Assembly: GCA_037893245.1 (NCBI GenBank) | Contig: JBAIAA010000784.1 | Coordinates: 1,054,001 to 1,118,000, forward strand | DNA: 64,000 nt | Direction of reading: 5' to 3' | Source of the DNA: Crossaster papposus | Taxonomy: Eukaryota > Echinodermata > Asteroidea > Velatida > Solasteridae | Shown: positions 1-64,000 of the stretch, piece after piece | How the letters are laid out: every line of letters begins with the position of its first letter | Numbering within the stretch: the first letter of the stretch is position 1 | Program-made: the position numbers and the translations under genes | Notes under the pieces: model-generated | Database searches by the model: none | What the model was told of the DNA's origin: nothing | The model's input: the letters and a program-made list of their open reading frames with translations, nothing else

Positions 1-71
1 TGATCACAACCTCGGTCTGCTCAGGATAATGTTGTATTTGATAGGGATTTCATTTTCATTAAAAATAGTTA

Positions 72-143
72 CGCAGAGTAGTGCAGCGGGAGCGTGATGG
101 GCCCATAGCCCAGAGGTCCGAGGACCAAAACCTCGCTTTGCTA
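72..143 (+). tRNA. tRNA-Met-like unit, type 1 (representative, probably decayed)
   Basis: Acceptor 5' strand CGCAGAG faces CTTTGCT, so position 1:72 is C:T. The anticodon is CAT but the loop reads CCCATAG, and the stem is ATGGG/CCCAG with a mismatch. The T-loop is ACCAAAA, not the initiator ATCGAAA. TTTTT follows at about 10 nt. It recurs once per 800-bp period (next at 872). Probably a pseudogene unit. Confidence 0.6.
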
Positions 144-245
144 ACTAGGTATTTTTGCTTCACTGCTATTCACATTTAATAAAAATTGTAGAATGTTTTT
201 AGAATGTCTGCTTTCATTTTGTTTGCATTTTCTAAATTTACATGA

Positions 246-317
246 GGCATAGTGGTGCAGTTGAAGCGTGCTGGGCCCATAACCCAGAGGTCCGAGGATC
301 GAAACCTCGCTCTGCTA
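246..317 (+). tRNA. tRNA-iMet-like (CAT), type 2 copy L1
   Basis: Reference type-2 unit of the left arm. Acceptor GGCATAG/CTCTGCT has G1:T72 and a T5:C68 mismatch. Anticodon stem CTGGG/CCCAG has the three G:C pairs expected of initiators, the loop is CCCATAA, and the T arm CGAGG-ATCGAAA-CCTCG has the initiator-type A54 and A60. The B-box-like GGATCGAAACC and an A-box-like stretch are present, with T5 7 nt after the 3' end. This copy alone has GGTGCAG rather than GGCGCAG in the D arm. Confidence 0.75.
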
Positions 318-469
318 ACAAGTTTTTGGTATGACATGAGGTACTCGACTCGGAGTGACAAAGTAGACACTTTCTTGGTCAGTACCCGAGAGTTTGGTTG
401 ACCACAACCTCGGTCTGCTCAGGATAATTATTTCCTTGAAAGTGATTTCATTTTCATTACAAATAGTTA

Positions 470-541
470 CGCAGAGTGGTGCAGTGCGATCGTGATGGGC
501 CCATAACCCAGAGGCCCGAGGACCAAAACCTCGCTCTGCTA
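470..541 (+). tRNA. tRNA-Met-like unit, type 3 full length (representative)
   Basis: CGCAGAG pairs with CTCTGCT except at position 1. The anticodon loop is CCCATAA (CAT) and the stem ATGGG/CCCAG has one mismatch. The T-loop is ACCAAAA here and ACCGAAA in many other copies. TTTTT lies about 10 nt downstream. Confidence 0.6.
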
Positions 542-645
542 AAGAGGTATTTTTGCTTCACTGTTATTCAAATTTAATAATTATTTTAGAATGTTTTTAG
601 AATGTCTGCTTTTATTTTGTTTGTTGTTTTTCTAAATTTACATGA

Positions 646-717
646 GGCATGGTGGCGCAGTGGAAGCTTGCTGGGCCTATAACCCAGAGTGCCGAGGATC
701 AAAACCTCGTTCTGCTG
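646..717 (+). tRNA. Initiator-tRNA-like unit, type 4, anticodon TAT (representative)
   Basis: The anticodon arm is CTGGG-CCTATAA-CCCAG, so position 34 is T and the anticodon reads TAT, formally decoding the isoleucine codon ATA. Acceptor GGCATGG against TTCTGCT leaves one mismatch and several G:T pairs. The discriminator is G because the 3' end reads CTGCTGCTA. T5 follows. Probably a non-functional derivative, but the TAT state is kept in nearly every type-4 copy in both arms. Confidence 0.55.
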
Positions 718-1045
718 CTAATAAGTTTTTGGTATGACTTGAAGTACTCGACTCAGAGTGACAAAGTAGACCCTTTCTTGGTCAGTAACCGAGAGTTCGG
801 ATGATCACAACCTCGGTCTGCTCAGGATAATTTTGTATTTGATAGGTTTTCATTTTCATTAAAAATAGTTACGCAGAGTAGTGCAGCGGGAGCGTGATGA
901 GCCCATAGCCCAGAGGTCCGAGGACCAAAACCTCGCTTTGCTAACTAGGTATTTTTGCTTCACTGCTATTCACATTTAATAAATATTGTAGAATGTTTTT
1001 AGAATGTCTGCTTTCATTTTGTTTGCATTTTCTAAATTTACATGA

Positions 1046-1117
1046 GGCATAGTGGCGCAGTTGAAGCGTGCTGGGCCCATAACCCAGAGGTCCGAGGATC
1101 GAAACCTCGCTCTGCTA
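1046..1117 (+). tRNA. tRNA-iMet-like (CAT), type 2 copy L2
   Basis: Consensus body with GGCGCAG D arm. An extra type3-type4 dimer (about 397 bp) is inserted between this copy and the next. Confidence 0.77.
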
Positions 1118-1269
1118 ACAAGTTTTTGGTATGACATGAGGTACTCGACTCGGAGTGACAAAGTAGACACTTTCTTGGTCAGTACCCGAGAGTTTGGTTG
1201 ACCACAACCTCGGTCTGCTCAGGATAATTATTTCCTTGAAAGTGATTTCATTTTCATTACAAATAGTTA

Positions 1270-1334
1270 CGCAGAGTGGTGCAGTGGGATCGTGATGGGC
1301 CCAGAGGCCCGAGGACCAAAACCTCGCTCTGCTA
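1270..1334 (+). pseudogene. Type-3 unit lacking the anticodon (7-nt deletion, representative)
   Basis: The unit is 65 nt long because ATAACCC (or an equivalent 7-nt phase) is missing: GATGGGCCC runs straight into AGAGGCCC. With no anticodon loop it cannot be a tRNA. The same deletion recurs in type-3 units near 4073, 4867, 5101, 5895, 6927, 7724, 11967, 13561, 14355, 16751, 19953, 20747 and 23143. Confidence 0.85.
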
Positions 1335-2242
1335 AAGAGGTATTTTTGCTTCACTGTTATTCAAATTTAATAATTATTTTAGAATGTTTTTAGAATGTCT
1401 GCTTTTATTTTGTTTGTTGTTTTTCTAAATTTACATGAGGCATGGTGGCGCAGTGGAAGCTTGCTGGGCCTATAACCCAGAGTGCCGAGGATCAAAACCT
1501 TGTTCTGCTGCTAATAAGTTTTTGGTATGACTTGAAGTACTCGACTCAGAGTGACAAAGTAGACCCTTTCTTGGTCAGTACCTGAGAGTTTGGTTGACCA
1601 CAACCTCGGTCTGCTCAGGATAATTATTTCCTTGAAAGTGATTTCATTTTCATTACAAATAGTTACGCAGAGTGGTGCAGTGTGATCGTGATGGGCCCAT
1701 AACCCAGAGGCCCGAGGACCGAAACCTCGCTCTGCTAAAGAGGTATTTTTGCTTCACTGTTATTCAAATTTAATAATTATTTTAGAATGTTTTTAGAATG
1801 TCTGCTTTTATTTTGTTTGTTGTTTTTCTAAATTTACATGAGGCATGGTGGCGCAGTGGAAGCTTGTTGGGCCTATAACCCAGAGTGCCGAGGATCAAAA
1901 CCTCGCTCTGCTGCTACTAAGTTTTTGGTATGACTTGAAGTACTCGACTCAGAGTGACAAAGTAGACCCTTTCTTGGTCAGTAACCGAGAGTTCGGATGA
2001 TCACAACCTCGGTCTGCTCAGGATAATGTTGTATTTGATAGGGATTTCATTTTCATTAAAAATAGTTACGCAGAGTAGTGCAGCGGGAGCGTGATGGGCC
2101 CATAGCCCAGAGGTCCGAGGACCAAAACCTCGCTTTGCTAACTAAGTACTTTTGCTTCACTGCTATTCACATTTAATAAATATTGTAGAATGTTTTTAGA
2201 ATGTCTGCTTTCATTTTGTTTGCATTTTCTAAATTTACATGC

Positions 2243-2314
2243 GGCATAGTGGCGCAGTTGAAGCGTGCTGGGCCCATAACCCAGAGGTCCGAGGATCGAA
2301 ACCTCGCTCTGCTA
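2243..2314 (+). tRNA. tRNA-iMet-like (CAT), type 2 copy L3
   Basis: Consensus body; the 5' flank reads ATGCGG instead of ATGAGG, a mark shared only with the copy 6,292 bp downstream at 8535. Confidence 0.77.
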
Positions 2315-3043
2315 ACAAGTTTTTGGTATGACATGAGGTACTCGACTCGGAGTGACAAAGTAGACACTTTCTTGGTCAGTACCCGAGAGTTTGGTTGACC
2401 ACAACATCGGTCTGCTCAGGATAATTATTTTCTTGAAAGTGATTTCATTTTCATTACAAATATTTACACAGAGTGGTGCAGTGGGATCGTGATGGGCCCA
2501 TAACCCAGAGGCCCGAGGACCGAAACCTCGCTCTGCTAAAGAGGTATTTTTGCTTCACTGTTATTCAAATTTAATAATTATTTTAGAATGTTTTTAGAAT
2601 GTCTGCTTTTATTTTGTTTGTTGTTTTTCAAAATTTACATGAGGCATGGTGGCGCAGTGGAAGCTTGCTGGGCCTATAACCCAGAGTGCCGAGGATCAAA
2701 ACCTCGTTCTGCTGCTAATAAGTTTTTGGTATGACTTGAAGTACTCGACTCAGAGTGACAAAGTAGACCCTTTCTTGGTCAGTAACCGAGAGTTCGGATG
2801 ATCACAACCTCGGTCTGCTCAGGATAATTTTGTATTTGATAGGGATTTCATTTTCGTTAAAAATAGTTACGCAGAGTAGTGCAGCGGGAGCGTGATGGGC
2901 CAATAGCCCAGAGGTCCGAGGACCAAAACCTCGCTTTGCTAACTAGGTATTTTTGCTTCACTGCTATTCACATTTAATAAATATTGTAGAATGTTTTGAG
3001 AATGTCTGCTTTCATTTTGTTTGCATTTTCTAAATTTACATGA

Positions 3044-3115
3044 GGCATAGTGGCGCAGTTGAAGCGTGCTGGGCCCATAACCCAGAGGTCCGAGGATCGA
3101 AACCTCGCTCTGCTA
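3044..3115 (+). tRNA. tRNA-iMet-like (CAT), type 2 copy L4
   Basis: Consensus body; the leader carries GTTTTGAGAATG, shared with the copies at 9336 and 10137. Confidence 0.77.
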
Positions 3116-3846
3116 ACAAGTTTTTGGTATGACATGAGGTACTCGACTCGGAGTGACAAAGTAGACACTTTCTTGGTCAGTACCCGAGAGTTTGGTTGAC
3201 CACAACCTCGGTCTGCTCAGGATAATTATTTCCTTGAAAGTGATTTCATTTTCATTACAAATAGTTACGCAGAGTGGTGCAGTGGGATCGTGATGGGCCC
3301 ATAACCCAGAGGCCCGAGGACCGAAAACTCGCTCTGCTAAAGAGGTATTTTTGCTTCACTGTTATTCAAATTTAATAATTATTTTAGAATGTTTTTAGAA
3401 TGTCTGCTTTTATTTTGTTTGTTGTTTTTCTAAATTTACATGAGGCATGGTGGCGCAGTGGAAGCTTGCTGGGCCTATAACCCAGAGTGCCGAGGATCAA
3501 AACCTTGTTCTGCTGCTAATAAGTTTTTGGTATGACTTGAAGTACTCGACTCAGAGTGACAAAGTAGACCCTTTCTTGGTCAGTAACCGAGAGTTCGGAT
3601 GATCACAACCTCGGTCTGCTCAGGATAATGTTGTATTTGATAGGGATTTCATTTTCATTAAAAAAAGAGTTACGCAGAGTAGTGCAGCGGGAGCGTGATG
3701 GGCCCATAGCCCAGAAGTCCGAGGACCAAAACCTCGCTTTGCTAACTAGGTATTTTTGCTTCACTGCTATTCACATTTAATAAATATTGTATAATGTTTT
3801 TAGAATGTCTGCTTTCATTTTGTTTGCATTTTCTAAATTTACATGA

Positions 3847-3918
3847 GGCATAGTGGCGCAGTTGAAGCGTGCTGGGCCCATAACCCAGAGGTCCGAGGAT
3901 CGAAACCTCGCTCTGCTA
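3847..3918 (+). tRNA. tRNA-iMet-like (CAT), type 2 copy L5
   Basis: Consensus body; leader variant TATAATG, and the type-1 unit before it has an A-rich insertion. Both marks recur 2,859 bp downstream at 6706. Confidence 0.77.
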
Positions 3919-4640
3919 ACAAGTTTTTGGTATGACATGAGGTACTCGACTCGGAGTGACAAAGTAGACACTTTCTTGGTCAGTACCCGAGAGTTTGGTT
4001 GACCACAACCTCGGTCTGCTCAGGATAATTATTTCCTTGAAAGTGATTTCATTTTCATTACAAATAGTTACGCAGAGTGGTGCAGTGGGATCGTGATGGG
4101 CCCAGAGGCCCGAGGACCAAAACCTCGCTCTGCTAAAGAGGTATTTTTGCTTCACTGTTATTCAAATTTAATAATTATTTTAGAATGTTTTTAGAATGTC
4201 TGCTTTTATTTTGTTTGTTGTTTTTCTAAATTTACATGAGGCATGGTGGCGCAGTGGAAGCGTGCTGGGCCTATAACCCAGAGTGCCGAGGATCAAAACC
4301 TTGTTCTGCTGCTAATAAGTTTTTGGTATGACTTGAAGTACTCGACTCAGAGTGACAAAGTAGACCCTTTCTTGGTCAGTAACCGAGGGTTCGGATGATC
4401 ACAACCTCGGTCTGCTCAGGATAATGTTGTATTTGATAGGGATTTCATTTTCATTAAAAATAGTTACGCAGAGTAGTGCAGCGGGAGCGTGATGGGCCCA
4501 TAGCCCAGAAGTCCGAGGACCAAAACCTCGCTTTGCTAACTAGGTATTTTTGCTTCACTGCTATTCACATTTAATAAATATTGTAGAATGTTTTTAGAAT
4601 GTCTGCTTTCATTTTGTTTGCATTTTCTAAATTTACATGA

Positions 4641-4712
4641 GGCATAGTGGCGCAGTTGAAGCGTGCTGGGCCCATAACCCAGAGGTCCGAGGATCGAAAC
4701 CTCGCTCTGCTA
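4641..4712 (+). tRNA. tRNA-iMet-like (CAT), type 2 copy L6
   Basis: Consensus body. It is followed by a partial duplication of about 234 bp in which an anticodon-less type-3 unit joins a second spacer. Confidence 0.77.
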
Positions 4713-5668
4713 ACAAGTTTTTGGTATGACATGAGGTACTCGACTCGGAGTGACAAAGTAGACACTTTCTTGGTCAGTACCCGAGAGTTTGGTTGACCAC
4801 AACCTCGGTCTGCTCAGGATAATTATTTCCTTGAAAGTGATTTCATTTTCATTACAAATAGTTACGCAGAGTGGTGCAGTGGGATCGTGATGGGCCCAGA
4901 GGCCCGAGGACCAAAACCTCGCTCTGCTAAAGAGGTTCTGCTGCTAATAAGTTTTTGGTATGACATGAGGTACTCGACTCGGAGTGACAAAGTAGACACT
5001 TTCTTGGTCAGTACCCGAGAGTTTGGTTGACCACAACCTCGGTCTGCTCAGGATAATTATTTCCTTGAAAGTGATTTCATTTTCATTACAAATAGTTACG
5101 CAGAGTGGTGCAGTGGGATCGTGATGGGCCCAGAGGCCCGAGGACCAAAACCTCGCTCTGCTAAAGAGGTATTTTTGCTTCACTGTTATTCAAATTTAAT
5201 AATTATTTTAGAATGTTTTTAGAATGTCTGCTTTTATTTTGTTTGTTGTTTTTCTAAATTTACATGAGGCATGGTGGCGCAGTGCAAGCGTGCTGGGCCT
5301 ATAACCCAGAGTGCCGAGGATCAAAACCTTGTTCTGCTGCTAATAAGTTTTTGGTATGACTTGAAGTACTCGACTCAGAGTGACAAAGTAGACCCTTTCT
5401 TGGTCAGTAACCGAGAGTTCGGATGATCACAACCTCGGTCTGCTCAGGATAATGTTGTATTTGATAGGGATTTCATTTTCATTAAAAATAGTTACGCAGA
5501 GTAGTGCAGCGGGAGCGTGATGGGCCCATAGCCCAGAAGTCCGAGGACCAAAACCTCGCTTTGCTAACTAGGTATTTTTGCTTCACTGCTATTCACATTT
5601 AATAAATATTGTAGAATGTTTTTAGAATGTCTGCTTTCATTTTGTTTGCATTTTCTAAATTTACATGA

Positions 5669-5740
5669 GGCATAGTGGCGCAGTTGAAGCGTGCTGGGCC
5701 CATAACCCAGAGGTCCGAGGATCGAAACCTCGCTCTGCTA
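5669..5740 (+). tRNA. tRNA-iMet-like (CAT), type 2 copy L7
   Basis: Consensus body, again followed by the type-3 fusion, but here the second type-3 unit is full length. Confidence 0.77.
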
Positions 5741-6705
5741 ACAAGTTTTTGGTATGACATGAGGTACTCGACTCGGAGTGACAAAGTAGACACTTTCTTG
5801 GTCAGTACCCGAGAGTTTGGTTGACCACAACCTCGGTCTGCTCAGGATAATTATTTCCTTGAAAGTGATTTCATTTTCATTACAAATAGTTACGCAGAGT
5901 GGTGCAGTGGGATCGTGATGGGCCCAGAGGCCCGAGGACCAAAACCTCGCTCTGCTAAAGAGGTTCTGCTGCTAATAAGTTTTTGGTATGACATGAGGTA
6001 CTCGACTCGGAGTGACAAAGTAGACACTTTCTTGGTCAGTACCCGAGAGTTTGGTTGACCACAACCTCGGTCTGCTCAGGATAATTATTTCCTTGAAAGT
6101 GATTTCATTTTCATTACAAATAGTTACGCAGAGTGGTGCAGTGGGATCGTGATGGGCCCATAACCCAGAGGCCCGAGGACCGAAACCTCGCTCTGCTAAA
6201 GAGGTATTTTTGCTTCACTGTTATTCAAATTTAATAATTATTTTAGAATGTTTTTAGAATGTCTGCTTTTATTTTGTTTGTTGTTTTTCTAAATTTACAT
6301 GAGGCATGGTGGCGCAGTGGAAGCTTGCTGGGCCTATAACCCAGAGTGCCGAGGATCAAAACCTTGTTCTGCTGCTAATAAGTTTTTGGTATGACTTGAA
6401 GTACTCGACTCAGAGTGACAAAGTAGACCCTTTCTTGGTCAGTAACCGAGAGTTCGGATGATCACAACCTCGGTCTGCTCAGGATAATGTTGTATTTGAT
6501 AGGGATTTCATTTTCATTAAAAAAAGAGTTACGCAGAGTAGTGCAGCGGGAGCGTGATGGGCCCATAGCCCAGAAGTCCGAGGACCAAAACCTCGCTTTG
6601 CTAACTAGGTATTTTTGCTTCACTGCTATTCACATTTAATAAATATTGTATAATGTTTTTAGAATGTCTGCTTTCATTTTGTTTGCATTTTCTAAATTTA
6701 CATGA

Positions 6706-6777
6706 GGCATAGTGGCGCAGTTGAAGCGTGCTGGGCCCATAACCCAGAGGTCCGAGGATCGAAACCTCGCTCTGCTA
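6706..6777 (+). tRNA. tRNA-iMet-like (CAT), type 2 copy L8
   Basis: Twin of the unit at 3847, with the same leader variant. Confidence 0.77.
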
Positions 6778-7499
6778 ACAAGTTTTTGGTATGACATGAG
6801 GTACTCGACTCGGAGTGACAAAGTAGACACTTTCTTGGTCAGTACCCGAGAGTTTGGTTGACCACAACCTCGGTCTGCTCAGGATAATTATTTCCTTGAA
6901 AGTGATTTCATTTTCATTACAAATAGTTACGCAGAGTGGTGCAGTGGGATCGTGATGGGCCCAGAGGCCCGAGGACCAAAACCTCGCTCTGCTAAAGAGG
7001 TATTTTTGCTTCACTGTTATTCAAATTTAATAATTATTTTAGAATGTTTTTAGAATGTCTGCTTTTATTTTGTTTGTTGTTTTTCTAAATTTACATGAGG
7101 CATGGTGGCGCAGTGGAAGCGTGCTGGGCCTATAACCCAGAGTGCCGAGGATCAAAACCTTGTTCTGCTGCTAATAAGTTTTTGGTATGACTTGAAGTAC
7201 TCGACTCAGAGTGACAAAGTAGACCCTTTCTTGGTCAGTAACCGAGAGTTCGGATGATCACAACCTCGGTCTGCTCAGGATAATGTTGTATTTGATAGGG
7301 ATTTCATTTTCATTAAAAATAGTTACGCAGAGTAGTGCAGCCGGAGCGTGATGGGCCCATAGCCCAGAAGTCCGAGGACCAAAACCTCGCTTTGCTAACT
7401 AGGTATTTTTGCTTCACTGCTATTCACATTTAATAAATATTGTAGAATGTTTTTAGAATGTCTGCTTTCATTTTGTTTGCATTTTCTAAATTTACATGA

Positions 7500-7571
7500 G
7501 GCATAGTGGCGCAGTTGAAGCGTGCTGGGCCCATAACCCAGAGGTCCGAGGATCGAAACCTCGCTCTGCTA
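7500..7571 (+). tRNA. tRNA-iMet-like (CAT), type 2 copy L9
   Basis: Consensus body; the step to the next copy is 1,035 bp because of a partial extra unit. Confidence 0.77.
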
Positions 7572-8534
7572 ACAAGTTTTTGGTATGACATGAGGTACTC
7601 GACTCGGAGTGACAAAGTAGACACTTTCTTGGTCAGTACCCGAGAGTTTGGTTGACCACAACCTCGGTCTGCTCAGGATAATTATTTCCTTGAAAGTGAT
7701 TTCATTTTCATTACAAATAGTTACGCAGAGTGGTGCAGTGGGATCGTGATGGGCCCAGAGGCCCGAGGACCAAAACCTCGCTCTGCTAAAGAGGTTCTGC
7801 TGCTAATAAGTTTTTGGTATGACATGAGGTACTCGACTCGGAGTGACAAAGTAGACACTTTCTTGGTCAGTACCCGAGAGTTTGGTTGACCACAACCTCG
7901 GTCTGCTCAGGATAATTATTTCCTTGAAAGTGATTTTATTTTCATTACAAATAGTTACGCAGAGTGGTGCAGTGTGATCGTGATGGGCCCATAACCCAGA
8001 GGCCCGAGGACCGAAACCTCGCTCTGCTAAAGAGGTATTTTTGCTTCACTGTTATTCAAATTTAATAATTATTTTAGAATGTTTTTAGAATGTCTGCTTT
8101 TATTTTGTTTGTTGTTTTTCTAAATTTACATGAGGCATGGTGGCGCAGTGGAAGCTTGTTGGGCCTATAACCCAGAGTGCCGAGGATCAAAACCTCGCTC
8201 TGCTGCTACTAAGTTTTTGGTATGACTTGAAGTACTCGACTCAGAGTGACAAAGTAGACCCTTTCTTGGTCAGTAACCGAGAGTTCGGATGATCACAACC
8301 TCGGTCTGCTCAGGATAATGTTGTATTTGATAGGGATTTCATTTTCATTAAAAATAGTTACGCAGAGTAGTGCAGCGGGAGCGTGATGGGCCCATAGCCC
8401 AGAGGTCCGAGGACCAAAACCTCGCTTTGCTAACTAAGTATTTTTGCTTCACTGCTATTCACATTTAATAAATATTGTAGAATGTTTTTAGAATGTCTGC
8501 TTTCATTTTGTTTGCATTTTCTAAATTTACATGC

Positions 8535-8606
8535 GGCATAGTGGCGCAGTTGAAGCGTGCTGGGCCCATAACCCAGAGGTCCGAGGATCGAAACCTCGCT
8601 CTGCTA
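8535..8606 (+). tRNA. tRNA-iMet-like (CAT), type 2 copy L10
   Basis: Twin of 2243 with the ATGCGG flank; marks a 6,292-bp spaced duplication inside the arm. Confidence 0.77.
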
Positions 8607-9335
8607 ACAAGTTTTTGGTATGACATGAGGTACTCGACTCGGAGTGACAAAGTAGACACTTTCTTGGTCAGTACCCGAGAGTTTGGTTGACCACAACATC
8701 GGTCTGCTCAGGATAATTATTTTCTTGAAAGTGATTTCATTTTCATTACAAATATTTACACAGAGTGGTGCAGTGGGATCGTGATGGGCCCATAACCCAG
8801 AGGCCCGAGGACCGAAACCTCGCTCTGCTAAAGAGGTATTTTTGCTTCACTGTTATTCAAATTTAATAATTATTTTAGAATGTTTTTAGAAAGTCTGCTT
8901 TTATTTTGTTTGTTGTTTTTCAAAATTTACATGAGGCATGGTGGCGCAGTGGAAGCTTGCTGGGCCTATAACCCAGAGTGCCGAGGATCAAAACCTCGTT
9001 CTGCTGCTAATAAGTTTTTGGTATGACTTGAAGTACTCGACTCAGAGTGACAAAGTAGACCCTTTCTTGGTCAGTAACCGAGAGTTCGGATGATCACAAC
9101 CTCGGTCTGCTCAGGATAATTTTGTATTTGATAGGGATTTCATTTTCGTTAAAAATAGTTACGCAGAGTAGTGCAGCGGGAGCGTGATGGGCCAATAGCC
9201 CAGAGGTCCGAGGACCAAAACCTCGCTTTGCTAACTAGGTATTTTTGCTTCACTGCTATTCACATTTAATAAATATTGTAGAATGTTTTGAGAATGTCTG
9301 CTTTCATTTTGTTTGCATTTTCTAAATTTACATGA

Positions 9336-9407
9336 GGCATAGTGGCGCAGTTGAAGCGTGCTGGGCCCATAACCCAGAGGTCCGAGGATCGAAACCTCGC
9401 TCTGCTA
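9336..9407 (+). tRNA. tRNA-iMet-like (CAT), type 2 copy L11
   Basis: Twin of 3044; the next 801 bp are an almost identical tandem copy. Confidence 0.77.
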
Positions 9408-10136
9408 ACAAGTTTTTGGTATGACATGAGGTACTCGACTCGGAGTGACAAAGTAGACACTTTCTTGGTCAGTACCCGAGAGTTTGGTTGACCACAACAT
9501 CGGTCTGCTCAGGATAATTATTTTCTTGAAAGTGATTTCATTTTCATTACAAATATTTACACAGAGTGGTGCAGTGGGATCGTGATGGGCCCATAACCCA
9601 GAGGCCCGAGGACCGAAACCTCGCTCTGCTAAAGAGGTATTTTTGCTTCACTGTTATTCAAATTTAATAATTATTTTAGAATGTTTTTAGAAAGTCTGCT
9701 TTTATTTTGTTTGTTGTTTTTCAAAATTTACATGAGGCATGGTGGCGCAGTGGAAGCTTGCTGGGCCTATAACCCAGAGTGCCGAGGATCAAAACCTCGT
9801 TCTGCTGCTAATAAGTTTTTGGTATGACTTGAAGTACTCGACTCAGAGTGACAAAGTAGACCCTTTCTTGGTCAGTAACCGAGAGTTCGGATGATCACAA
9901 CCTCGGTCTGCTCAGGATAATTTTGTATTTGATAGGGATTTCATTTTCGTTAAAAATAGTTACGCAGAGTAGTGCAGCGGGAGCGTGATGGGCCAATAGC
10001 CCAGAGGTCCGAGGACCAAAACCTCGCTTTGCTAACTAGGTATTTTTGCTTCACTGCTATTCACATTTAATAAATATTGTAGAATGTTTTGAGAATGTCT
10101 GCTTTCATTTTGTTTGCATTTTCTAAATTTACATGA

Positions 10137-10208
10137 GGCATAGTGGCGCAGTTGAAGCGTGCTGGGCCCATAACCCAGAGGTCCGAGGATCGAAACCTCG
10201 CTCTGCTA
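10137..10208 (+). tRNA. tRNA-iMet-like (CAT), type 2 copy L12
   Basis: Near-identical tandem neighbour of the previous copy, from one recent 801-bp duplication. Confidence 0.77.
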
Positions 10209-10942
10209 ACAAGTTTTTGGTATGACATGAGGTACTCGACTCGGAGTGACAAAGTAGACACTTTCTTGGTCAGTACCCGAGAGTTTGGTTGACCACAACC
10301 TCGGTCTGCTCAGGATAATTATTTCCTTGAAAGTGATTTCATTTTCATTACAAATAGTTACGCAGAGTGGTGCAGTGGGATCGTGATGGGCCCATAACCC
10401 AGAGGCCCGAGGACCGAAAACTCGCTCTGCTAAAGAGGTATTTTTGCTTCACTGTTATTCAAATTTAATAATTATTTTAGAATGTTTTTAGAATGTCTGC
10501 TTTTATTTTGTTTGTTGTTTTTCTAAATTTACATGAGGCATGGTGGCGCAGTGGAAGCTTGCTGGGCCTATAACCCAGAGTGCCGAGGATCAAAACCTCG
10601 TTCTGCTGCTAATAAGTTTTTGGTATGACTTGAAGTATGGTACTCGACTCAGAGTGACAAAGTAGACCCTTTCTTGGTCAGTAACCGAGAGTTCGGATGA
10701 TCACAACCTCGGTCTGCTCAGGATAATTTTGTATTTGATAGGGATTTCATTTTCATTAAAAATAGTTACGCAGAGTAGTGCAGCGGGAGCGTGATGGGCC
10801 CATAGCCCAGAGGTCCGAGGACCAAAACCTCGCTTTGCTAACTAGGTATTTTTGCTTCACTGCTATTCACATTTAATAAATATTGTAGAATGTTTTTAGA
10901 ATGTCTGCTTTCATTTTGTTTGCATTTTCTAAATTTACATGA

Positions 10943-11014
10943 GGCATAGTGGCGCAGTTGAAGCGTGCTGGGCCCATAACCCAGAGGTCCGAGGATCGAA
11001 ACCTCGCTCTGCTA
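10943..11014 (+). tRNA. tRNA-iMet-like (CAT), type 2 copy L13
   Basis: Consensus body. The type-4 trailer upstream carries a 5-bp insertion near 10637 found again near 17822. Confidence 0.77.
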
Positions 11015-11743
11015 ACAAGTTTTTGGTATGACATGAGGTACTCGACTCGGAGTGACAAAGTAGACACTTTCTTGGTCAGTACCCGAGAGTTTGGTTGACC
11101 ACAACCTCGGTCTGCACAGGATAATTATTTCCTTGAAAGTGATTTCATTTTCATTACAAATAGTTACGCAGAGTGGTGCAGTGGGATCGTGATGGGCCCA
11201 TAACCCAGAGGCCCGAGGACCGAAACCTCGCTCTGCTAAAAAGGTATTTTTGCTTCACTGTTATTCAAATTTAATAATTATTTTAGAATGTTTTTAGAAT
11301 GTCTGCTTTTATTTTGTTTGTTGTTTTTCTAAATTTACATGAGGCATGGTGGCACAGTGGAAGCTTGCTGGGCCTATAACCCAGAGTGCCGAGGATCAAA
11401 ACCTTGTTCTGCTGCTAATAAGTTTTTGGTATGACTTGAAGTACTCGACTCAGAGTGACAAAGTAGACCCTTTCTTGGTCAGTAACCGAGACTTCGGATG
11501 ATCACAACCTCGGTCTGCTCAGGATAATGTTGTATTTGATAGGGATTTCATTTTCATTAAAAATAGTTACGCAGAGTAGTGCAGCGGGAGCGTGATGGGC
11601 CCATAGCCCAGAGGTCCGAGGACCAAAACCTCGCTTTGCTAACTAGGTATTTTTGCTTCACTGCTATTCACATTTAATAAATATTGTAGAATGTTTTTAG
11701 AATGTCTGCTTTCATTTTGTTTGCATTTTCTAAATTTACATGA

Positions 11744-11815
11744 GGCATAGTGGCGCAGTTGAAGCGTGCTGGGCCCATAACCCAGAGGTCCGAGGATCGA
11801 AACCTCGCTCTGCTA
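11744..11815 (+). tRNA. tRNA-iMet-like (CAT), type 2 copy L14
   Basis: Consensus body. This period has no counterpart in the downstream 7.19-kb duplicate, where it seems to have been lost. Confidence 0.77.
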
Positions 11816-12537
11816 ACAAGTTTTTGGTATGACATGAGGTACTCGACTCGGAGTGACAAAGTAGACACTTTCTTGGTCAGTACCCGAGAGTTTGGTTGAC
11901 CACAACCTCGGTCTGCTCAGGATAATTATTTCCTTGAAAGTGATTTCATTTTCATTACAAATAGTTACGCAGAGTGGTGCAGTGGGATCGTGATGGGCCC
12001 AGAGGCCCGAGGACCAAAACCTCGCTCTGCTAAAGAGGTATTTTTGCTTCACTGTTATTCAAATTTAATAATTATTTTAGAATGTTTTTAGAATGTCTGC
12101 TTTTATTTTGTTTGTTGTTTTTCTAAATTTACATGAGGCATGGTGGCGCAGTGGAAGCTTGCTGGGCCTATAACCCAGAGTGCCGAGGATCAAAACCCCG
12201 TTCTGCTGCTAATAAGTTTTTGGTATGACTTGAAGTACTCGACTCAGAGTGACAAAGTAGACCCTTTCTTGGTCAGTAACCGAGAGTTCGGATGATCACA
12301 ACCTCGGTCTGCTCAGGATAATTTTGTATTTGATAGGGATTTCATTTTCATTAAAAATAGTTACGCAGAGTAGTGCAGCGGGAGCGTGATGGGCCCATAG
12401 CCCAGAGGTCCGAGGACCAAAACCTCGCTTTGCTAACTAGGTATTTTTGCTTCACTGCTATTCACATTTAATAAATATTGTAGAATGTTTTTAAAATGTC
12501 TGCTTTCATTTTGTTTGCATTTTCTAAATTTACATGA

Positions 12538-12609
12538 GGCATAGTGGCGCAGTTGAAGCGTGCTGGGCCCATAACCCAGAGGTCCGAGGATCGAAACCTC
12601 GCTCTGCTA
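12538..12609 (+). tRNA. tRNA-iMet-like (CAT), type 2 copy L15
   Basis: Consensus body with leader variant TTTTTAAAATG, matched 6,392 bp downstream at 18930. Confidence 0.77.
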
Positions 12610-13338
12610 ACAAGTTTTTGGTATGACATGAGGTACTCGACTCGGAGTGACAAAGTAGACACTTTCTTGGTCAGTACCCGAGAGTTTGGTTGACCACAAC
12701 CTCGGTCTGCTCAGGATAATTATTTCCTTGAAAGTGATTTCATTTTCATTACAAATAGTTACGCAGAGTGGTGCAGTGGGATCGTGATGGGCCCATAACC
12801 CAGAGGCCCGAGGACCGAAACCTCGCTCTGCTAAAGAGGTATTTTTGCTTCACTGTTATTCAAATTTAATAATTATTTTAGAATGTTTTTAGAATGTCTG
12901 CTTTTATTTTGTTTGTTGTTTTTCTAAATTTACATGAGGCATGGTGGCGCAGTGGAAGCTTGCTGGGCCTATAACCCAGAGTGCCGAGGATCAAAACCTT
13001 GTTCTGCTGCTAATAAGTTTTTGGTATGACTTGAAGTACTCGACTCAGAGTGACAAAGTAGACCCTTTCTTGGTCAGTAACCGAGAGTTCGGATGATCAC
13101 AACCTCGGTCTGCTCAGGATAATTTTGTATTTGATAGGGATTTCATTTTCATTAAAAATAGTTACGCAGAGTAGTGCAGCGGGAGCGTGATGGGCCCATA
13201 GCCCAGAGGTCCGAGGACCAAAACCTCGCTTTGCTAACTAGGTATTTTTGCTTCACTGCTATTCACATTTAATACATATTGTAGAATGTTTTTAAAATGT
13301 CTGCTTTCATTTTGTTTGCATTTTCTAAATTTACATGA

Positions 13339-13410
13339 GGCATAGTGGCGCAGTTGAAGCGTGCTGGGCCCATAACCCAGAGGTCCGAGGATCGAAACCT
13401 CGCTCTGCTA
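13339..13410 (+). tRNA. tRNA-iMet-like (CAT), type 2 copy L16
   Basis: Consensus body with leader variant AATACATATTG, matched at 19731. Confidence 0.77.
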
Positions 13411-14132
13411 ACAAGTTTTTGGTATGACATGAGGTACTCGACTCGGAGTGACAAAGTAGACACTTTCTTGGTCAGTACCCGAGAGTTTGGTTGACCACAA
13501 CCTCGGTCTGCTCAGGATAATTATTTCCTTGAAAGTGATTTCATTTTCATTACAAATAGTTACGCAGAGTGGTGCAGTGGGATCGTGATGGGCCCAGAGG
13601 CCCGAGGACCAAAACCTCGCTCTGCTAAAGAGGTATTTTTGCTTCACTGTTATTCAAATTTAATAATTATTTTAGAATGTTTTTAGAATGTCTGCTTTTA
13701 TTTTGTTTGTTGTTTTTGTAAATTTACATGAGGCATGGTGGCGCAGTGGAAGCGTGCTGGGCCTATAACCCAGAGTGCCGAGGATCAAAACCTTGTTCTG
13801 CTGCTAATAAGTTTTTGGTATGACTTGAAGTACTCGACTCAGAGTGACAAAGTAGACCCTTTCTTGGTCAGTAACCGAGAGTTCGGATGATCACAACCTT
13901 GGTCTGCTCAGGATAATGTTGTATTTGATAGGGATTTCATTTTCATTAAAAATAGTTACGCAGAGTAGTGCAGCGGGAGCGTGATGGGCCCATAGCCCAG
14001 AAGTCCGAGGACCAAAACCTCGCTTTGCTAACTAGGTATTTTTGCTTCACTGCTATTCACATTTAATAAATATTGTAGAATGTTTTTAGAATGTCTGCTT
14101 TCATTTTGTTTGCATTTTCTAAATTTACATGA

Positions 14133-14204
14133 GGCATAGTGGCGCAGTTGAAGCGTGCTGGGCCCATAACCCAGAGGTCCGAGGATCGAAACCTCGCTCT
14201 GCTA
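14133..14204 (+). tRNA. tRNA-iMet-like (CAT), type 2 copy L17
   Basis: Consensus body; twin at 20525. Confidence 0.77.
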
Positions 14205-14926
14205 ACAAGTTTTTGGTATGACATGAGGTACTCGACTCGGAGTGACAAAGTAGACACTTTCTTGGTCAGTACCCGAGAGTTTGGTTGACCACAACCTCGG
14301 TCTGCTCAGGATAATTATTTCCTTGAAAGTGATTTCATTTTCATTACAAATAGTTACGCAGAGTGGTGCAGTGGGATCGTGATGGGCCCAGAGGCCCGAG
14401 GACCAAAACCTCGCTCTGCTAAAGAGGTATTTTTGCTTCACTGTTATTCAAATTTAATAATTATTTTAGAATGTTTTTAGAATGTCTGCTTTTATTTTGT
14501 TTGTTGTTTTTCTAAATTTACATGAGGCATGGTGGCGCAGTGGAAGCTTGCTGGGCCTATAACCCAGAGTGCCGAGGATCAAAACCTCGTTCTGCTGCTA
14601 ATACGTTGTTGGTATGACTTGAAGTACTCGACTCAGAGTGACAAAGTAGACCCTTTCTTGGTCAGTAACCGAGAGTTCGGATGATCACAACCTCGGTCTG
14701 CTCAGGATAATTTTGTATTTGATAGGGATTTCATTTTCATTAAAAATAGTTACGCAGAGTAGTGCAGCGGGAGCGTGATGGGCCCATAGCCCAGAGGTCC
14801 GAGGACCAAAACCTCGCTTTGCTAACTAGGTATTTTTGCTTCACTGCTATTCACATTTAATAAATATTGTAGAATGTTTTTAGAATGTCTGCTTTCATTT
14901 TGTTTGCATTTTCTAAATTTACATGA

Positions 14927-14998
14927 GGCATAATGGCGCAGTTGAAGCGTGCTGGGCCCATAACCCAGAGGTCCGAGGATCGAAACCTCGCTCTGCTA
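14927..14998 (+). tRNA. tRNA-iMet-like (CAT), type 2 copy L18
   Basis: The acceptor 5' strand ends GGCATAA, which breaks pair 7:66 and weakens the fold. Twin at 21319. Confidence 0.7.
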
Positions 14999-15727
14999 AC
15001 AAGTTTTTGGTATGACATGAGGTACTCGACTCGGAGTGACAAAGTAGACACTTTCTTGGTCAGTACCCGAGAGTTTGGTTGACCACAACCTCGGTCTGCT
15101 CAGGATAATTATTTCCTTGAAAGTGATTTCATTTTCATTACAAATAGTTACGCAGAGTGGTGCAGTGGGATCGTGATGGGCCCATAACCCAGAGGCCCGA
15201 GGACCGAAACGTCGCTCTGCTAAAGAGGTATTTTTGCTTCACTGTTATTCAAATTTAATAATTATTTAAGAATGTTTTTAGAATGTCTGCTTTTATTTTG
15301 TTTGTTGTTTTTCTAAATTTACATGAGGCATGGTGGCGCAGTGGAAGCTTGCTGGGCCTATAACCCAGAGTGCCGAGGATCAAAACCTTGTTCTGCTGCT
15401 AATAAGTTTTTGGTATGACTTGAAGTACTCGACTCAGAGTGACAAAGTAGACCCTTTCTTGGTCAGTAACCGAGAGTTCGGATGATCACAACCTCGGTCT
15501 GCTCAGGATAATGTTGTATTTGATAGGGATTTCATTTTCATTAAAAATAGTTACGCAGAGTAGTGCAGCGGGAGCGTGATGGGCCCATAGCCCAGAGGTC
15601 CGAGGACCAAAACCTCGCTTTGCTAACTAGGTATTTTTGCTTCACTGCTATTCACATTTAATAAATATTGTAGAATGTTTTTAGAATGTCTGCTTTCATT
15701 TTGTTTGCATTTTCTAAATTTACATGG

Positions 15728-15799
15728 GGCATAGTGGCGCAGTTGAAGCGTGCTGGGCCCATAATCCAGAGGTCCGAGGATTGAAACCTCGCTCTGCTA
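15728..15799 (+). tRNA. tRNA-iMet-like (CAT), type 2 copy L19 (diverged)
   Basis: The 3' anticodon stem reads TCCAG (G:T pair), the T-loop is ATTGAAA, and the trailer is GTTGTTGG, so the nearby T5 stop is lost. Twin at 22120. Confidence 0.62.
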
Positions 15800-16528
15800 A
15801 CAAGTTGTTGGTATGACATGAGGTACTCGACTCGGAGTGACAAAGTAGACACTTTCTTGGTCAGTACCCGAGAGTTTGGTTGACCACAACCTCGGTCTGC
15901 TCAGGATAATTATTTCCTTGAAAGTGATTTCATTTTCATTACAAATAGTTACGCAGAGTGGTGCAGTGGGATCGTGATGGGCCCATAACCCAGAGGCCCG
16001 AGGACCGAAACCTCGCTCTGCTAAAGAGGTATTTTTGCTTCACTGTTATTCAAATTTAATAATTATTTTAGAATGTTCTTAGAATGTCTGCTTTTATTTT
16101 GTTTGTTGTTTTTCAAAATTTACATGAGGCATGGTGGCGCAGTGGAAGCTTGCTGGGCCTATAACCCAGTGTGCCGAGGATCAAAACCTCGTTCTGCTGC
16201 TAATAAGTTTTTGGTATGACTTGAAGTACTCGACTCAGAGTGACAAAGTAGACCCTTTCTTGGTCAGTAACCGAGAGTTCGGATGATCACAACCTCGGTC
16301 TGCTCAGGATAATTTTGTATTTGATAGGGATTTCATTTTCATTAAAAATAGTTACGCAGAGTAGTGCAGCGGGAGCGTGATGGGCCCATAGCCCAGAGGT
16401 CCGAGGACCAAAACCTCGCTTTGCTAACTAGGTATTTTTGCTTCACTGCTATTCACATTTAATAAATATTGTAGAATGTTTTTAGAATGTCTGCTTTCAT
16501 TTTGTTTGCATTTTCTAAATTTACATGA

Positions 16529-16600
16529 GGCATAGTGGCGCAGTTGAAGCGTGCTGGGGCCATAACCCAGAGGTCCGAGGATCGAAACCTCGCTCTGCTA
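16529..16600 (+). tRNA. tRNA-iMet-like (CAT), type 2 copy L20
   Basis: Loop position 32 is changed, giving GCCATAA. The anticodon itself is kept. Twin at 22921. Confidence 0.7.
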
Positions 16601-17322
16601 ACAAGTTTTTGGTATGACATGAGGTACTCGACTCGGAGTGACAAAGTAGACACTTTCTTGGTCAGTACCCGAGAGTTTGGTTGACCACAACCTCGGTCTG
16701 CTCAGGATAATTATTTCCTTGAAAGTGATTTCATTTTCATTACAAATAGTTACGCAGAGTGGTGCAGTGGGATCGTGATGGGCCCAGAGGCCCGAGGACC
16801 AAAACCTCGCTCTGCTAAAGAGGTATTTTTGCTTCACTGTTATTCAAATTTAATAACTATTTTATAATGTTTTTAGAATGTCTGCTTTTATTTTGTTTGT
16901 TGTTTTTCTAAATTTACATGAGGCATGGTGGCGCAGTGGAAGCTTGCTGGGCCTATAACCCAGAGTGCCGAGGATCAAAACCTCGCTCTGCTGCTAATAA
17001 GTTTTGGGTATGACTTGAAGTACTCGACTCAGAGTGACAAAGTAGACCCTTTCTTGGTCAGTAACCGAGAGTTCGGATGATCACAACCTCGGTCTGCTCA
17101 GGATAATTTTGTATTTGATAGGGATTTCATTTTCATTAAAAATAGTTACGCATAGTGGTGCAGTGGAAGCGTGATGGGCCCATAACCCAGAGGTCCGAGG
17201 ACCAAAACCTCGCTTTGCTAACGAGGTATTTTTGTTTCACTGCTATTCACATTTAATAAATATTGTAGAATGTTTTTAGAATGTCTGCTTTCATTTTGTT
17301 TGCATTTTCTAAATTTACATGA

Positions 17323-17394
17323 GGCATAGTGGCGCAGTTGAAGCGTGCTGGGCCCATAACCCAGAGGTCCGAGGATCGAAACCTCGCTCTGCTA
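17323..17394 (+). tRNA. tRNA-iMet-like (CAT), type 2 copy L21
   Basis: Consensus body. The type-1 unit just upstream is atypical: it reads CGCATAG and has the CCCATAA loop. Confidence 0.77.
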
Positions 17395-18128
17395 ACAAGT
17401 TTTTGGTATGACATGAGGTACTCGACTCGGAGTGACAAAGTAGACACTTTCTTGGTCAGTACCCGAGAGTTTGGTTGACCACAACCTCGGTCTGCTCAGG
17501 ATAATTATTTCCTTGAAAGTGATTACATTTTCATTACAAATAGTTACGCAGAGTGGTGCAGTGGGATCGTGATGGGCCCATAACCCAGAGGCCCGAGGAC
17601 CGAAAACTCGCTCTGCTAAAGAGGTATTTTTGCTTCACTGTTATTCAAATTTAATAATTATTTTAGAATGTTTTTAGAATGTCTGCTTTTATTTTGTTTG
17701 TTGTTTTTCTAAATTTACATGAGGCATGGTGGCGCAGTGGAAGCTTGCTGGGCCTATAACCCAGAGTGCCGAGGATCAAAACCTCGTTCTGCTGCTAATA
17801 AGTTTTTGGTATGACTTGAAGTATGGTACTCGACTCAGAGTGACAAAGTAGACCCTTTCTTGGTCAGTAACCGAGAGTTCGGATGATCACAACCTCGGTC
17901 TGCTCAGGATAATTTTGTATTTGATAGGGATTTCATTTTCATTAAAAATAGTTACGCAGAGTAGTGCAGCGGGAGCGTGATGGGCCCATAGCCCAGAGGT
18001 CCGAGGACCAAAACCTCGCTTTGCTAACTAGGTATTTTTGCTTCACTGCTATTCACATTTAATAAATATTGTAGAATGTTTTTAGAATGTCTGCTTTCAT
18101 TTTGTTTGCATTTTCTAAATTTACATGA

Positions 18129-18200
18129 GGCATAGTGGCGCAGTTGAAGCGTGCTGGGCCCATAACCCAGAGGTCCGAGGATCGAAACCTCGCTCTGCTA
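18129..18200 (+). tRNA. tRNA-iMet-like (CAT), type 2 copy L22
   Basis: Twin of 10943 at a distance of 7,186 bp. Confidence 0.77.
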
Positions 18201-18929
18201 ACAAGTTTTTGGTATGACATGAGGTACTCGACTCGGAGTGACAAAGTAGACACTTTCTTGGTCAGTACCCGAGAGTTTGGTTGACCACAACCTCGGTCTG
18301 CACAGGATAATTATTTCCTTGAAAGTGATTTCATTTTCATTACAAATAGTTACGCAGAGTGGTGCAGTGGGATCGTGATGGGCCCATAACCCAGAGGCCC
18401 GAGGACCGAAACCTCGCTCTGCTAAAAAGGTATTTTTGCTTCACTGTTATTCAAATTTAATAATTATTTTAGAATGTTTTTAGAATGTCTGCTTTTATTT
18501 TGTTTGTTGTTTTTCTAAATTTACATGAGGCATGGTGGCGCAGTGGAAGCTTGCTGGGCCTATAACCCAGAGTGCCGAGGATCAAAACCCCGTTCTGCTG
18601 CTAATAAGTTTTTGGTATGACTTGAAGTACTCGACTCAGAGTGACAAAGTAGACCCTTTCTTGGTCAGTAACCGAGAGTTCGGATGATCACAACCTCGGT
18701 CTGCTCAGGATAATTTTGTATTTGATAGGGATTTCATTTTCATTAAAAATAGTTACGCAGAGTAGTGCAGCGGGAGCGTGATGGGCCCATAGCCCAGAGG
18801 TCCGAGGACCAAAACCTCGCTTTGCTAACTAGGTATTTTTGCTTCACTGCTATTCACATTTAATAAATATTGTAGAATGTTTTTAAAATGTCTGCTTTCA
18901 TTTTGTTTGCATTTTCTAAATTTACATGA

Positions 18930-19001
18930 GGCATAGTGGCGCAGTTGAAGCGTGCTGGGCCCATAACCCAGAGGTCCGAGGATCGAAACCTCGCTCTGCT
19001 A
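18930..19001 (+). tRNA. tRNA-iMet-like (CAT), type 2 copy L23
   Basis: Twin of 12538 at 6,392 bp; the change in offset from 7,186 bp marks the period lost in the second duplicate. Confidence 0.77.
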
Positions 19002-19730
19002 ACAAGTTTTTGGTATGACATGAGGTACTCGACTCGGAGTGACAAAGTAGACACTTTCTTGGTCAGTACCCGAGAGTTTGGTTGACCACAACCTCGGTCT
19101 GCTCAGGATAATTATTTCCTTGAAAGTGATTTCATTTTCATTACAAATAGTTACGCAGAGTGGTGCAGTGGGATCGTGATGGGCCCATAACCCAGAGGCC
19201 CGAGGACCGAAACCTCGCTCTGCTAAAGAGGTATTTTTGCTTCACTGTTATTCAAATTTAATAATTATTTTAGAATGTTTTTAGAATGTCTGCTTTTATT
19301 TTGTTTGTTGTTTTTCTAAATTTACATGAGGCATGGTGGCGCAGTGGAAGCTTGCTGGGCCTATAACCCAGAGTGCCGAGGATCAAAACCTTGTTCTGCT
19401 GCTAATAAGTTTTTGGTATGACTTGAAGTACTCGACTCAGAGTGACAAAGTAGACCCTTTCTTGGTCAGTAACCGAGAGTTCGGATGATCACAACCTCGG
19501 TCTGCTCAGGATAATTTTGTATTTGATAGGGATTTCATTTTCATTAAAAATAGTTACGCAGAGTAGTGCAGCGGGAGCGTGATGGGCCCATAGCCCAGAG
19601 GTCCGAGGACCAAAACCTCGCTTTGCTAACTAGGTATTTTTGCTTCACTGCTATTCACATTTAATACATATTGTAGAATGTTTTTAAAATGTCTGCTTTC
19701 ATTTTGTTTGCATTTTCTAAATTTACATGA

Positions 19731-19802
19731 GGCATAGTGGCGCAGTTGAAGCGTGCTGGGCCCATAACCCAGAGGTCCGAGGATCGAAACCTCGCTCTGC
19801 TA
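19731..19802 (+). tRNA. tRNA-iMet-like (CAT), type 2 copy L24
   Basis: Twin of 13339. Confidence 0.77.
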
Positions 19803-20524
19803 ACAAGTTTTTGGTATGACATGAGGTACTCGACTCGGAGTGACAAAGTAGACACTTTCTTGGTCAGTACCCGAGAGTTTGGTTGACCACAACCTCGGTC
19901 TGCTCAGGATAATTATTTCCTTGAAAGTGATTTCATTTTCATTACAAATAGTTACGCAGAGTGGTGCAGTGGGATCGTGATGGGCCCAGAGGCCCGAGGA
20001 CCAAAACCTCGCTCTGCTAAAGAGGTATTTTTGCTTCACTGTTATTCAAATTTAATAATTATTTTAGAATGTTTTTAGAATGTCTGCTTTTATTTTGTTT
20101 GTTGTTTTTGTAAATTTACATGAGGCATGGTGGCGCAGTGGAAGCGTGCTGGGCCTATAACCCAGAGTGCCGAGGATCAAAACCTTGTTCTGCTGCTAAT
20201 AAGTTTTTGGTATGACTTGAAGTACTCGACTCAGAGTGACAAAGTAGACCCTTTCTTGGTCAGTAACCGAGAGTTCGGATGATCACAACCTTGGTCTGCT
20301 CAGGATAATGTTGTATTTGATAGGGATTTCATTTTCATTAAAAATAGTTACGCAGAGTAGTGCAGCGGGAGCGTGATGGGCCCATAGCCCAGAAGTCCGA
20401 GGACCAAAACCTCGCTTTGCTAACTAGGTATTTTTGCTTCACTGCTATTCACATTTAATAAATATTGTAGAATGTTTTTAGAATGTCTGCTTTCATTTTG
20501 TTTGCATTTTCTAAATTTACATGA

Positions 20525-20596
20525 GGCATAGTGGCGCAGTTGAAGCGTGCTGGGCCCATAACCCAGAGGTCCGAGGATCGAAACCTCGCTCTGCTA
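20525..20596 (+). tRNA. tRNA-iMet-like (CAT), type 2 copy L25
   Basis: Twin of 14133. Confidence 0.77.
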
Positions 20597-21318
20597 ACAA
20601 GTTTTTGGTATGACATGAGGTACTCGACTCGGAGTGACAAAGTAGACACTTTCTTGGTCAGTACCCGAGAGTTTGGTTGACCACAACCTCGGTCTGCTCA
20701 GGATAATTATTTCCTTGAAAGTGATTTCATTTTCATTACAAATAGTTACGCAGAGTGGTGCAGTGGGATCGTGATGGGCCCAGAGGCCCGAGGACCAAAA
20801 CCTCGCTCTGCTAAAGAGGTATTTTTGCTTCACTGTTATTCAAATTTAATAATTATTTTAGAATGTTTTTAGAATGTCTGCTTTTATTTTGTTTGTTGTT
20901 TTTCTAAATTTACATGAGGCATGGTGGCGCAGTGGAAGCTTGCTGGGCCTATAACCCAGAGTGCCGAGGATCAAAACCTCGTTCTGCTGCTAATACGTTG
21001 TTGGTATGACTTGAAGTACTCGACTCAGAGTGACAAAGTAGACCCTTTCTTGGTCAGTAACCGAGAGTTCGGATGATCACAACCTCGGTCTGCTCAGGAT
21101 AATTTTGTATTTGATAGGGATTTCATTTTCATTAAAAATAGTTACGCAGAGTAGTGCAGCGGGAGCGTGATGGGCCCATAGCCCAGAGGTCCGAGGACCA
21201 AAACCTCGCTTTGCTAACTAGGTATTTTTGCTTCACTGCTATTCACATTTAATAAATATTGTAGAATGTTTTTAGAATGTCTGCTTTCATTTTGTTTGCA
21301 TTTTCTAAATTTACATGA

Positions 21319-21390
21319 GGCATAATGGCGCAGTTGAAGCGTGCTGGGCCCATAACCCAGAGGTCCGAGGATCGAAACCTCGCTCTGCTA
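21319..21390 (+). tRNA. tRNA-iMet-like (CAT), type 2 copy L26
   Basis: Twin of 14927 with the same broken 7:66 pair. Confidence 0.7.
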
Positions 21391-22119
21391 ACAAGTTTTT
21401 GGTATGACATGAGGTACTCGACTCGGAGTGACAAAGTAGACACTTTCTTGGTCAGTACCCGAGAGTTTGGTTGACCACAACCTCGGTCTGCTCAGGATAA
21501 TTATTTCCTTGAAAGTGATTTCATTTTCATTACAAATAGTTACGCAGAGTGGTGCAGTGGGATCGTGATGGGCCCATAACCCAGAGGCCCGAGGACCGAA
21601 ACGTCGCTCTGCTAAAGAGGTATTTTTGCTTCACTGTTATTCAAATTTAATAATTATTTAAGAATGTTTTTAGAATGTCTGCTTTTATTTTGTTTGTTGT
21701 TTTTCTAAATTTACATGAGGCATGGTGGCGCAGTGGAAGCTTGCTGGGCCTATAACCCAGAGTGCCGAGGATCAAAACCTTGTTCTGCTGCTAATAAGTT
21801 TTTGGTATGACTTGAAGTACTCGACTCAGAGTGACAAAGTAGACCCTTTCTTGGTCAGTAACCGAGAGTTCGGATGATCACAACCTCGGTCTGCTCAGGA
21901 TAATGTTGTATTTGATAGGGATTTCATTTTCATTAAAAATAGTTACGCAGAGTAGTGCAGCGGGAGCGTGATGGGCCCATAGCCCAGAGGTCCGAGGACC
22001 AAAACCTCGCTTTGCTAACTAGGTATTTTTGCTTCACTGCTATTCACATTTAATAAATATTGTAGAATGTTTTTAGAATGTCTGCTTTCATTTTGTTTGC
22101 ATTTTCTAAATTTACATGG

Positions 22120-22191
22120 GGCATAGTGGCGCAGTTGAAGCGTGCTGGGCCCATAATCCAGAGGTCCGAGGATTGAAACCTCGCTCTGCTA
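22120..22191 (+). tRNA. tRNA-iMet-like (CAT), type 2 copy L27 (diverged)
   Basis: Twin of 15728, again without the close T5 run. Confidence 0.62.
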
Positions 22192-22920
22192 ACAAGTTGT
22201 TGGTATGACATGAGGTACTCGACTCGGAGTGACAAAGTAGACACTTTCTTGGTCAGTACCCGAGAGTTTGGTTGACCACAACCTCGGTCTGCTCAGGATA
22301 ATTATTTCCTTGAAAGTGATTTCATTTTCATTACAAATAGTTACGCAGAGTGGTGCAGTGGGATCGTGATGGGCCCATAACCCAGAGGCCCGAGGACCGA
22401 AACCTCGCTCTGCTAAAGAGGTATTTTTGCTTCACTGTTATTCAAATTTAATAATTATTTTAGAATGTTCTTAGAATGTCTGCTTTTATTTTGTTTGTTG
22501 TTTTTCAAAATTTACATGAGGCATGGTGGCGCAGTGGAAGCTTGCTGGGCCTATAACCCAGTGTGCCGAGGATCAAAACCTCGTTCTGCTGCTAATAAGT
22601 TTTTGGTATGACTTGAAGTACTCGACTCAGAGTGACAAAGTAGACCCTTTCTTGGTCAGTAACCGAGAGTTCGGATGATCACAACCTCGGTCTGCTCAGG
22701 ATAATTTTGTATTTGATAGGGATTTCATTTTCATTAAAAATAGTTACGCAGAGTAGTGCAGCGGGAGCGTGATGGGCCCATAGCCCAGAGGTCCGAGGAC
22801 CAAAACCTCGCTTTGCTAACTAGGTATTTTTGCTTCACTGCTATTCACATTTAATAAATATTGTAGAATGTTTTTAGAATGTCTGCTTTCATTTTGTTTG
22901 CATTTTCTAAATTTACATGA

Positions 22921-22992
22921 GGCATAGTGGCGCAGTTGAAGCGTGCTGGGGCCATAACCCAGAGGTCCGAGGATCGAAACCTCGCTCTGCTA
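22921..22992 (+). tRNA. tRNA-iMet-like (CAT), type 2 copy L28
   Basis: Twin of 16529 with the GCCATAA loop. Confidence 0.7.
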
Positions 22993-23714
22993 ACAAGTTT
23001 TTGGTATGACATGAGGTACTCGACTCGGAGTGACAAAGTAGACACTTTCTTGGTCAGTACCCGAGAGTTTGGTTGACCACAACCTCGGTCTGCTCAGGAT
23101 AATTATTTCCTTGAAAGTGATTTCATTTTCATTACAAATAGTTACGCAGAGTGGTGCAGTGGGATCGTGATGGGCCCAGAGGCCCGAGGACCAAAACCTC
23201 GCTCTGCTAAAGAGGTATTTTTGCTTCACTGTTATTCAAATTTAATAACTATTTTATAATGTTTTTAGAATGTCTGCTTTTATTTTGTTTGTTGTTTTTC
23301 TAAATTTACATGAGGCATGGTGGCGCAGTGGAAGCTTGCTGGGCCTATAACCCAGAGTGCCGAGGATCAAAACCTCGCTCTGCTGCTAATAAGTTTTGGG
23401 TATGACTTGAAGTACTCGACTCAGAGTGACAAAGTAGACCCTTTCTTGGTCAGTAACCGAGAGTTCGGATGATCACAACCTCGGTCTGCTCAGGATAATT
23501 TTGTATTTGATAGGGATTTCATTTTCATTAAAAATAGTTACGCATAGTGGTGCAGTGGAAGCGTGATGGGCCCATAACCCAGAGGTCCGAGGACCAAAAC
23601 CTCGCTTTGCTAACGAGGTATTTTTGTTTCACTGCTATTCACATTTAATAAATATTGTAGAATGTTTTTAGAATGTCTGCTTTCATTTTGTTTGCATTTT
23701 CTAAATTTACATGA

Positions 23715-23786
23715 GGCATAGTGGCGCAGTTGAAGCGTGCTGGGCCCATAACCCAGAGGTCCGAGGATCGAAACCTCGCTCTGCTA
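23715..23786 (+). tRNA. tRNA-iMet-like (CAT), type 2 copy L29
   Basis: Twin of 17323 and the last regular period of the left arm. The units beyond it diverge. Confidence 0.77.
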
Positions 23787-23938
23787 ACAAGTTTTTGGTA
23801 TGACATGAGGTACTCGACTCGGAGTGACAAAGTAGACACTTTCTTGGTCAGTACCCGAGAGTTTGGTTGACCACAACCTCGGTCTGCTCAGGATAATTAT
23901 TTCCTTGAAAGTGATTTCATTTTCATTAAAAATAGGTA

Positions 23939-24010
23939 CGCAGAGGGGTGCAGTGGGAGCGTGCTGGGCCTATAACCCAGAGGTTCGAGGACCAAATCTT
24001 TGCTCTGCTG
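23939..24010 (+). tRNA. Edge unit, type-3-like with TAT anticodon
   Basis: The penultimate unit. Its anticodon arm is CTGGG-CCTATAA-CCCAG in a CGCAGAG (type 1/3) acceptor context, and the T arm is CGAGG-ACCAAAT-CTTTG. It combines marks of types 3 and 4, as expected at an array edge that escapes homogenisation. Confidence 0.5.
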
Positions 24011-24112
24011 AAGAGGTATTTTTGCTTCACTGTTATTCAAATTTTATAAAATTTTTAGAATGTTTTTAGAATGTCTGTTTTCATTTTGTTTGCTGTTTCT
24101 CAAATTACATGA

Positions 24113-24184
24113 AGCATAGTGGTGCAGTGGGAGCGTGCTGGGCCCATAACCCAGAGGTACAAGGATCAAAACCTCGCTCTGCTA
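24113..24184 (+). tRNA. tRNA-iMet-like (CAT), last left-arm unit with A1:T72
   Basis: The acceptor is AGCATAG/CTCTGCT, so position 1:72 is A:T, the eukaryotic initiator identity pair; one acceptor mismatch (5:68) remains. The anticodon arm is CTGGG-CCCATAA-CCCAG. The T stem has one A:C mismatch and the loop is ATCAAAA. No T4-T5 run follows closely, since the array ends at GCTATCGCC. Confidence 0.7.
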
Positions 24185-24743
24185 TCGCCAAAGCAAACGG
24201 TGTTTGAAACGTAAAAACTGAAGGGCGGACGAAACAAACAGTAATCAGGTAATGGCGGCAACGGAAGGTCTTCCAAACCTAGTTATTCACGTAGTACCAG
24301 TGGAAATGAAACCTCATTCTCACAATCTTCTTCCATTAAACTTTTCAGTTGTTGGTTTTAGTTGAGAAGGGGCCAAACGATGAGAACAATCAAGGTAATG
24401 TACTCCATGGGGTACATCACTTGTGGAGTAACACATACAGTTTTGTTTTAAACCATGTGACCAGTTATCAACCAATCGGATCTCACAATTTAATTTCATT
24501 GTATAACAAGTATTACTGTTGTACAGCTCATTTGTGATGTGATCTGGGAAAACCCTTCACATTGTTGTTACCTTTGAAATAAACAAATATGCAACACATC
24601 TGAGCTGCGGTACAGATTTTTGTAAAAAAACAACGCATGGCATCCTTGGTAGTGTACTATGACCTTTCAAATTGTATGCAGCGCATCTGAGCTGTGGAAT
24701 TGATGACAACATATTTCAACATGTAACTTCACATTTGAATATA
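24185..24743 (+). other. Unassigned flank with a short direct repeat
   Basis: I see no convincing gene. Two related stretches around CATCTGAGCTG (about 24588-24615 and 24675-24703) form a loose 87-bp direct repeat. Short open frames here look like chance. Confidence 0.4.
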
Positions 24744-25384
24744 CAGGGTGTCTGAAAAAGTATACCCATTTTCAAACTTCATATTACTGCAAAACTACTA
24801 AATATTTCAGAAAAGGACAAATGTCTGTGAAAACTTGGGTAGAATGTCGTTTGTCTCATTTTAATAGGTTCATGATGTCATTGCCATGGATGACTGAACA
24901 AAAACAATACAGTTTTGAAAGGCACTGCGTGAATTCAGCACTGTGACCAGTTAGAATATGATCAAGGCTGGCTGTAATTAATTAGTATCATGAGACGAAG
25001 ATGATGCATTAACATGAAGGGTTACATTTGTCAGGTATAATGTCCCCTGTCAAGTTTATCACAAAAAGAAAGGGGTCAGAAAACAATATTCATCGACCCC
25101 TGTCATTAGTTCAATGTGTTTAAACAGCAAACGAATCTGTTCCTAAAAACACCTGCCTGAGCTTTGTCACTCTATTAAAAAAAAACTTGTCACAGTGCTG
25201 ATTTTAGTGCTGTTATAACTGTCTTGTTTGTTCAGTCATCCATGGCAATGACATCATTAACCTTATACCATTGGACAGAGGACATTTTACCCTTTCAACA
25301 GACATTTGGATTTTATGAAATATGTAGTAGTTTTGCAATAATATGAATGTTAAAATGGGTATACCTTTTTCGAGACACCCTTGT
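24744..25384. mobile_element. MITE-like element with long terminal inverted repeats
   Basis: The left end starts CAGGGTGTCTGAAAAAG and the right end closes with CTTTTTCGAGACACCCTTG, its imperfect reverse complement. Homology between the arms continues inward: ATGGATGACTGAACAAA on the left mirrors TTTGTTCAGTCATCCAT on the right. Arms are about 190-220 bp around a short centre, with no coding capacity. TA-rich flanks would suit a Tc1/mariner-like TA target, which is an inference. Confidence 0.75.
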
Positions 25385-25685
25385 ACATGTTCCTAATAAA
25401 AATGTGTACTTAACCCTAACTCCCTATCCAATTTCCTGCGAATACATCCTGCAAAATTCTTAAATTTCAGAGTAATATGCTCTATGTAATATAACCGGAA
25501 TCTTGCAAAATCCTCCAATATTTATTACTGGTGACCACTGCCTGAATCCTGCAAATTCCTGCAAGCATGCAGCCAAACATGGAACAAACGGCTGCAATTA
25601 ATGCCCAACAACAAGGGTCTGCAAACATGACTCTTGGTATGCAAAATGTTCTATCCTTGACATAACTTGCACCTTGACTGAAGCT
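25385..25685. other. Unassigned spacer
   Basis: Between the MITE and the rRNA-like piece. A word close to ATCCTGCAAAATTC recurs loosely (near 25447, 25500 and 25546); no gene is recognised. Confidence 0.3.
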
Positions 25686-26215
25686 CAATGGAGAATGTGC
25701 ACATAGAACAAGTCTGGTGCCAGCAGCTGCGGTAAATCCAGCTCTAATGGCGTATTAAAATTGCTGCAGTTGTGAATCTCATTGTTGAACCTTGGGCGCA
25801 GGCTGCCGGTCCGCCGCAAAAGGCGGGCCACGTACTGTCCGCCTGGCCTTGATCTCAGTTCCCGCCCGGTTCTCTTGACTGAGTGCCGAGCGCGGCCGAA
25901 ACGTTTACTTTGTAAAAATGGAGCATTCAAAGCAGGTTGGCTGCCTTGACAGCAGAGCATTCATGAAATAATGAAAAAAGGCCTCGGTTCTATTGCGTCG
26001 GTTTTCGGAACTCGAGGTAATGATTAAGAGGGATTTTATAACGGTGGCATTTGTACTGCGGTGTGAGAGGTAGCATTCTTGGATTGCCGCCACGACGACC
26101 AACTGCAAAAGCATTCGCCAGGAATGTTTTTTTATCAATCAAGAATGAAAGTTAGAGGTTCGAAGGTGATCAGATACCGCCCAATATCTTACCATAAATG
26201 TCTGCGAAAGTTTGA
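25686..26215 (+). pseudogene. 18S rRNA pseudogene fragment (central domain)
   Basis: This stretch follows eukaryotic small-subunit rRNA in order. It has CAAGTCTGGTGCCAGCAGC (the 530-loop region), GGTAAATCCAGCTC, CTTGGGCGCAGGC, CGTTTACTTTG, GGTTTTCGGAACT, TGATTAAGAGGGA, ATTCTTGGATTG, GAATGTTTTTTTATCAATC and AGGTTCGAAGGTGATCAGA. Base changes and small deletions are spread through it, including within positions that are nearly invariant in working rRNA. Both ends are lost, and a transposon end follows immediately. It is a dead genomic copy of about 530 bp. Confidence 0.88.
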
Positions 26216-26219
26216 GGTA

Positions 26220-26305
26220 CAGTCGACTCCCGTTATAACGAACTCCACGGGACCTCGTCAAAGTGTTCGTTATATCCGAATTTCGTATTATCCGACCCAA
26301 CGATT
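26220..26305 (+). mobile_element. pogo/Tigger-like terminal repeat region
   Basis: CAGTCGACTCCCGTTATAACG follows a TA dinucleotide, and then TTCGTTATATCCGAATTTCG. This is the style of pogo/Tigger ends, which insert at TA. Related words (TTCGTTGTAACAGGAATTTCG) occur near 28139-28159, the probable other end of the same decayed element, whose transposase piece lies between. Confidence 0.5.
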
Positions 26306-26909
26306 TCTAACCCATTGTTCACTTTGTATAGACCCTGTACGTGTTGACCAAAATACACCTTTGCAATATGAACACAAATGAAATACAATTTACACGTAGT
26401 GTTGTTTGTGTAATAAAAGGTTTAAAATAAAGTTGTGAGAAGCAAAATGTTAAATGTAGGTGTAAAATAATACCAAAATTACGAAGGTTCTTGATGTTCG
26501 ATTGTTGAGAATGAAGTCAACGTAACGGATACGGAAGAGTAAATCAACTAACTGGATCCGTTGTTTCAACGTAAGTATCTTGCACAAATTGTGATGGAGA
26601 GACATTTGTTATTATTCTTTGGTCTTCAGAAGGCAGAATTATGAAATGTTGAGATATCAAATGATAGCAAAGACAACAACACGAACGTACAAGGGCGATC
26701 CCCTCGTTGCAAAACCGTTAATTTAGAAGGTCAAATGCGTAAGCAAATCACATTTTCGACCCGACAAAGTGTTCAAAATTGTACAAAATTGTGTCATAAG
26801 AGTTGAGAGAAGTGTACTTTAGGTTGTTAAAGTAATTTGTGAATGATAAAAGTACCTTTGACTCGAATTGGACCAAAATAAAAAGGGGCCCTTAACAACA
26901 CAAACGACA
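26306..26909. other. Unassigned interior of the putative pogo/Tigger element
   Basis: AT-rich sequence with no recognisable frame. It lies between the two candidate element ends. Confidence 0.3.
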
Positions 26910-27308
26910 CAATAAGCCATTTGCGCATGACCCCGAGTTAAATTTAAATAACATCTTATACACTGACTTGCTCACACAGCTTGGCACAGTTTAACTTTAA
27001 ATTCTCCAGACCAAAGACGCTGTTGCTATATCACGTGATTCGGGGCAAGCCTTACGCGTCATACGCTAGCAACCCCCAGCTCTGGAATGGTCTGGTGTCT
27101 TTTTGCCATTCTCACCCATTGTAAACAATGTATTGTTGCCGAGCGTCTCTTACGTAACTATTCAAAAGCTTGCCCCGAATCACGTGATATAGCAACAGTG
27201 TCTTTGGTCTAGAGAATTTAATGTTAAACTGTGCCAAGCTGTGTGAACAAGTCAGTGTACCAGATATTATTTAAATTTAACTCGGGGTCACGCGCAAATG
27301 GCTTATTG
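26910..27308. mobile_element. 399-bp foldback MITE
   Basis: The arms are near-perfect inverted repeats of about 140 bp. The ends are CAATAAGCCATTTGCG and CGCAAATGGCTTATTG; further inward, ATATCACGTGATTCGGGGCA mirrors TGCCCCGAATCACGTGATAT. The loop is about 100 bp. No coding capacity and no clear target duplication. It sits inside the older pogo/Tigger-like region. Confidence 0.82.
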
Positions 27309-27734
27309 CCATGATCACACAAATCATAGAGCAATGTACACACACTGTACTGCAGTCACATGATCGATCCGATGGCTGAGGCCTTTTCCCGAACCCCAGC
27401 TTGCAAACGCCGTTGCGGCTCCATCGCATTCGACAAACTGCATGAACAACGCCAAAACGGAGATGAGTTTTGGGTTTGGAAAACGGCACGAGTTTTCAGA
27501 AATCGCTAAAGCGCCCTCATGTGACAGTAGCCTAACTTGATTGGATATTTTAACGTACGTAGCACAGGCCATTCAAGTTTTAAAGACGGGTTTATTTTAT
27601 TCATTATCTAAGATTGCGGTTGGTTAAAGGTGAAATATTTAAGGGATTATTTTTGTTTTTCTTTTTCTGAGGGGTTATACAACTTACCAGGGAAGAGAGC
27701 TAAATGATTTTTTAGAGGGGAGATTGATTGTTTT
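27309..27734. other. Unassigned stretch
   Basis: Moderately GC-rich, with short overlapping open frames on the - strand that match nothing I recognise. Confidence 0.3.
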
Positions 27735-27846
27735 TTTTCCCTGTTTTTTCTTGCGCGATCAGGCCAGCGCGATGTTCTCTTTCTTGCGCCCATTCTCGAT
27801 CGCTTTGATGACCTCCATCTTGAGCTTGGTAGTGACGGTCCTTTGG
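27735..27846 (-). pseudogene. pogo/Tigger-like transposase fragment (N-terminal CENP-B/psq HTH)
   Basis: The - strand reads TVTTKLKMEVIKAIENG followed by RKKENIALA, a stop codon, then SRKKKQGKK. This matches the N-terminal pipsqueak/CENP-B-type helix-turn-helix of pogo and Tigger transposases, which bind the element ends. The stop sits inside the domain and no DDE core is visible nearby. Its place between the ends at 26220 and near 28160 supports one decayed element. Confidence 0.6.
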
Positions 27847-28411
27847 CAAGGCGCACATGGTTTGGGTGATTGGCACTTGTTACCAGCACTCTTTTAAGAC
27901 GGGCCTTTGTTGCTAACTGCAACGGCCGATTAACGACTGTGCACTGTCCAAACAATTAGCACCATCCCTCTGAATATGTTTTCTCATCGGCAAGGTGAAT
28001 TAACATGACAAACATCAATTGATGACTAATACTGCTTTTAATTTTGATCTGAATGAAAAAGCCATGGGCCAGGATTTGTAAGCTTTCGTTATAAATGGAT
28101 CAATAACAATGCTTTTTTATTCACGGGTTACTAAAACCGTTCGTTGTAACAGGAATTTCGTACAATCCGTTTTCGTTATATGCGAATATTTCCTCATAGA
28201 AACGTGCACAGTTTTGCCGGGACCAAGGATAGGGAGGGGCTGGTCGCATGTCCCCGGTCAGCCCCCGCTCCGGTAGGGCAGGCCACCGTGCTGTCTTCTG
28301 GGTGTAGGTGGGAGTGACCCAACAGTGATTCAACACCGGGGTCCTGAGGCGGCCTGCCCACGGTCAGTCCATTGTACACATCGCCATTGTAATCATGTAG
28401 ATCGTTACATC
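27847..28411. other. Unassigned stretch up to the solo LTR
   Basis: Includes the likely second pogo/Tigger end near 28139-28190. From 28200 it is GC-rich with no gene I can name. Confidence 0.3.
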
Positions 28412-28987
28412 TGTGCCGGTTGGCCGGTAGAGGGCACCAGAGCGGTCCCACGGTGGGACCACTGACCTCTACACATGGACAGATCATCATTGTTACACAC
28501 TTGAAGTCGGCGCGAACTGGAAGTGCAACATGGCGGACCCACGACATCACTCTGTTAGCCAATGAAATGTCCAGGTGTAAGGTTCAGTCGACGTAATGTT
28601 TATAAATAAACAAATGTATAGAGTAAATCCACTGACCTCTACACCTGGGCATTTCATTGGCTCACAGAAGAGACGTCTTGGGTCCGCCATGTTGCACTTC
28701 CAGTTCGCGCCGACTTCAAGCGTTAGTGCAGCAGAATGTGGACAATGGTCCGTCCAGGTGTAGAGGTCAGTGGGTGGGACCGTCTAGGGTGCTCCTGCCG
28801 GTCCGCTTGCCGATCCGTCCCGGATGGCGCATGCGCACTAGTGCCGCGTTGTGACGCCATAGTTGTGTGCCAGTTTTGTAGCTAGAAATAGTGAGAATAA
28901 ACGGCCTGAGAACCGTCGATAAAAGAAAATACCTGTCTTGAGTACTTCCTGTGTGTTTGTGGACCCAAGTGAACGGTTTTCGTTACA
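28412..28987 (+). mobile_element. Solo LTR (Gypsy-related), split by a MITE
   Basis: It begins TGTGCCGGTTGGCCGG and ends CGGTTTTCGTTACA, obeying TG...CA. It is homologous along its length to the LTR at 46574-46825, including GTAGAGGGCA, AGTGCCGCGTT, AACGGCCT and TTGTGTGTTTG. Without the inserted element it would be about 255-265 bp, matching the other copy. No internal retroelement sequence adjoins it, so it is a solo LTR. No convincing target duplication is seen. Confidence 0.78.
28460..28772. mobile_element. hAT-like foldback MITE with 8-bp target duplication
   Basis: Begins CACTGACCTCTACAC and ends GTGTAGAGGTCAGTG. It is flanked on both sides by GGTGGGAC, an 8-bp duplication as hAT elements make; the uninterrupted LTR at 46574 shows the empty site. 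It consists of two inverted copies of a unit of about 130-140 bp, each with its own ACTGACCTC-type ends, sharing CATGTTGCACTTCCAGTTCG and its reverse complement. Confidence 0.8.
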
Positions 28988-29190
28988 ATAAGCCAAGGTA
29001 CATGTACAGTCCCGATAGTTCATTGGATGGAACCCAAGCACCGCTGATCTCATGAACACTCGCAAGTGCACGCATACATGTAGACACTACCACACTGAGG
29101 GCATACTTGTCATTCTATCCAATGGAGGACACTTGAGTGTGTGTGAATTACACCTATCAAAGTGAGGACACGACACTAAAATGCTGGTTG
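28988..29190. other. Intergenic stretch downstream of the recombinase-like gene
   Basis: No feature recognised between the LTR and the poly(A) signal of the - strand gene. Confidence 0.3.
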
Positions 29191-29196
29191 TTTATT
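29191..29196 (-). terminator. Poly(A) signal AATAAA
   Basis: AATAAA on the - strand, about 110 nt past the stop codon at 29306. It suits the end of the six-exon gene. Confidence 0.55.
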
Positions 29197-29305
29197 GGTT
29201 TTTATATTGATGTGCATTCTAAAGTCATCATTGCGATTGCAAACTGTAAATAGTCAAGTACTCTGACGCATCCGTACATGTATGTGAACTGACAAAACAC
29301 CCTGC

Positions 29306-32300
29306 TTAGCTTTGATGAAGCTTCATTTTGTTCCGACAAAAGTCTTTGATGTTCCTCCAGGTTCGTGTCAGCAGTGCCACAGGACAGGATGTTTCGATGT
29401 CTCGTTTGCCAGGAAGCTTCTTCAGCAGAAAGAATTTCTGCAAACCCTTCGTAACGTCTCCCTTCTCCTCGGCAGTCCAGGGACGACGTTTCACTCGTCT
29501 CGAGTTGTTCAGAGATGCCAGACTTCCAGATGGAACACTGATAGGAGCCTGTCGAGTACCTAATGTCAAATAGGAAACAAGTCGATATAAAACACAGATA
29601 TTTAGGCACTTTTAATTCAGACAGCCCGATAGCCAGATGAACAAACAAATGGACAGACAGACAATTGTTTTTTTAAAGACAGCCCGACTTAAAATACAGA
29701 CACATAAAAGCCTAAACTTACTGTTTTCACTGGGCACATCACAGGAATTGTCACTGCTATCATCGCTGTCCTCGTCCTTAGTGAAGCCTTCTGCAAGTCA
29801 CAAAGAGCAGTTTTTGTTAGATTAATGCACACATACCTGACAGTTGGTCAATCTCTGCTGGAGCTGATGTAATGCAGGAGCAATAGCAAAAGAAATGCAC
29901 AAAAACACGTATACCATTTGTTATCATATTATTGTGAACTGATAACAAAATGTTATTTCTTGCATTTCTTTCGCTGTTGAAGATGTATTAGTGAATAGTA
30001 ATTACTGATCAAGTATTTTTCAACAAAAGCAATCATTAATGTCTTTCTTTTGCTGTTGAGTAAATAATTTAAAACGACTGTGTCCTTACCACCAGTGACA
30101 TGCAGTTCATCCAGGGATTTGCCCTGCTGGGAAGGCAAGTTTCCCCTCTCCAAGCTGAGAAAAAGTCGAGAAAGTTTGGTGACCCTCTGCACAGTATCTG
30201 GCAACTGGTAGTATTCACGATGGACACGCAAATCATGACCCATGAAGTTTGCAAGTGTTTCAAGTTGATGTTCCTTCAAGGCAAGAATTTGCGATGCGGT
30301 TGCCACGTGCTTACGAAGTTTTGTAGACCGGATGCTGGCAGCATTGTCAAGGCCCGCCATGTCTGCGTACACTCTTATACAGTCACATCCTCTTATATGA
30401 TATGTACCTCCATAAGAACATCGTGCAAACAAGTAGGTGTTGTCGTGGGCGACTCCAGCTTCATTTCTATTTGCAATCAGAGCACTCAACCACGCCACCA
30501 CCTCATTGCTGAGAAGCACAGGAACAGTTCGACCCCTCTTGCCAAATATTTCGACAACTCTGAACATCTTGCACAGATGCCGTTCCAGATCAGTCAGCAG
30601 GCATTCCCCGTTGACACTAGCTGTTGTGTGCTTCTGAACGTCTTCTAGTTTCATCTTTGATACCTCCCCTTGCCTTCTGCGGTTGAACATAATAAGGTGG
30701 CACAGTGCGACTTCATTCAATCTCTTCCAAGCTGGTCCAATTTGTTCGCCCCGAGCATCCTGGACAAGTTCCACTTCCCTGTTGCCAGCTTCATGGAGGA
30801 ACGCCGACATTTTCACAACATCAGCATTGGTCGGCAGAATTTTAGGTTTGTTGCGCTTTTCTTGGTACAGTGTTCTGTGTGCATGGGTGGATACACGGTC
30901 TCGCCAGGTCAGTTCGCACAACTGCAGAAATTCTTCAGCGTGTTGCGCTTTTTGCTTTTGGCCAGACTCTAGAGCATTTCCTTTAAGTATGAGTGCACAC
31001 TTCTTGATGGAATGTCCAATCTTTAAAGCTAGAGACGGAACATCATACAACTGCTTGTCTTCATTAAAGCCAGCAATACCGTGAACAGCCTTGATGATAT
31101 CATTCACGTAGTGGGGGTGGACAAATAATTCAAGTGATGCATTTGGCTGGTGTGTATTCTTGCGGAGTTGTATGACAAGACGACCCAATTCCCGTATCTT
31201 GTTTCGGATGTAGCCATGTTGATCTACATCGTGCCCGAGTTTCGCGTATTCCCGCTTGGCTACTTCCACAATCAAAGTGTCATTCTTGGCCAGCAGAGTC
31301 ACCTCATCTCTCTTCATCGGAATAAGAACCTGGTTCAACTGGAAAGACACACCGACAGGTGGAGGCTTTAACAAATCACTCTTGTGAGCAACACGTCTAC
31401 GCAGAGGAGTTGTGGTAGTGCTACCATGCGAGTGTGCAGGGAGTGCAGGTTTCAGTGGGCACTGGTGACGCCAGAGATCACTTCGCACATAATAGCCATA
31501 ACAATATATGCACGGTCCGTATGCATGTGGAGCTACCTTATGATTAGGCCTATATCCTACAATAAGTGCACCCCGGCCTTTCCGAAGGACTTGGCAATTG
31601 TGCCTATGATTACCAACATTGCGGATTTTCCACAGAAGTATCTTACGGGCACTTGGGTTGGTCTCAGACGCAATCTCTACAACTTCGCTCTCTTCTTTGT
31701 GACATGACTGGAGATGACGGGGCAACTTAGATTGAGGTACTTCACAGTAAAAGCATAAGTGTTTCTTGTCCCATTTCCTGTGCCCACTTTCATTGCTGGT
31801 CTCCATGACTGTTATGTGACCGGTCTCAGTAGCCTCGGTTGATGATCTCTGTGACTCGGCACTTGAGGCTTCATATGGAGGAGGACAAACGGCAGGTCCT
31901 GTACCAGATTCAGCCTGTGGGCCATCATCCCAACTGGAACTGCTTTGTGGACTGTCTGAACCATTTAAGTGCAGACTCGAGAACAGCGTATGGGCCACCT
32001 GGCATAGAAATCAAATCAAAATCACATTTAATTTTAAACAAATAACAATTTCTTTGGGTTATCTCTAAAATATACTAGCCATTTTAACACCATCACAAGC
32101 AACCACATTCGCCCTTGATGTGAAACTTAACTGACGACATACCGGTAGTTATCCTCTTCATAAAAAGATATGTAATTCAAATGAGAATTTGTGTCATGTG
32201 CATTCATTATATGACTTCTAAGACTGAGCAGTTCAGTAATTAAATACTTGTAGTCAGCGTACAATACAGGCGTTGTTCATATTAATAATAATAATAATGG

Positions 32301-34614
32301 TAATTATTATTATTATACCTCCAAATAGGCACTTGGGGAGACAATCCCATAGAGATGTACACAAACTTAAAACAGTCCTAACTTGTTTACCCTAACCCTT
32401 TTGTCTAAGATCTTCAAAATGTAGACCAAAATCTGTCGTTCTAGGACAAAAATAACTCCCAAATATCTTTTTTTAGGGTAGGTAGACACTTAGGGAGACA
32501 CTAAAATGTCTCCCTAAGTACCACTGTCTCCTTATTACCTAAAAACTTACGCTAATTTGTCTCCCCAAGTGCCTATTTGGAAGAATTACGCATTTCATTT
32601 GTATTCTTCCTAACCTGTCTGTTGTTAATTAATGCATTCTATGGTAATTTTCTCACCTGGTGCTCAAATAGGCAGCGTGTCACACCATCAGTGTACCGGA
32701 CGCAGTACTTTCCTGATAAGAAAGCCACAAATTCCACTAATTAAACTTTAAAGGGATTACATGCAATTGGGAGTGGAATGTTGAAAAGTATTTGTTGTTT
32801 ACAGATCATATATATTTTTGGTTCTGAAGGGGTGGGGGGGGGAGGAATCAAGTTTAGGAAAAATGGCATTGTTTATTTACATGTGGTACATGTCATGGGG
32901 GGATGTAAGAGGGTATACAGCTGTCTTAATTTATGTGTGACAAATGGGATTCTACATTATGGATTACATTTCTTACCTACGGAACCCCTAATGGGACATA
33001 TGACGAATAGTAATCACCGTGACAAAATAAATTTAGTTTTGTATTTCTTGCCCACGAAATCATTTCGTGCCCATAAAATCATTTCGTGCCCACAAAATCA
33101 TTTCCCGTGCGCTCGAAAAAAAAAATTTCATGAGCTCGAAATAATTTGTGCGCTCGAAATAATTTATTTTTTGTGCGCTTGAAATAATTTCCTGCGCTCG
33201 AAATCATTTTGTGCAATTGTTAGAAATCGGTTAAGTAAATATGTTTTACAGCACGGTCTTCACGCAAGGTTAACGTGAACCCACAAATTACGAGGGCATT
33301 CCATTTGTTTTCGTCATATGTCCTTTTAGAGGCTCCGCACTTACCTTTGGTGAAGGAGATTATTACGGCAGGATACCATGATGAATCTGGAGGCCACAGT
33401 GCGATTACGTTCTCCCCTTCATGATGCTGGTGATTTGTCAAGGTTCCATCAAGACGACTACTCCGTTTCATGTTTGTTATGGTAGTTCTGTCAGCCACAC
33501 CTAGACTAGCTAGCTGTAACAAGACAACAATACAACAACAATATACCATTAAACTGATAATACAAGTAAATATTAATAATTGTGGCTACTTATTTGTTTT
33601 ATTATTTAAGTGTCTAGTTACCCCACAAAACGATATTTGGGAGTTATTTTTGCTCGGAGAGGACAGATTTGGGTCTAAATAGCATAAATATGAAATTTCG
33701 TGGAAAAAGCTCCAGGTAAAAACGGGTTAGGTTACAATAAAGATTGTGCACGACTCTATGGGATTGTCTCCCAAAGTGCCCATTTGGAGGTATATTAATA
33801 ACTACAATTAACTATTTCTTGCTCGCACGGTGCTCAATAACTCATGCTTGCGTTGGCAAAATAAAGCAGTTAAATTTGGTTATAACTTATATATTATTCT
33901 GAAATTAGGCATATTCACTTCCCACATCATCCTATAGACTAGAGTGAGAGATCGAGGCCATGACTACAAATTACATTACAACGTAAATTAGCATGTCATA
34001 TGTCATAGAGTGAGCTACATTCATGCAAGCTTCCAAATACAATTGCTCTACTTAATTACCATCTATCCACGAATTTATTCCAGCTCCATGGTACACCTAG
34101 CTAGCTGCAAATGACCACGTCTTCGCATAAACTACAATATGACTCACTAAACTTAGGCCAAAACAACGTTATAATAGTTAAGACATGTCTGAACTAGTTT
34201 AGTTAGAGACATGTAATGTATGTATGACAACATGTATGTATTTACGTCGTTGTCACACGCGCCACTGGAGGGCGCTATGCCATTCAGGGTGATACTGTTT
34301 GCGTTTTATTTGACGGGGTAAAAAATGTGCATACTGCCACACGTCAGGTCTTATGCGTCAACCGAGGACTCCTCCCAAACGCTTTGATATTTAACCAACA
34401 GTCAAAAACGGCCACGAAAGTGCCATTTTTCACAATATTTCATACCGAGGACGCGCTCGGTTTGCAAGGTGTCCTCAGTATGTGAGTGTGTACTTACATA
34501 AAAGCCCTCCATTTGCGGTATTGACATGTACTGAATGGCTAGGCTTGCGTACAACGGTAATTTACTGTCAAAAACTCGAGTATTGCGTTGCCTCACCGTG
34601 TGGAATGTCGCCAT
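29306..34614 (-). CDS. Tudor / zinc-finger / tyrosine-recombinase-like / SANT-like protein (six-exon model)
   Basis: Proposed exons: 34614-34498, 33513-33345, 32712-32657, 31998-30090, 29790-29722, 29559-29306. All introns are GT-AG, all phases agree, and the sum is 858 codons with the stop (857 aa). A Tudor-like fold is read across exons 2-3 (residues about 72-112, GENVIALW...WYPA...GKYCVRYTDG). Zinc-finger-like motifs are C196, C199, H209, H214 and C277, C280, H292, C294. The recombinase core has R556 (RQGE), K601, R676 (TKLRKH; the usual His three before this Arg is Thr), H702 (MGH) and Y711, nine after the His as in phage-type integrases. An acidic linker precedes a SANT/Myb-like end (KRRPWTAEEK). 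Such multi-copy proteins in fishes and invertebrates are transposon-derived, possibly Crypton-like; host gene or mobile source is undecided. Exon 1 is least certain; M at 33471 is an alternative start. Confidence 0.78.
32281..32317. repeat. AAT/ATT microsatellite
   Basis: Short ATA/ATT triplet runs in the third intron of the recombinase-like gene, directly beside a MITE. Confidence 0.7.
32320..32581. mobile_element. 262-bp MITE, intact copy
   Basis: Perfect 24-bp inverted ends: TCCAAATAGGCACTTGG on the left edge and CCAAGTGCCTATTTGGA on the right. It lies in the intron between exons 3 and 4 of the - strand gene. Related partial copies are at 33617-33787 and 36231-36351. Confidence 0.8.
33050..33215. 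repeat. Degenerate short tandem repeat
   Basis: Loose repeats of about 18-20 bp: GTGCCCAYRAAATCATTT in the first half and GTGCGCTCGAAATAATTT in the second. They lie just inside the second intron, next to the splice donor side of the Tudor exon. Confidence 0.65.
33617..33787. mobile_element. Related MITE copy, partial
   Basis: In reverse orientation it matches the 32320-32581 element (CTCCCAAATATCG, AACCTAACCCG, GGGAGACAATCCCATAGAG), in the first intron of the same gene. Only one end is intact. Confidence 0.7.
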
Positions 34615-36230
34615 ATTAATTTAACCGCTCCAGCGATATCACGGCCAAGTTGTAGGTCGATGTCACATTCTACATCATATGGAAACATCAACCTTATCGA
34701 ATACAAACAAAGCAATTTAAAGTTGCGTTCAACACGGCGGAGGCACGACGTCGGAAAATTGCCTAACCCAAAACAGTTAAGCATTTTGCAGATCCAGGAA
34801 AACCTGTCACTGAGGTATAATCAAATTTCGAATTTCTTTGATGGCGAATCCTTGTGCTGAGTTTGCGCTTTCAATCGTGTTTTAAGCGTTTTTTATTTAA
34901 TTTAATTCTTCGCGTTTCGGAATCAAATTATTTCCTAGTTTCGAGTAGAAAAATGTTAGAAATGTTCAAAAAAATAAGCTGAAATTGTCTAACTAACCTG
35001 CGTTGTGGCGTTGTGTGTCGTTAAATAAGGGAATAATAATAATCGAACTAGGTCACGAAGGCGTCACGTTTTGGGAGTTACACACGCCTATCTGCTCAGG
35101 CTGTAGAGTTGCTCAGGACTGACTGAGGAAGATGCTCTAATGCTGGCCTTTTTATGTCCACGTTACCATGACACACACAAAATGAGAAACGCTTGAGCTA
35201 CTCAAATTCGGCTGTCTTCGCCTACACCGTGGTCCCATCTCTATGTCATTGTACTATAATACGATGGCTACACGACGGCATTGGGAGGGCTTCACGTAGT
35301 TGTGTTGCCTTCTTAAGAGAATCGGGTAGCTTCTTGTTTCCTTTGCATTATCTTCGTGAGGCGAAACATGAGCGATGGCCCCGACGATCACACGAAGTAA
35401 AGACGAAGATGACACGTACGATTTGACAAGATGCCCTCACTGACGATGGCCTTACGAAGGGCAAAATTGACACACGAATTCAACAAGAAAATAAACCTTC
35501 GCAAGGTCCTTCGCCAATTTGTTGGCATGCCAAAGATTTTTCCACCTTTTACGAAGTTGCTGCCGGAGCCTGAGAAACTCTACCGGTGGTCATACGATGG
35601 CTTAAGATGAAATCTCGAATGGCCGGATGTTTTTACGATCGGAACCGAATTTGAACATTTCCTTTATCGTATGGCCATCTGGTGTCAATTTCAGGACAGT
35701 GTAACGCGGGCATAAGCAAAATACAAGAAAAAACGAATTTAGTTAAGGAGACAACTGCCCTTTGACCGTTACTTTATTTAGCTGACCTAGCCTTGCTATG
35801 TAAACACCTAAGCAAAACACCAGATTTAACATGTAAATTAAGTACAATAAACACTGTGCTGAATCTAGAATGCACACATGCACACTTGTTCGTTTCTTAT
35901 TACAGCCAATTTAACCTCGTAAATCATATAAAACTGCTTAATATTTCTGTTACACATTAAGACAAACTTCAATTAACGATTATTGATACCTCCATGCCTC
36001 ATTGTTTCGAATTTTTCTAGTAATAGCAGGATTGCAAAAACAAAATTATATCTGACTTCTCAGACTCAACGATTGATGTCCGTTTTGCCTGGCGGAAAAC
36101 GTCCAGTCACTAGAGGGCGCTATAATCAATAACTGTGAACAACTAACACACCGTATTCTATCAGTTACACTAAGGTTTCAAATCCATGAAGGAGAAATGT
36201 TTTTTGTATTTCAACAGTCTAGATCGATAC
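34615..36230. other. Upstream flank of the recombinase-like gene, no gene seen
   Basis: The first part would hold the promoter of the - strand gene, but no TATA-type element is evident. Around 35150-35700 the sequence is more even in composition and rich in CGA/ACG words, with no supported frame. A GCACTAGAGGGCGCT-like word is at about 36108. Confidence 0.35.
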
Positions 36231-36351
36231 AGTAGGGTCCAAAATGCTTAAATACCAAATTTCGTGGAAAAGGTTCTGGGTAAAAACGGGTTAGGTTACA
36301 GTAAAGATTGGAAAATGTTGTGCACGTCTCTATGGAGATGTCTCCCAAAAG
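36231..36351. mobile_element. Related MITE copy, truncated
   Basis: Contains AAATTTCGTGGAAAA and AAAACGGGTTAGGTTACA, as at 33690-33735, and ends in ATGTCTCCCAAAAG. The same family as 32320-32581, without the far end. Confidence 0.65.
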
Positions 36352-36917
36352 TATCATTAAGCGTTGCTATAAAAGGTCACACGGTAGGCGTCCAAAGAAC
36401 TCGCGTGGCCACACGTGGGCATTTTACACTGGGTTTCTTCTGCTACAATTTGTGAGAGAATGATTTCTTACTAACTCAAGAAACATTCATGTTAGAATTG
36501 TTCTTCAAGAAACAAAATCAACGTGAAGAGGCGTTAAAACGAAATTTTTTTACGACCTTTTAATAACGAGAAGATATAGCAACGCCAAGATTCACCTACC
36601 TACATCCGATGGGTTCTAGCTCTACTCAGGCTGGCTTGAATGCAGTACTTGTTACAGCGGTCAAACAAACGCCACCCTGGACATAATTTCATTGCGAACC
36701 TCAAACAACGATTGAATCACGCTCACAGATGCGAAGCCCCAATTTGATTGAAAATGTTAAGTCGTCAGTATACTATTCGCAGTGCGATTTATCCTCATGC
36801 ATGAGGTCTTGCACTCAATTAAAAAGAAAACCAATTATTAAACTCAAAATTCAATTATATCTCGGTGGTGGTTAAATTAAGGTGTTCCGGGTTAGGCTTG
36901 AGTGATGCGGCATCGAC
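36352..36917. other. Intergenic region before the GPCR
   Basis: AT-rich; no gene, RNA or repeat recognised. Confidence 0.3.
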
Positions 36918-36919
36918 TC

Positions 36920-36927
36920 ATAAATAA
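36920..36927 (+). promoter_or_regulatory. TATA-like box
   Basis: ATAAATAA about 93 bp upstream of the GPCR ATG, at a plausible distance for a short 5' leader. A motif match only. Confidence 0.3.
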
Positions 36928-37019
36928 GACGGTTGTAGCTGAGGAGAGGTATACCCACTCAATGAAACACAATGATAATTCAGTCTGAAGCTCATGTGCG
37001 GACAACACACTGGTAGTTT

Positions 37020-38093
37020 ATGAAAACACATTGTCAGAACACGAGTGCCGGCAAAAACATGTCTTTTGACGAAGAAACTGTCACGGATTTTGACAACACT
37101 ACCAAAAATGGCCGGACACAAAACCCGCTTAGCCCTCAACTTGCTGCAATCTACTCAATCATCGCCTGCCTGGCTGTGCTTGGTAACGGCATGGTCATCA
37201 CCGTTATGCTGCTTAGACGACGAGTGTTCAGCTCCTTCACAAATCGTCTCATCCTGCATCAGTCTATCATTGACTGTGTTGCTGGCGTTGTGTTTTTCTT
37301 GAAGCATGTACCTTTGCAGATCATCACACTACCATTGTCAATGGAGGATAATATCTGTGACCAATTGCTCTGTCGGTTTATTGTGGCCGATGTTTTCGTA
37401 TGGTGTATGAATGTGACATCGACCTACAACCTGATCGTAATATCGCTGGAGCAGTTTATGGCGACTTGCCACCCAGTAAAGCATCGCAATACTTTGTCCT
37501 CAGCCAAGCTAAAATTTGCTGTTGGAATCACATGGGCTATCGGCTTTGCATACGGCTTCCATTTAACTGTGTTATTTGAAGCTAACGAAGGACGTTGTCA
37601 ACCTACGCACTTAGAAGCTGGTTTGCAGGTTGTTCAAGCTTCAGCGGTGATTTCTATTGAATATTTGGTGCCCATCAGCATTCTAATATATACATACAGC
37701 CGGATACTCATCACGCTCAACAAGAAATCGGCTAATCCAATGAACGGTCCTCGTAATGCGATGAATAAAGCCAAGACAAACGGTCTCGTAACGACAATGC
37801 TGATAGGCATAATGTTTGTACTTTGTTGGACACCAATAGAAGTGTTGTTCGTGTATCAAAACGTTTCAGGAGATTGGATCACACCGCTGTACTTACCCTT
37901 TATCAGCCTGGTGGCATGCAACATGCTCGTCAACCCGGTCATTTACTGCTTCACATACGCCAAATTTTGCTCCGGGCTGAGAAAACTAGTACTCAAGCGA
38001 TGCCGTAAGAATCGAGTGGAGGACGGGGACATCATTTCAATGTCAGCTGCTACCTCACGAATGAACACAAATGTAATGCACGTTGTTCAATAA
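37020..38093 (+). CDS. Rhodopsin-class (class A) G-protein-coupled receptor, single exon
   Basis: The 357 residues show seven membrane segments with class A marks: LGNG in TM1 (N56), D85 in TM2, a Cys pair likely joining C117 and C193, EQF at 144-146 in place of DRY at the end of TM3, W172 in TM4, P218 in TM5, CWTP at 269-272 in TM6 and NPVIY at 305-309 in TM7. The N-tail has glycosylation sites at N7, N13 and N26. The Arg of DRY is replaced by Gln, which may alter G-protein coupling or basal activity. It would act in the plasma membrane; the ligand is not evident, though the pattern resembles the expanded peptide/amine-receptor-like families of marine invertebrates. M14 is a second possible start. 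No intron is needed. Confidence 0.88.
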   Translation: MKTHCQNTSAGKNMSFDEETVTDFDNTTKNGRTQNPLSPQLAAIYSIIACLAVLGNGMVITVMLLRRRVFSSFTNRLILHQSIIDCVAGVVFFLKHVPLQIITLPLSMEDNICDQLLCRFIVADVFVWCMNVTSTYNLIVISLEQFMATCHPVKHRNTLSSAKLKFAVGITWAIGFAYGFHLTVLFEANEGRCQPTHLEAGLQVVQASAVISIEYLVPISILIYTYSRILITLNKKSANPMNGPRNAMNKAKTNGLVTTMLIGIMFVLCWTPIEVLFVYQNVSGDWITPLYLPFISLVACNMLVNPVIYCFTYAKFCSGLRKLVLKRCRKNRVEDGDIISMSAATSRMNTNVMHVVQ

Positions 38094-38097
38094 TAAA
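38092..38097 (+). terminator. Poly(A) signal AATAAA overlapping the GPCR stop
   Basis: AATAAA spans the tandem stop codons TAATAA at 38091. If used, the 3' UTR would be very short. Confidence 0.4.
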
Positions 38098-39157
38098 CAG
38101 AGTGTAGAGTTCACCAAGGACACTTTCCTTACAAGACGGCTTTCCAGAGTCGCACCCTAACCAACATGAACATGTATTTGGATTTTAGATTCTATTGAAA
38201 CCCCCGAGTCGTTTCAATCAATAACAACCGAATGATTAATGATTTTCTTATTAGTTAGTTTCAGCTCTACTCTGGCACTAAAACTGGCACTGACACTGGA
38301 AAGGACTGAAACTGCTCTTTGTGGCACTTCATGTATACATCGTGCCTCCGCTATACTGCATGTCGCTCTGGATAGCTGTGGATCTACAATGTTCGTTATA
38401 TATTTCACGACTTAGCTAGTCTAGTCGAATTTGAGTAAAATTGGCAGTAAATCACCAATCGAATAACGCAAGTTGAAAACCCACACAATTAAAACTCCCC
38501 GTAAAATGTACGGGAAATTACCTAGTAGCCGTGGGTGCCAACAAATTTCCGTAATTTGCACTGTCACCGTAAACGGATAGATGTTAGCAAAATAATGTTC
38601 TCTCTGAATAAAAAAAAGGCAGAGTTTTGAACTTAATATATTTATTATCAGGAAATGCAACAATTTGTCATTCTTTTGGTTCCTCATTTTATTCATGTTA
38701 ATCCCCTACTACCAAATTTATGGTGACCATAATTTATTTGGAAATTCGTTGATACCCATAGTTTCCGTGTATTTTGTTAACAGTGCATTTTGCAGAATTA
38801 TATCGTCATCGTGTTAAAATGTTGATGTTACTGACTGGTCGATATTCAGTAAAAGAATTTATAATAATAAGTGTTATTATCCATAATAGCTGGTATTATA
38901 CAAAACCTAAATAAATACCCGTCATCTGATTGGTGCATCGCTGATCACAAGCACAAGCAGGTTGTTAAACACCGCCAATCGTGGGCGGGGCATTGTCCGG
39001 CCGTCCTCCCTTCTTTGTTTGTACTCTGACGTTTTCTCGATGACCTCCACAGGATTTCTACACGATTTAGAATCGTGGACGTTTTGTCAATCGTGAACGT
39101 ACCCAATTCTTTTGTCTGACGGCCACGATTGGCGGTCAATACATAGGCCCAATTATT
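38098..39157. other. Intergenic region, small inverted repeat
   Basis: No gene. CGCCAATCGTGG (near 38973) and CCACGATTGGCG (near 39123) are a perfect 12-bp inverted pair, perhaps the edge of an old MITE. Confidence 0.35.
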
Positions 39158-39273
39158 CTCCCAATGCGTGGAGTGGCCGTACCGCAATATATTTTGTATT
39201 CAACCGTAAATAGAACTCCCAATGCGTGGAGTGGCCGTACCGCAATATATTTTGTATTCAACCGTAAATAGAA
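39158..39273. repeat. 58-bp tandem duplication (two copies)
   Basis: CTCCCAATGCGTGGAGTGG starts at 39158 and again at 39216. The two units look identical, so the duplication is recent. Confidence 0.88.
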
Positions 39274-39389
39274 CTCCCAGTTTTCAAAAAAATATATAAT
39301 TCATGCACACAAATAGGCTGGGAGGCAAGAATCGAAATCGTCCTAATTAAAATATACAGGGTTCAATGATTTGGGAAATTGTTTTTTCT

Positions 39390-39930
39390 TAAATTCTTCA
39401 GAATTGTTTTAGTTTTTTTTATGAAAGCCCCTGAAATCGCTATAGGTATTACTTTCTGGTCTAAGTGGATTTTTAGGGGTACAATTAAATTAAAACTTAT
39501 TTATTTCTTAATACAAAACTTATTTCGTCCCATCCGCACAAGGTCGGGGGAAATCAGCAGGGCTTCTTTCCCCCCACGAGTCAAAGATAATACTGTGACT
39601 TTTCCCACCACAGTGCGGCCAGAATCGCGTACTTTGAATTACGCTGTGAATAAGATACATCGTTTTGTGTGTGCCATGCGCAAGCTGTGCTTCGTGCCGT
39701 GATTCAATGCCTGCCATTCTGCCCGCAATGTGGTGGATGCACGGTACCCTAAACAAGTTGCAATATTCCCTTTAACTCGTGGGGAAAGGAGCCCTATTGG
39801 TTTCCCTCGACCTCGTGCGCACGGGACGAAATAATGTTTTACAGTTTGTTGTTACCCCCCAAAACCCCACTTAGACCAGAAAGTAAAACTTATCACGATT
39901 TCAAGGACTTTTTTCTTAATTTCAATTAGG
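39390..39930. mobile_element. Foldback element, arms about 195 bp
   Basis: Left arm 39390-39586 and right arm 39768-39930 are imperfect reverse complements. ACTTTCTGGTCTAAGTGG mirrors CCACTTAGACCAGAAAGT, and TTATTTCGTCCC mirrors GGGACGAAATAA. The loop of about 180 bp is non-coding. Confidence 0.75.
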
Positions 39931-39981
39931 AGTGTTTTCAAGTAAGCCGTATGTTCAGTCATCATCATTATGGATCACACC

Positions 39982-40070
39982 CTTCATTATGTGGATGGGC
40001 ACTGCACCCTGTCCAGAGAGGCCCACATGGATGACGAAATCGCAAATCGGATATACAAAACCAACTCAGG
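39982..40070 (+). pseudogene. LINE reverse-transcriptase fragment, upstream half
   Basis: The frame reads REAHMDDEIANRIYKTNSG, matching the region after the RT catalytic domain of many non-LTR retrotransposons (the pattern D.EI..RI.K). It breaks off inside AACTCAGG and resumes at 40882 after an inserted element. Confidence 0.65.
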
Positions 40071-40881
40071 CCACGATTTCATGAAACTCATCGTAACTTA
40101 CGATGTATCGCAGCGCTGCGATACGTCGTATCCCAGTCCAGGAGAACAGGTGACTTCGCCAAAGAAGCAAACGCGAGCCTTTTGCAAGATAACCGTGCGA
40201 CATAATTATGTACGATTGTCCCATGAATGTCGCACGACGTTCACTATTCACCAAATATGCGAAAAAAGTGCGCATGTTTGGCATGTGTCGCGAAATGTCC
40301 GCACAAATGTTGCCCGAGATTTCTGCAACATTGTTGTGTATGTGGACTGGCCATATAGTTCGGCAAATCTACACACGAAATTCGCACATATACGTTGTGA
40401 GAAACCGCATTGTCGCGACACATTCGAAGAAAAACGTCTCCAAATGTTGGGATTTCGCGTGCCCCGTGAAATCCCACCCTAAGCAAACAGTCATCGAATA
40501 TCTTCTTGGAAAGTTTACAAAACGTAAATCAAAATGGCAGACGTATAATGCAGTTAAAAACACAAACTTGCTGTGGACTTGTAGCTAATTTGAAATTTCC
40601 CAAACAATATTCAAGGTTTTTTATTTTGACTACGATGAATGTTCCATTTACAACTTCTCACATAATTGTTTCGGTATTTTAGCCTTTTTACTTCAGTTGT
40701 ATGGCGTAAAACCGGATATAAAACGATATAAAACGACTTACGACGTGATTTAAACTGTTTTCAAGAAAGTTGCGATGTTTTACGTTTGGCAAGTTTCGTA
40801 GATTGGATCGATTGACGAGTCGCGAGATGCGACGCGTTACACGTCGAGTTACGACGCGTCGCGGAGCTTTGTGAAATCGGG
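40071..40881. mobile_element. About 810-bp insertion splitting the LINE
   Basis: It interrupts one LINE frame: left edge CAGG/CCACGATTTCATG, right edge GTGAAATCGG/GTGAAGC. The short inverted ends share CGATTTCA. A 20-bp palindrome is at 40105-40124 and much of the body is rich in CGCA/TGCG words. The apparent 170-codon frame through its left part starts in LINE sequence and is an artefact of the junction. Confidence 0.65.
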
Positions 40882-41086
40882 TGAAGCATTCAGAAGATTT
40901 TGTGAGTGTATGTGGAATAGAAGCAGCATAAGCTTTAAAACAAAGCTGTGTGTCTATCAAGCTGTAGTCTTGACTTCTCTGTTGTATGGCTGTAAAACAA
41001 CAACAACTTCCTGGATAGAATTGGACTTATAGGCCATCAACGTACACACTATATACACCAACTCGAAAGGAGATATTGGCTTCCAT
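40882..41086 (+). pseudogene. LINE reverse-transcriptase fragment, downstream half
   Basis: The frame continues as EAFRRFCECMWNRSSISF and KTKLCVYQAVVLTSLLYGC, a pattern typical of the C-terminal RT region of many animal LINEs. It decays into stops after about 40 codons and is cut by the Harbinger element. Confidence 0.8.
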
Positions 41087-41102
41087 CTAAAGGCGCTGTC
41101 AC

Positions 41103-41417
41103 ACTGTTGCGTATGGCACCAGCGTATGATTTGCGTATTAAAATTAAATTATTTTGAATACGCACAACAAGCCCTTGAAAATACAGAATTATGCGTATAC
41201 TTACCGTATTGAACCTATTTGTAGCGTATGAGTAGCGTACGGCCAGCGTATAGCCTGCGTATAGCATGCGTATGACCAGCGAATGTCAGCAAATGTCAGC
41301 GTCTGCCAGCGTATGACAAGCGTATGTCAGCGTATAACCAGCGTATGAGCTGCGTATGGGCAGCGTACTATACGTATGGATAGCGTATTAGTAGCGTATG
41401 AGCAGCGTATTCACAGC
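41103..41417. repeat. Left subterminal GCGTAT motif cluster
   Basis: About 16 copies of GCGTAT, mostly as CAGCGTATG or TAGCGTATG, at irregular spacing of 9-30 bp. The motif starts within the terminal repeat. Probably sites for the element's own transposase or DNA-binding partner (inference). Confidence 0.8.
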
Positions 41418-41499
41418 ACATGCCCAACGTGCCGCCTATCACGTGACAAGTGGCTATAAGCGGCGGTATTTCCACATTGCAAGATTTCTTGATGCTGCC

Positions 41500-42320
41500 G
41501 AGAATGCCTGCGCTGACCTGGAAATAGCCTGGATGAGCTCACCCCTACCACCCCCCCCCCCCCCCATTCAGCCTCACGCAAGTGACCTCGGGACCCGGAC
41601 GGCGCCCTCCTTGAGTCCCTACAGAAGAGAGGTGCTGAGTCACGCACCATCCTCAAGGACCTTTCAAAAGCCCAGAAGCAGCCCAGAAGCAGCCCATCAC
41701 AGCCCGAACAGGCTTTGCCAACTACGTTAGAGACAGCCTGCTTACCATGTCCATGGCCAAGTACAAGAAGACAAGGTCCACCATCAACAGGTTGCTGTCT
41801 GACCTGATGGATAAGGACAGTGATGATGACATTCCAAGTGCCATGGGAGCTCCCCATCCAAGAAACCCAGCAAGCCCGCCACTCTCAAGCACCTCACCAA
41901 CTGGGGCCCAGTTCAGCACCCTCCTTTGGCTCGTACGGCTCCTCATCACCATCAACCTCCGAGCAGTATCAGCCAGCTCCCCACATGTGGAGAAACGTGC
42001 CTCCAGCATCATTAGTGTGAGGTTCACAATATATGGAGTACAATGAGCAGTACCACCAGCAACCCTTACAGAATCCACATCAGCAGATGCCTCCACATCC
42101 TTCTCTATACACATGATGCCTTCTCCTCAGCAACCTTCTCAGCAAACTCAGCAGCAGCAGCAGCAGCAACAGCACACCCCACCACCACCACAGTGTCTGT
42201 CGCCTTGGGTTCTGCTGCCCAGGTACTGAGGAACCAGCCCAGTCCAACCCAGCCTAGTTCAGGCACAGCCTTACAGACCAGCTTCCCGAACATTTCCGGT
42301 CTGTCCAACATCTAAGGACT
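41500..42320 (+). pseudogene. Harbinger ORF1-like (second protein), frameshifted
   Basis: Pieces in different frames appear to form one decayed frame: ESLQKRGAESRTILKDL, then NYVRDSLLTMSMAKYKKTR, then SFGSYGSSSPSTSEQYQ and a Gln-rich part with a CAG tract at 42148-42166. The likely role, nuclear import and DNA binding alongside the transposase, is inferred from the Harbinger two-gene layout; I do not see a clean Myb domain. A C tract at about 41550-41565 marks one slip. Confidence 0.55.
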
Positions 42321-42589
42321 TAATGGCTACCTGGATCCTCCTCTTGATCTCGGTTCTCAGGATGGGGAACTCCCAACACCAAAAGGAAAGAAGTCGTGAC
42401 TGTTGTGATAAAGTAGCGGGTTATACATCAAGTAGTGTAGTGTAGTTTTCAGTGTAGTCAAATTAAATTTCAATTAAAAAAGTATGATAAACACCCAATG
42501 TTTTTTCCACCCAAAAAATGTTCAATAATAACGACACATGATAATAATGGTACATAGTAATAACATTTAACAAAAAACAGTCTCTAGGA

Positions 42590-42680
42590 TGACACAACAA
42601 TGACTACATTAACAGTCACTACAACAGCAGTGTTGTCAGTCACTACAACAAGAGTCACCACAACAACAGTCACCACAGCC
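42590..42680. repeat. ACAACA-rich low-complexity tract
   Basis: Imperfect ACAACAGTCACT repeats between the two convergent Harbinger genes, at the transposase 3' end. Confidence 0.6.
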
Positions 42681-43890
42681 AAATCCTCTAAATCGTCTTG
42701 TTTTGCCATGGAACGAACTGCATTTGCTGGGGAGTTGGCCCAGTGCTTCAGGAGGTTCCTCTGCATCTTTCCTTTCTTGGTGGAGGTGTTACTGCCAGCA
42801 ATGTGTGTCGTACAAGTTGCTCTCCTTTCTCAATGCTCCAGGGATGAAGTCACGGTTCATGTTCACTGCACAGTCGAGCTGCCGGTTCTGGAGTCCAGGG
42901 TACCGTATCCTCACCAGATTGTGAAGGACAATGCAGGCTTTCACGATGACCTTGATAGTAGAGGGGATGGTGCTGCCTGATAGTCAGCAGAACTTGGAAG
43001 CGGTTCGCTAGGATGCCAAAGGCATTTTCTACTACCCTTCTGGTGCGGAAAAGCCTGTAGTTATCCTCTCTTCATCGTCTAGCCCCCGGAGCCTGTATGG
43101 CTTCATCATGATTTCTCGGAGGGCAAATGCGTCGTCGCCGATGAAGATCGAAGTAGGGAACATCCTGGTAGTCATTGGGTAGAGGATCGGGGGCAGGGAA
43201 TCCTATGGTACCGTCTTCAACACATTCCTTGGTTTCACAGTTATTGTGATGCTGATCCTGTACCACCGACGTCTGCCAAGATGAACTTGGACTCCGCGTC
43301 TACAAGGGCCATGAGTACAACATAATATAATCCCTTGTAGTTGAAATATTGAGATCCACTCGATGGAGGACACTTGCAAGCAATGTGCTTCTCATCTAGT
43401 GCACCACTTGTTTAGGGGAATTTCCATTTCTCGAGGTACTTCTCAGATATGGCACACCATCCCTTAGGACTGGTGGGGCAGGACATCACCTCGGGCATGT
43501 ACTCATCGATTATGGCTTGGCAAACCTCTCTGACGACGATTGACTGGGTGTTGTGGGGGACCCTCCATCTGTACTGTATGCTTGAGTACTTGCTCCCAGA
43601 GACAAGGTGGCGCAAAGTCAGTGCAAGCTTCAGGCCAGGCTCCAGGGGATCCCTGCACCAGGTGTTTTTTTTTGTGATCCTGGAACCACTCAGGCTAGCA
43701 GCTCATTGAACATCTCGGGGGGGGGGGGGGGGGGGGGGGATACGCATGAAGTTCTTAACGTCTTTGGTCCTCGTTTCGTAGCTCCACCAAAAGCTTGTCG
43801 TAGAGGTCAAACTGCCGTCGCCTGCCGATCCATGGTCTCACCCAAACTTCACGTCCTCTTCTTCTTCTCCTTCTCCTTCTTCAGATTATG
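42680..43890 (-). pseudogene. PIF/Harbinger transposase, broken
   Basis: The - strand gives, in order, RPWIGRRRQFDLYDKLLVEL, then (after a G/C tract) MFNELLA, RDPLEPGLKLALTLRHLVSG, REVCQAIIDEY, YLEKWKFP, a stop, GALDEKHIACKCPP (first DDE Asp), YNYKG-type FNYKGLYYVVLMALVDAE, LADVGG (second Asp), ECVEDGTIGFPAPDPLP, RRVVENAFGILANRFQVL (Glu) and LLKHWANSPA. This is nearly full length for a Harbinger transposase of about 400 residues. At least one stop and several frameshifts, one at the 43718-43739 homopolymer, make it inactive. GALDEKH has Glu where Gly is usual. Confidence 0.88.
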
Positions 43891-44011
43891 TTCTGTTGGA
43901 TCTGGTTAACTGCAAAATCGATCAGATCATGCTAGTGCTGGAGAAGAGCTAGCTCCATCCTCTCTGGTCTAAGGTCAAAGAAGAACTGAAGAAGAGCTAT
44001 AAATAGGAGCC

Positions 44012-44027
44012 TATATATATATATATA
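44012..44027. repeat. (TA)n microsatellite
   Basis: TATATATA run immediately 5' of the GIY-YIG fragment. Confidence 0.75.
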
Positions 44028-44033
44028 GAATCG

Positions 44034-44262
44034 TACGTCGGGCTAACTTCCACAACATTCAAGGCGAGGCTGGCGAACCACAAGCAGTCGTTCAGATGCG
44101 AGAGCAAGAGAGCACAGACCGAACTGAGCAAACACATATGGGCCCTAAAGGACGAAGGAAAGAACTTTGAAATCAAATGGGACATTATCCAAAGAGCACT
44201 ACCATACTCTAATGTAAACAAAAGATGCAACTTGTGTATAGCAGAAAATATGCCAAAGTTAT
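44034..44262 (+). pseudogene. GIY-YIG-type retroelement C-terminal fragment (Penelope-like?)
   Basis: The frame reads YVGLTSTTFKARLANHKQSF, TELSKHIWALKDEGKNFE and ALPYSNVNKRCNLCIAE. YVG with the Arg of KARLANH resembles the second half of a GIY-YIG nuclease as found at the C-terminus of Penelope-like elements; the ELSKHIW...CNLC pattern is familiar from such proteins in marine invertebrates. (TA)n tracts lie on both sides. It is nested in the Harbinger element. Confidence 0.6.
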
Positions 44263-44355
44263 TTTAACTCGTATCCTAAATTTATTTCATCATAATTATA
44301 GCTCTACAGAGATGTATCGAGCACTTTGGATTGTGATAGATGCCAAATTCATTGG

Positions 44356-44379
44356 ATATATATATATATATATATATAC
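44356..44379. repeat. (TA)n microsatellite
   Basis: A second TA run, about 95 bp beyond the GIY-YIG fragment. Confidence 0.8.
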
Positions 44380-44396
44380 TTTCTTAAAACGCTGGC

Positions 44397-44940
44397 AATG
44401 CGCTGGGATATACGCTGGCCATACGCCAATAATACGCTAGTTGTACGCCAAATACGTTACTCAGTCGTCAGGCATACGCCAATATGTCTATATTCCGTTG
44501 CAGATACGTCAGACATACGTTAGAAGTACGTTACTCATACGCTATCAATGCGCCATCAATACGCTAGCTGTATGGTAAACCTTCATGCCAACCTATGCAT
44601 AGGTTGGCATGAAGGTTTGCCATAGCTATGGCAACTTATGTCCAGCGTACTCCGACCTATCCGTAACCTACCTCTGGCGTACCTCTGGCGTATTCAGCGT
44701 ATGCATAGCGTATGCCTAGCGTATACTTAGCGTATGAACCATACGCAGGTATACGCACACAATTTTTAAGCATGCTTAAACAATTAGTTCGGCCTCGGCG
44801 TATCCCAGCGTATATCAGCGTATGCCACCATGCTTGTAACGTATACAACCTATCCCTAACGTACCCCTACCGTATTTCAGCGTAGGCCTGCGTATGAGTG
44901 ATATTTTAATACGAAACTCATACCCTGGTGCCATACGCAA
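44397..44940. repeat. Right subterminal ATACGC/GCGTAT motif cluster
   Basis: Many ATACGC words up to about 44570 (opposite orientation), then GCGTAT words from about 44690. The orientation thus switches near the 42-bp palindrome at 44577-44618, unlike the left cluster, which is mostly in one orientation. Confidence 0.75.
44577..44618. repeat. Perfect 42-bp palindrome
   Basis: AACCTTCATGCCAACCTATG is followed directly by its reverse complement with no loop; flanking bases extend it to about 48 bp with one mismatch. It could extrude a cruciform. Confidence 0.9.
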
Positions 44941-44960
44941 CAGTGTGACAGCGCCTTTAG

Positions 44961-45410
44961 AGTTTAGAAAGACAAACTATATAGACATCCAAATAAAACC
45001 TTTTATTTAATGTCTGTGATTGTACCTCGCAGACACCATAGACATCTAATAAAACCTAGACACGCGTTGTTGTTCTCAGAACACACAGTTTGAATTATAT
45101 CTCACGCGTAATGCGAGCGTGCGTCCTTTTGTGCGCGCATCACGCCCGTATCCTAAAATGAAGAACTGCGGTTCTACAGCAAATATTTTAGGGGGGCTAG
45201 ACAACTGACATAAAAATGGGTTTATAATGTCTGTGGGCTAGACCCTTTGCACGTGACGTCAATGTTTCACTTTCGCAAAACCAGTATACGTAAATTCAAA
45301 AATGTGCTTTTTATTGCATATTTTTGAGGACGGGGAGGAGGGGACGGGGGCTAGACGAACGTTTTAATGGGCTAAAGCACCCCCCCCCCCCCTTCCCTAG
45401 CCCCTCCCTG
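44961..45410. other. Unassigned stretch between Harbinger and Gypsy remnants
   Basis: No gene seen. Includes a C tract at about 45379-45392. Confidence 0.3.
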
Positions 45411-45414
45411 CCGA

Positions 45415-46573
45415 CCCCTCGGGACCCCAAGGAGCTGAAGCGAAAAAAACAACGTGATGTCCTGGAGTTGGGCCGGATCGCCCTCTGGCTAGAGGATGGG
45501 GCTTCCTGACCCGGCTGGTCGGACGTGTCGGCCCTGGACGAGGACACAAAGTGGGATACCCTGCGACTGTCCCACTGTTGCAGATAAGGCGAGAGCAGCC
45601 CCAAGGCAAACCCCCGATGTGGAAGGTAGTAGTCCCGCGAACGCGGTTGGTGGACGTCTTCCGTTTGACCCATGGTGGCAAGACATCAGGGCACTTGGGG
45701 GTTTCCCGGACGGTTGCTCGGCTGAGACAGGCGCCGGTGTACTTCCGGGGGTTGCGACGTCAGGCGGAGAAGTGGTGCCGGAAGTGCCACAAGTGTGGAT
45801 CCAAGAAGCCGCCCCCTCGACCCATCCAGGCCCCACGCACCGACAGCGCGCACCGTGGCCCAAACCCCCGTGAGGAACGGGTCGAGTCGGCCAGCCAGCT
45901 AAGCCAGGACCTAGCAGGAAAGGCTGCCTCGACCGCCCCCAGGCCATTGGTCAGGGCATCGGGGACACGCGACACCGCTCCAGCCAACCGGAAGTAGGCA
46001 TGCCGGTAACCCCTCCCCGTCAGCTCGGACGGGAGGTAGGACGCAGACCGAGCCCCCGACGTCCCCTCCGATGTCGACATTTCAGTGGCGTGGACAACTC
46101 CGAGTCTTGCCGGCCGGGTGCCGGGTGGAGCTGCTGGACGGGACCTGGATGCGTTTGGGGATGGACGGCGTCATCCAGCGGCCACACTGCGTAAGGGACG
46201 TTCCCTTCTGAGGGACGAGTGGTGACGGCCATCAGCTGCTGCGGACGCGCGTGGTCCACTCATACGAGGTTCCGGGCGACTCCTGCAAAAGTACGAGGGG
46301 CAACCGTACGACCAGTAATTCGTGGGTGCGTCTGTGGCAGGCCAGCCCTCCCTGGGAGGACTGCTGCCCCCGGGAAGGCGCCCCGACCCCACGCTATCCT
46401 GACGACGTCCTACGGGAGTTATGGGAGCAGCTGTTCAGCCAGACTGAGTTTCAGCGCCGGCCACCTCCCACCTCCTAGACGAAAACTTTAACTGTTTTTT
46501 TATTTTAATGTTGCAGATGCCCGCCGTTCTGTTTGGGTACAAACAAAGTCTTCGAAGAGGGCTGTGTAGCGTC
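45415..46573 (+). pseudogene. Gypsy/Ty3-type retrotransposon remnant (integrase zinc-binding end)
   Basis: ELKRKKQRDVLELG and ALWLEDG (45435-45510) and then, after a frameshift, WKVVVPRTRLVDVF, THGGKTSGHLGVSRTVARL and AEKWCRKCHKCGSKKPP (about 45618-45820) follow the order of the Gypsy linker and the integrase HHCC zinc-binding domain (H...GHLG...C..C). The DDE core expected next is not readable. The remainder to the LTR is GC-rich with no intact frame. The element is 5'-truncated and dead. Confidence 0.78.
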
Positions 46574-46825
46574 TGTGCCGGTTGGCCGGTAGAGGGCACT
46601 AGATCGATTCCACGGTGAAGCCGCCTAGTGGTCCCTGCCGGTACGCCCGGGAAACCCGTTCCGGGTAGCTAGTTTCAGTGCCGCGTTATAACGGTGAGCT
46701 TCATCGCAATGTTTTGACCAGTGAAGTTGTGTTAATTAACGGCCTAAGAATTAGCGAAACCAAAGAATACCTGTCTGAGACTCATTCTTGTGTGTTTGTC
46801 GACCCCAGCAACGGTCTACGTTACA
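46574..46825 (+). mobile_element. 3' LTR of the Gypsy remnant
   Basis: 252 bp beginning TGTGCCGGTTGGCCGG and ending CGGTCTACGTTACA. It keeps the unoccupied version of the site where the hAT-like MITE entered its relative at 28412. Confidence 0.82.
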
Positions 46826-47423
46826 ATATATTAAATTATTAGAGAAATGATATAATGTGCAAAGTGATGCCTGCTGGGGACATTTATGTCAGTTGTGCCC
46901 AAACCTTTGGAAAGCTCAAAACTTTGTACGGCTTTTGTACGGCTATTTTCATACCTGCGTTTGTATACTATACAGTGCATTACCAGCCGAAACGCCTAAA
47001 ATGAAAACGCACGATCAATAAATGAGCGTTTCATTTGTTTCCCTCTGCGTAAACAGCGCAAATGCGTGCGCTGCAGATGATTTTGTCGTGACCTTGTTTA
47101 ACTAGCATGATGCGCGTAAGTTGTTTGCGTCTGTTCTACTTGCACGTGCGTTTCATTTAGAATAATTTAATGTAGGCGTGCAGGATATGTTTAAGGCATC
47201 TCCGCGAGTAACAATGAGAATAAGTGCTTAAACCCGCCAGAGTGTACATGAATGGATAGTCACTTCTTCGTCAGTGTACAATAACATAAATGGCTAGTCA
47301 CTTCTTTGTCACAGTGTACATAAATGGCTAGTCACTTCTTTGGCAGAATGGATTCAAAGTATCTCCGATCGTAAGAATGAAGAGTTAGCGCTTTAGTAAT
47401 TTAATATAGCTCTATGGTCATGG
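46826..47423. other. Flank of the right tRNA array with a three-unit repeat
   Basis: No gene. AGTGTACA...GGCTAGTCACTTCTTTG is repeated three times at about 47241-47346, in units of 32-40 bp. Confidence 0.5.
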
Positions 47424-47513
47424 TTGTGGTCAACCAAACTCTCGGGTACTGACCAAGAAAGTGTCTACTTTGTCACTCCGAGTCGAGTACCTCATGTCAT
47501 ACCAAAAACTTGT

Positions 47514-47585
47514 TAGCAGAGCGAGGTTTCGATCCTCGCACCTCTGGGTTATGGGCCCAGCACGCTTCAACTGCGCCACTATGCC
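47514..47585 (-). tRNA. tRNA-iMet-like (CAT), type 2 copy R1
   Basis: First right-arm unit. Consensus except a C-to-G change in the variable loop (GGTGCGAGG). The T5 trailer is intact. Confidence 0.75.
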
Positions 47586-47687
47586 TCATGTAAATTTAGA
47601 AAATGCAAACAAAATGAAAGCAGACATTCTAAAAACATTCTACAATATTTATTAAATGTGAATAGCAGTGAAGCAAAAATACCTCGT

Positions 47688-47759
47688 TAGCAAAGCGAGG
47701 TTTTGGTCCTCGGACCTCTGGGTTATGGGCCCAGCACGCTTCCACTGCACCACTCTGCG
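47688..47759 (-). tRNA. tRNA-Met-like, type 1 variant with good anticodon stem
   Basis: Unlike other type-1 units, it has CTGGG-CCCATAA-CCCAG. Acceptor CGCAGAG/CTTTGCT; T-loop ACCAAAA. Confidence 0.6.
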
Positions 47760-47914
47760 TAACTAATTTTAATGAAAATGAAATCACTTTCAAAGAAATA
47801 ATTATCCTGAGCAGACTGAGGTTGTGATCATCCGAACTCTCGGTTACTGACCAAGAAAGGGTCTACTTTGTCACTCTGAGTCGAGTACTTCAAGTCATAC
47901 CAAAAACTTATTAG

Positions 47915-47986
47915 CAGCAGAGCGAGGTTTTGATCCTCGGCACTCTGGGTTATAGGCCCAGCAAGCTTCCACTGCGCCACCATGCC
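47915..47986 (-). tRNA. Initiator-tRNA-like unit, type 4, anticodon TAT (right-arm representative)
   Basis: Same TAT loop as in the left arm, but the 3' half here reads CTCGCTCTGCT, so the acceptor pairs better than in most left copies. Confidence 0.55.
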
Positions 47987-48312
47987 TCATGTAAATTTAG
48001 AAACAACAAACAAAATAAAAGCAGACATTCTAAAAACATTCTAAAATATTTATTAAATTTGAATAACAGTGAAGCAAAAATACCTCTTTAGCAGAGCGAG
48101 GTTTTGGTCCTCGGGCCTCTGGGTTATGGGCCCATCACGCTCCCACTGCACCACTCTGCGTAACTATTTGTAATGAAAATGAAATCACTTTCAAGGAAAT
48201 AATTATCATGAGCAGACCGAAGTAGTGGCCAACCAAACTCTCGGGTACTGACCAAGAAAGTGTATACTTTGTCACTGCGAGTCGAGTACCTCATGTCGTA
48301 CCAAAAACTTGT

Positions 48313-48384
48313 TAGCAGAGCGAGGTTTCGATCCTCAGACCTCTGGGTCATGGGCCCAGCACGCTTCAACTGCGCCACTATGCC
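48313..48384 (-). tRNA. tRNA-iMet-like (CAT), type 2 copy R2
   Basis: The loop is CCCATGA (position 37 A to G) and T-stem position 49 is T (T:G pair). T5 present. Confidence 0.68.
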
Positions 48385-49111
48385 TCATGTAAATTTAGAA
48401 ACAACAAACAAAATAAAAGCAGACATTCTAAAAACATTCTAAAATATTTATTAAATTTGAATAACAGTGAAGCAAAAATACCTCTTTAGCAGAGCGAGGT
48501 TTTGGTCCTCGGACCTCTGGGTTATGGGCCCATCACGCTTCCACTGCACCACTATGCGTAACTATTTGTAATGAAAATGAAATCACTTTCAAGGAAATAA
48601 TTATCCTGAGCAGACTGAGGTTGTGATCATCCGAACTCTCGGTTACTGACCAAGAAAGGGTCTACTTTGTCACTCTGAGTCGAGTACTTCAAGTCATACC
48701 AAAAACTTATTAGCAGCAGAGCGAGGTTTTGATCCTCGGCACTCTGGGTTATAGGCCCAGCAAGCTTCCACTGCGCCACCATGCCTCATGTAAATTTAGA
48801 AACAACAAACAAAATAAAAGCAGACATTCTAAAAACATTCTAAAATATTTATTAAATTTGAATAACAGTGAAGCAAAAATACCTCTTTAGCAGAGCGAGG
48901 TTTTGGTCCTCGGGCCTCTGGGTTATGGGCCCATCACGCTCCCACTGCACCACTCTGCGTAACTATTTGTAATGAAAATGAAATCACTTTCAAGGAAATA
49001 ATTATCATGAGCAGACCGAAGTAGTGGCCAACCAAACTCTCGGGTACTGACCAAGAAAGTGTATACTTTGTCACTGCGAGTCGAGTACCTCATGTCATAC
49101 CAAAAACTTGT

Positions 49112-49183
49112 TAGCAGAGCGAGGTTTCGATCCTCAGACCTCTGGGTCATGGGCCCAGCACGCTTCAACTGCGCCACTATGCC
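49112..49183 (-). tRNA. tRNA-iMet-like (CAT), type 2 copy R3
   Basis: Twin of R2, 799 bp away, with the same CCCATGA loop. Confidence 0.68.
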
Positions 49184-49509
49184 TCATGTAAATTTAGAAA
49201 CAACAAACAAAATAAAAGCAGACATTCTAAAAACATTCTAAAATATTTATTAAATTTGAATAACAGTGAAGCAAAAATACCTCTTTAGCAGAGCGAGGTT
49301 TTGGTCCTCGGACCTCTGGGTTATGGGCCCATCACGCTTCCACTGCACCACTATGCGTAACTATTTGTAATGAAAATGAAATCACTTTCAAGGAAATAAT
49401 TATCCTGAGCAGACCGAGGTTGTGGTCAACCAAACTCTCGGGTACTGACCAAGAAAGTGTCTACTTTGTCACTCCGAGTCGAGTACCTCATGTCATACCA
49501 ACAACTTGT

Positions 49510-49581
49510 TAGCAGAGCGAGGTTTCGATCCTCGGACCTCTGGGTTATGGGCCCAGCACGCTTCAACTGCGCCACTATGCC
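49510..49581 (-). tRNA. tRNA-iMet-like (CAT), type 2 copy R4
   Basis: Consensus body, trailer GTTGTTGG without close T5. Only 398 bp from R3, so one dimer is missing. Confidence 0.72.
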
Positions 49582-49907
49582 TCATGTAAATTTAGAAACA
49601 ACAAACAAAATAAAAGCAGACATTCTAAAAACATTCTAAAATATTTATTAAATTTGAATAACAGTGAAGCAAAAATACCTCTTTAGCAGAGCGAGGTTTT
49701 GGTCCTCGGACCTCTGGGTTATGGGCCCATCACGCTTCCACTGCACCACTATGCGTAACTATTTGTAATGAAAATGAAATCACTTTCAAGGAAATAATTA
49801 TCCTGAGCAGACCGAGGTTGTGGTCAACCAAACTCTCGGGTACTGACCAAGAAAGTGTCTACTTTGTCACTCCGAGTCGAGTACCTCATGTCATACCAAC
49901 AACTTGT

Positions 49908-49979
49908 TAGCAGAGCGAGGTTTCGATCCTCGGACCTCTGGGTTATGGGCCCAGCACGCTTCAACTGCGCCACTATGCC
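49908..49979 (-). tRNA. tRNA-iMet-like (CAT), type 2 copy R5
   Basis: Consensus body, no close T5; leader variant with TATAATG. Confidence 0.72.
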
Positions 49980-50706
49980 TCATGTAAATTTAGAAAATGC
50001 AAACAAAATGAAAGCAGACATTCTAAAAACATTATACAATACTTATTAAATGTGAATAGCAGTGAAGCAAAAATACCTCGTTAGCAAAGCAAGGTTTTGG
50101 TCGTCGGACCTCTGGGTTATGGGCCCATCACGCTTCCACTGCACCACTCTGCGTAACTAATTTTAATGAAAATGAAATCACTTTCAAAGAAATAATTATC
50201 CTGAGCAGACTGAGGTTGTGATCATCCGAACTCTCGGTTACTGACCAAGAAAGGGTCTACTTTGTCACTCTGAGTCGAGTACTTCAAGTCATACCAAAAA
50301 CTTATTAGCAGCAGAGCGAGGTTTTGATCCTCGGCACTCTGGGTTATAGGCCCAGCAAGCTTCCACTGCGCCACCATGCCTCATGTAAATTTAGAAACAA
50401 CAAACAAAATAAAAGCAGACATTCTAAAAACATTCTAAAATATTTATTAAATTTGAATAACAGTGAAGCAAAAATACCTCTTTAGCAGAGCGAGGTTTTG
50501 GTCCTCGGGCCTCTGGGTTATGGGCCCATCACGCTCCCACTGCACCACTCTGCGTAACTATTTGTAATGAAAATGAAATCACTTTCAAGGAAATAATTAT
50601 CCTGAGCAGACCGAAGTTGTGGCCAACCAAACTCTCGGGTACTGACCAAGAAAGTGTCTACTTTGTCACTCCGAGTCGAGTACCTCATGTCATACCAACA
50701 ACTTGT

Positions 50707-50778
50707 TAGCAGAGCGAGGTTTCGATCCTCGGACCTCTGGGTTATGGGCCCAGCACGCTTCAACTGCGCCACTATGCC
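50707..50778 (-). tRNA. tRNA-iMet-like (CAT), type 2 copy R6
   Basis: Near-identical to R5 and R7 at 799-bp steps. Confidence 0.72.
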
Positions 50779-51505
50779 TCATGTAAATTTAGAAAATGCA
50801 AACAAAATGAAAGCAGACATTCTAAAAACATTATACAATACTTATTAAATGTGAATAGCAGTAAAGCAAAAATACCTCGTTAGCAAAGCAAGGTTTTGGT
50901 CCTCGGACCTCTGGGTTATGGGCCCATCACGCTTCCACTGCACCACTCTGCGTAACTAATTTTAATGAAAATGAAATCACTTTCAAAGAAATAATTATCC
51001 TGAGCAGACTGAGGTTGTGATCATCCGAACTCTCGGTTACTGACCAAGAAAGGGTCTACTTTGTCACTCTGAGTCGAGTACTTCAAGTCATACCAAAAAC
51101 TTATTAGCAGCAGAGCGAGGTTTTGATCCTCGGCACTCTGGGTTATAGGCCCAGCAAGCTTCCACTGCGCCACCATGCCTCATGTAAATTTAGAAACAAC
51201 AAACAAAATAAAAGCAGACATTCTAAAAACATTCTAAAATATTTATTAAATTTGAATAACAGTGAAGCAAAAATACCTCTTTAGCAGAGCGAGGTTTTGG
51301 TCCTCGGGACTCTGGGTTATGGGCCCATCACGCTCCCACTGCACCACTCTGCGTAACTATTTGTAATGAAAATGAAATCACTTTCAAGGAAATAATTATC
51401 CTGAGCAGACCGAAGTTGTGGCCAACCAAACTCTCGGGTACTGACCAAGAAAGTGTCTACTTTGTCACTCCGAGTCGAGTACCTCATGTCATACCAACAA
51501 CTTGT

Positions 51506-51577
51506 TAGCAGAGCGAGGTTTCGATCCTCGGACCTCTGGGTTATGGGCCCAGCACGCTTCAACTGCGCCACTATGCC
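51506..51577 (-). tRNA. tRNA-iMet-like (CAT), type 2 copy R7
   Basis: Near-identical tandem neighbour of R6. Confidence 0.72.
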
Positions 51578-52304
51578 TCATGTAAATTTAGAAAATGCAA
51601 ACAAAATGAAAGCAGACATTCTAAAAACATTATACAATACTTATTAAATGTGAATAGCAGTAAAGCAAAAATACCTCGTTAGCAAAGCAAGGTTTTGGTC
51701 CTCGGACCTCTGGGTTATGGGCCCATCACGCTTCCACTGCACCACTCTGCGTAACTAATTTTAATGAAAATGAAATCACTTTCAAAGAAATAATTATCCT
51801 GAGCAGACTGAGGTTGTGATCATCCGAACTCTCGGTTACTGACCAAGAAAGGGTCTACTTTGTCACTCTGAGTCGAGTACTTCAAGTCATACCAAAAACT
51901 TATTAGCAGCAGAGCGAGGTTTTGATCCTCGGCACTCTGGGTTATAGGCCCAGCAAGCTTCCACTGCGCCACCATGCCTCATGTAAATTTAGAAACAACA
52001 AACAAAATAAAAGCAGACATTCTAAAAACATTCTAAAATATTTATTAAATTTGAATAACAGTGAAGCAAAAATACCTCTTTAGCAGAGCGAGGTTTTGGT
52101 CCTCGGGCCTCTGGGTTATGGGCCCATCACGCTCCCACTGCACCACTCTGCGTAACTATTTGTAATGAAAATGAAATCACTTTCAAGGAAATAATTATCC
52201 TGAGCAGACCGAAGTTGTGGCCAACCAAACTCTCGGGTACTGACCAAGAAAGTGTATACTTTGTCACTCCGAGTAGAGTACCTCATGTCATACCAAAAAC
52301 TTGT

Positions 52305-52376
52305 TAGCAGAGCGAGGTTTCGATCCTCAGACCTCTGGGTCATGGGCCCAGCACGCTTCAACTGCGCCACTATGCC
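52305..52376 (-). tRNA. tRNA-iMet-like (CAT), type 2 copy R8
   Basis: CCCATGA loop like R2/R3, T5 trailer present. Confidence 0.68.
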
Positions 52377-52702
52377 TCATGTAAATTTAGAAACAACAAA
52401 CAAAATAAAAGCAGACATTCTAAAAACATTCTAAAATATTTATTAAATTTGAATAACAGTGAAGCAAAAATACCTCTTTAGCAGAGCGAGGTTTTGGTCC
52501 TCGGACCTCTGGGTTATGGGCCCATCACGCTTCCACTGCACCACTATGCGTAACTATTTGTAATGAAAATGAAATCACTTTCAAGGAAATAGTTATCCTG
52601 AGCAGACCGAGGTTGTGGTCAACCAAACTCTCGGGTACTGACCAAGAAAGTGTCTACTTTGTCACTCCGAGTCGAGTACCTCATGTCATACCAACAACTT
52701 GT

Positions 52703-52774
52703 TAGCAGAGCGAGGTTTCGATCCTCGGACCTCTGGGTTATGGGCCCAGCACGCTTCAACTGCGCCACTATGCT
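52703..52774 (-). tRNA. tRNA-iMet-like (CAT), type 2 copy R9, A1:T72
   Basis: Acceptor AGCATAG restores the initiator-type A1:T72 pair. No close T5. Confidence 0.75.
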
Positions 52775-53500
52775 TCATGTAAATTTAGAAAATGCAAACA
52801 AAATGAAAGCAGACATTCTAAAAACATTATACAATACTTATTAAATGTGAATAGCAGTGAAGCAAAAATACCTCGTTAGCAAAGCAAGGTTTTGGTCCTC
52901 GGACCTCTGGGTTATGGGCCCATCACGCTCCCACTGCACCACTCTGCGTAACTATTTTTAATGAAAATGAAATCCCTATCAAATACAAAATTATCCTGAG
53001 CAGACCGAGGTTGTGATCATCCGAACTCTCGGTTACTGACCAGAAAGGGTCTACTTTGTCACTCTGAGTCGAGTACTTCAAGTCATACCAAAAACTTATT
53101 AGCAGCAGAGCGAGGTTTTGATCCTCGGCACTCTGGGTTATAGGCCCAGCAAGCTTCCACTGCGCCACCATGCCTCATGTAAATTTAGAAACAACAAACA
53201 AAATAAAAGCAGACATTCTAAAAACATTCTAAAATATTTATTAAATTTGAATAACAGTGAAGCAAAAATACCTCTTTAGCAGAGCGAGGTTTCGGTCCTC
53301 GGGCCTCTGGGTTATGGGCCCATCACGCTCCCACTGCACCACTCTGCGTAACTATTTGTAATGAAAATGAAATCACTTTCAAGGAAATAATTATCCTGAG
53401 CAGACCGAGGTTGTGGTCAACCAAACTCTCGGGTACTGACCAAGAAAGTGTCTACTTTGTCACTCCGAGTCGAGTACCTCATGTCATACCAAAAACTTGT

Positions 53501-53572
53501 TAGCAGAGCGAAGTTTCGATCTTCGGACCTCTGGGTTATGGGCCCAGCACGCTTCAACTGCGCCACTATGCC
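53501..53572 (-). tRNA. tRNA-iMet-like (CAT), type 2 copy R10, compensated T stem
   Basis: T stem CGAAG/CTTCG in place of CGAGG/CCTCG: both sides changed and pairing is kept. T5 present. Confidence 0.75.
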
Positions 53573-54299
53573 TCATGTAAGTTTAGAAAATGCAAACAAA
53601 ATTAAAGCAGACATTCTAAAAACATTCTACAATATTTATTAAATGTGAATAGCAGTGAAGCAAAAATACCTCGTTAGCAAAGCGAGGTTTTGGTCCTCGG
53701 ACCTCTGGGTTATGGGCCCATCACGCTCCCGCTGCACCACTCTGCGTAACTATTTTTAATGAAAATGAAATCCCTATCAAATACAAAATTATCCTGAGCA
53801 GACCGAGGTTGTGATCATCCGAACTCTCGGTTACTGACCAAGAAAGGGTCTACTTTGTCACTCTGAGTCGAGTACTTCAAGTCGTACCAAAAACCTATTA
53901 GCAGCTGAGCGAGGTTTTGATCCTCGGCACTAGGGTTATAGGCCCAGCAAGCTTTCACTGCGCCACCATGCCTCATGTAAATTTAGAAAAACAACAAACA
54001 AAATAAAAGCAGACATTCTAAAAACATTCTAAAATATTTATTAAATTTGAATAACAGTGAAGCAAAAATACTTCTTTAGCAGAGCGAGGTTTCGGTCCTC
54101 GGGCCTCTGGGTTATGGGCCCATCACGCTCCCACTGCACCACTCTGCGTAACTATTGTAATGAAAATGAAATCACTTTCAAGGAAATAATTATCCTGAGC
54201 AGACCGAGGTTGTTGTCAACCAAACTCTCGGGTACTGACCAAGAAATTGTCTACTTTGTCACTCCGAGTCGAGTACCTCATGTCATACCAAAAACTTGT

Positions 54300-54371
54300 T
54301 AGCAGAGCGAGGTTTCGATCCTCGGACCTCTGGGTTATGGGCCCAGCACGCTTCAACTGCGCCACTATGCC
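54300..54371 (-). tRNA. tRNA-iMet-like (CAT), type 2 copy R11
   Basis: Consensus body with T5. The leader has AAATGTACATG. Confidence 0.76.
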
Positions 54372-55100
54372 TCATGTACATTTAGAAAATGCAAACAAAA
54401 TGAAAGCAGACATTCTAAAAACATTCTACAATATTTATTAAATGTGAATAGCAGTGAAGCAAAAATACCTCGTTAGCAAAGCGAGGTTTTGGTCTTCGGA
54501 CCTTTGGGTTATGGGCCCATCACGCTCCCTCTGCACCACTCTGCGTAACTATTTTTAATGAAAATGAAATCCCTATCAAATACACAATTATACTGAGCAG
54601 ACCGAGGTTGTGATCATCCGAACTCTCGGTTACTGACCAAGAAAGGGTCTACTTTGTCACTCTGAGTCGAGTACTTCAAGTCATACCAAAAACTTATTAG
54701 CAGCAGAGCGAGATTTTGATCCTCGGCACTCTGGGTTATAGGCCCAGCAAGCTTCCACTGCGCCACCATGCCTAATGTAAATTTAGAAAAACAACAAACA
54801 AAATAAAAGCAGACATTCTAAAAACATTCTAAAATATTTATTAAATTTGAATAACAGTGAAGCAAAAATACCTCTTTAGCAGAGCGAGGTTTTGGTCCTC
54901 GGGCCTCTGGGTTATGGGCCCATCACGCTTCCACTGCACCACTATGCGTAACTATTTGTAATGAAAATGAAATCACTTTCAAGGAAATAGTTATCCTGAG
55001 CAGACCGAGGTTGTGGTCAACCAAACTCTCGGGTACTGACCAAGAAAGTGTCTACTTTGTCACTCCGAGTCGAGTACCTCATGTCATACCAACAACTTGT

Positions 55101-55172
55101 TAGCAGAGCGAGGTTTCGATCCTCGGACCTCTGGGTTATGGGCCCAGCACGCTTCAACTGCGCCACTATGCT
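55101..55172 (-). tRNA. tRNA-iMet-like (CAT), type 2 copy R12, A1:T72
   Basis: AGCATAG acceptor; first member of the 2,620-bp triplicate. Confidence 0.75.
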
Positions 55173-55898
55173 TCATGTAAATTTAGAAAATGCAAACAAA
55201 ATGAAAGCAGACATTCTAAAAACATTATACAATACTTATTAAATGTGAATAGCAGTGAACCAAAAATACCTCGTTAGCAAAGCAAGGTTTTGGTCCTCGG
55301 ACCTCTGGGTTATGGGCCCATCACGCTCCCACTGCACCACTCTGCGTAACTATTTTTAATGAAAATGAAATCCCTATCAAATACAAAATTATCCTGAGCA
55401 GACCGAGGTTGTGATCATCCGAACTCTCGGTTACTGACCAGAAAGGGTCTACTTTGTAACTCTGAGTCGAGTACTTCAAGTCATACCAAAAACTTATTAG
55501 CAGCAGAGCGAGGTTTTGATCCTCGGCACTCTGGGTTATAGGCCCAGCAAGCTTCCACTGCGCCACCATGCCTCATGTAAATTTAGAAACAACAAACAAA
55601 ATAAAAGCAGACATTCTAAAAACATTCTAAAATATTTATTAAATTTGAATAACAGTGAAGCAAAAATACCTCTTTAGCAGAGCGAGGTTTCGGTCCTCGG
55701 GCCTCTGGGTTATGGGCCCATCACGCTGCCACTGCACCACTCTGCGTAACTATTTGTAATGAAAATGAAATCACTTTCAAGGAAATAGTTATCCTGAGCA
55801 GACCGAGGTTGTGGTCAACCAAACTCTCGGGTACTGACCAAGAAAGTGTCTACTTTGTCACTCCGAGTCGAGTACCTCATGTCATACCAACAACTTGT

Positions 55899-55970
55899 TA
55901 GCAGAGCGAAGTTTCGATCTTCGGACCTCTGGGTTATGGGCCCATCACGCTTCCACTGCACCACTATGCG
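55899..55970 (-). tRNA. Hybrid tRNA-Met-like unit, copy 1
   Basis: The 3' half is type 2 with the compensated CGAAG/CTTCG T stem and an ATCGAAA loop; the 5' half is type 1/3 (CGCATAG, GTGCAGTGG, anticodon stem ATGGG). A recombinant unit. Confidence 0.6.
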
Positions 55971-56122
55971 TAACTATTTGTAATGAAAATGAAATCACTT
56001 TCAAGGAAATAGTTATCCTGAGCAGACCGAGGTTGTGGTCAACCAAACTCTCGGGTACTGACCAAGAAAGTGTCTACTTTGTCACTCCGAGTCGAGTACC
56101 TCATGTCATACCAACAACTTGT

Positions 56123-56194
56123 TAGCAGAGCGAGGTTTCGATCCTCGGACCTCTGGGTTATGGGCCCAGCACGCTTCAACTGCGCCACTATGCT
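56123..56194 (-). tRNA. tRNA-iMet-like (CAT), type 2 copy R13, A1:T72
   Basis: AGCATAG acceptor, trailer without close T5; only 224 bp past the hybrid unit. Confidence 0.75.
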
Positions 56195-56919
56195 TCATGT
56201 AAATTTAGAAAATGCAAACAAAATGAAAGCAGACATTCTAAAAACATTATACAATACTTATTAAATGTGAATAGCAGTGAAGCAAAAATACCTCGTTAGC
56301 AAAGCAAGGTTTTGGTCCTCGGACCTCTGGGTTATGGGCCCATCACGCTCCCACTGCACCACTCTGCGTAACTATTTTTAATGAAAATGAAATCCCTATC
56401 AAATACAAAATTATCCTGAGCAGACCGAGGTTGTGATCATCCGAACTCTCGGTTACTGACCAGAAAGGGTCTACTTTGTAACTCTGAGTCGAGTACTTCA
56501 AGTCATACCAAAAACTTATTAGCAGCAGAGCGAGGTTTTGATCCTCGGCACTCTGGGTTATAGGCCCAGCAAGCTTCCACTGCGCCACCATGCCTCATGT
56601 AAATTTAGAAACAACAAACAAAATAAAAGCAGACATTCTAAAAACATTCTAAAATATTTATTAAATTTGAATAACAGTGAAGCAAAAATACTTCTTTAGC
56701 AGAGCGAGGTTTCGGTCCTCGGGCCTCTGGGTTATGGGCCCATCACGCTCCCACTGCACCACTCTGCGTAACTATTGTAATGAAAATGAAATCACTTTCA
56801 AGGAAATAATTATCCTGAGCAGACCGAGGTTGTTGTGAACCAAACTCTCGGGTACTGACCAAGAAATTGTCTACTTTGTCACTCCGAGTCGAGTACCTCA
56901 TGTCATACCAAAAACTTGT

Positions 56920-56991
56920 TAGCAGAGCGAGGTTTCGATCCTCGGACCTCTGGGTTATGGGCCCAGCACGCTTCAACTGAGCCACTATGCC
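56920..56991 (-). tRNA. tRNA-iMet-like (CAT), type 2 copy R14
   Basis: D arm reads GGCTCAG, altering the A-box region. T5 present. Confidence 0.7.
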
Positions 56992-57720
56992 TCATGTACA
57001 TTTAGAAAATGCAAACAAAATGAAAGCAGACATTCTAAAAACATTCTACAATATTTATTAAATGTGAATAGCAGTGAAGCAAAAATACCTCGTTAGCAAA
57101 GCGAGGTTTTGGTCTTCGGACCTTTGGGTTATGGGCCCATCACGCTCCCTCTGCACCACTCTGCGTAACTATTTTTAATGAAAATGAAATCCCTATCAAA
57201 TACAAAATTATACTGAGCAGACCGAGGTTGTGATCATCCGAACTCTCGGTTACTGACCAAGAAAGGGTCTACTTTGTCACTCTGAGTCGAGTACTTCAAG
57301 TCATACCAAAAACTTATTAGCAGCAGAGCGAGATTTTGATCCTCGGCACTCTGGGTTATAGGCCCAGCAAGCTTCCACTGCGTCACCATGCCTAATGTAA
57401 ATTTAGAAAAACAACAAACAAAATAAAAGCAGACATTCTAAAAAAATTCTAAAATATTTATTAAATTTGAATAACAGTGAAGCAAAAATACCTCTTTAGC
57501 AGAGCGAGGTTTTGGTCCTCGGGCCTCTGGGTTATGGGCCCATCACGCTTCCATTGCACCACTATGCGTAACTATTTGTAATGAAAATGAAATCACTTTC
57601 AAGGAAATAGTTATCCTGAGCAGACCGAGGTTGTGGTCAACCAAACTCTCGGGTACTGACCAAGAAAGTGTCTACTTTGTCACTCCGAGTCGAGTACCTC
57701 ATGTCATACCAACAACTTGT

Positions 57721-57792
57721 TAGCAGAGCGAGGTTTCGATCCTCGGACCTCTGGGTTATGGGCCCAGCACGCTTCAACTGCGCCACTATGCT
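57721..57792 (-). tRNA. tRNA-iMet-like (CAT), type 2 copy R15, A1:T72
   Basis: Twin of 55101 at 2,620 bp. Confidence 0.75.
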
Positions 57793-58518
57793 TCATGTAA
57801 ATTTAGAAAATGCAAACAAAATGAAAGCAGACATTCTAAAAACATTATACAATACTTATTAAATGTGAATAGCAGTGAAGCAAAAATACCTCGTTAGCAA
57901 AGCAAGGTTTTGGTCCTCGGACCTCTGGGTTATGGGCCCATCACGCTCCCACTGCACCACTCTGCGTAACTATTTTTAATGAAAATGAAATCCCTATCAA
58001 ATACAAAATTATCCTGAGCAGACCGAGGTTGTGATCATCCGAACTCTCGGTTACTGACCAGAAAGGGTCTACTTTGTAACTCTGAGTCGAGTACTTCAAG
58101 TCATACCAAAAACTTATTAGCAGCAGAGCGAGGTTTTGATCCTCGGCACTCTGGGTTATAGGCCCAGCAAGCTTCCACTGCGCCACCATGCCTCATGTAA
58201 ATTTAGAAACAACAAACAAAATAAAAGCAGACATTCTAAAAACATTCTAAAATATTTATTAAATTTGAATAACAGTGAAGCAAAAATACCTCTTTAGCAG
58301 AGCGAGGTTTCGGTCCTCGGGCCTCTGGGTTATGGGCCCATCACGCTCCCACTGGACCACTCTGCGTAACTATTTGTAATGAAAATGAAATCACTTTCAA
58401 GGAAATAGTTATCCTGAGCAGACCGAGGTTGTGGTCAACCAAACTCTCGGGTACTGACCAAGAAAGTGTCTACTTTGTCACTCCGAGTCGAGTACCTCAT
58501 GTCATACCAACAACTTGT

Positions 58519-58590
58519 TAGCAGAGCGAAGTTTCGATCTTCGGACCTCTGGGTTATGGGCCCATCACGCTTCCACTGCACCACTATGCG
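58519..58590 (-). tRNA. Hybrid tRNA-Met-like unit, copy 2
   Basis: Twin of 55899 at 2,620 bp. Confidence 0.6.
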
Positions 58591-58742
58591 TAACTATTTG
58601 TAATGAAAATGAAATCACTTTCAAGGAAATAGTTATCCTGAGCAGACCGAGGTTGTGGTCAACCAAACTCTCGGGTACTGACCAAGAAAGTGTCTACTTT
58701 GTCACTCCGAGTCGAGTACCTCATGTCATACCAACAACTTGT

Positions 58743-58814
58743 TAGCAGAGCGAGGTTTCGATCCTCGGACCTCTGGGTTATGGGCCCAGCACGCTTCAAC
58801 TGCGCCACTATGCT
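58743..58814 (-). tRNA. tRNA-iMet-like (CAT), type 2 copy R16, A1:T72
   Basis: Twin of 56123. Confidence 0.75.
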
Positions 58815-59539
58815 TCATGTAAATTTAGAAAATGCAAACAAAATGAAAGCAGACATTCTAAAAACATTATACAATACTTATTAAATGTGAATAGCAGTGA
58901 AGCAAAAATACCTCGTTAGCAAAGCAAGGTTTTGGTCCTCGGACCTCTGGGTTATGGGCCCATCACGCTCCCACTGCACCACTCTGCGTAACTATTTTTA
59001 ATGAAAATGAAATCCCTATCAAATACAAAATTATCCTGAGCAGACCGAGGTTGTGATCATCCGAACTCTCGGTTACTGACCAGAAAGGGTCTACTTTGTA
59101 ACTCTGAGTCGAGTACTTCAAGTCATACCAAAAACTTATTAGCAGCAGAGCGAGGTTTTGATCCTCGGCACTCTGGGTTATAGGCCCAGCAAGCTTCCAC
59201 TGCGCCACCATGCCTCATGTAAATTTAGAAACAACAAACAAAATAAAAGCAGACATTCTAAAAACATTCTAAAATATTTATTAAATTTGAATAACAGTGA
59301 AGCAAAAATACTTCTTTAGCAGAGCGAGGTTTCGGTCCTCGGGCCTCTGGGTTATGGGCCCATCACGCTCCCACTGCACCACTCTGCGTAACTATTGTAA
59401 TGAAAATGAAATCACTTTCAAGGAAATAATTATCCTGAGCAGACCGAGGTTGTTGTGAACCAAACTCTCGGGTACTGACCAAGAAATTGTCTACTTTGTC
59501 ACTCCGAGTCGAGTACCTCATGTCATACCAAAAACTTGT

Positions 59540-59611
59540 TAGCAGAGCGAGGTTTCGATCCTCGGACCTCTGGGTTATGGGCCCAGCACGCTTCAACTGA
59601 GCCACTATGCC
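59540..59611 (-). tRNA. tRNA-iMet-like (CAT), type 2 copy R17
   Basis: Twin of 56920 with the GGCTCAG D arm. Confidence 0.7.
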
Positions 59612-60340
59612 TCATGTACATTTAGAAAATGCAAACAAAATGAAAGCAGACATTCTAAAAACATTCTACAATATTTATTAAATGTGAATAGCAGTGAAGC
59701 AAAAATACCTCGTTAGCAAAGCGAGGTTTTGGTCTTCGGACCTTTGGGTTATGGGCCCATCACGCTCCCTCTGCACCACTCTGCGTAACTATTTTTAATG
59801 AAAATGAAATCCCTATCAAATACAAAATTATACTGAGCAGACCGAGGTTGTGATCATCCGAACTCTCGGTTACTGACCAAGAAAGGGTCTACTTTGTCAC
59901 TCTGAGTCGAGTACTTCAAGTCATACCAAAAACTTATTAGCAGCAGAGCGAGATTTTGATCCTCGGCACTCTGGGTTATAGGCCCAGCAAGCTTCCACTG
60001 CGTCACCATGCCTAATGTAAATTTAGAAAAACAACAAACAAAATAAAAGCAGACATTCTAAAAACATTCTAAAATATTTATTAAATTTGAATAACAGTGA
60101 AGCAAAAATACCTCTTTAGCAGAGCGAGGTTTTGGTCCTCGGGCCTCTGGGTTATGGGCCCATCACGCTTCCATTGCACCACTATGCGTAACTATTTGTA
60201 ATGAAAATGAAATCACTTTCAAGGAAATAGTTATCCTGAGCAGACCGAGGTTGTGGTCAACCAAACTCTCGGGTACTGACCAAGAAAGTGTCTACTTTGT
60301 CACTCCGAGTCGAGTACCTCATGTCATACCAACAACTTGT

Positions 60341-60412
60341 TAGCAGAGCGAGGTTTCGATCCTCGGACCTCTGGGTTATGGGCCCAGCACGCTTCAACTG
60401 CGCCACTATGCT
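60341..60412 (-). tRNA. tRNA-iMet-like (CAT), type 2 copy R18, A1:T72
   Basis: Third member of the 55101 series. Confidence 0.75.
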
Positions 60413-61138
60413 TCATGTAAATTTAGAAAATGCAAACAAAATGAAAGCAGACATTCTAAAAACATTATACAATACTTATTAAATGTGAATAGCAGTGAAG
60501 CAAAAATACCTCGTTAGCAAAGCAAGGTTTTGGTCCTCGGACCTCTGGGTTATGGGCCCATCACGCTCCCACTGCACCACTCTGCGTAACTATTTTTAAT
60601 GAAAATGAAATCCCTATCAAATACAAAATTATCCTGAGCAGACCGAGGTTGTGATCATCCGAACTCTCGGTTACTGACCAGAAAGGGTCTACTTTGTAAC
60701 TCTGAGTCGAGTACTTCAAGTCATACCAAAAACTTATTAGCAGCAGAGCGAGGTTTTGATCCTCGGCACTCTGGGTTATAGGCCCAGCAAGCTTCCACTG
60801 CGCCACCATGCCTCATGTAAATTTAGAAACAACAAACAAAATAAAAGCAGACATTCTAAAAACATTCTAAAATATTTATTAAATTTGAATAACAGTGAAG
60901 CAAAAATACCTCTTTAGCAGAGCGAGGTTTCGGTCCTCGGGCCTCTGGGTTATGGGCCCATCACGCTCCCACTGCACCACTCTGCGTAACTATTTGTAAT
61001 GAAAATGAAATCACTTTCAAGGAAATAGTTATCCTGAGCAGACCGAGGTTGTGGTCAACCAAACTCTCGGGTACTGACCAAGAAAGTGTCTACTTTGTCA
61101 CTCCGAGTCGAGTACCTCATGTCATACCAACAACTTGT

Positions 61139-61210
61139 TAGCAGAGCGAAGTTTCGATCTTCGGACCTCTGGGTTATGGGCCCATCACGCTTCCACTGCA
61201 CCACTATGCG
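61139..61210 (-). tRNA. Hybrid tRNA-Met-like unit, copy 3
   Basis: Third member of the 55899 series. Confidence 0.6.
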
Positions 61211-61362
61211 TAACTATTTGTAATGAAAATGAAATCACTTTCAAGGAAATAGTTATCCTGAGCAGACCGAGGTTGTGGTCAACCAAACTCTCGGGTACTG
61301 ACCAAGAAAGTGTCTACTTTGTCACTCCGAGTCGAGTACCTCATGTCATACCAACAACTTGT

Positions 61363-61434
61363 TAGCAGAGCGAGGTTTCGATCCTCGGACCTCTGGGTTA
61401 TGGGCCCAGCACGCTTCAACTGCGCCACTATGCT
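61363..61434 (-). tRNA. tRNA-iMet-like (CAT), type 2 copy R19, A1:T72
   Basis: Third member of the 56123 series; its leader differs by one base. Confidence 0.75.
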
Positions 61435-62160
61435 TCATGTAAATTTAGAAAATGCAAACAAATTGAAAGCAGACATTCTAAAAACATTATACAATACTTA
61501 TTAAATGTGAATAGCAGTGAAGCAAAAATACCTCGTTAGCAAAGCAAGGTTTTGGTCCTCGGACCTCTGGGTTATGGGCCCATCACGCTCCCACTGCACC
61601 ACTCTGCGTAACTATTTTTAATGAAAATGAAATCCCTATCAAATACAAAATTATCCTGAGCAGACCGAGGTTGTGATCATCCGAACTCTCGGTTACTGAC
61701 CAGAAAGGGTCTACTTTGTAACTCTGAGTCGAGTACTTCAAGTCATACCAAAAACTTATTAGCAGCAGAGCGAGGTTTTGATCCTCGGCACTCTGGGTTA
61801 TAGGCCCAGCAAGCTTCCACTGCGCCACCATGCCTCATGTAAATTTAGAAACAACAAACAAAATAAAAGCAGACATTCTAAAAACATTCTAAAATATTTA
61901 TTAAATTTGAATAACAGTGAAGCAAAAATACCTCTTTAGCAGACCGAGGTTTCGGTCCTCGGGCCTCTGGGTTATGGGCCCATCACGCTCCCACTGCACC
62001 ACTCTGCGTAACTATTTGTAATGAAAATGAAATCACTTTCAAGGAAATAATTATCCTGAGCAGACCGAGGTTGTGGTCAACCAAACTCTCGGGTACTGAC
62101 CAAGAAAGTGTCTACTTTGTCACTCCGAGTCGAGTACCTCATGTCATACCAACAACTTGT

Positions 62161-62232
62161 TAGCAGAGCGAAGTTTCGATCTTCGGACCTCTGGGTTATG
62201 GGCCCAGCACGCTTCAACTGCGCCACTATGCC
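62161..62232 (-). tRNA. tRNA-iMet-like (CAT), type 2 copy R20, compensated T stem
   Basis: T stem CGAAG/CTTCG with GGCATAG acceptor; no close T5. Confidence 0.73.
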
Positions 62233-62736
62233 TCATGTAAATTTAGAAAATGCAAACAAAATGAAAGCAGACATTCTACAAACATTCTACAATATTTATT
62301 AAATGTGAATAGCAGTGAAGCAAAAATACCTCGTTAGCAAAGCGAGGTTTTGGTCCTCGGACTCCTGGGTTATGGGCCCATCACGCTCCCGCTGCACCAC
62401 TCTGCGTAACTATTTTTAATGAAAATGAAATCCCTATCAAATACAAAATTATCCTGAGCAGACCGAGGTTGTGATCATTCGAACTCTCGGTTACTGACCA
62501 AGAAAGGGTCTACTTTGTCACTCTGAGTCGAGTACTTCAAGTCCTACCAAAAAACCTATTAGCAGCAGAGCGAGGTTTTGATCCTCGGCACTCTGGGTTA
62601 TAGGCCCAGCAAGCTTCCACTGCGCCACCATGCCTCATGTAAATTTAGAAACAACAAACAAAATAAAAGCAGACTTTCTAAAAACATTCTAAAATATTTA
62701 TTAAATTTGAATAACAGTGAAGCAAAAATACCTCTT

Positions 62737-62808
62737 TAGCAGAGCGAGGTTTCGGTCCTCGGGCCTCTGGGTTATGGGCCCATCACGCTCCCACTGCACC
62801 ACTCTGCG
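62737..62808 (-). tRNA. tRNA-Met-like, type 3, last right-arm unit
   Basis: CGCAGAG/CTCTGCT acceptor, CCCATAA loop, T-loop ACCGAAA. It is the array boundary; the following 70 bp are unrelated. Confidence 0.6.
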
Positions 62809-62878
62809 TAACTATTTGTTCTTTCCCTTTACATAATCATAAATGTGAGTTTGTTTTGTTATCAGATCAAATTGAGTT

Positions 62879-64000
62879 TTTTAAGATTTGGTCTACAATC
62901 GGCATATCCCTACTACTACATATTTAAGATTTGGTCTACAATCGGCATATCCCTACTACTACATATTTAAGATTTGGTCTACAATCGGCATATCCCTACT
63001 ACTACATATTTAAGATTTGGTCTACAATCGGCATATCCCTACTACTACATATTTAAGATTTGGTCTACAATCGGCATATCCCTACTACTACATATTTAAG
63101 ATTTGGTCTACAATCGGCATATCCCTACTACTACATATTTAAGATTTGGTCTACAATCGGCATATCCCTACTACTACATATTTAAGATTTGGTCTACAAT
63201 CGGCATATCCCTACTACTACATATTTGAGATTTGGTCTACAATCGGCATATCCCTACTACTACATATTTAAGATTTGGTCTACAATCGGCATATCCCTAC
63301 TACTACATATTTAAGATTTGGTCTACAATCGGCATATCCCTACTACTACATATTTAAGATTTGGTCTACAATCGGCATATCCCTACTACTACATATTTAA
63401 GATTTGGTCTACAATCGGCATATCCATACTACTACTACATATGTAAGATTTGGTCTACAATCGGCATATCCCTACTACTACATATTTAAGATTTGGTCTA
63501 CAATCGGCATATCCCTACTACTACATATTTAAGATTTGGTCTACAATCGGCATATCCCTACTACTACATATTTAAGATTTGGTTTACAATCGACATATCC
63601 CTACTACTACATATTTAAGATTTGGTCTACAATCGGCATATCCCTACTACTACATATTTAAGATTTGGTCTACAATCGGCATATCCCTACTACTACATAT
63701 TTAAGATATGGTCTACAATCGGCATATCCCTACTACTACATATTTAAGATTTGGTCTAAGATCGGCATATCCCTACTACTACATATTTAAGATTTGGTCT
63801 ACAATCGGCATATCCCTACTACTACATATTTAAGATTTGGTCTACAATCGGCATATCCCTACTGCTACATATTTAAGATTTGGTCTACAATCGGCATATC
63901 CCTACTACTACATATTTAAGATTTGGTCTACAATCGGCATATCCCTACTACTACATATTTAAGATTTGGTCTACAACCGGCATATCCCTACTACTACATA
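62879..64000. repeat. 43-bp minisatellite
   Basis: AAGATTTGGTCTACAATCGG plus the rest of a 43-bp unit repeats about 26 times with few changes (one copy at about 63425 has an extra triplet) and runs off the window. Confidence 0.95.

Follow-up and report, generated by a model that had tools for sequence, protein, structure and literature searches.

Two arrays in the window (the whole stretch of DNA that was analysed, 64,000 nucleotides) are probably a higher-order satellite of initiator tRNA-Met pseudogenes, which would have grown from a selected cluster of three genes by later, neutral amplification. They look like an animal tRNA gene cluster turned satellite DNA and not like a supply of working tRNA. 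Here, we report the layout of the arrays, the lesions of their tRNA-derived modules, the divergence within and between repeats, and the alternatives weighed.

Layout and detection of the arrays

1..24184, + strand: array 1, initiator-tRNA-derived modules in B-C-A cassettes placed head to tail, truncated by the start of the window
47422..62819, − strand: array 2, the cassettes of array 1 in inverted orientation, homogenised separately

TRF gave a period of 403 bp at 1-7789 and of 398 bp at 7796-24183; periods of 398-403 bp span 24.2 kb and 15.4 kb in the two arrays, long head-to-tail tandems such as characterise satellite DNA. The right edge of array 1 is the end of a B-like module. In ARAGORN, the + strand yielded 24 Met-CAT and 4 Ile-TAT calls (28 tRNAs in all, 246-24184), and the − strand 16 calls, all Met (47514-61434). 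Rfam returned 143 matches at the gathering score, 142 of them tRNA (top score, 50.6 bits). The four Ile-TAT calls were rejected as such; they are B modules of type 1 cassettes with a CAT-to-TAT change.

Modules were scanned for on both strands over the full window length (threshold, 14), giving 290 in the two arrays together. Array 1 holds 62 A, 59 B, and 61 C modules, all on the + strand, where the sequence-only reading had placed a one-strand tRNA array at 1-24184; that description was right for this part but lacked the inverted array 2, which adds 40 A, 37 B, and 31 C. Nothing reached the threshold outside the two arrays, including the 23.2 kb between them, so the module arrays are not a product of chance.

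Cassettes and the higher-order repeat

The cassette of ~400 bp, a tandem unit with tRNA-related sequence inside it as in tRNA-derived satellites, carries three modules derived from initiator tRNA-Met: A, B, and C, the last of them strongly decayed. The human initiator fits better than the human elongator tRNA-Met in all 290 modules (102/102 A, 96/96 B, and 92/92 C). C has two consensus forms, identical to the A/B majority at 45/72 and 50/72 positions, and for either form the score was reached by 0 of 5,000 dinucleotide shuffles. A sequence pattern made for C had 0 matches in genome_contigs and 0 in viral_contigs. As C is the third module of each cassette, a period of ~800 bp holds six modules. 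The four monomers of 72 nt per ~800 bp, repeated about 29 times, that had been seen previously are the recognisable A and B modules (among the 59 B modules of array 1, types 1 and 2 have 29 each, and 1 edge copy is untyped); C had been missed.

Cassettes fall into two types, ~10.5% apart, with 2.3-2.6% divergence inside a type, and the types alternate in 56/57 typed neighbours of array 1 and 33/36 of array 2. Diverged monomer types in a fixed order are therefore repeated as blocks, here with the cassettes forming dimers and with lags of 801 and 6392 bp, which is the arrangement of a higher-order repeat. The suggestion of an alpha-satellite-like hierarchy built from one tRNA species was borne out by this dimeric repeat and by the uniform fit to the initiator. 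One repeat is laid out as follows.

2243..3043, + strand: example of the ~800-bp higher-order repeat, 801 bp long and made up of two cassettes with six modules
2243..2314, + strand: module B of a type 2 cassette, with CAT anticodon, initiator-type box B, T for G18, and an acceptor-stem mismatch
2346..2417 (ends approximate), + strand: module C of a type 2 cassette, a strongly decayed initiator tRNA, called by neither ARAGORN nor Rfam
2467..2538, + strand: module A of a type 2 cassette
2643..2714, + strand: module B of a type 1 cassette, with TAT anticodon and a further stem mismatch
2749..2820, + strand: module C of a type 1 cassette
2870..2941, + strand: module A of a type 1 cassette

Larger duplications, homogenisation, and edges

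12036..17524, + strand: block of 5489 bp, repeated without difference at 18428 (lag, 6392 bp; array 1)
4707..5170, + strand: two copies of a 234-bp internal duplication that covers the C-A portion of the cassette
23715..24184, + strand: diverged edge of array 1, whose last complete cassette is 5.5% off its type consensus

The repeat hierarchy described earlier stopped at the ~800-bp level, which is confirmed, and missed the kilobase duplications above it (lag, 6392 bp for array 1 and 2620 bp for array 2). The 234-bp internal duplication is a sign of unequal exchange. Among the 80 complete cassettes (out of 94 B-to-B intervals), divergence was 1.56-2.49% inside an array versus 3.08-3.52% between arrays, the pattern of satellite homogenisation, and the two arrays had no exact 200-bp match in common.

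Apart from the edge cassette, the remaining 54 complete cassettes of array 1 lie 0-4.2% off their type consensus. Divergence at the edges of array 2 is uneven: the innermost cassette is at 3.5%, the second innermost at 5.8%, three inner ones at 4.2%, and the outermost complete one at only 2.5%, the 24 cassettes other than the second innermost falling at 1.3-4.2%. The raised divergence of the last cassette of array 1 and of the second innermost one of array 2 favours a satellite of pseudogenes, and the unevenness counts against it.

Initiator hallmarks and lesions

CAT and G18G19 are hallmarks of initiator tRNAs in addition to features of the acceptor stem, anticodon stem, and T loop. The latter are described as A1-U72, three G-C pairs in the anticodon stem, and A54/A60 in the T loop (PMC4425011). 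Five hallmarks were tested (A1-U72, CAT, G18G19, T loop ATCGAAA, and GGG:CCC) in the modules of 72 nt, leaving out 53/290 of other length (14 A, which miss part of the anticodon arm, 1 B, and 38 C). All five occurred together in 0/237 modules, so the arrays do not have the make-up of a functional initiator cluster; the human initiator, run as a control, kept five of five. The best 11 modules kept four, with T for G18 in 7, C1 opposite T72 in 3, and a T loop of ATCAAAA in 1 edge copy.

Lesions were class-wide. B modules have T for G18 in 49/95 and the anticodon TAT in 46/96; A modules have C1 opposite T72 (88/88) and mostly C at T loop position 55 (85/88). GGG:CCC was retained in 87/88 A and 93/95 B, a point against the pseudogene satellite, and up to 20/21 standard cloverleaf pairs were present per module. 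CCA directly followed 0/198 A and B modules, which argues against direct retroposition of a mature tRNA. Minimum-energy folds of six single modules lay within the shuffle range (z from −0.37 to −1.62, run without a human control), and energies of an imposed cloverleaf were set aside because the fold contains non-standard pairs.

Constraint and neutrality

Between type 1 and type 2 cassettes, 14/144 sites of the A and B tRNA bodies differ versus 19/182 spacer sites (p=0.86); bodies and spacers have diverged equally, and the greater conservation of bodies expected of a functional cluster is absent between the types. Inside types, variant events per site were 36/168 in stems, 30/120 in loops, and 67/366 in spacers. 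The older comparison, of A with B, finds bodies more alike than spacers: body identity is 55/72 in type 1 and 62/72 in type 2, and 0/6 whole-spacer comparisons rose above shuffles. In 12 tests of 30-nt flank similarity the best was equalled by 93/2000 shuffles, a result that still allows weak similarity.

Among 31 stem changes, 15 kept the pair versus 9.8 expected under a base-specific neutral null (P=0.012). This null superseded a cruder one built on the transition rates of the AT-rich spacers (expected pair-keeping fraction, 0.19), under which the excess was stronger (P printed as 0.000); an excess is seen under both. Counted strand-symmetrically, kept C>T changes numbered 11 and broken G>A changes 6, which was not significant (p=0.33). 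One T-stem pair showed a compensatory change (GAGG/CCTC to GAAG/CTTC) in few copies. The pair-keeping excess, a weak one, opposes full neutrality and, taken with the compensatory pair, means that fold constraint or exchange between modules may have acted. Module C is the most decayed and yet the least variable; neutrality would not predict this, and it counts against a neutral reading.

Proposed history

Three initiator tRNA genes (A, B, and C) in a small cluster may first have been under selection, owing to which the tRNA bodies would have stayed alike and the spacers become unrelated; independent insertions or gene conversion could replace this early phase. tRNA function would then have been lost, a separate lesion becoming fixed in each cluster member. 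Next, the whole ~400-bp cassette would have been tandemly amplified and split into the two alternating types, after which cassette pairs would have been re-amplified as ~800-bp dimers. Kilobase blocks would have been amplified last, presumably via unequal crossing-over, with each array homogenised separately. We infer that no initiator tRNA comes from the present array, which would evolve like any ordinary satellite and be heterochromatin-like and structural at most.

On this history, the arrays are an unusually legible record of the passage from gene cluster to satellite DNA, with a source gene recognisable base by base. Nested divergences show how the steps followed one another, from gene cluster through loss to cassette, dimer, and blocks, and earlier constraint and later neutrality can be tested separately in the same arrays.

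Alternative explanations

It is unlikely that B modules with intact internal promoters load TFIIIC/Pol III and act as an insulator, a boundary, or a source of short initiator-like RNA. In its favour, box A and an exact initiator box B are retained together in 43/290 modules; of these, 27/27 in array 1 but only 5/16 in array 2 have a T5 run 5 nt downstream. T4+ runs lie at most 30 nt away from 99/102 A and 79/96 B modules (in control stretches of 30 nt the fraction was 0.15-0.17 in the middle region and 0.38 on the + strand of array 1); these runs are common by descent, so they amount to few independent observations and count weakly. Against such a platform, the box B pattern GG.TC[AG]A..CC occurs in 0/102 A and 0/92 C modules, and tRNA bodies evolve no slower than spacers.

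An origin from a tRNA-headed or multi-headed SINE, tandemly amplified as in squamate reptiles, is unlikely. SINE-derived satellites with tRNA heads are on record (PMC10702118), and the modules are indeed tRNA-derived, with spacers of uncertain source. Dispersed modules, however, were absent from the rest of the window, which takes in the 23.2 kb between the arrays. Three modules of a single tRNA with unrelated spacers would also be an unusual layout for a SINE, to our knowledge.

We consider it improbable that the satellite is coupled to Pol III, with B promoters recruiting TFIIIC/Pol III about once per 800 bp, short initiator-like RNAs or fragments marking or organising the chromosome domain, and C, which varies little but is unlike a tRNA, serving as a protein-bound box, comparable to the alternation of alpha satellite monomers with and without a CENP-B box. 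It is very improbable that the arrays serve as a reservoir of functioning initiator genes, comparable to the large tRNA gene clusters of some animals: the Met-CAT calls (40/44 ARAGORN genes), the top Rfam score, the near-complete cloverleaf pairing, and the mild surplus of pair-keeping changes in stems favour it, but the hallmark test, the class-wide lesions, and bodies diverging as fast as spacers argue against it. The sequence-only reading had held that the sequence does not choose among reservoir, structural array, and insulator; this no longer applies to the reservoir, and it stands for structural versus TFIIIC/insulator roles.

Comparison with known systems

Primate alpha satellite consists of diverged monomers in a fixed order, the unit itself being repeated at higher identity. 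The arrays likewise repeat fixed-order diverged monomers as a higher-identity unit, and alpha satellite differs from them in sequence, unit length, and origin. Entamoeba-type tRNA arrays have units of working tRNA genes, which by the hallmark test these arrays lack. Plant tandem repeats were reportedly proposed by Benslimane et al. in 1986 to have a tRNA gene ancestor, the PolIII/TAN (Hirt) family is said, in a title by Nagahashi et al. from 1991, to derive from tRNA-Glu, and OAX was reportedly transcribed in oocytes, going by the title of a 1983 paper. The unit of OAX, or satellite I, is 741 bp.

In the newt Cynops, PolIII/TAN (Hirt) is described as a tandem repeat of ~360 nt with tRNA-related sequence, transcribed in vitro (PMC10702118). 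The likeness lies in a tandem unit of a few hundred bp containing tRNA-related sequence; PolIII/TAN has one such sequence as described there, whereas the arrays have three initiator modules per cassette, two types, and kilobase super-repeats. OAX of Xenopus is similarly a long tandem repeat with a several-hundred-bp unit and a tRNA-derived segment, described as single and central (PMC10702118, PMC6947457), unlike the six segments per ~800 bp, all initiator-derived, found here. In squamates, tRNA-related SINE sequence has given rise to homogenised tandem arrays with di- and trimeric monomer patterns (PMC10702118); as described, their SINE source has dispersed copies, whereas our arrays have none dispersed in the window and three tRNA modules per cassette. 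Clusters of tDNA in Nematostella, zebrafish, and stickleback hold many neighbouring copies of tRNAs or tRNA pseudogenes, mostly parallel, as do the arrays, and are mostly of mixed tRNA species in Nematostella and zebrafish; Entamoeba tRNA arrays are mentioned among such clusters (PMC2888827). Compared with the mixed clusters described there, the arrays contain one tRNA species, with none intact by the hallmark test.

Satellites containing tRNA sequence are thus already known, and what sets these arrays apart is three initiator modules per cassette, alternating types, and kilobase super-repeats; among the matches listed from the literature on tRNA satellites and arrays, none names a satellite from an initiator tRNA. 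The 44 tRNA genes called by ARAGORN in the window are most likely pseudogenes, which is a warning for automatic tRNA annotation, as it would inflate the counts of initiator and Ile-TAT genes.

The two arrays of initiator tRNA-Met-derived modules are real and make up a well-ordered higher-order satellite whose units are initiator tRNA pseudogenes. It most likely has no function as tRNA. ARAGORN called 44 tRNA genes in the window (40 Met-CAT and 4 Ile-TAT), with 28 on the forward strand within 246-24184 and 16 on the reverse strand within 47514-61434, and tRNA made up 142 of the 143 Rfam matches. A full-length alignment scan of the window, using one 72-nt module as the query, placed 182 modules on the forward strand and 108 on the reverse strand, with none outside the following arrays.

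1-24184, forward strand: array 1, cut by the window start (modules: A, 62; B, 59; C, 61)
47422-62819, reverse strand: array 2, inverted, with cassettes as in array 1 (modules: A, 40; B, 37; C, 31; 8 B-to-A intervals of normal length without a C above the scan threshold)

The arrays are separated by 23.2 kb containing a receptor gene. This receptor and a retroelement integrase domain in the same interval point to eukaryotic, most probably animal, DNA. The analysis covered the 64-kb window together with published sequences. The satellite is larger and richer than the sequence-only reading stated; array 2 lies beyond the coordinates of that reading. The four monomers per ~800 bp in that reading correspond to one A and one B module from each of two cassettes, the third module (C) having been overlooked.

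The 94 B-to-B intervals comprised 80 complete B-C-A cassettes of ~400 bp, 6 with an extra C-A, and 8 without a C above threshold. Complete cassettes split into two types (n = 44 and n = 36), 10.5% divergent between types and 2.6% and 2.3% within type. When typed by the B module, neighbors alternated in 56/57 cases in array 1, where a single edge copy had no type, and in 33/36 in array 2. In array 1 the strongest lags were 6392 and 801 bp; those of array 2 were 2620, 398, 1598, and 799 bp. Array 1 also contained a 5489-bp repeat with zero differences between copies, which could be an assembly error. Within-type divergence was lower inside one array than between arrays. An edge effect was clear in array 1 and only partial in array 2, because the final complete cassette of array 1 was 5.5% off its type consensus (remaining 54, 0 to 4.2%), and those of array 2 were 5.8% (second innermost), 3.5% (innermost), 4.2% (three others), and 2.5% (outermost complete) off. 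We infer that this order and hierarchy is the pattern expected of unequal crossing-over.

Initiator scores exceeded elongator tRNA-Met scores in 102/102 A, 96/96 B, and 92/92 C modules (against human sequences taken from PMC8216282). PMC4425011 lists the A54/A60 T loop and GGG:CCC as initiator features; the former (ATCGAAA) was found in 47/95 B and 3/88 A modules, and the latter was retained in 93/95 B and 87/88 A modules. A50-U64 and U51-A63 are on the same list, and the common modules carry G-C and A-U at these positions, which may represent either a loss or an invertebrate form of the tRNA.

Five initiator hallmarks (A1-U72, CAT anticodon, G18G19, T loop ATCGAAA, and GGG:CCC) were scored in the 237 modules of 72 nt; the 53 whose length differed (A, 14; B, 1; C, 38) were excluded. 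None of the 237 carried all five and 11 carried four; the human initiator, as a control, carried five. The lesions are class-wide: G18 was replaced by T in 49/95 B modules and the anticodon was TAT in 46/96, while C1 faced T72 in 88/88 A modules and T-loop position 55 was C in 85/88. Types 1 and 2 differed at 14/144 sites in the A and B tRNA bodies and 19/182 in spacers (p = 0.86). Within types, variant events per site (stems, 36/168; loops, 30/120; spacers, 67/366) were not fewer in stems or loops than in spacers. Running counter to these function tests, 15 of 31 stem changes retained a standard pair, with 9.8 expected (P = 0.012), an excess that was stronger under a cruder null; a strand-symmetric count (11 C>T versus 6 G>A) was not significant (p = 0.33). 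Since stem-change events have common ancestry, we take the excess to hint at constraint in the past or at modules exchanging sequence.

Box A with an exact initiator box B occurred in 43/290 modules, and a T5 run lay 5 nt 3′ of such modules in 27/27 cases in array 1 and 5/16 in array 2. Runs of T4 or longer lay within 30 nt of 99/102 A, 79/96 B, and 31/92 C modules (control 30-nt stretches with such a run: 0.15 to 0.17 in the middle region and 0.38 on the array 1 forward strand). These motifs would fit array 1 being transcribed or bound by TFIIIC, and array 2 having lost this.

Both consensus forms of module C aligned without gaps along the entire tRNA (45/72 and 50/72 identical to the A/B majority), with scores matched by 0/5000 dinucleotide shuffles, and they retained 12/21 and 13/21 cloverleaf pairs. 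A box A or box B pattern was present in 0/92 C modules, and each hallmark taken singly in 0/54 C modules of 72 nt. The most decayed module was the least variable cassette part within types (16/144 variable type-sites versus 122/657 in the rest of the cassette; p = 0.038, uncorrected, with copies not independent). Chance may account for this, as may a recent spread or a site bound by protein. In the array cassettes, the observation was placed on module C and its 5′ side.

A and B bodies were identical at 55/72 positions in type 1 and 62/72 in type 2. Whole-spacer similarity exceeded shuffles in 0/6 comparisons, and the best of 12 comparisons of 30-nt flanks was equalled by 93/2000 shuffles. If A and B descend from one gene duplicated with its flank, their bodies would have been under selection while the flanks drifted (phase 1). 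Once the cassette existed in doubled form, bodies and spacers drifted equally (phase 2). The phase 1 signal could also arise from gene conversion or from separate insertions of A and B, so selection in that phase is inferred. CCA followed 0/198 A and B modules, which thus look copied from genes rather than from mature tRNA. The interest of the locus lies in this gene-to-satellite history, legible in its sequence.

Tandem repeats containing tRNA are already known. PMC10702118 describes newt PolIII/TAN, Xenopus OAX, Rana/polIII, and Hy/polIII (the tRNA origin of the last being doubted), as well as SINE-derived satellites in squamates, and PMC2888827 describes large tDNA clusters in Nematostella and teleosts; a three-initiator-module cassette with a dimeric higher-order form is absent from these descriptions. 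No initiator-derived satellite was among the matches listed in the literature on tRNA satellites and arrays (subscription papers mostly outside scope), and an earlier report may exist.

Other elements in the window
24745-25381, 26910-27308, 28424-28801, and 39424-39911: four inverted-repeat elements (arms or palindromes 65-94% identical), probably non-autonomous DNA transposons
25586-26224: stretch resembling 18S rRNA (Rfam score, 173.5 bits; model positions 1-1831 compressed into 639 bp), probably an 18S pseudogene with heavy deletions
29953-32010: frame of 685 aa, possibly Crypton-like, that weakly matches a tyrosine recombinase (PF00589; E, 6e-4; short of the curated cut-off)
37017-38093: rhodopsin-type (7tm_1) receptor between the arrays, uninterrupted frame of 358 aa (7tm_1 E, 5.6e-24)
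41086-44961: element resembling a DNA transposon, carrying terminal inverted repeats of 59 bp (95%) and, subterminally, AGCGTATG-like repeats
45458-45994: retroelement piece between the arrays, with an H2C2 integrase zinc-binding domain (domain match)
62880-64000: 43-bp satellite (about 26 copies, 97% matches), starting about 60 bp past array 2 and running to the window end

A frame inside 41086-44961 resembled a Harbinger transposase by eye only, without a Pfam match. Stretches at 28.41-28.99 kb matched 46.57-46.83 kb, and 28410-28990 is possibly a solo terminal repeat left by the H2C2-integrase retroelement.
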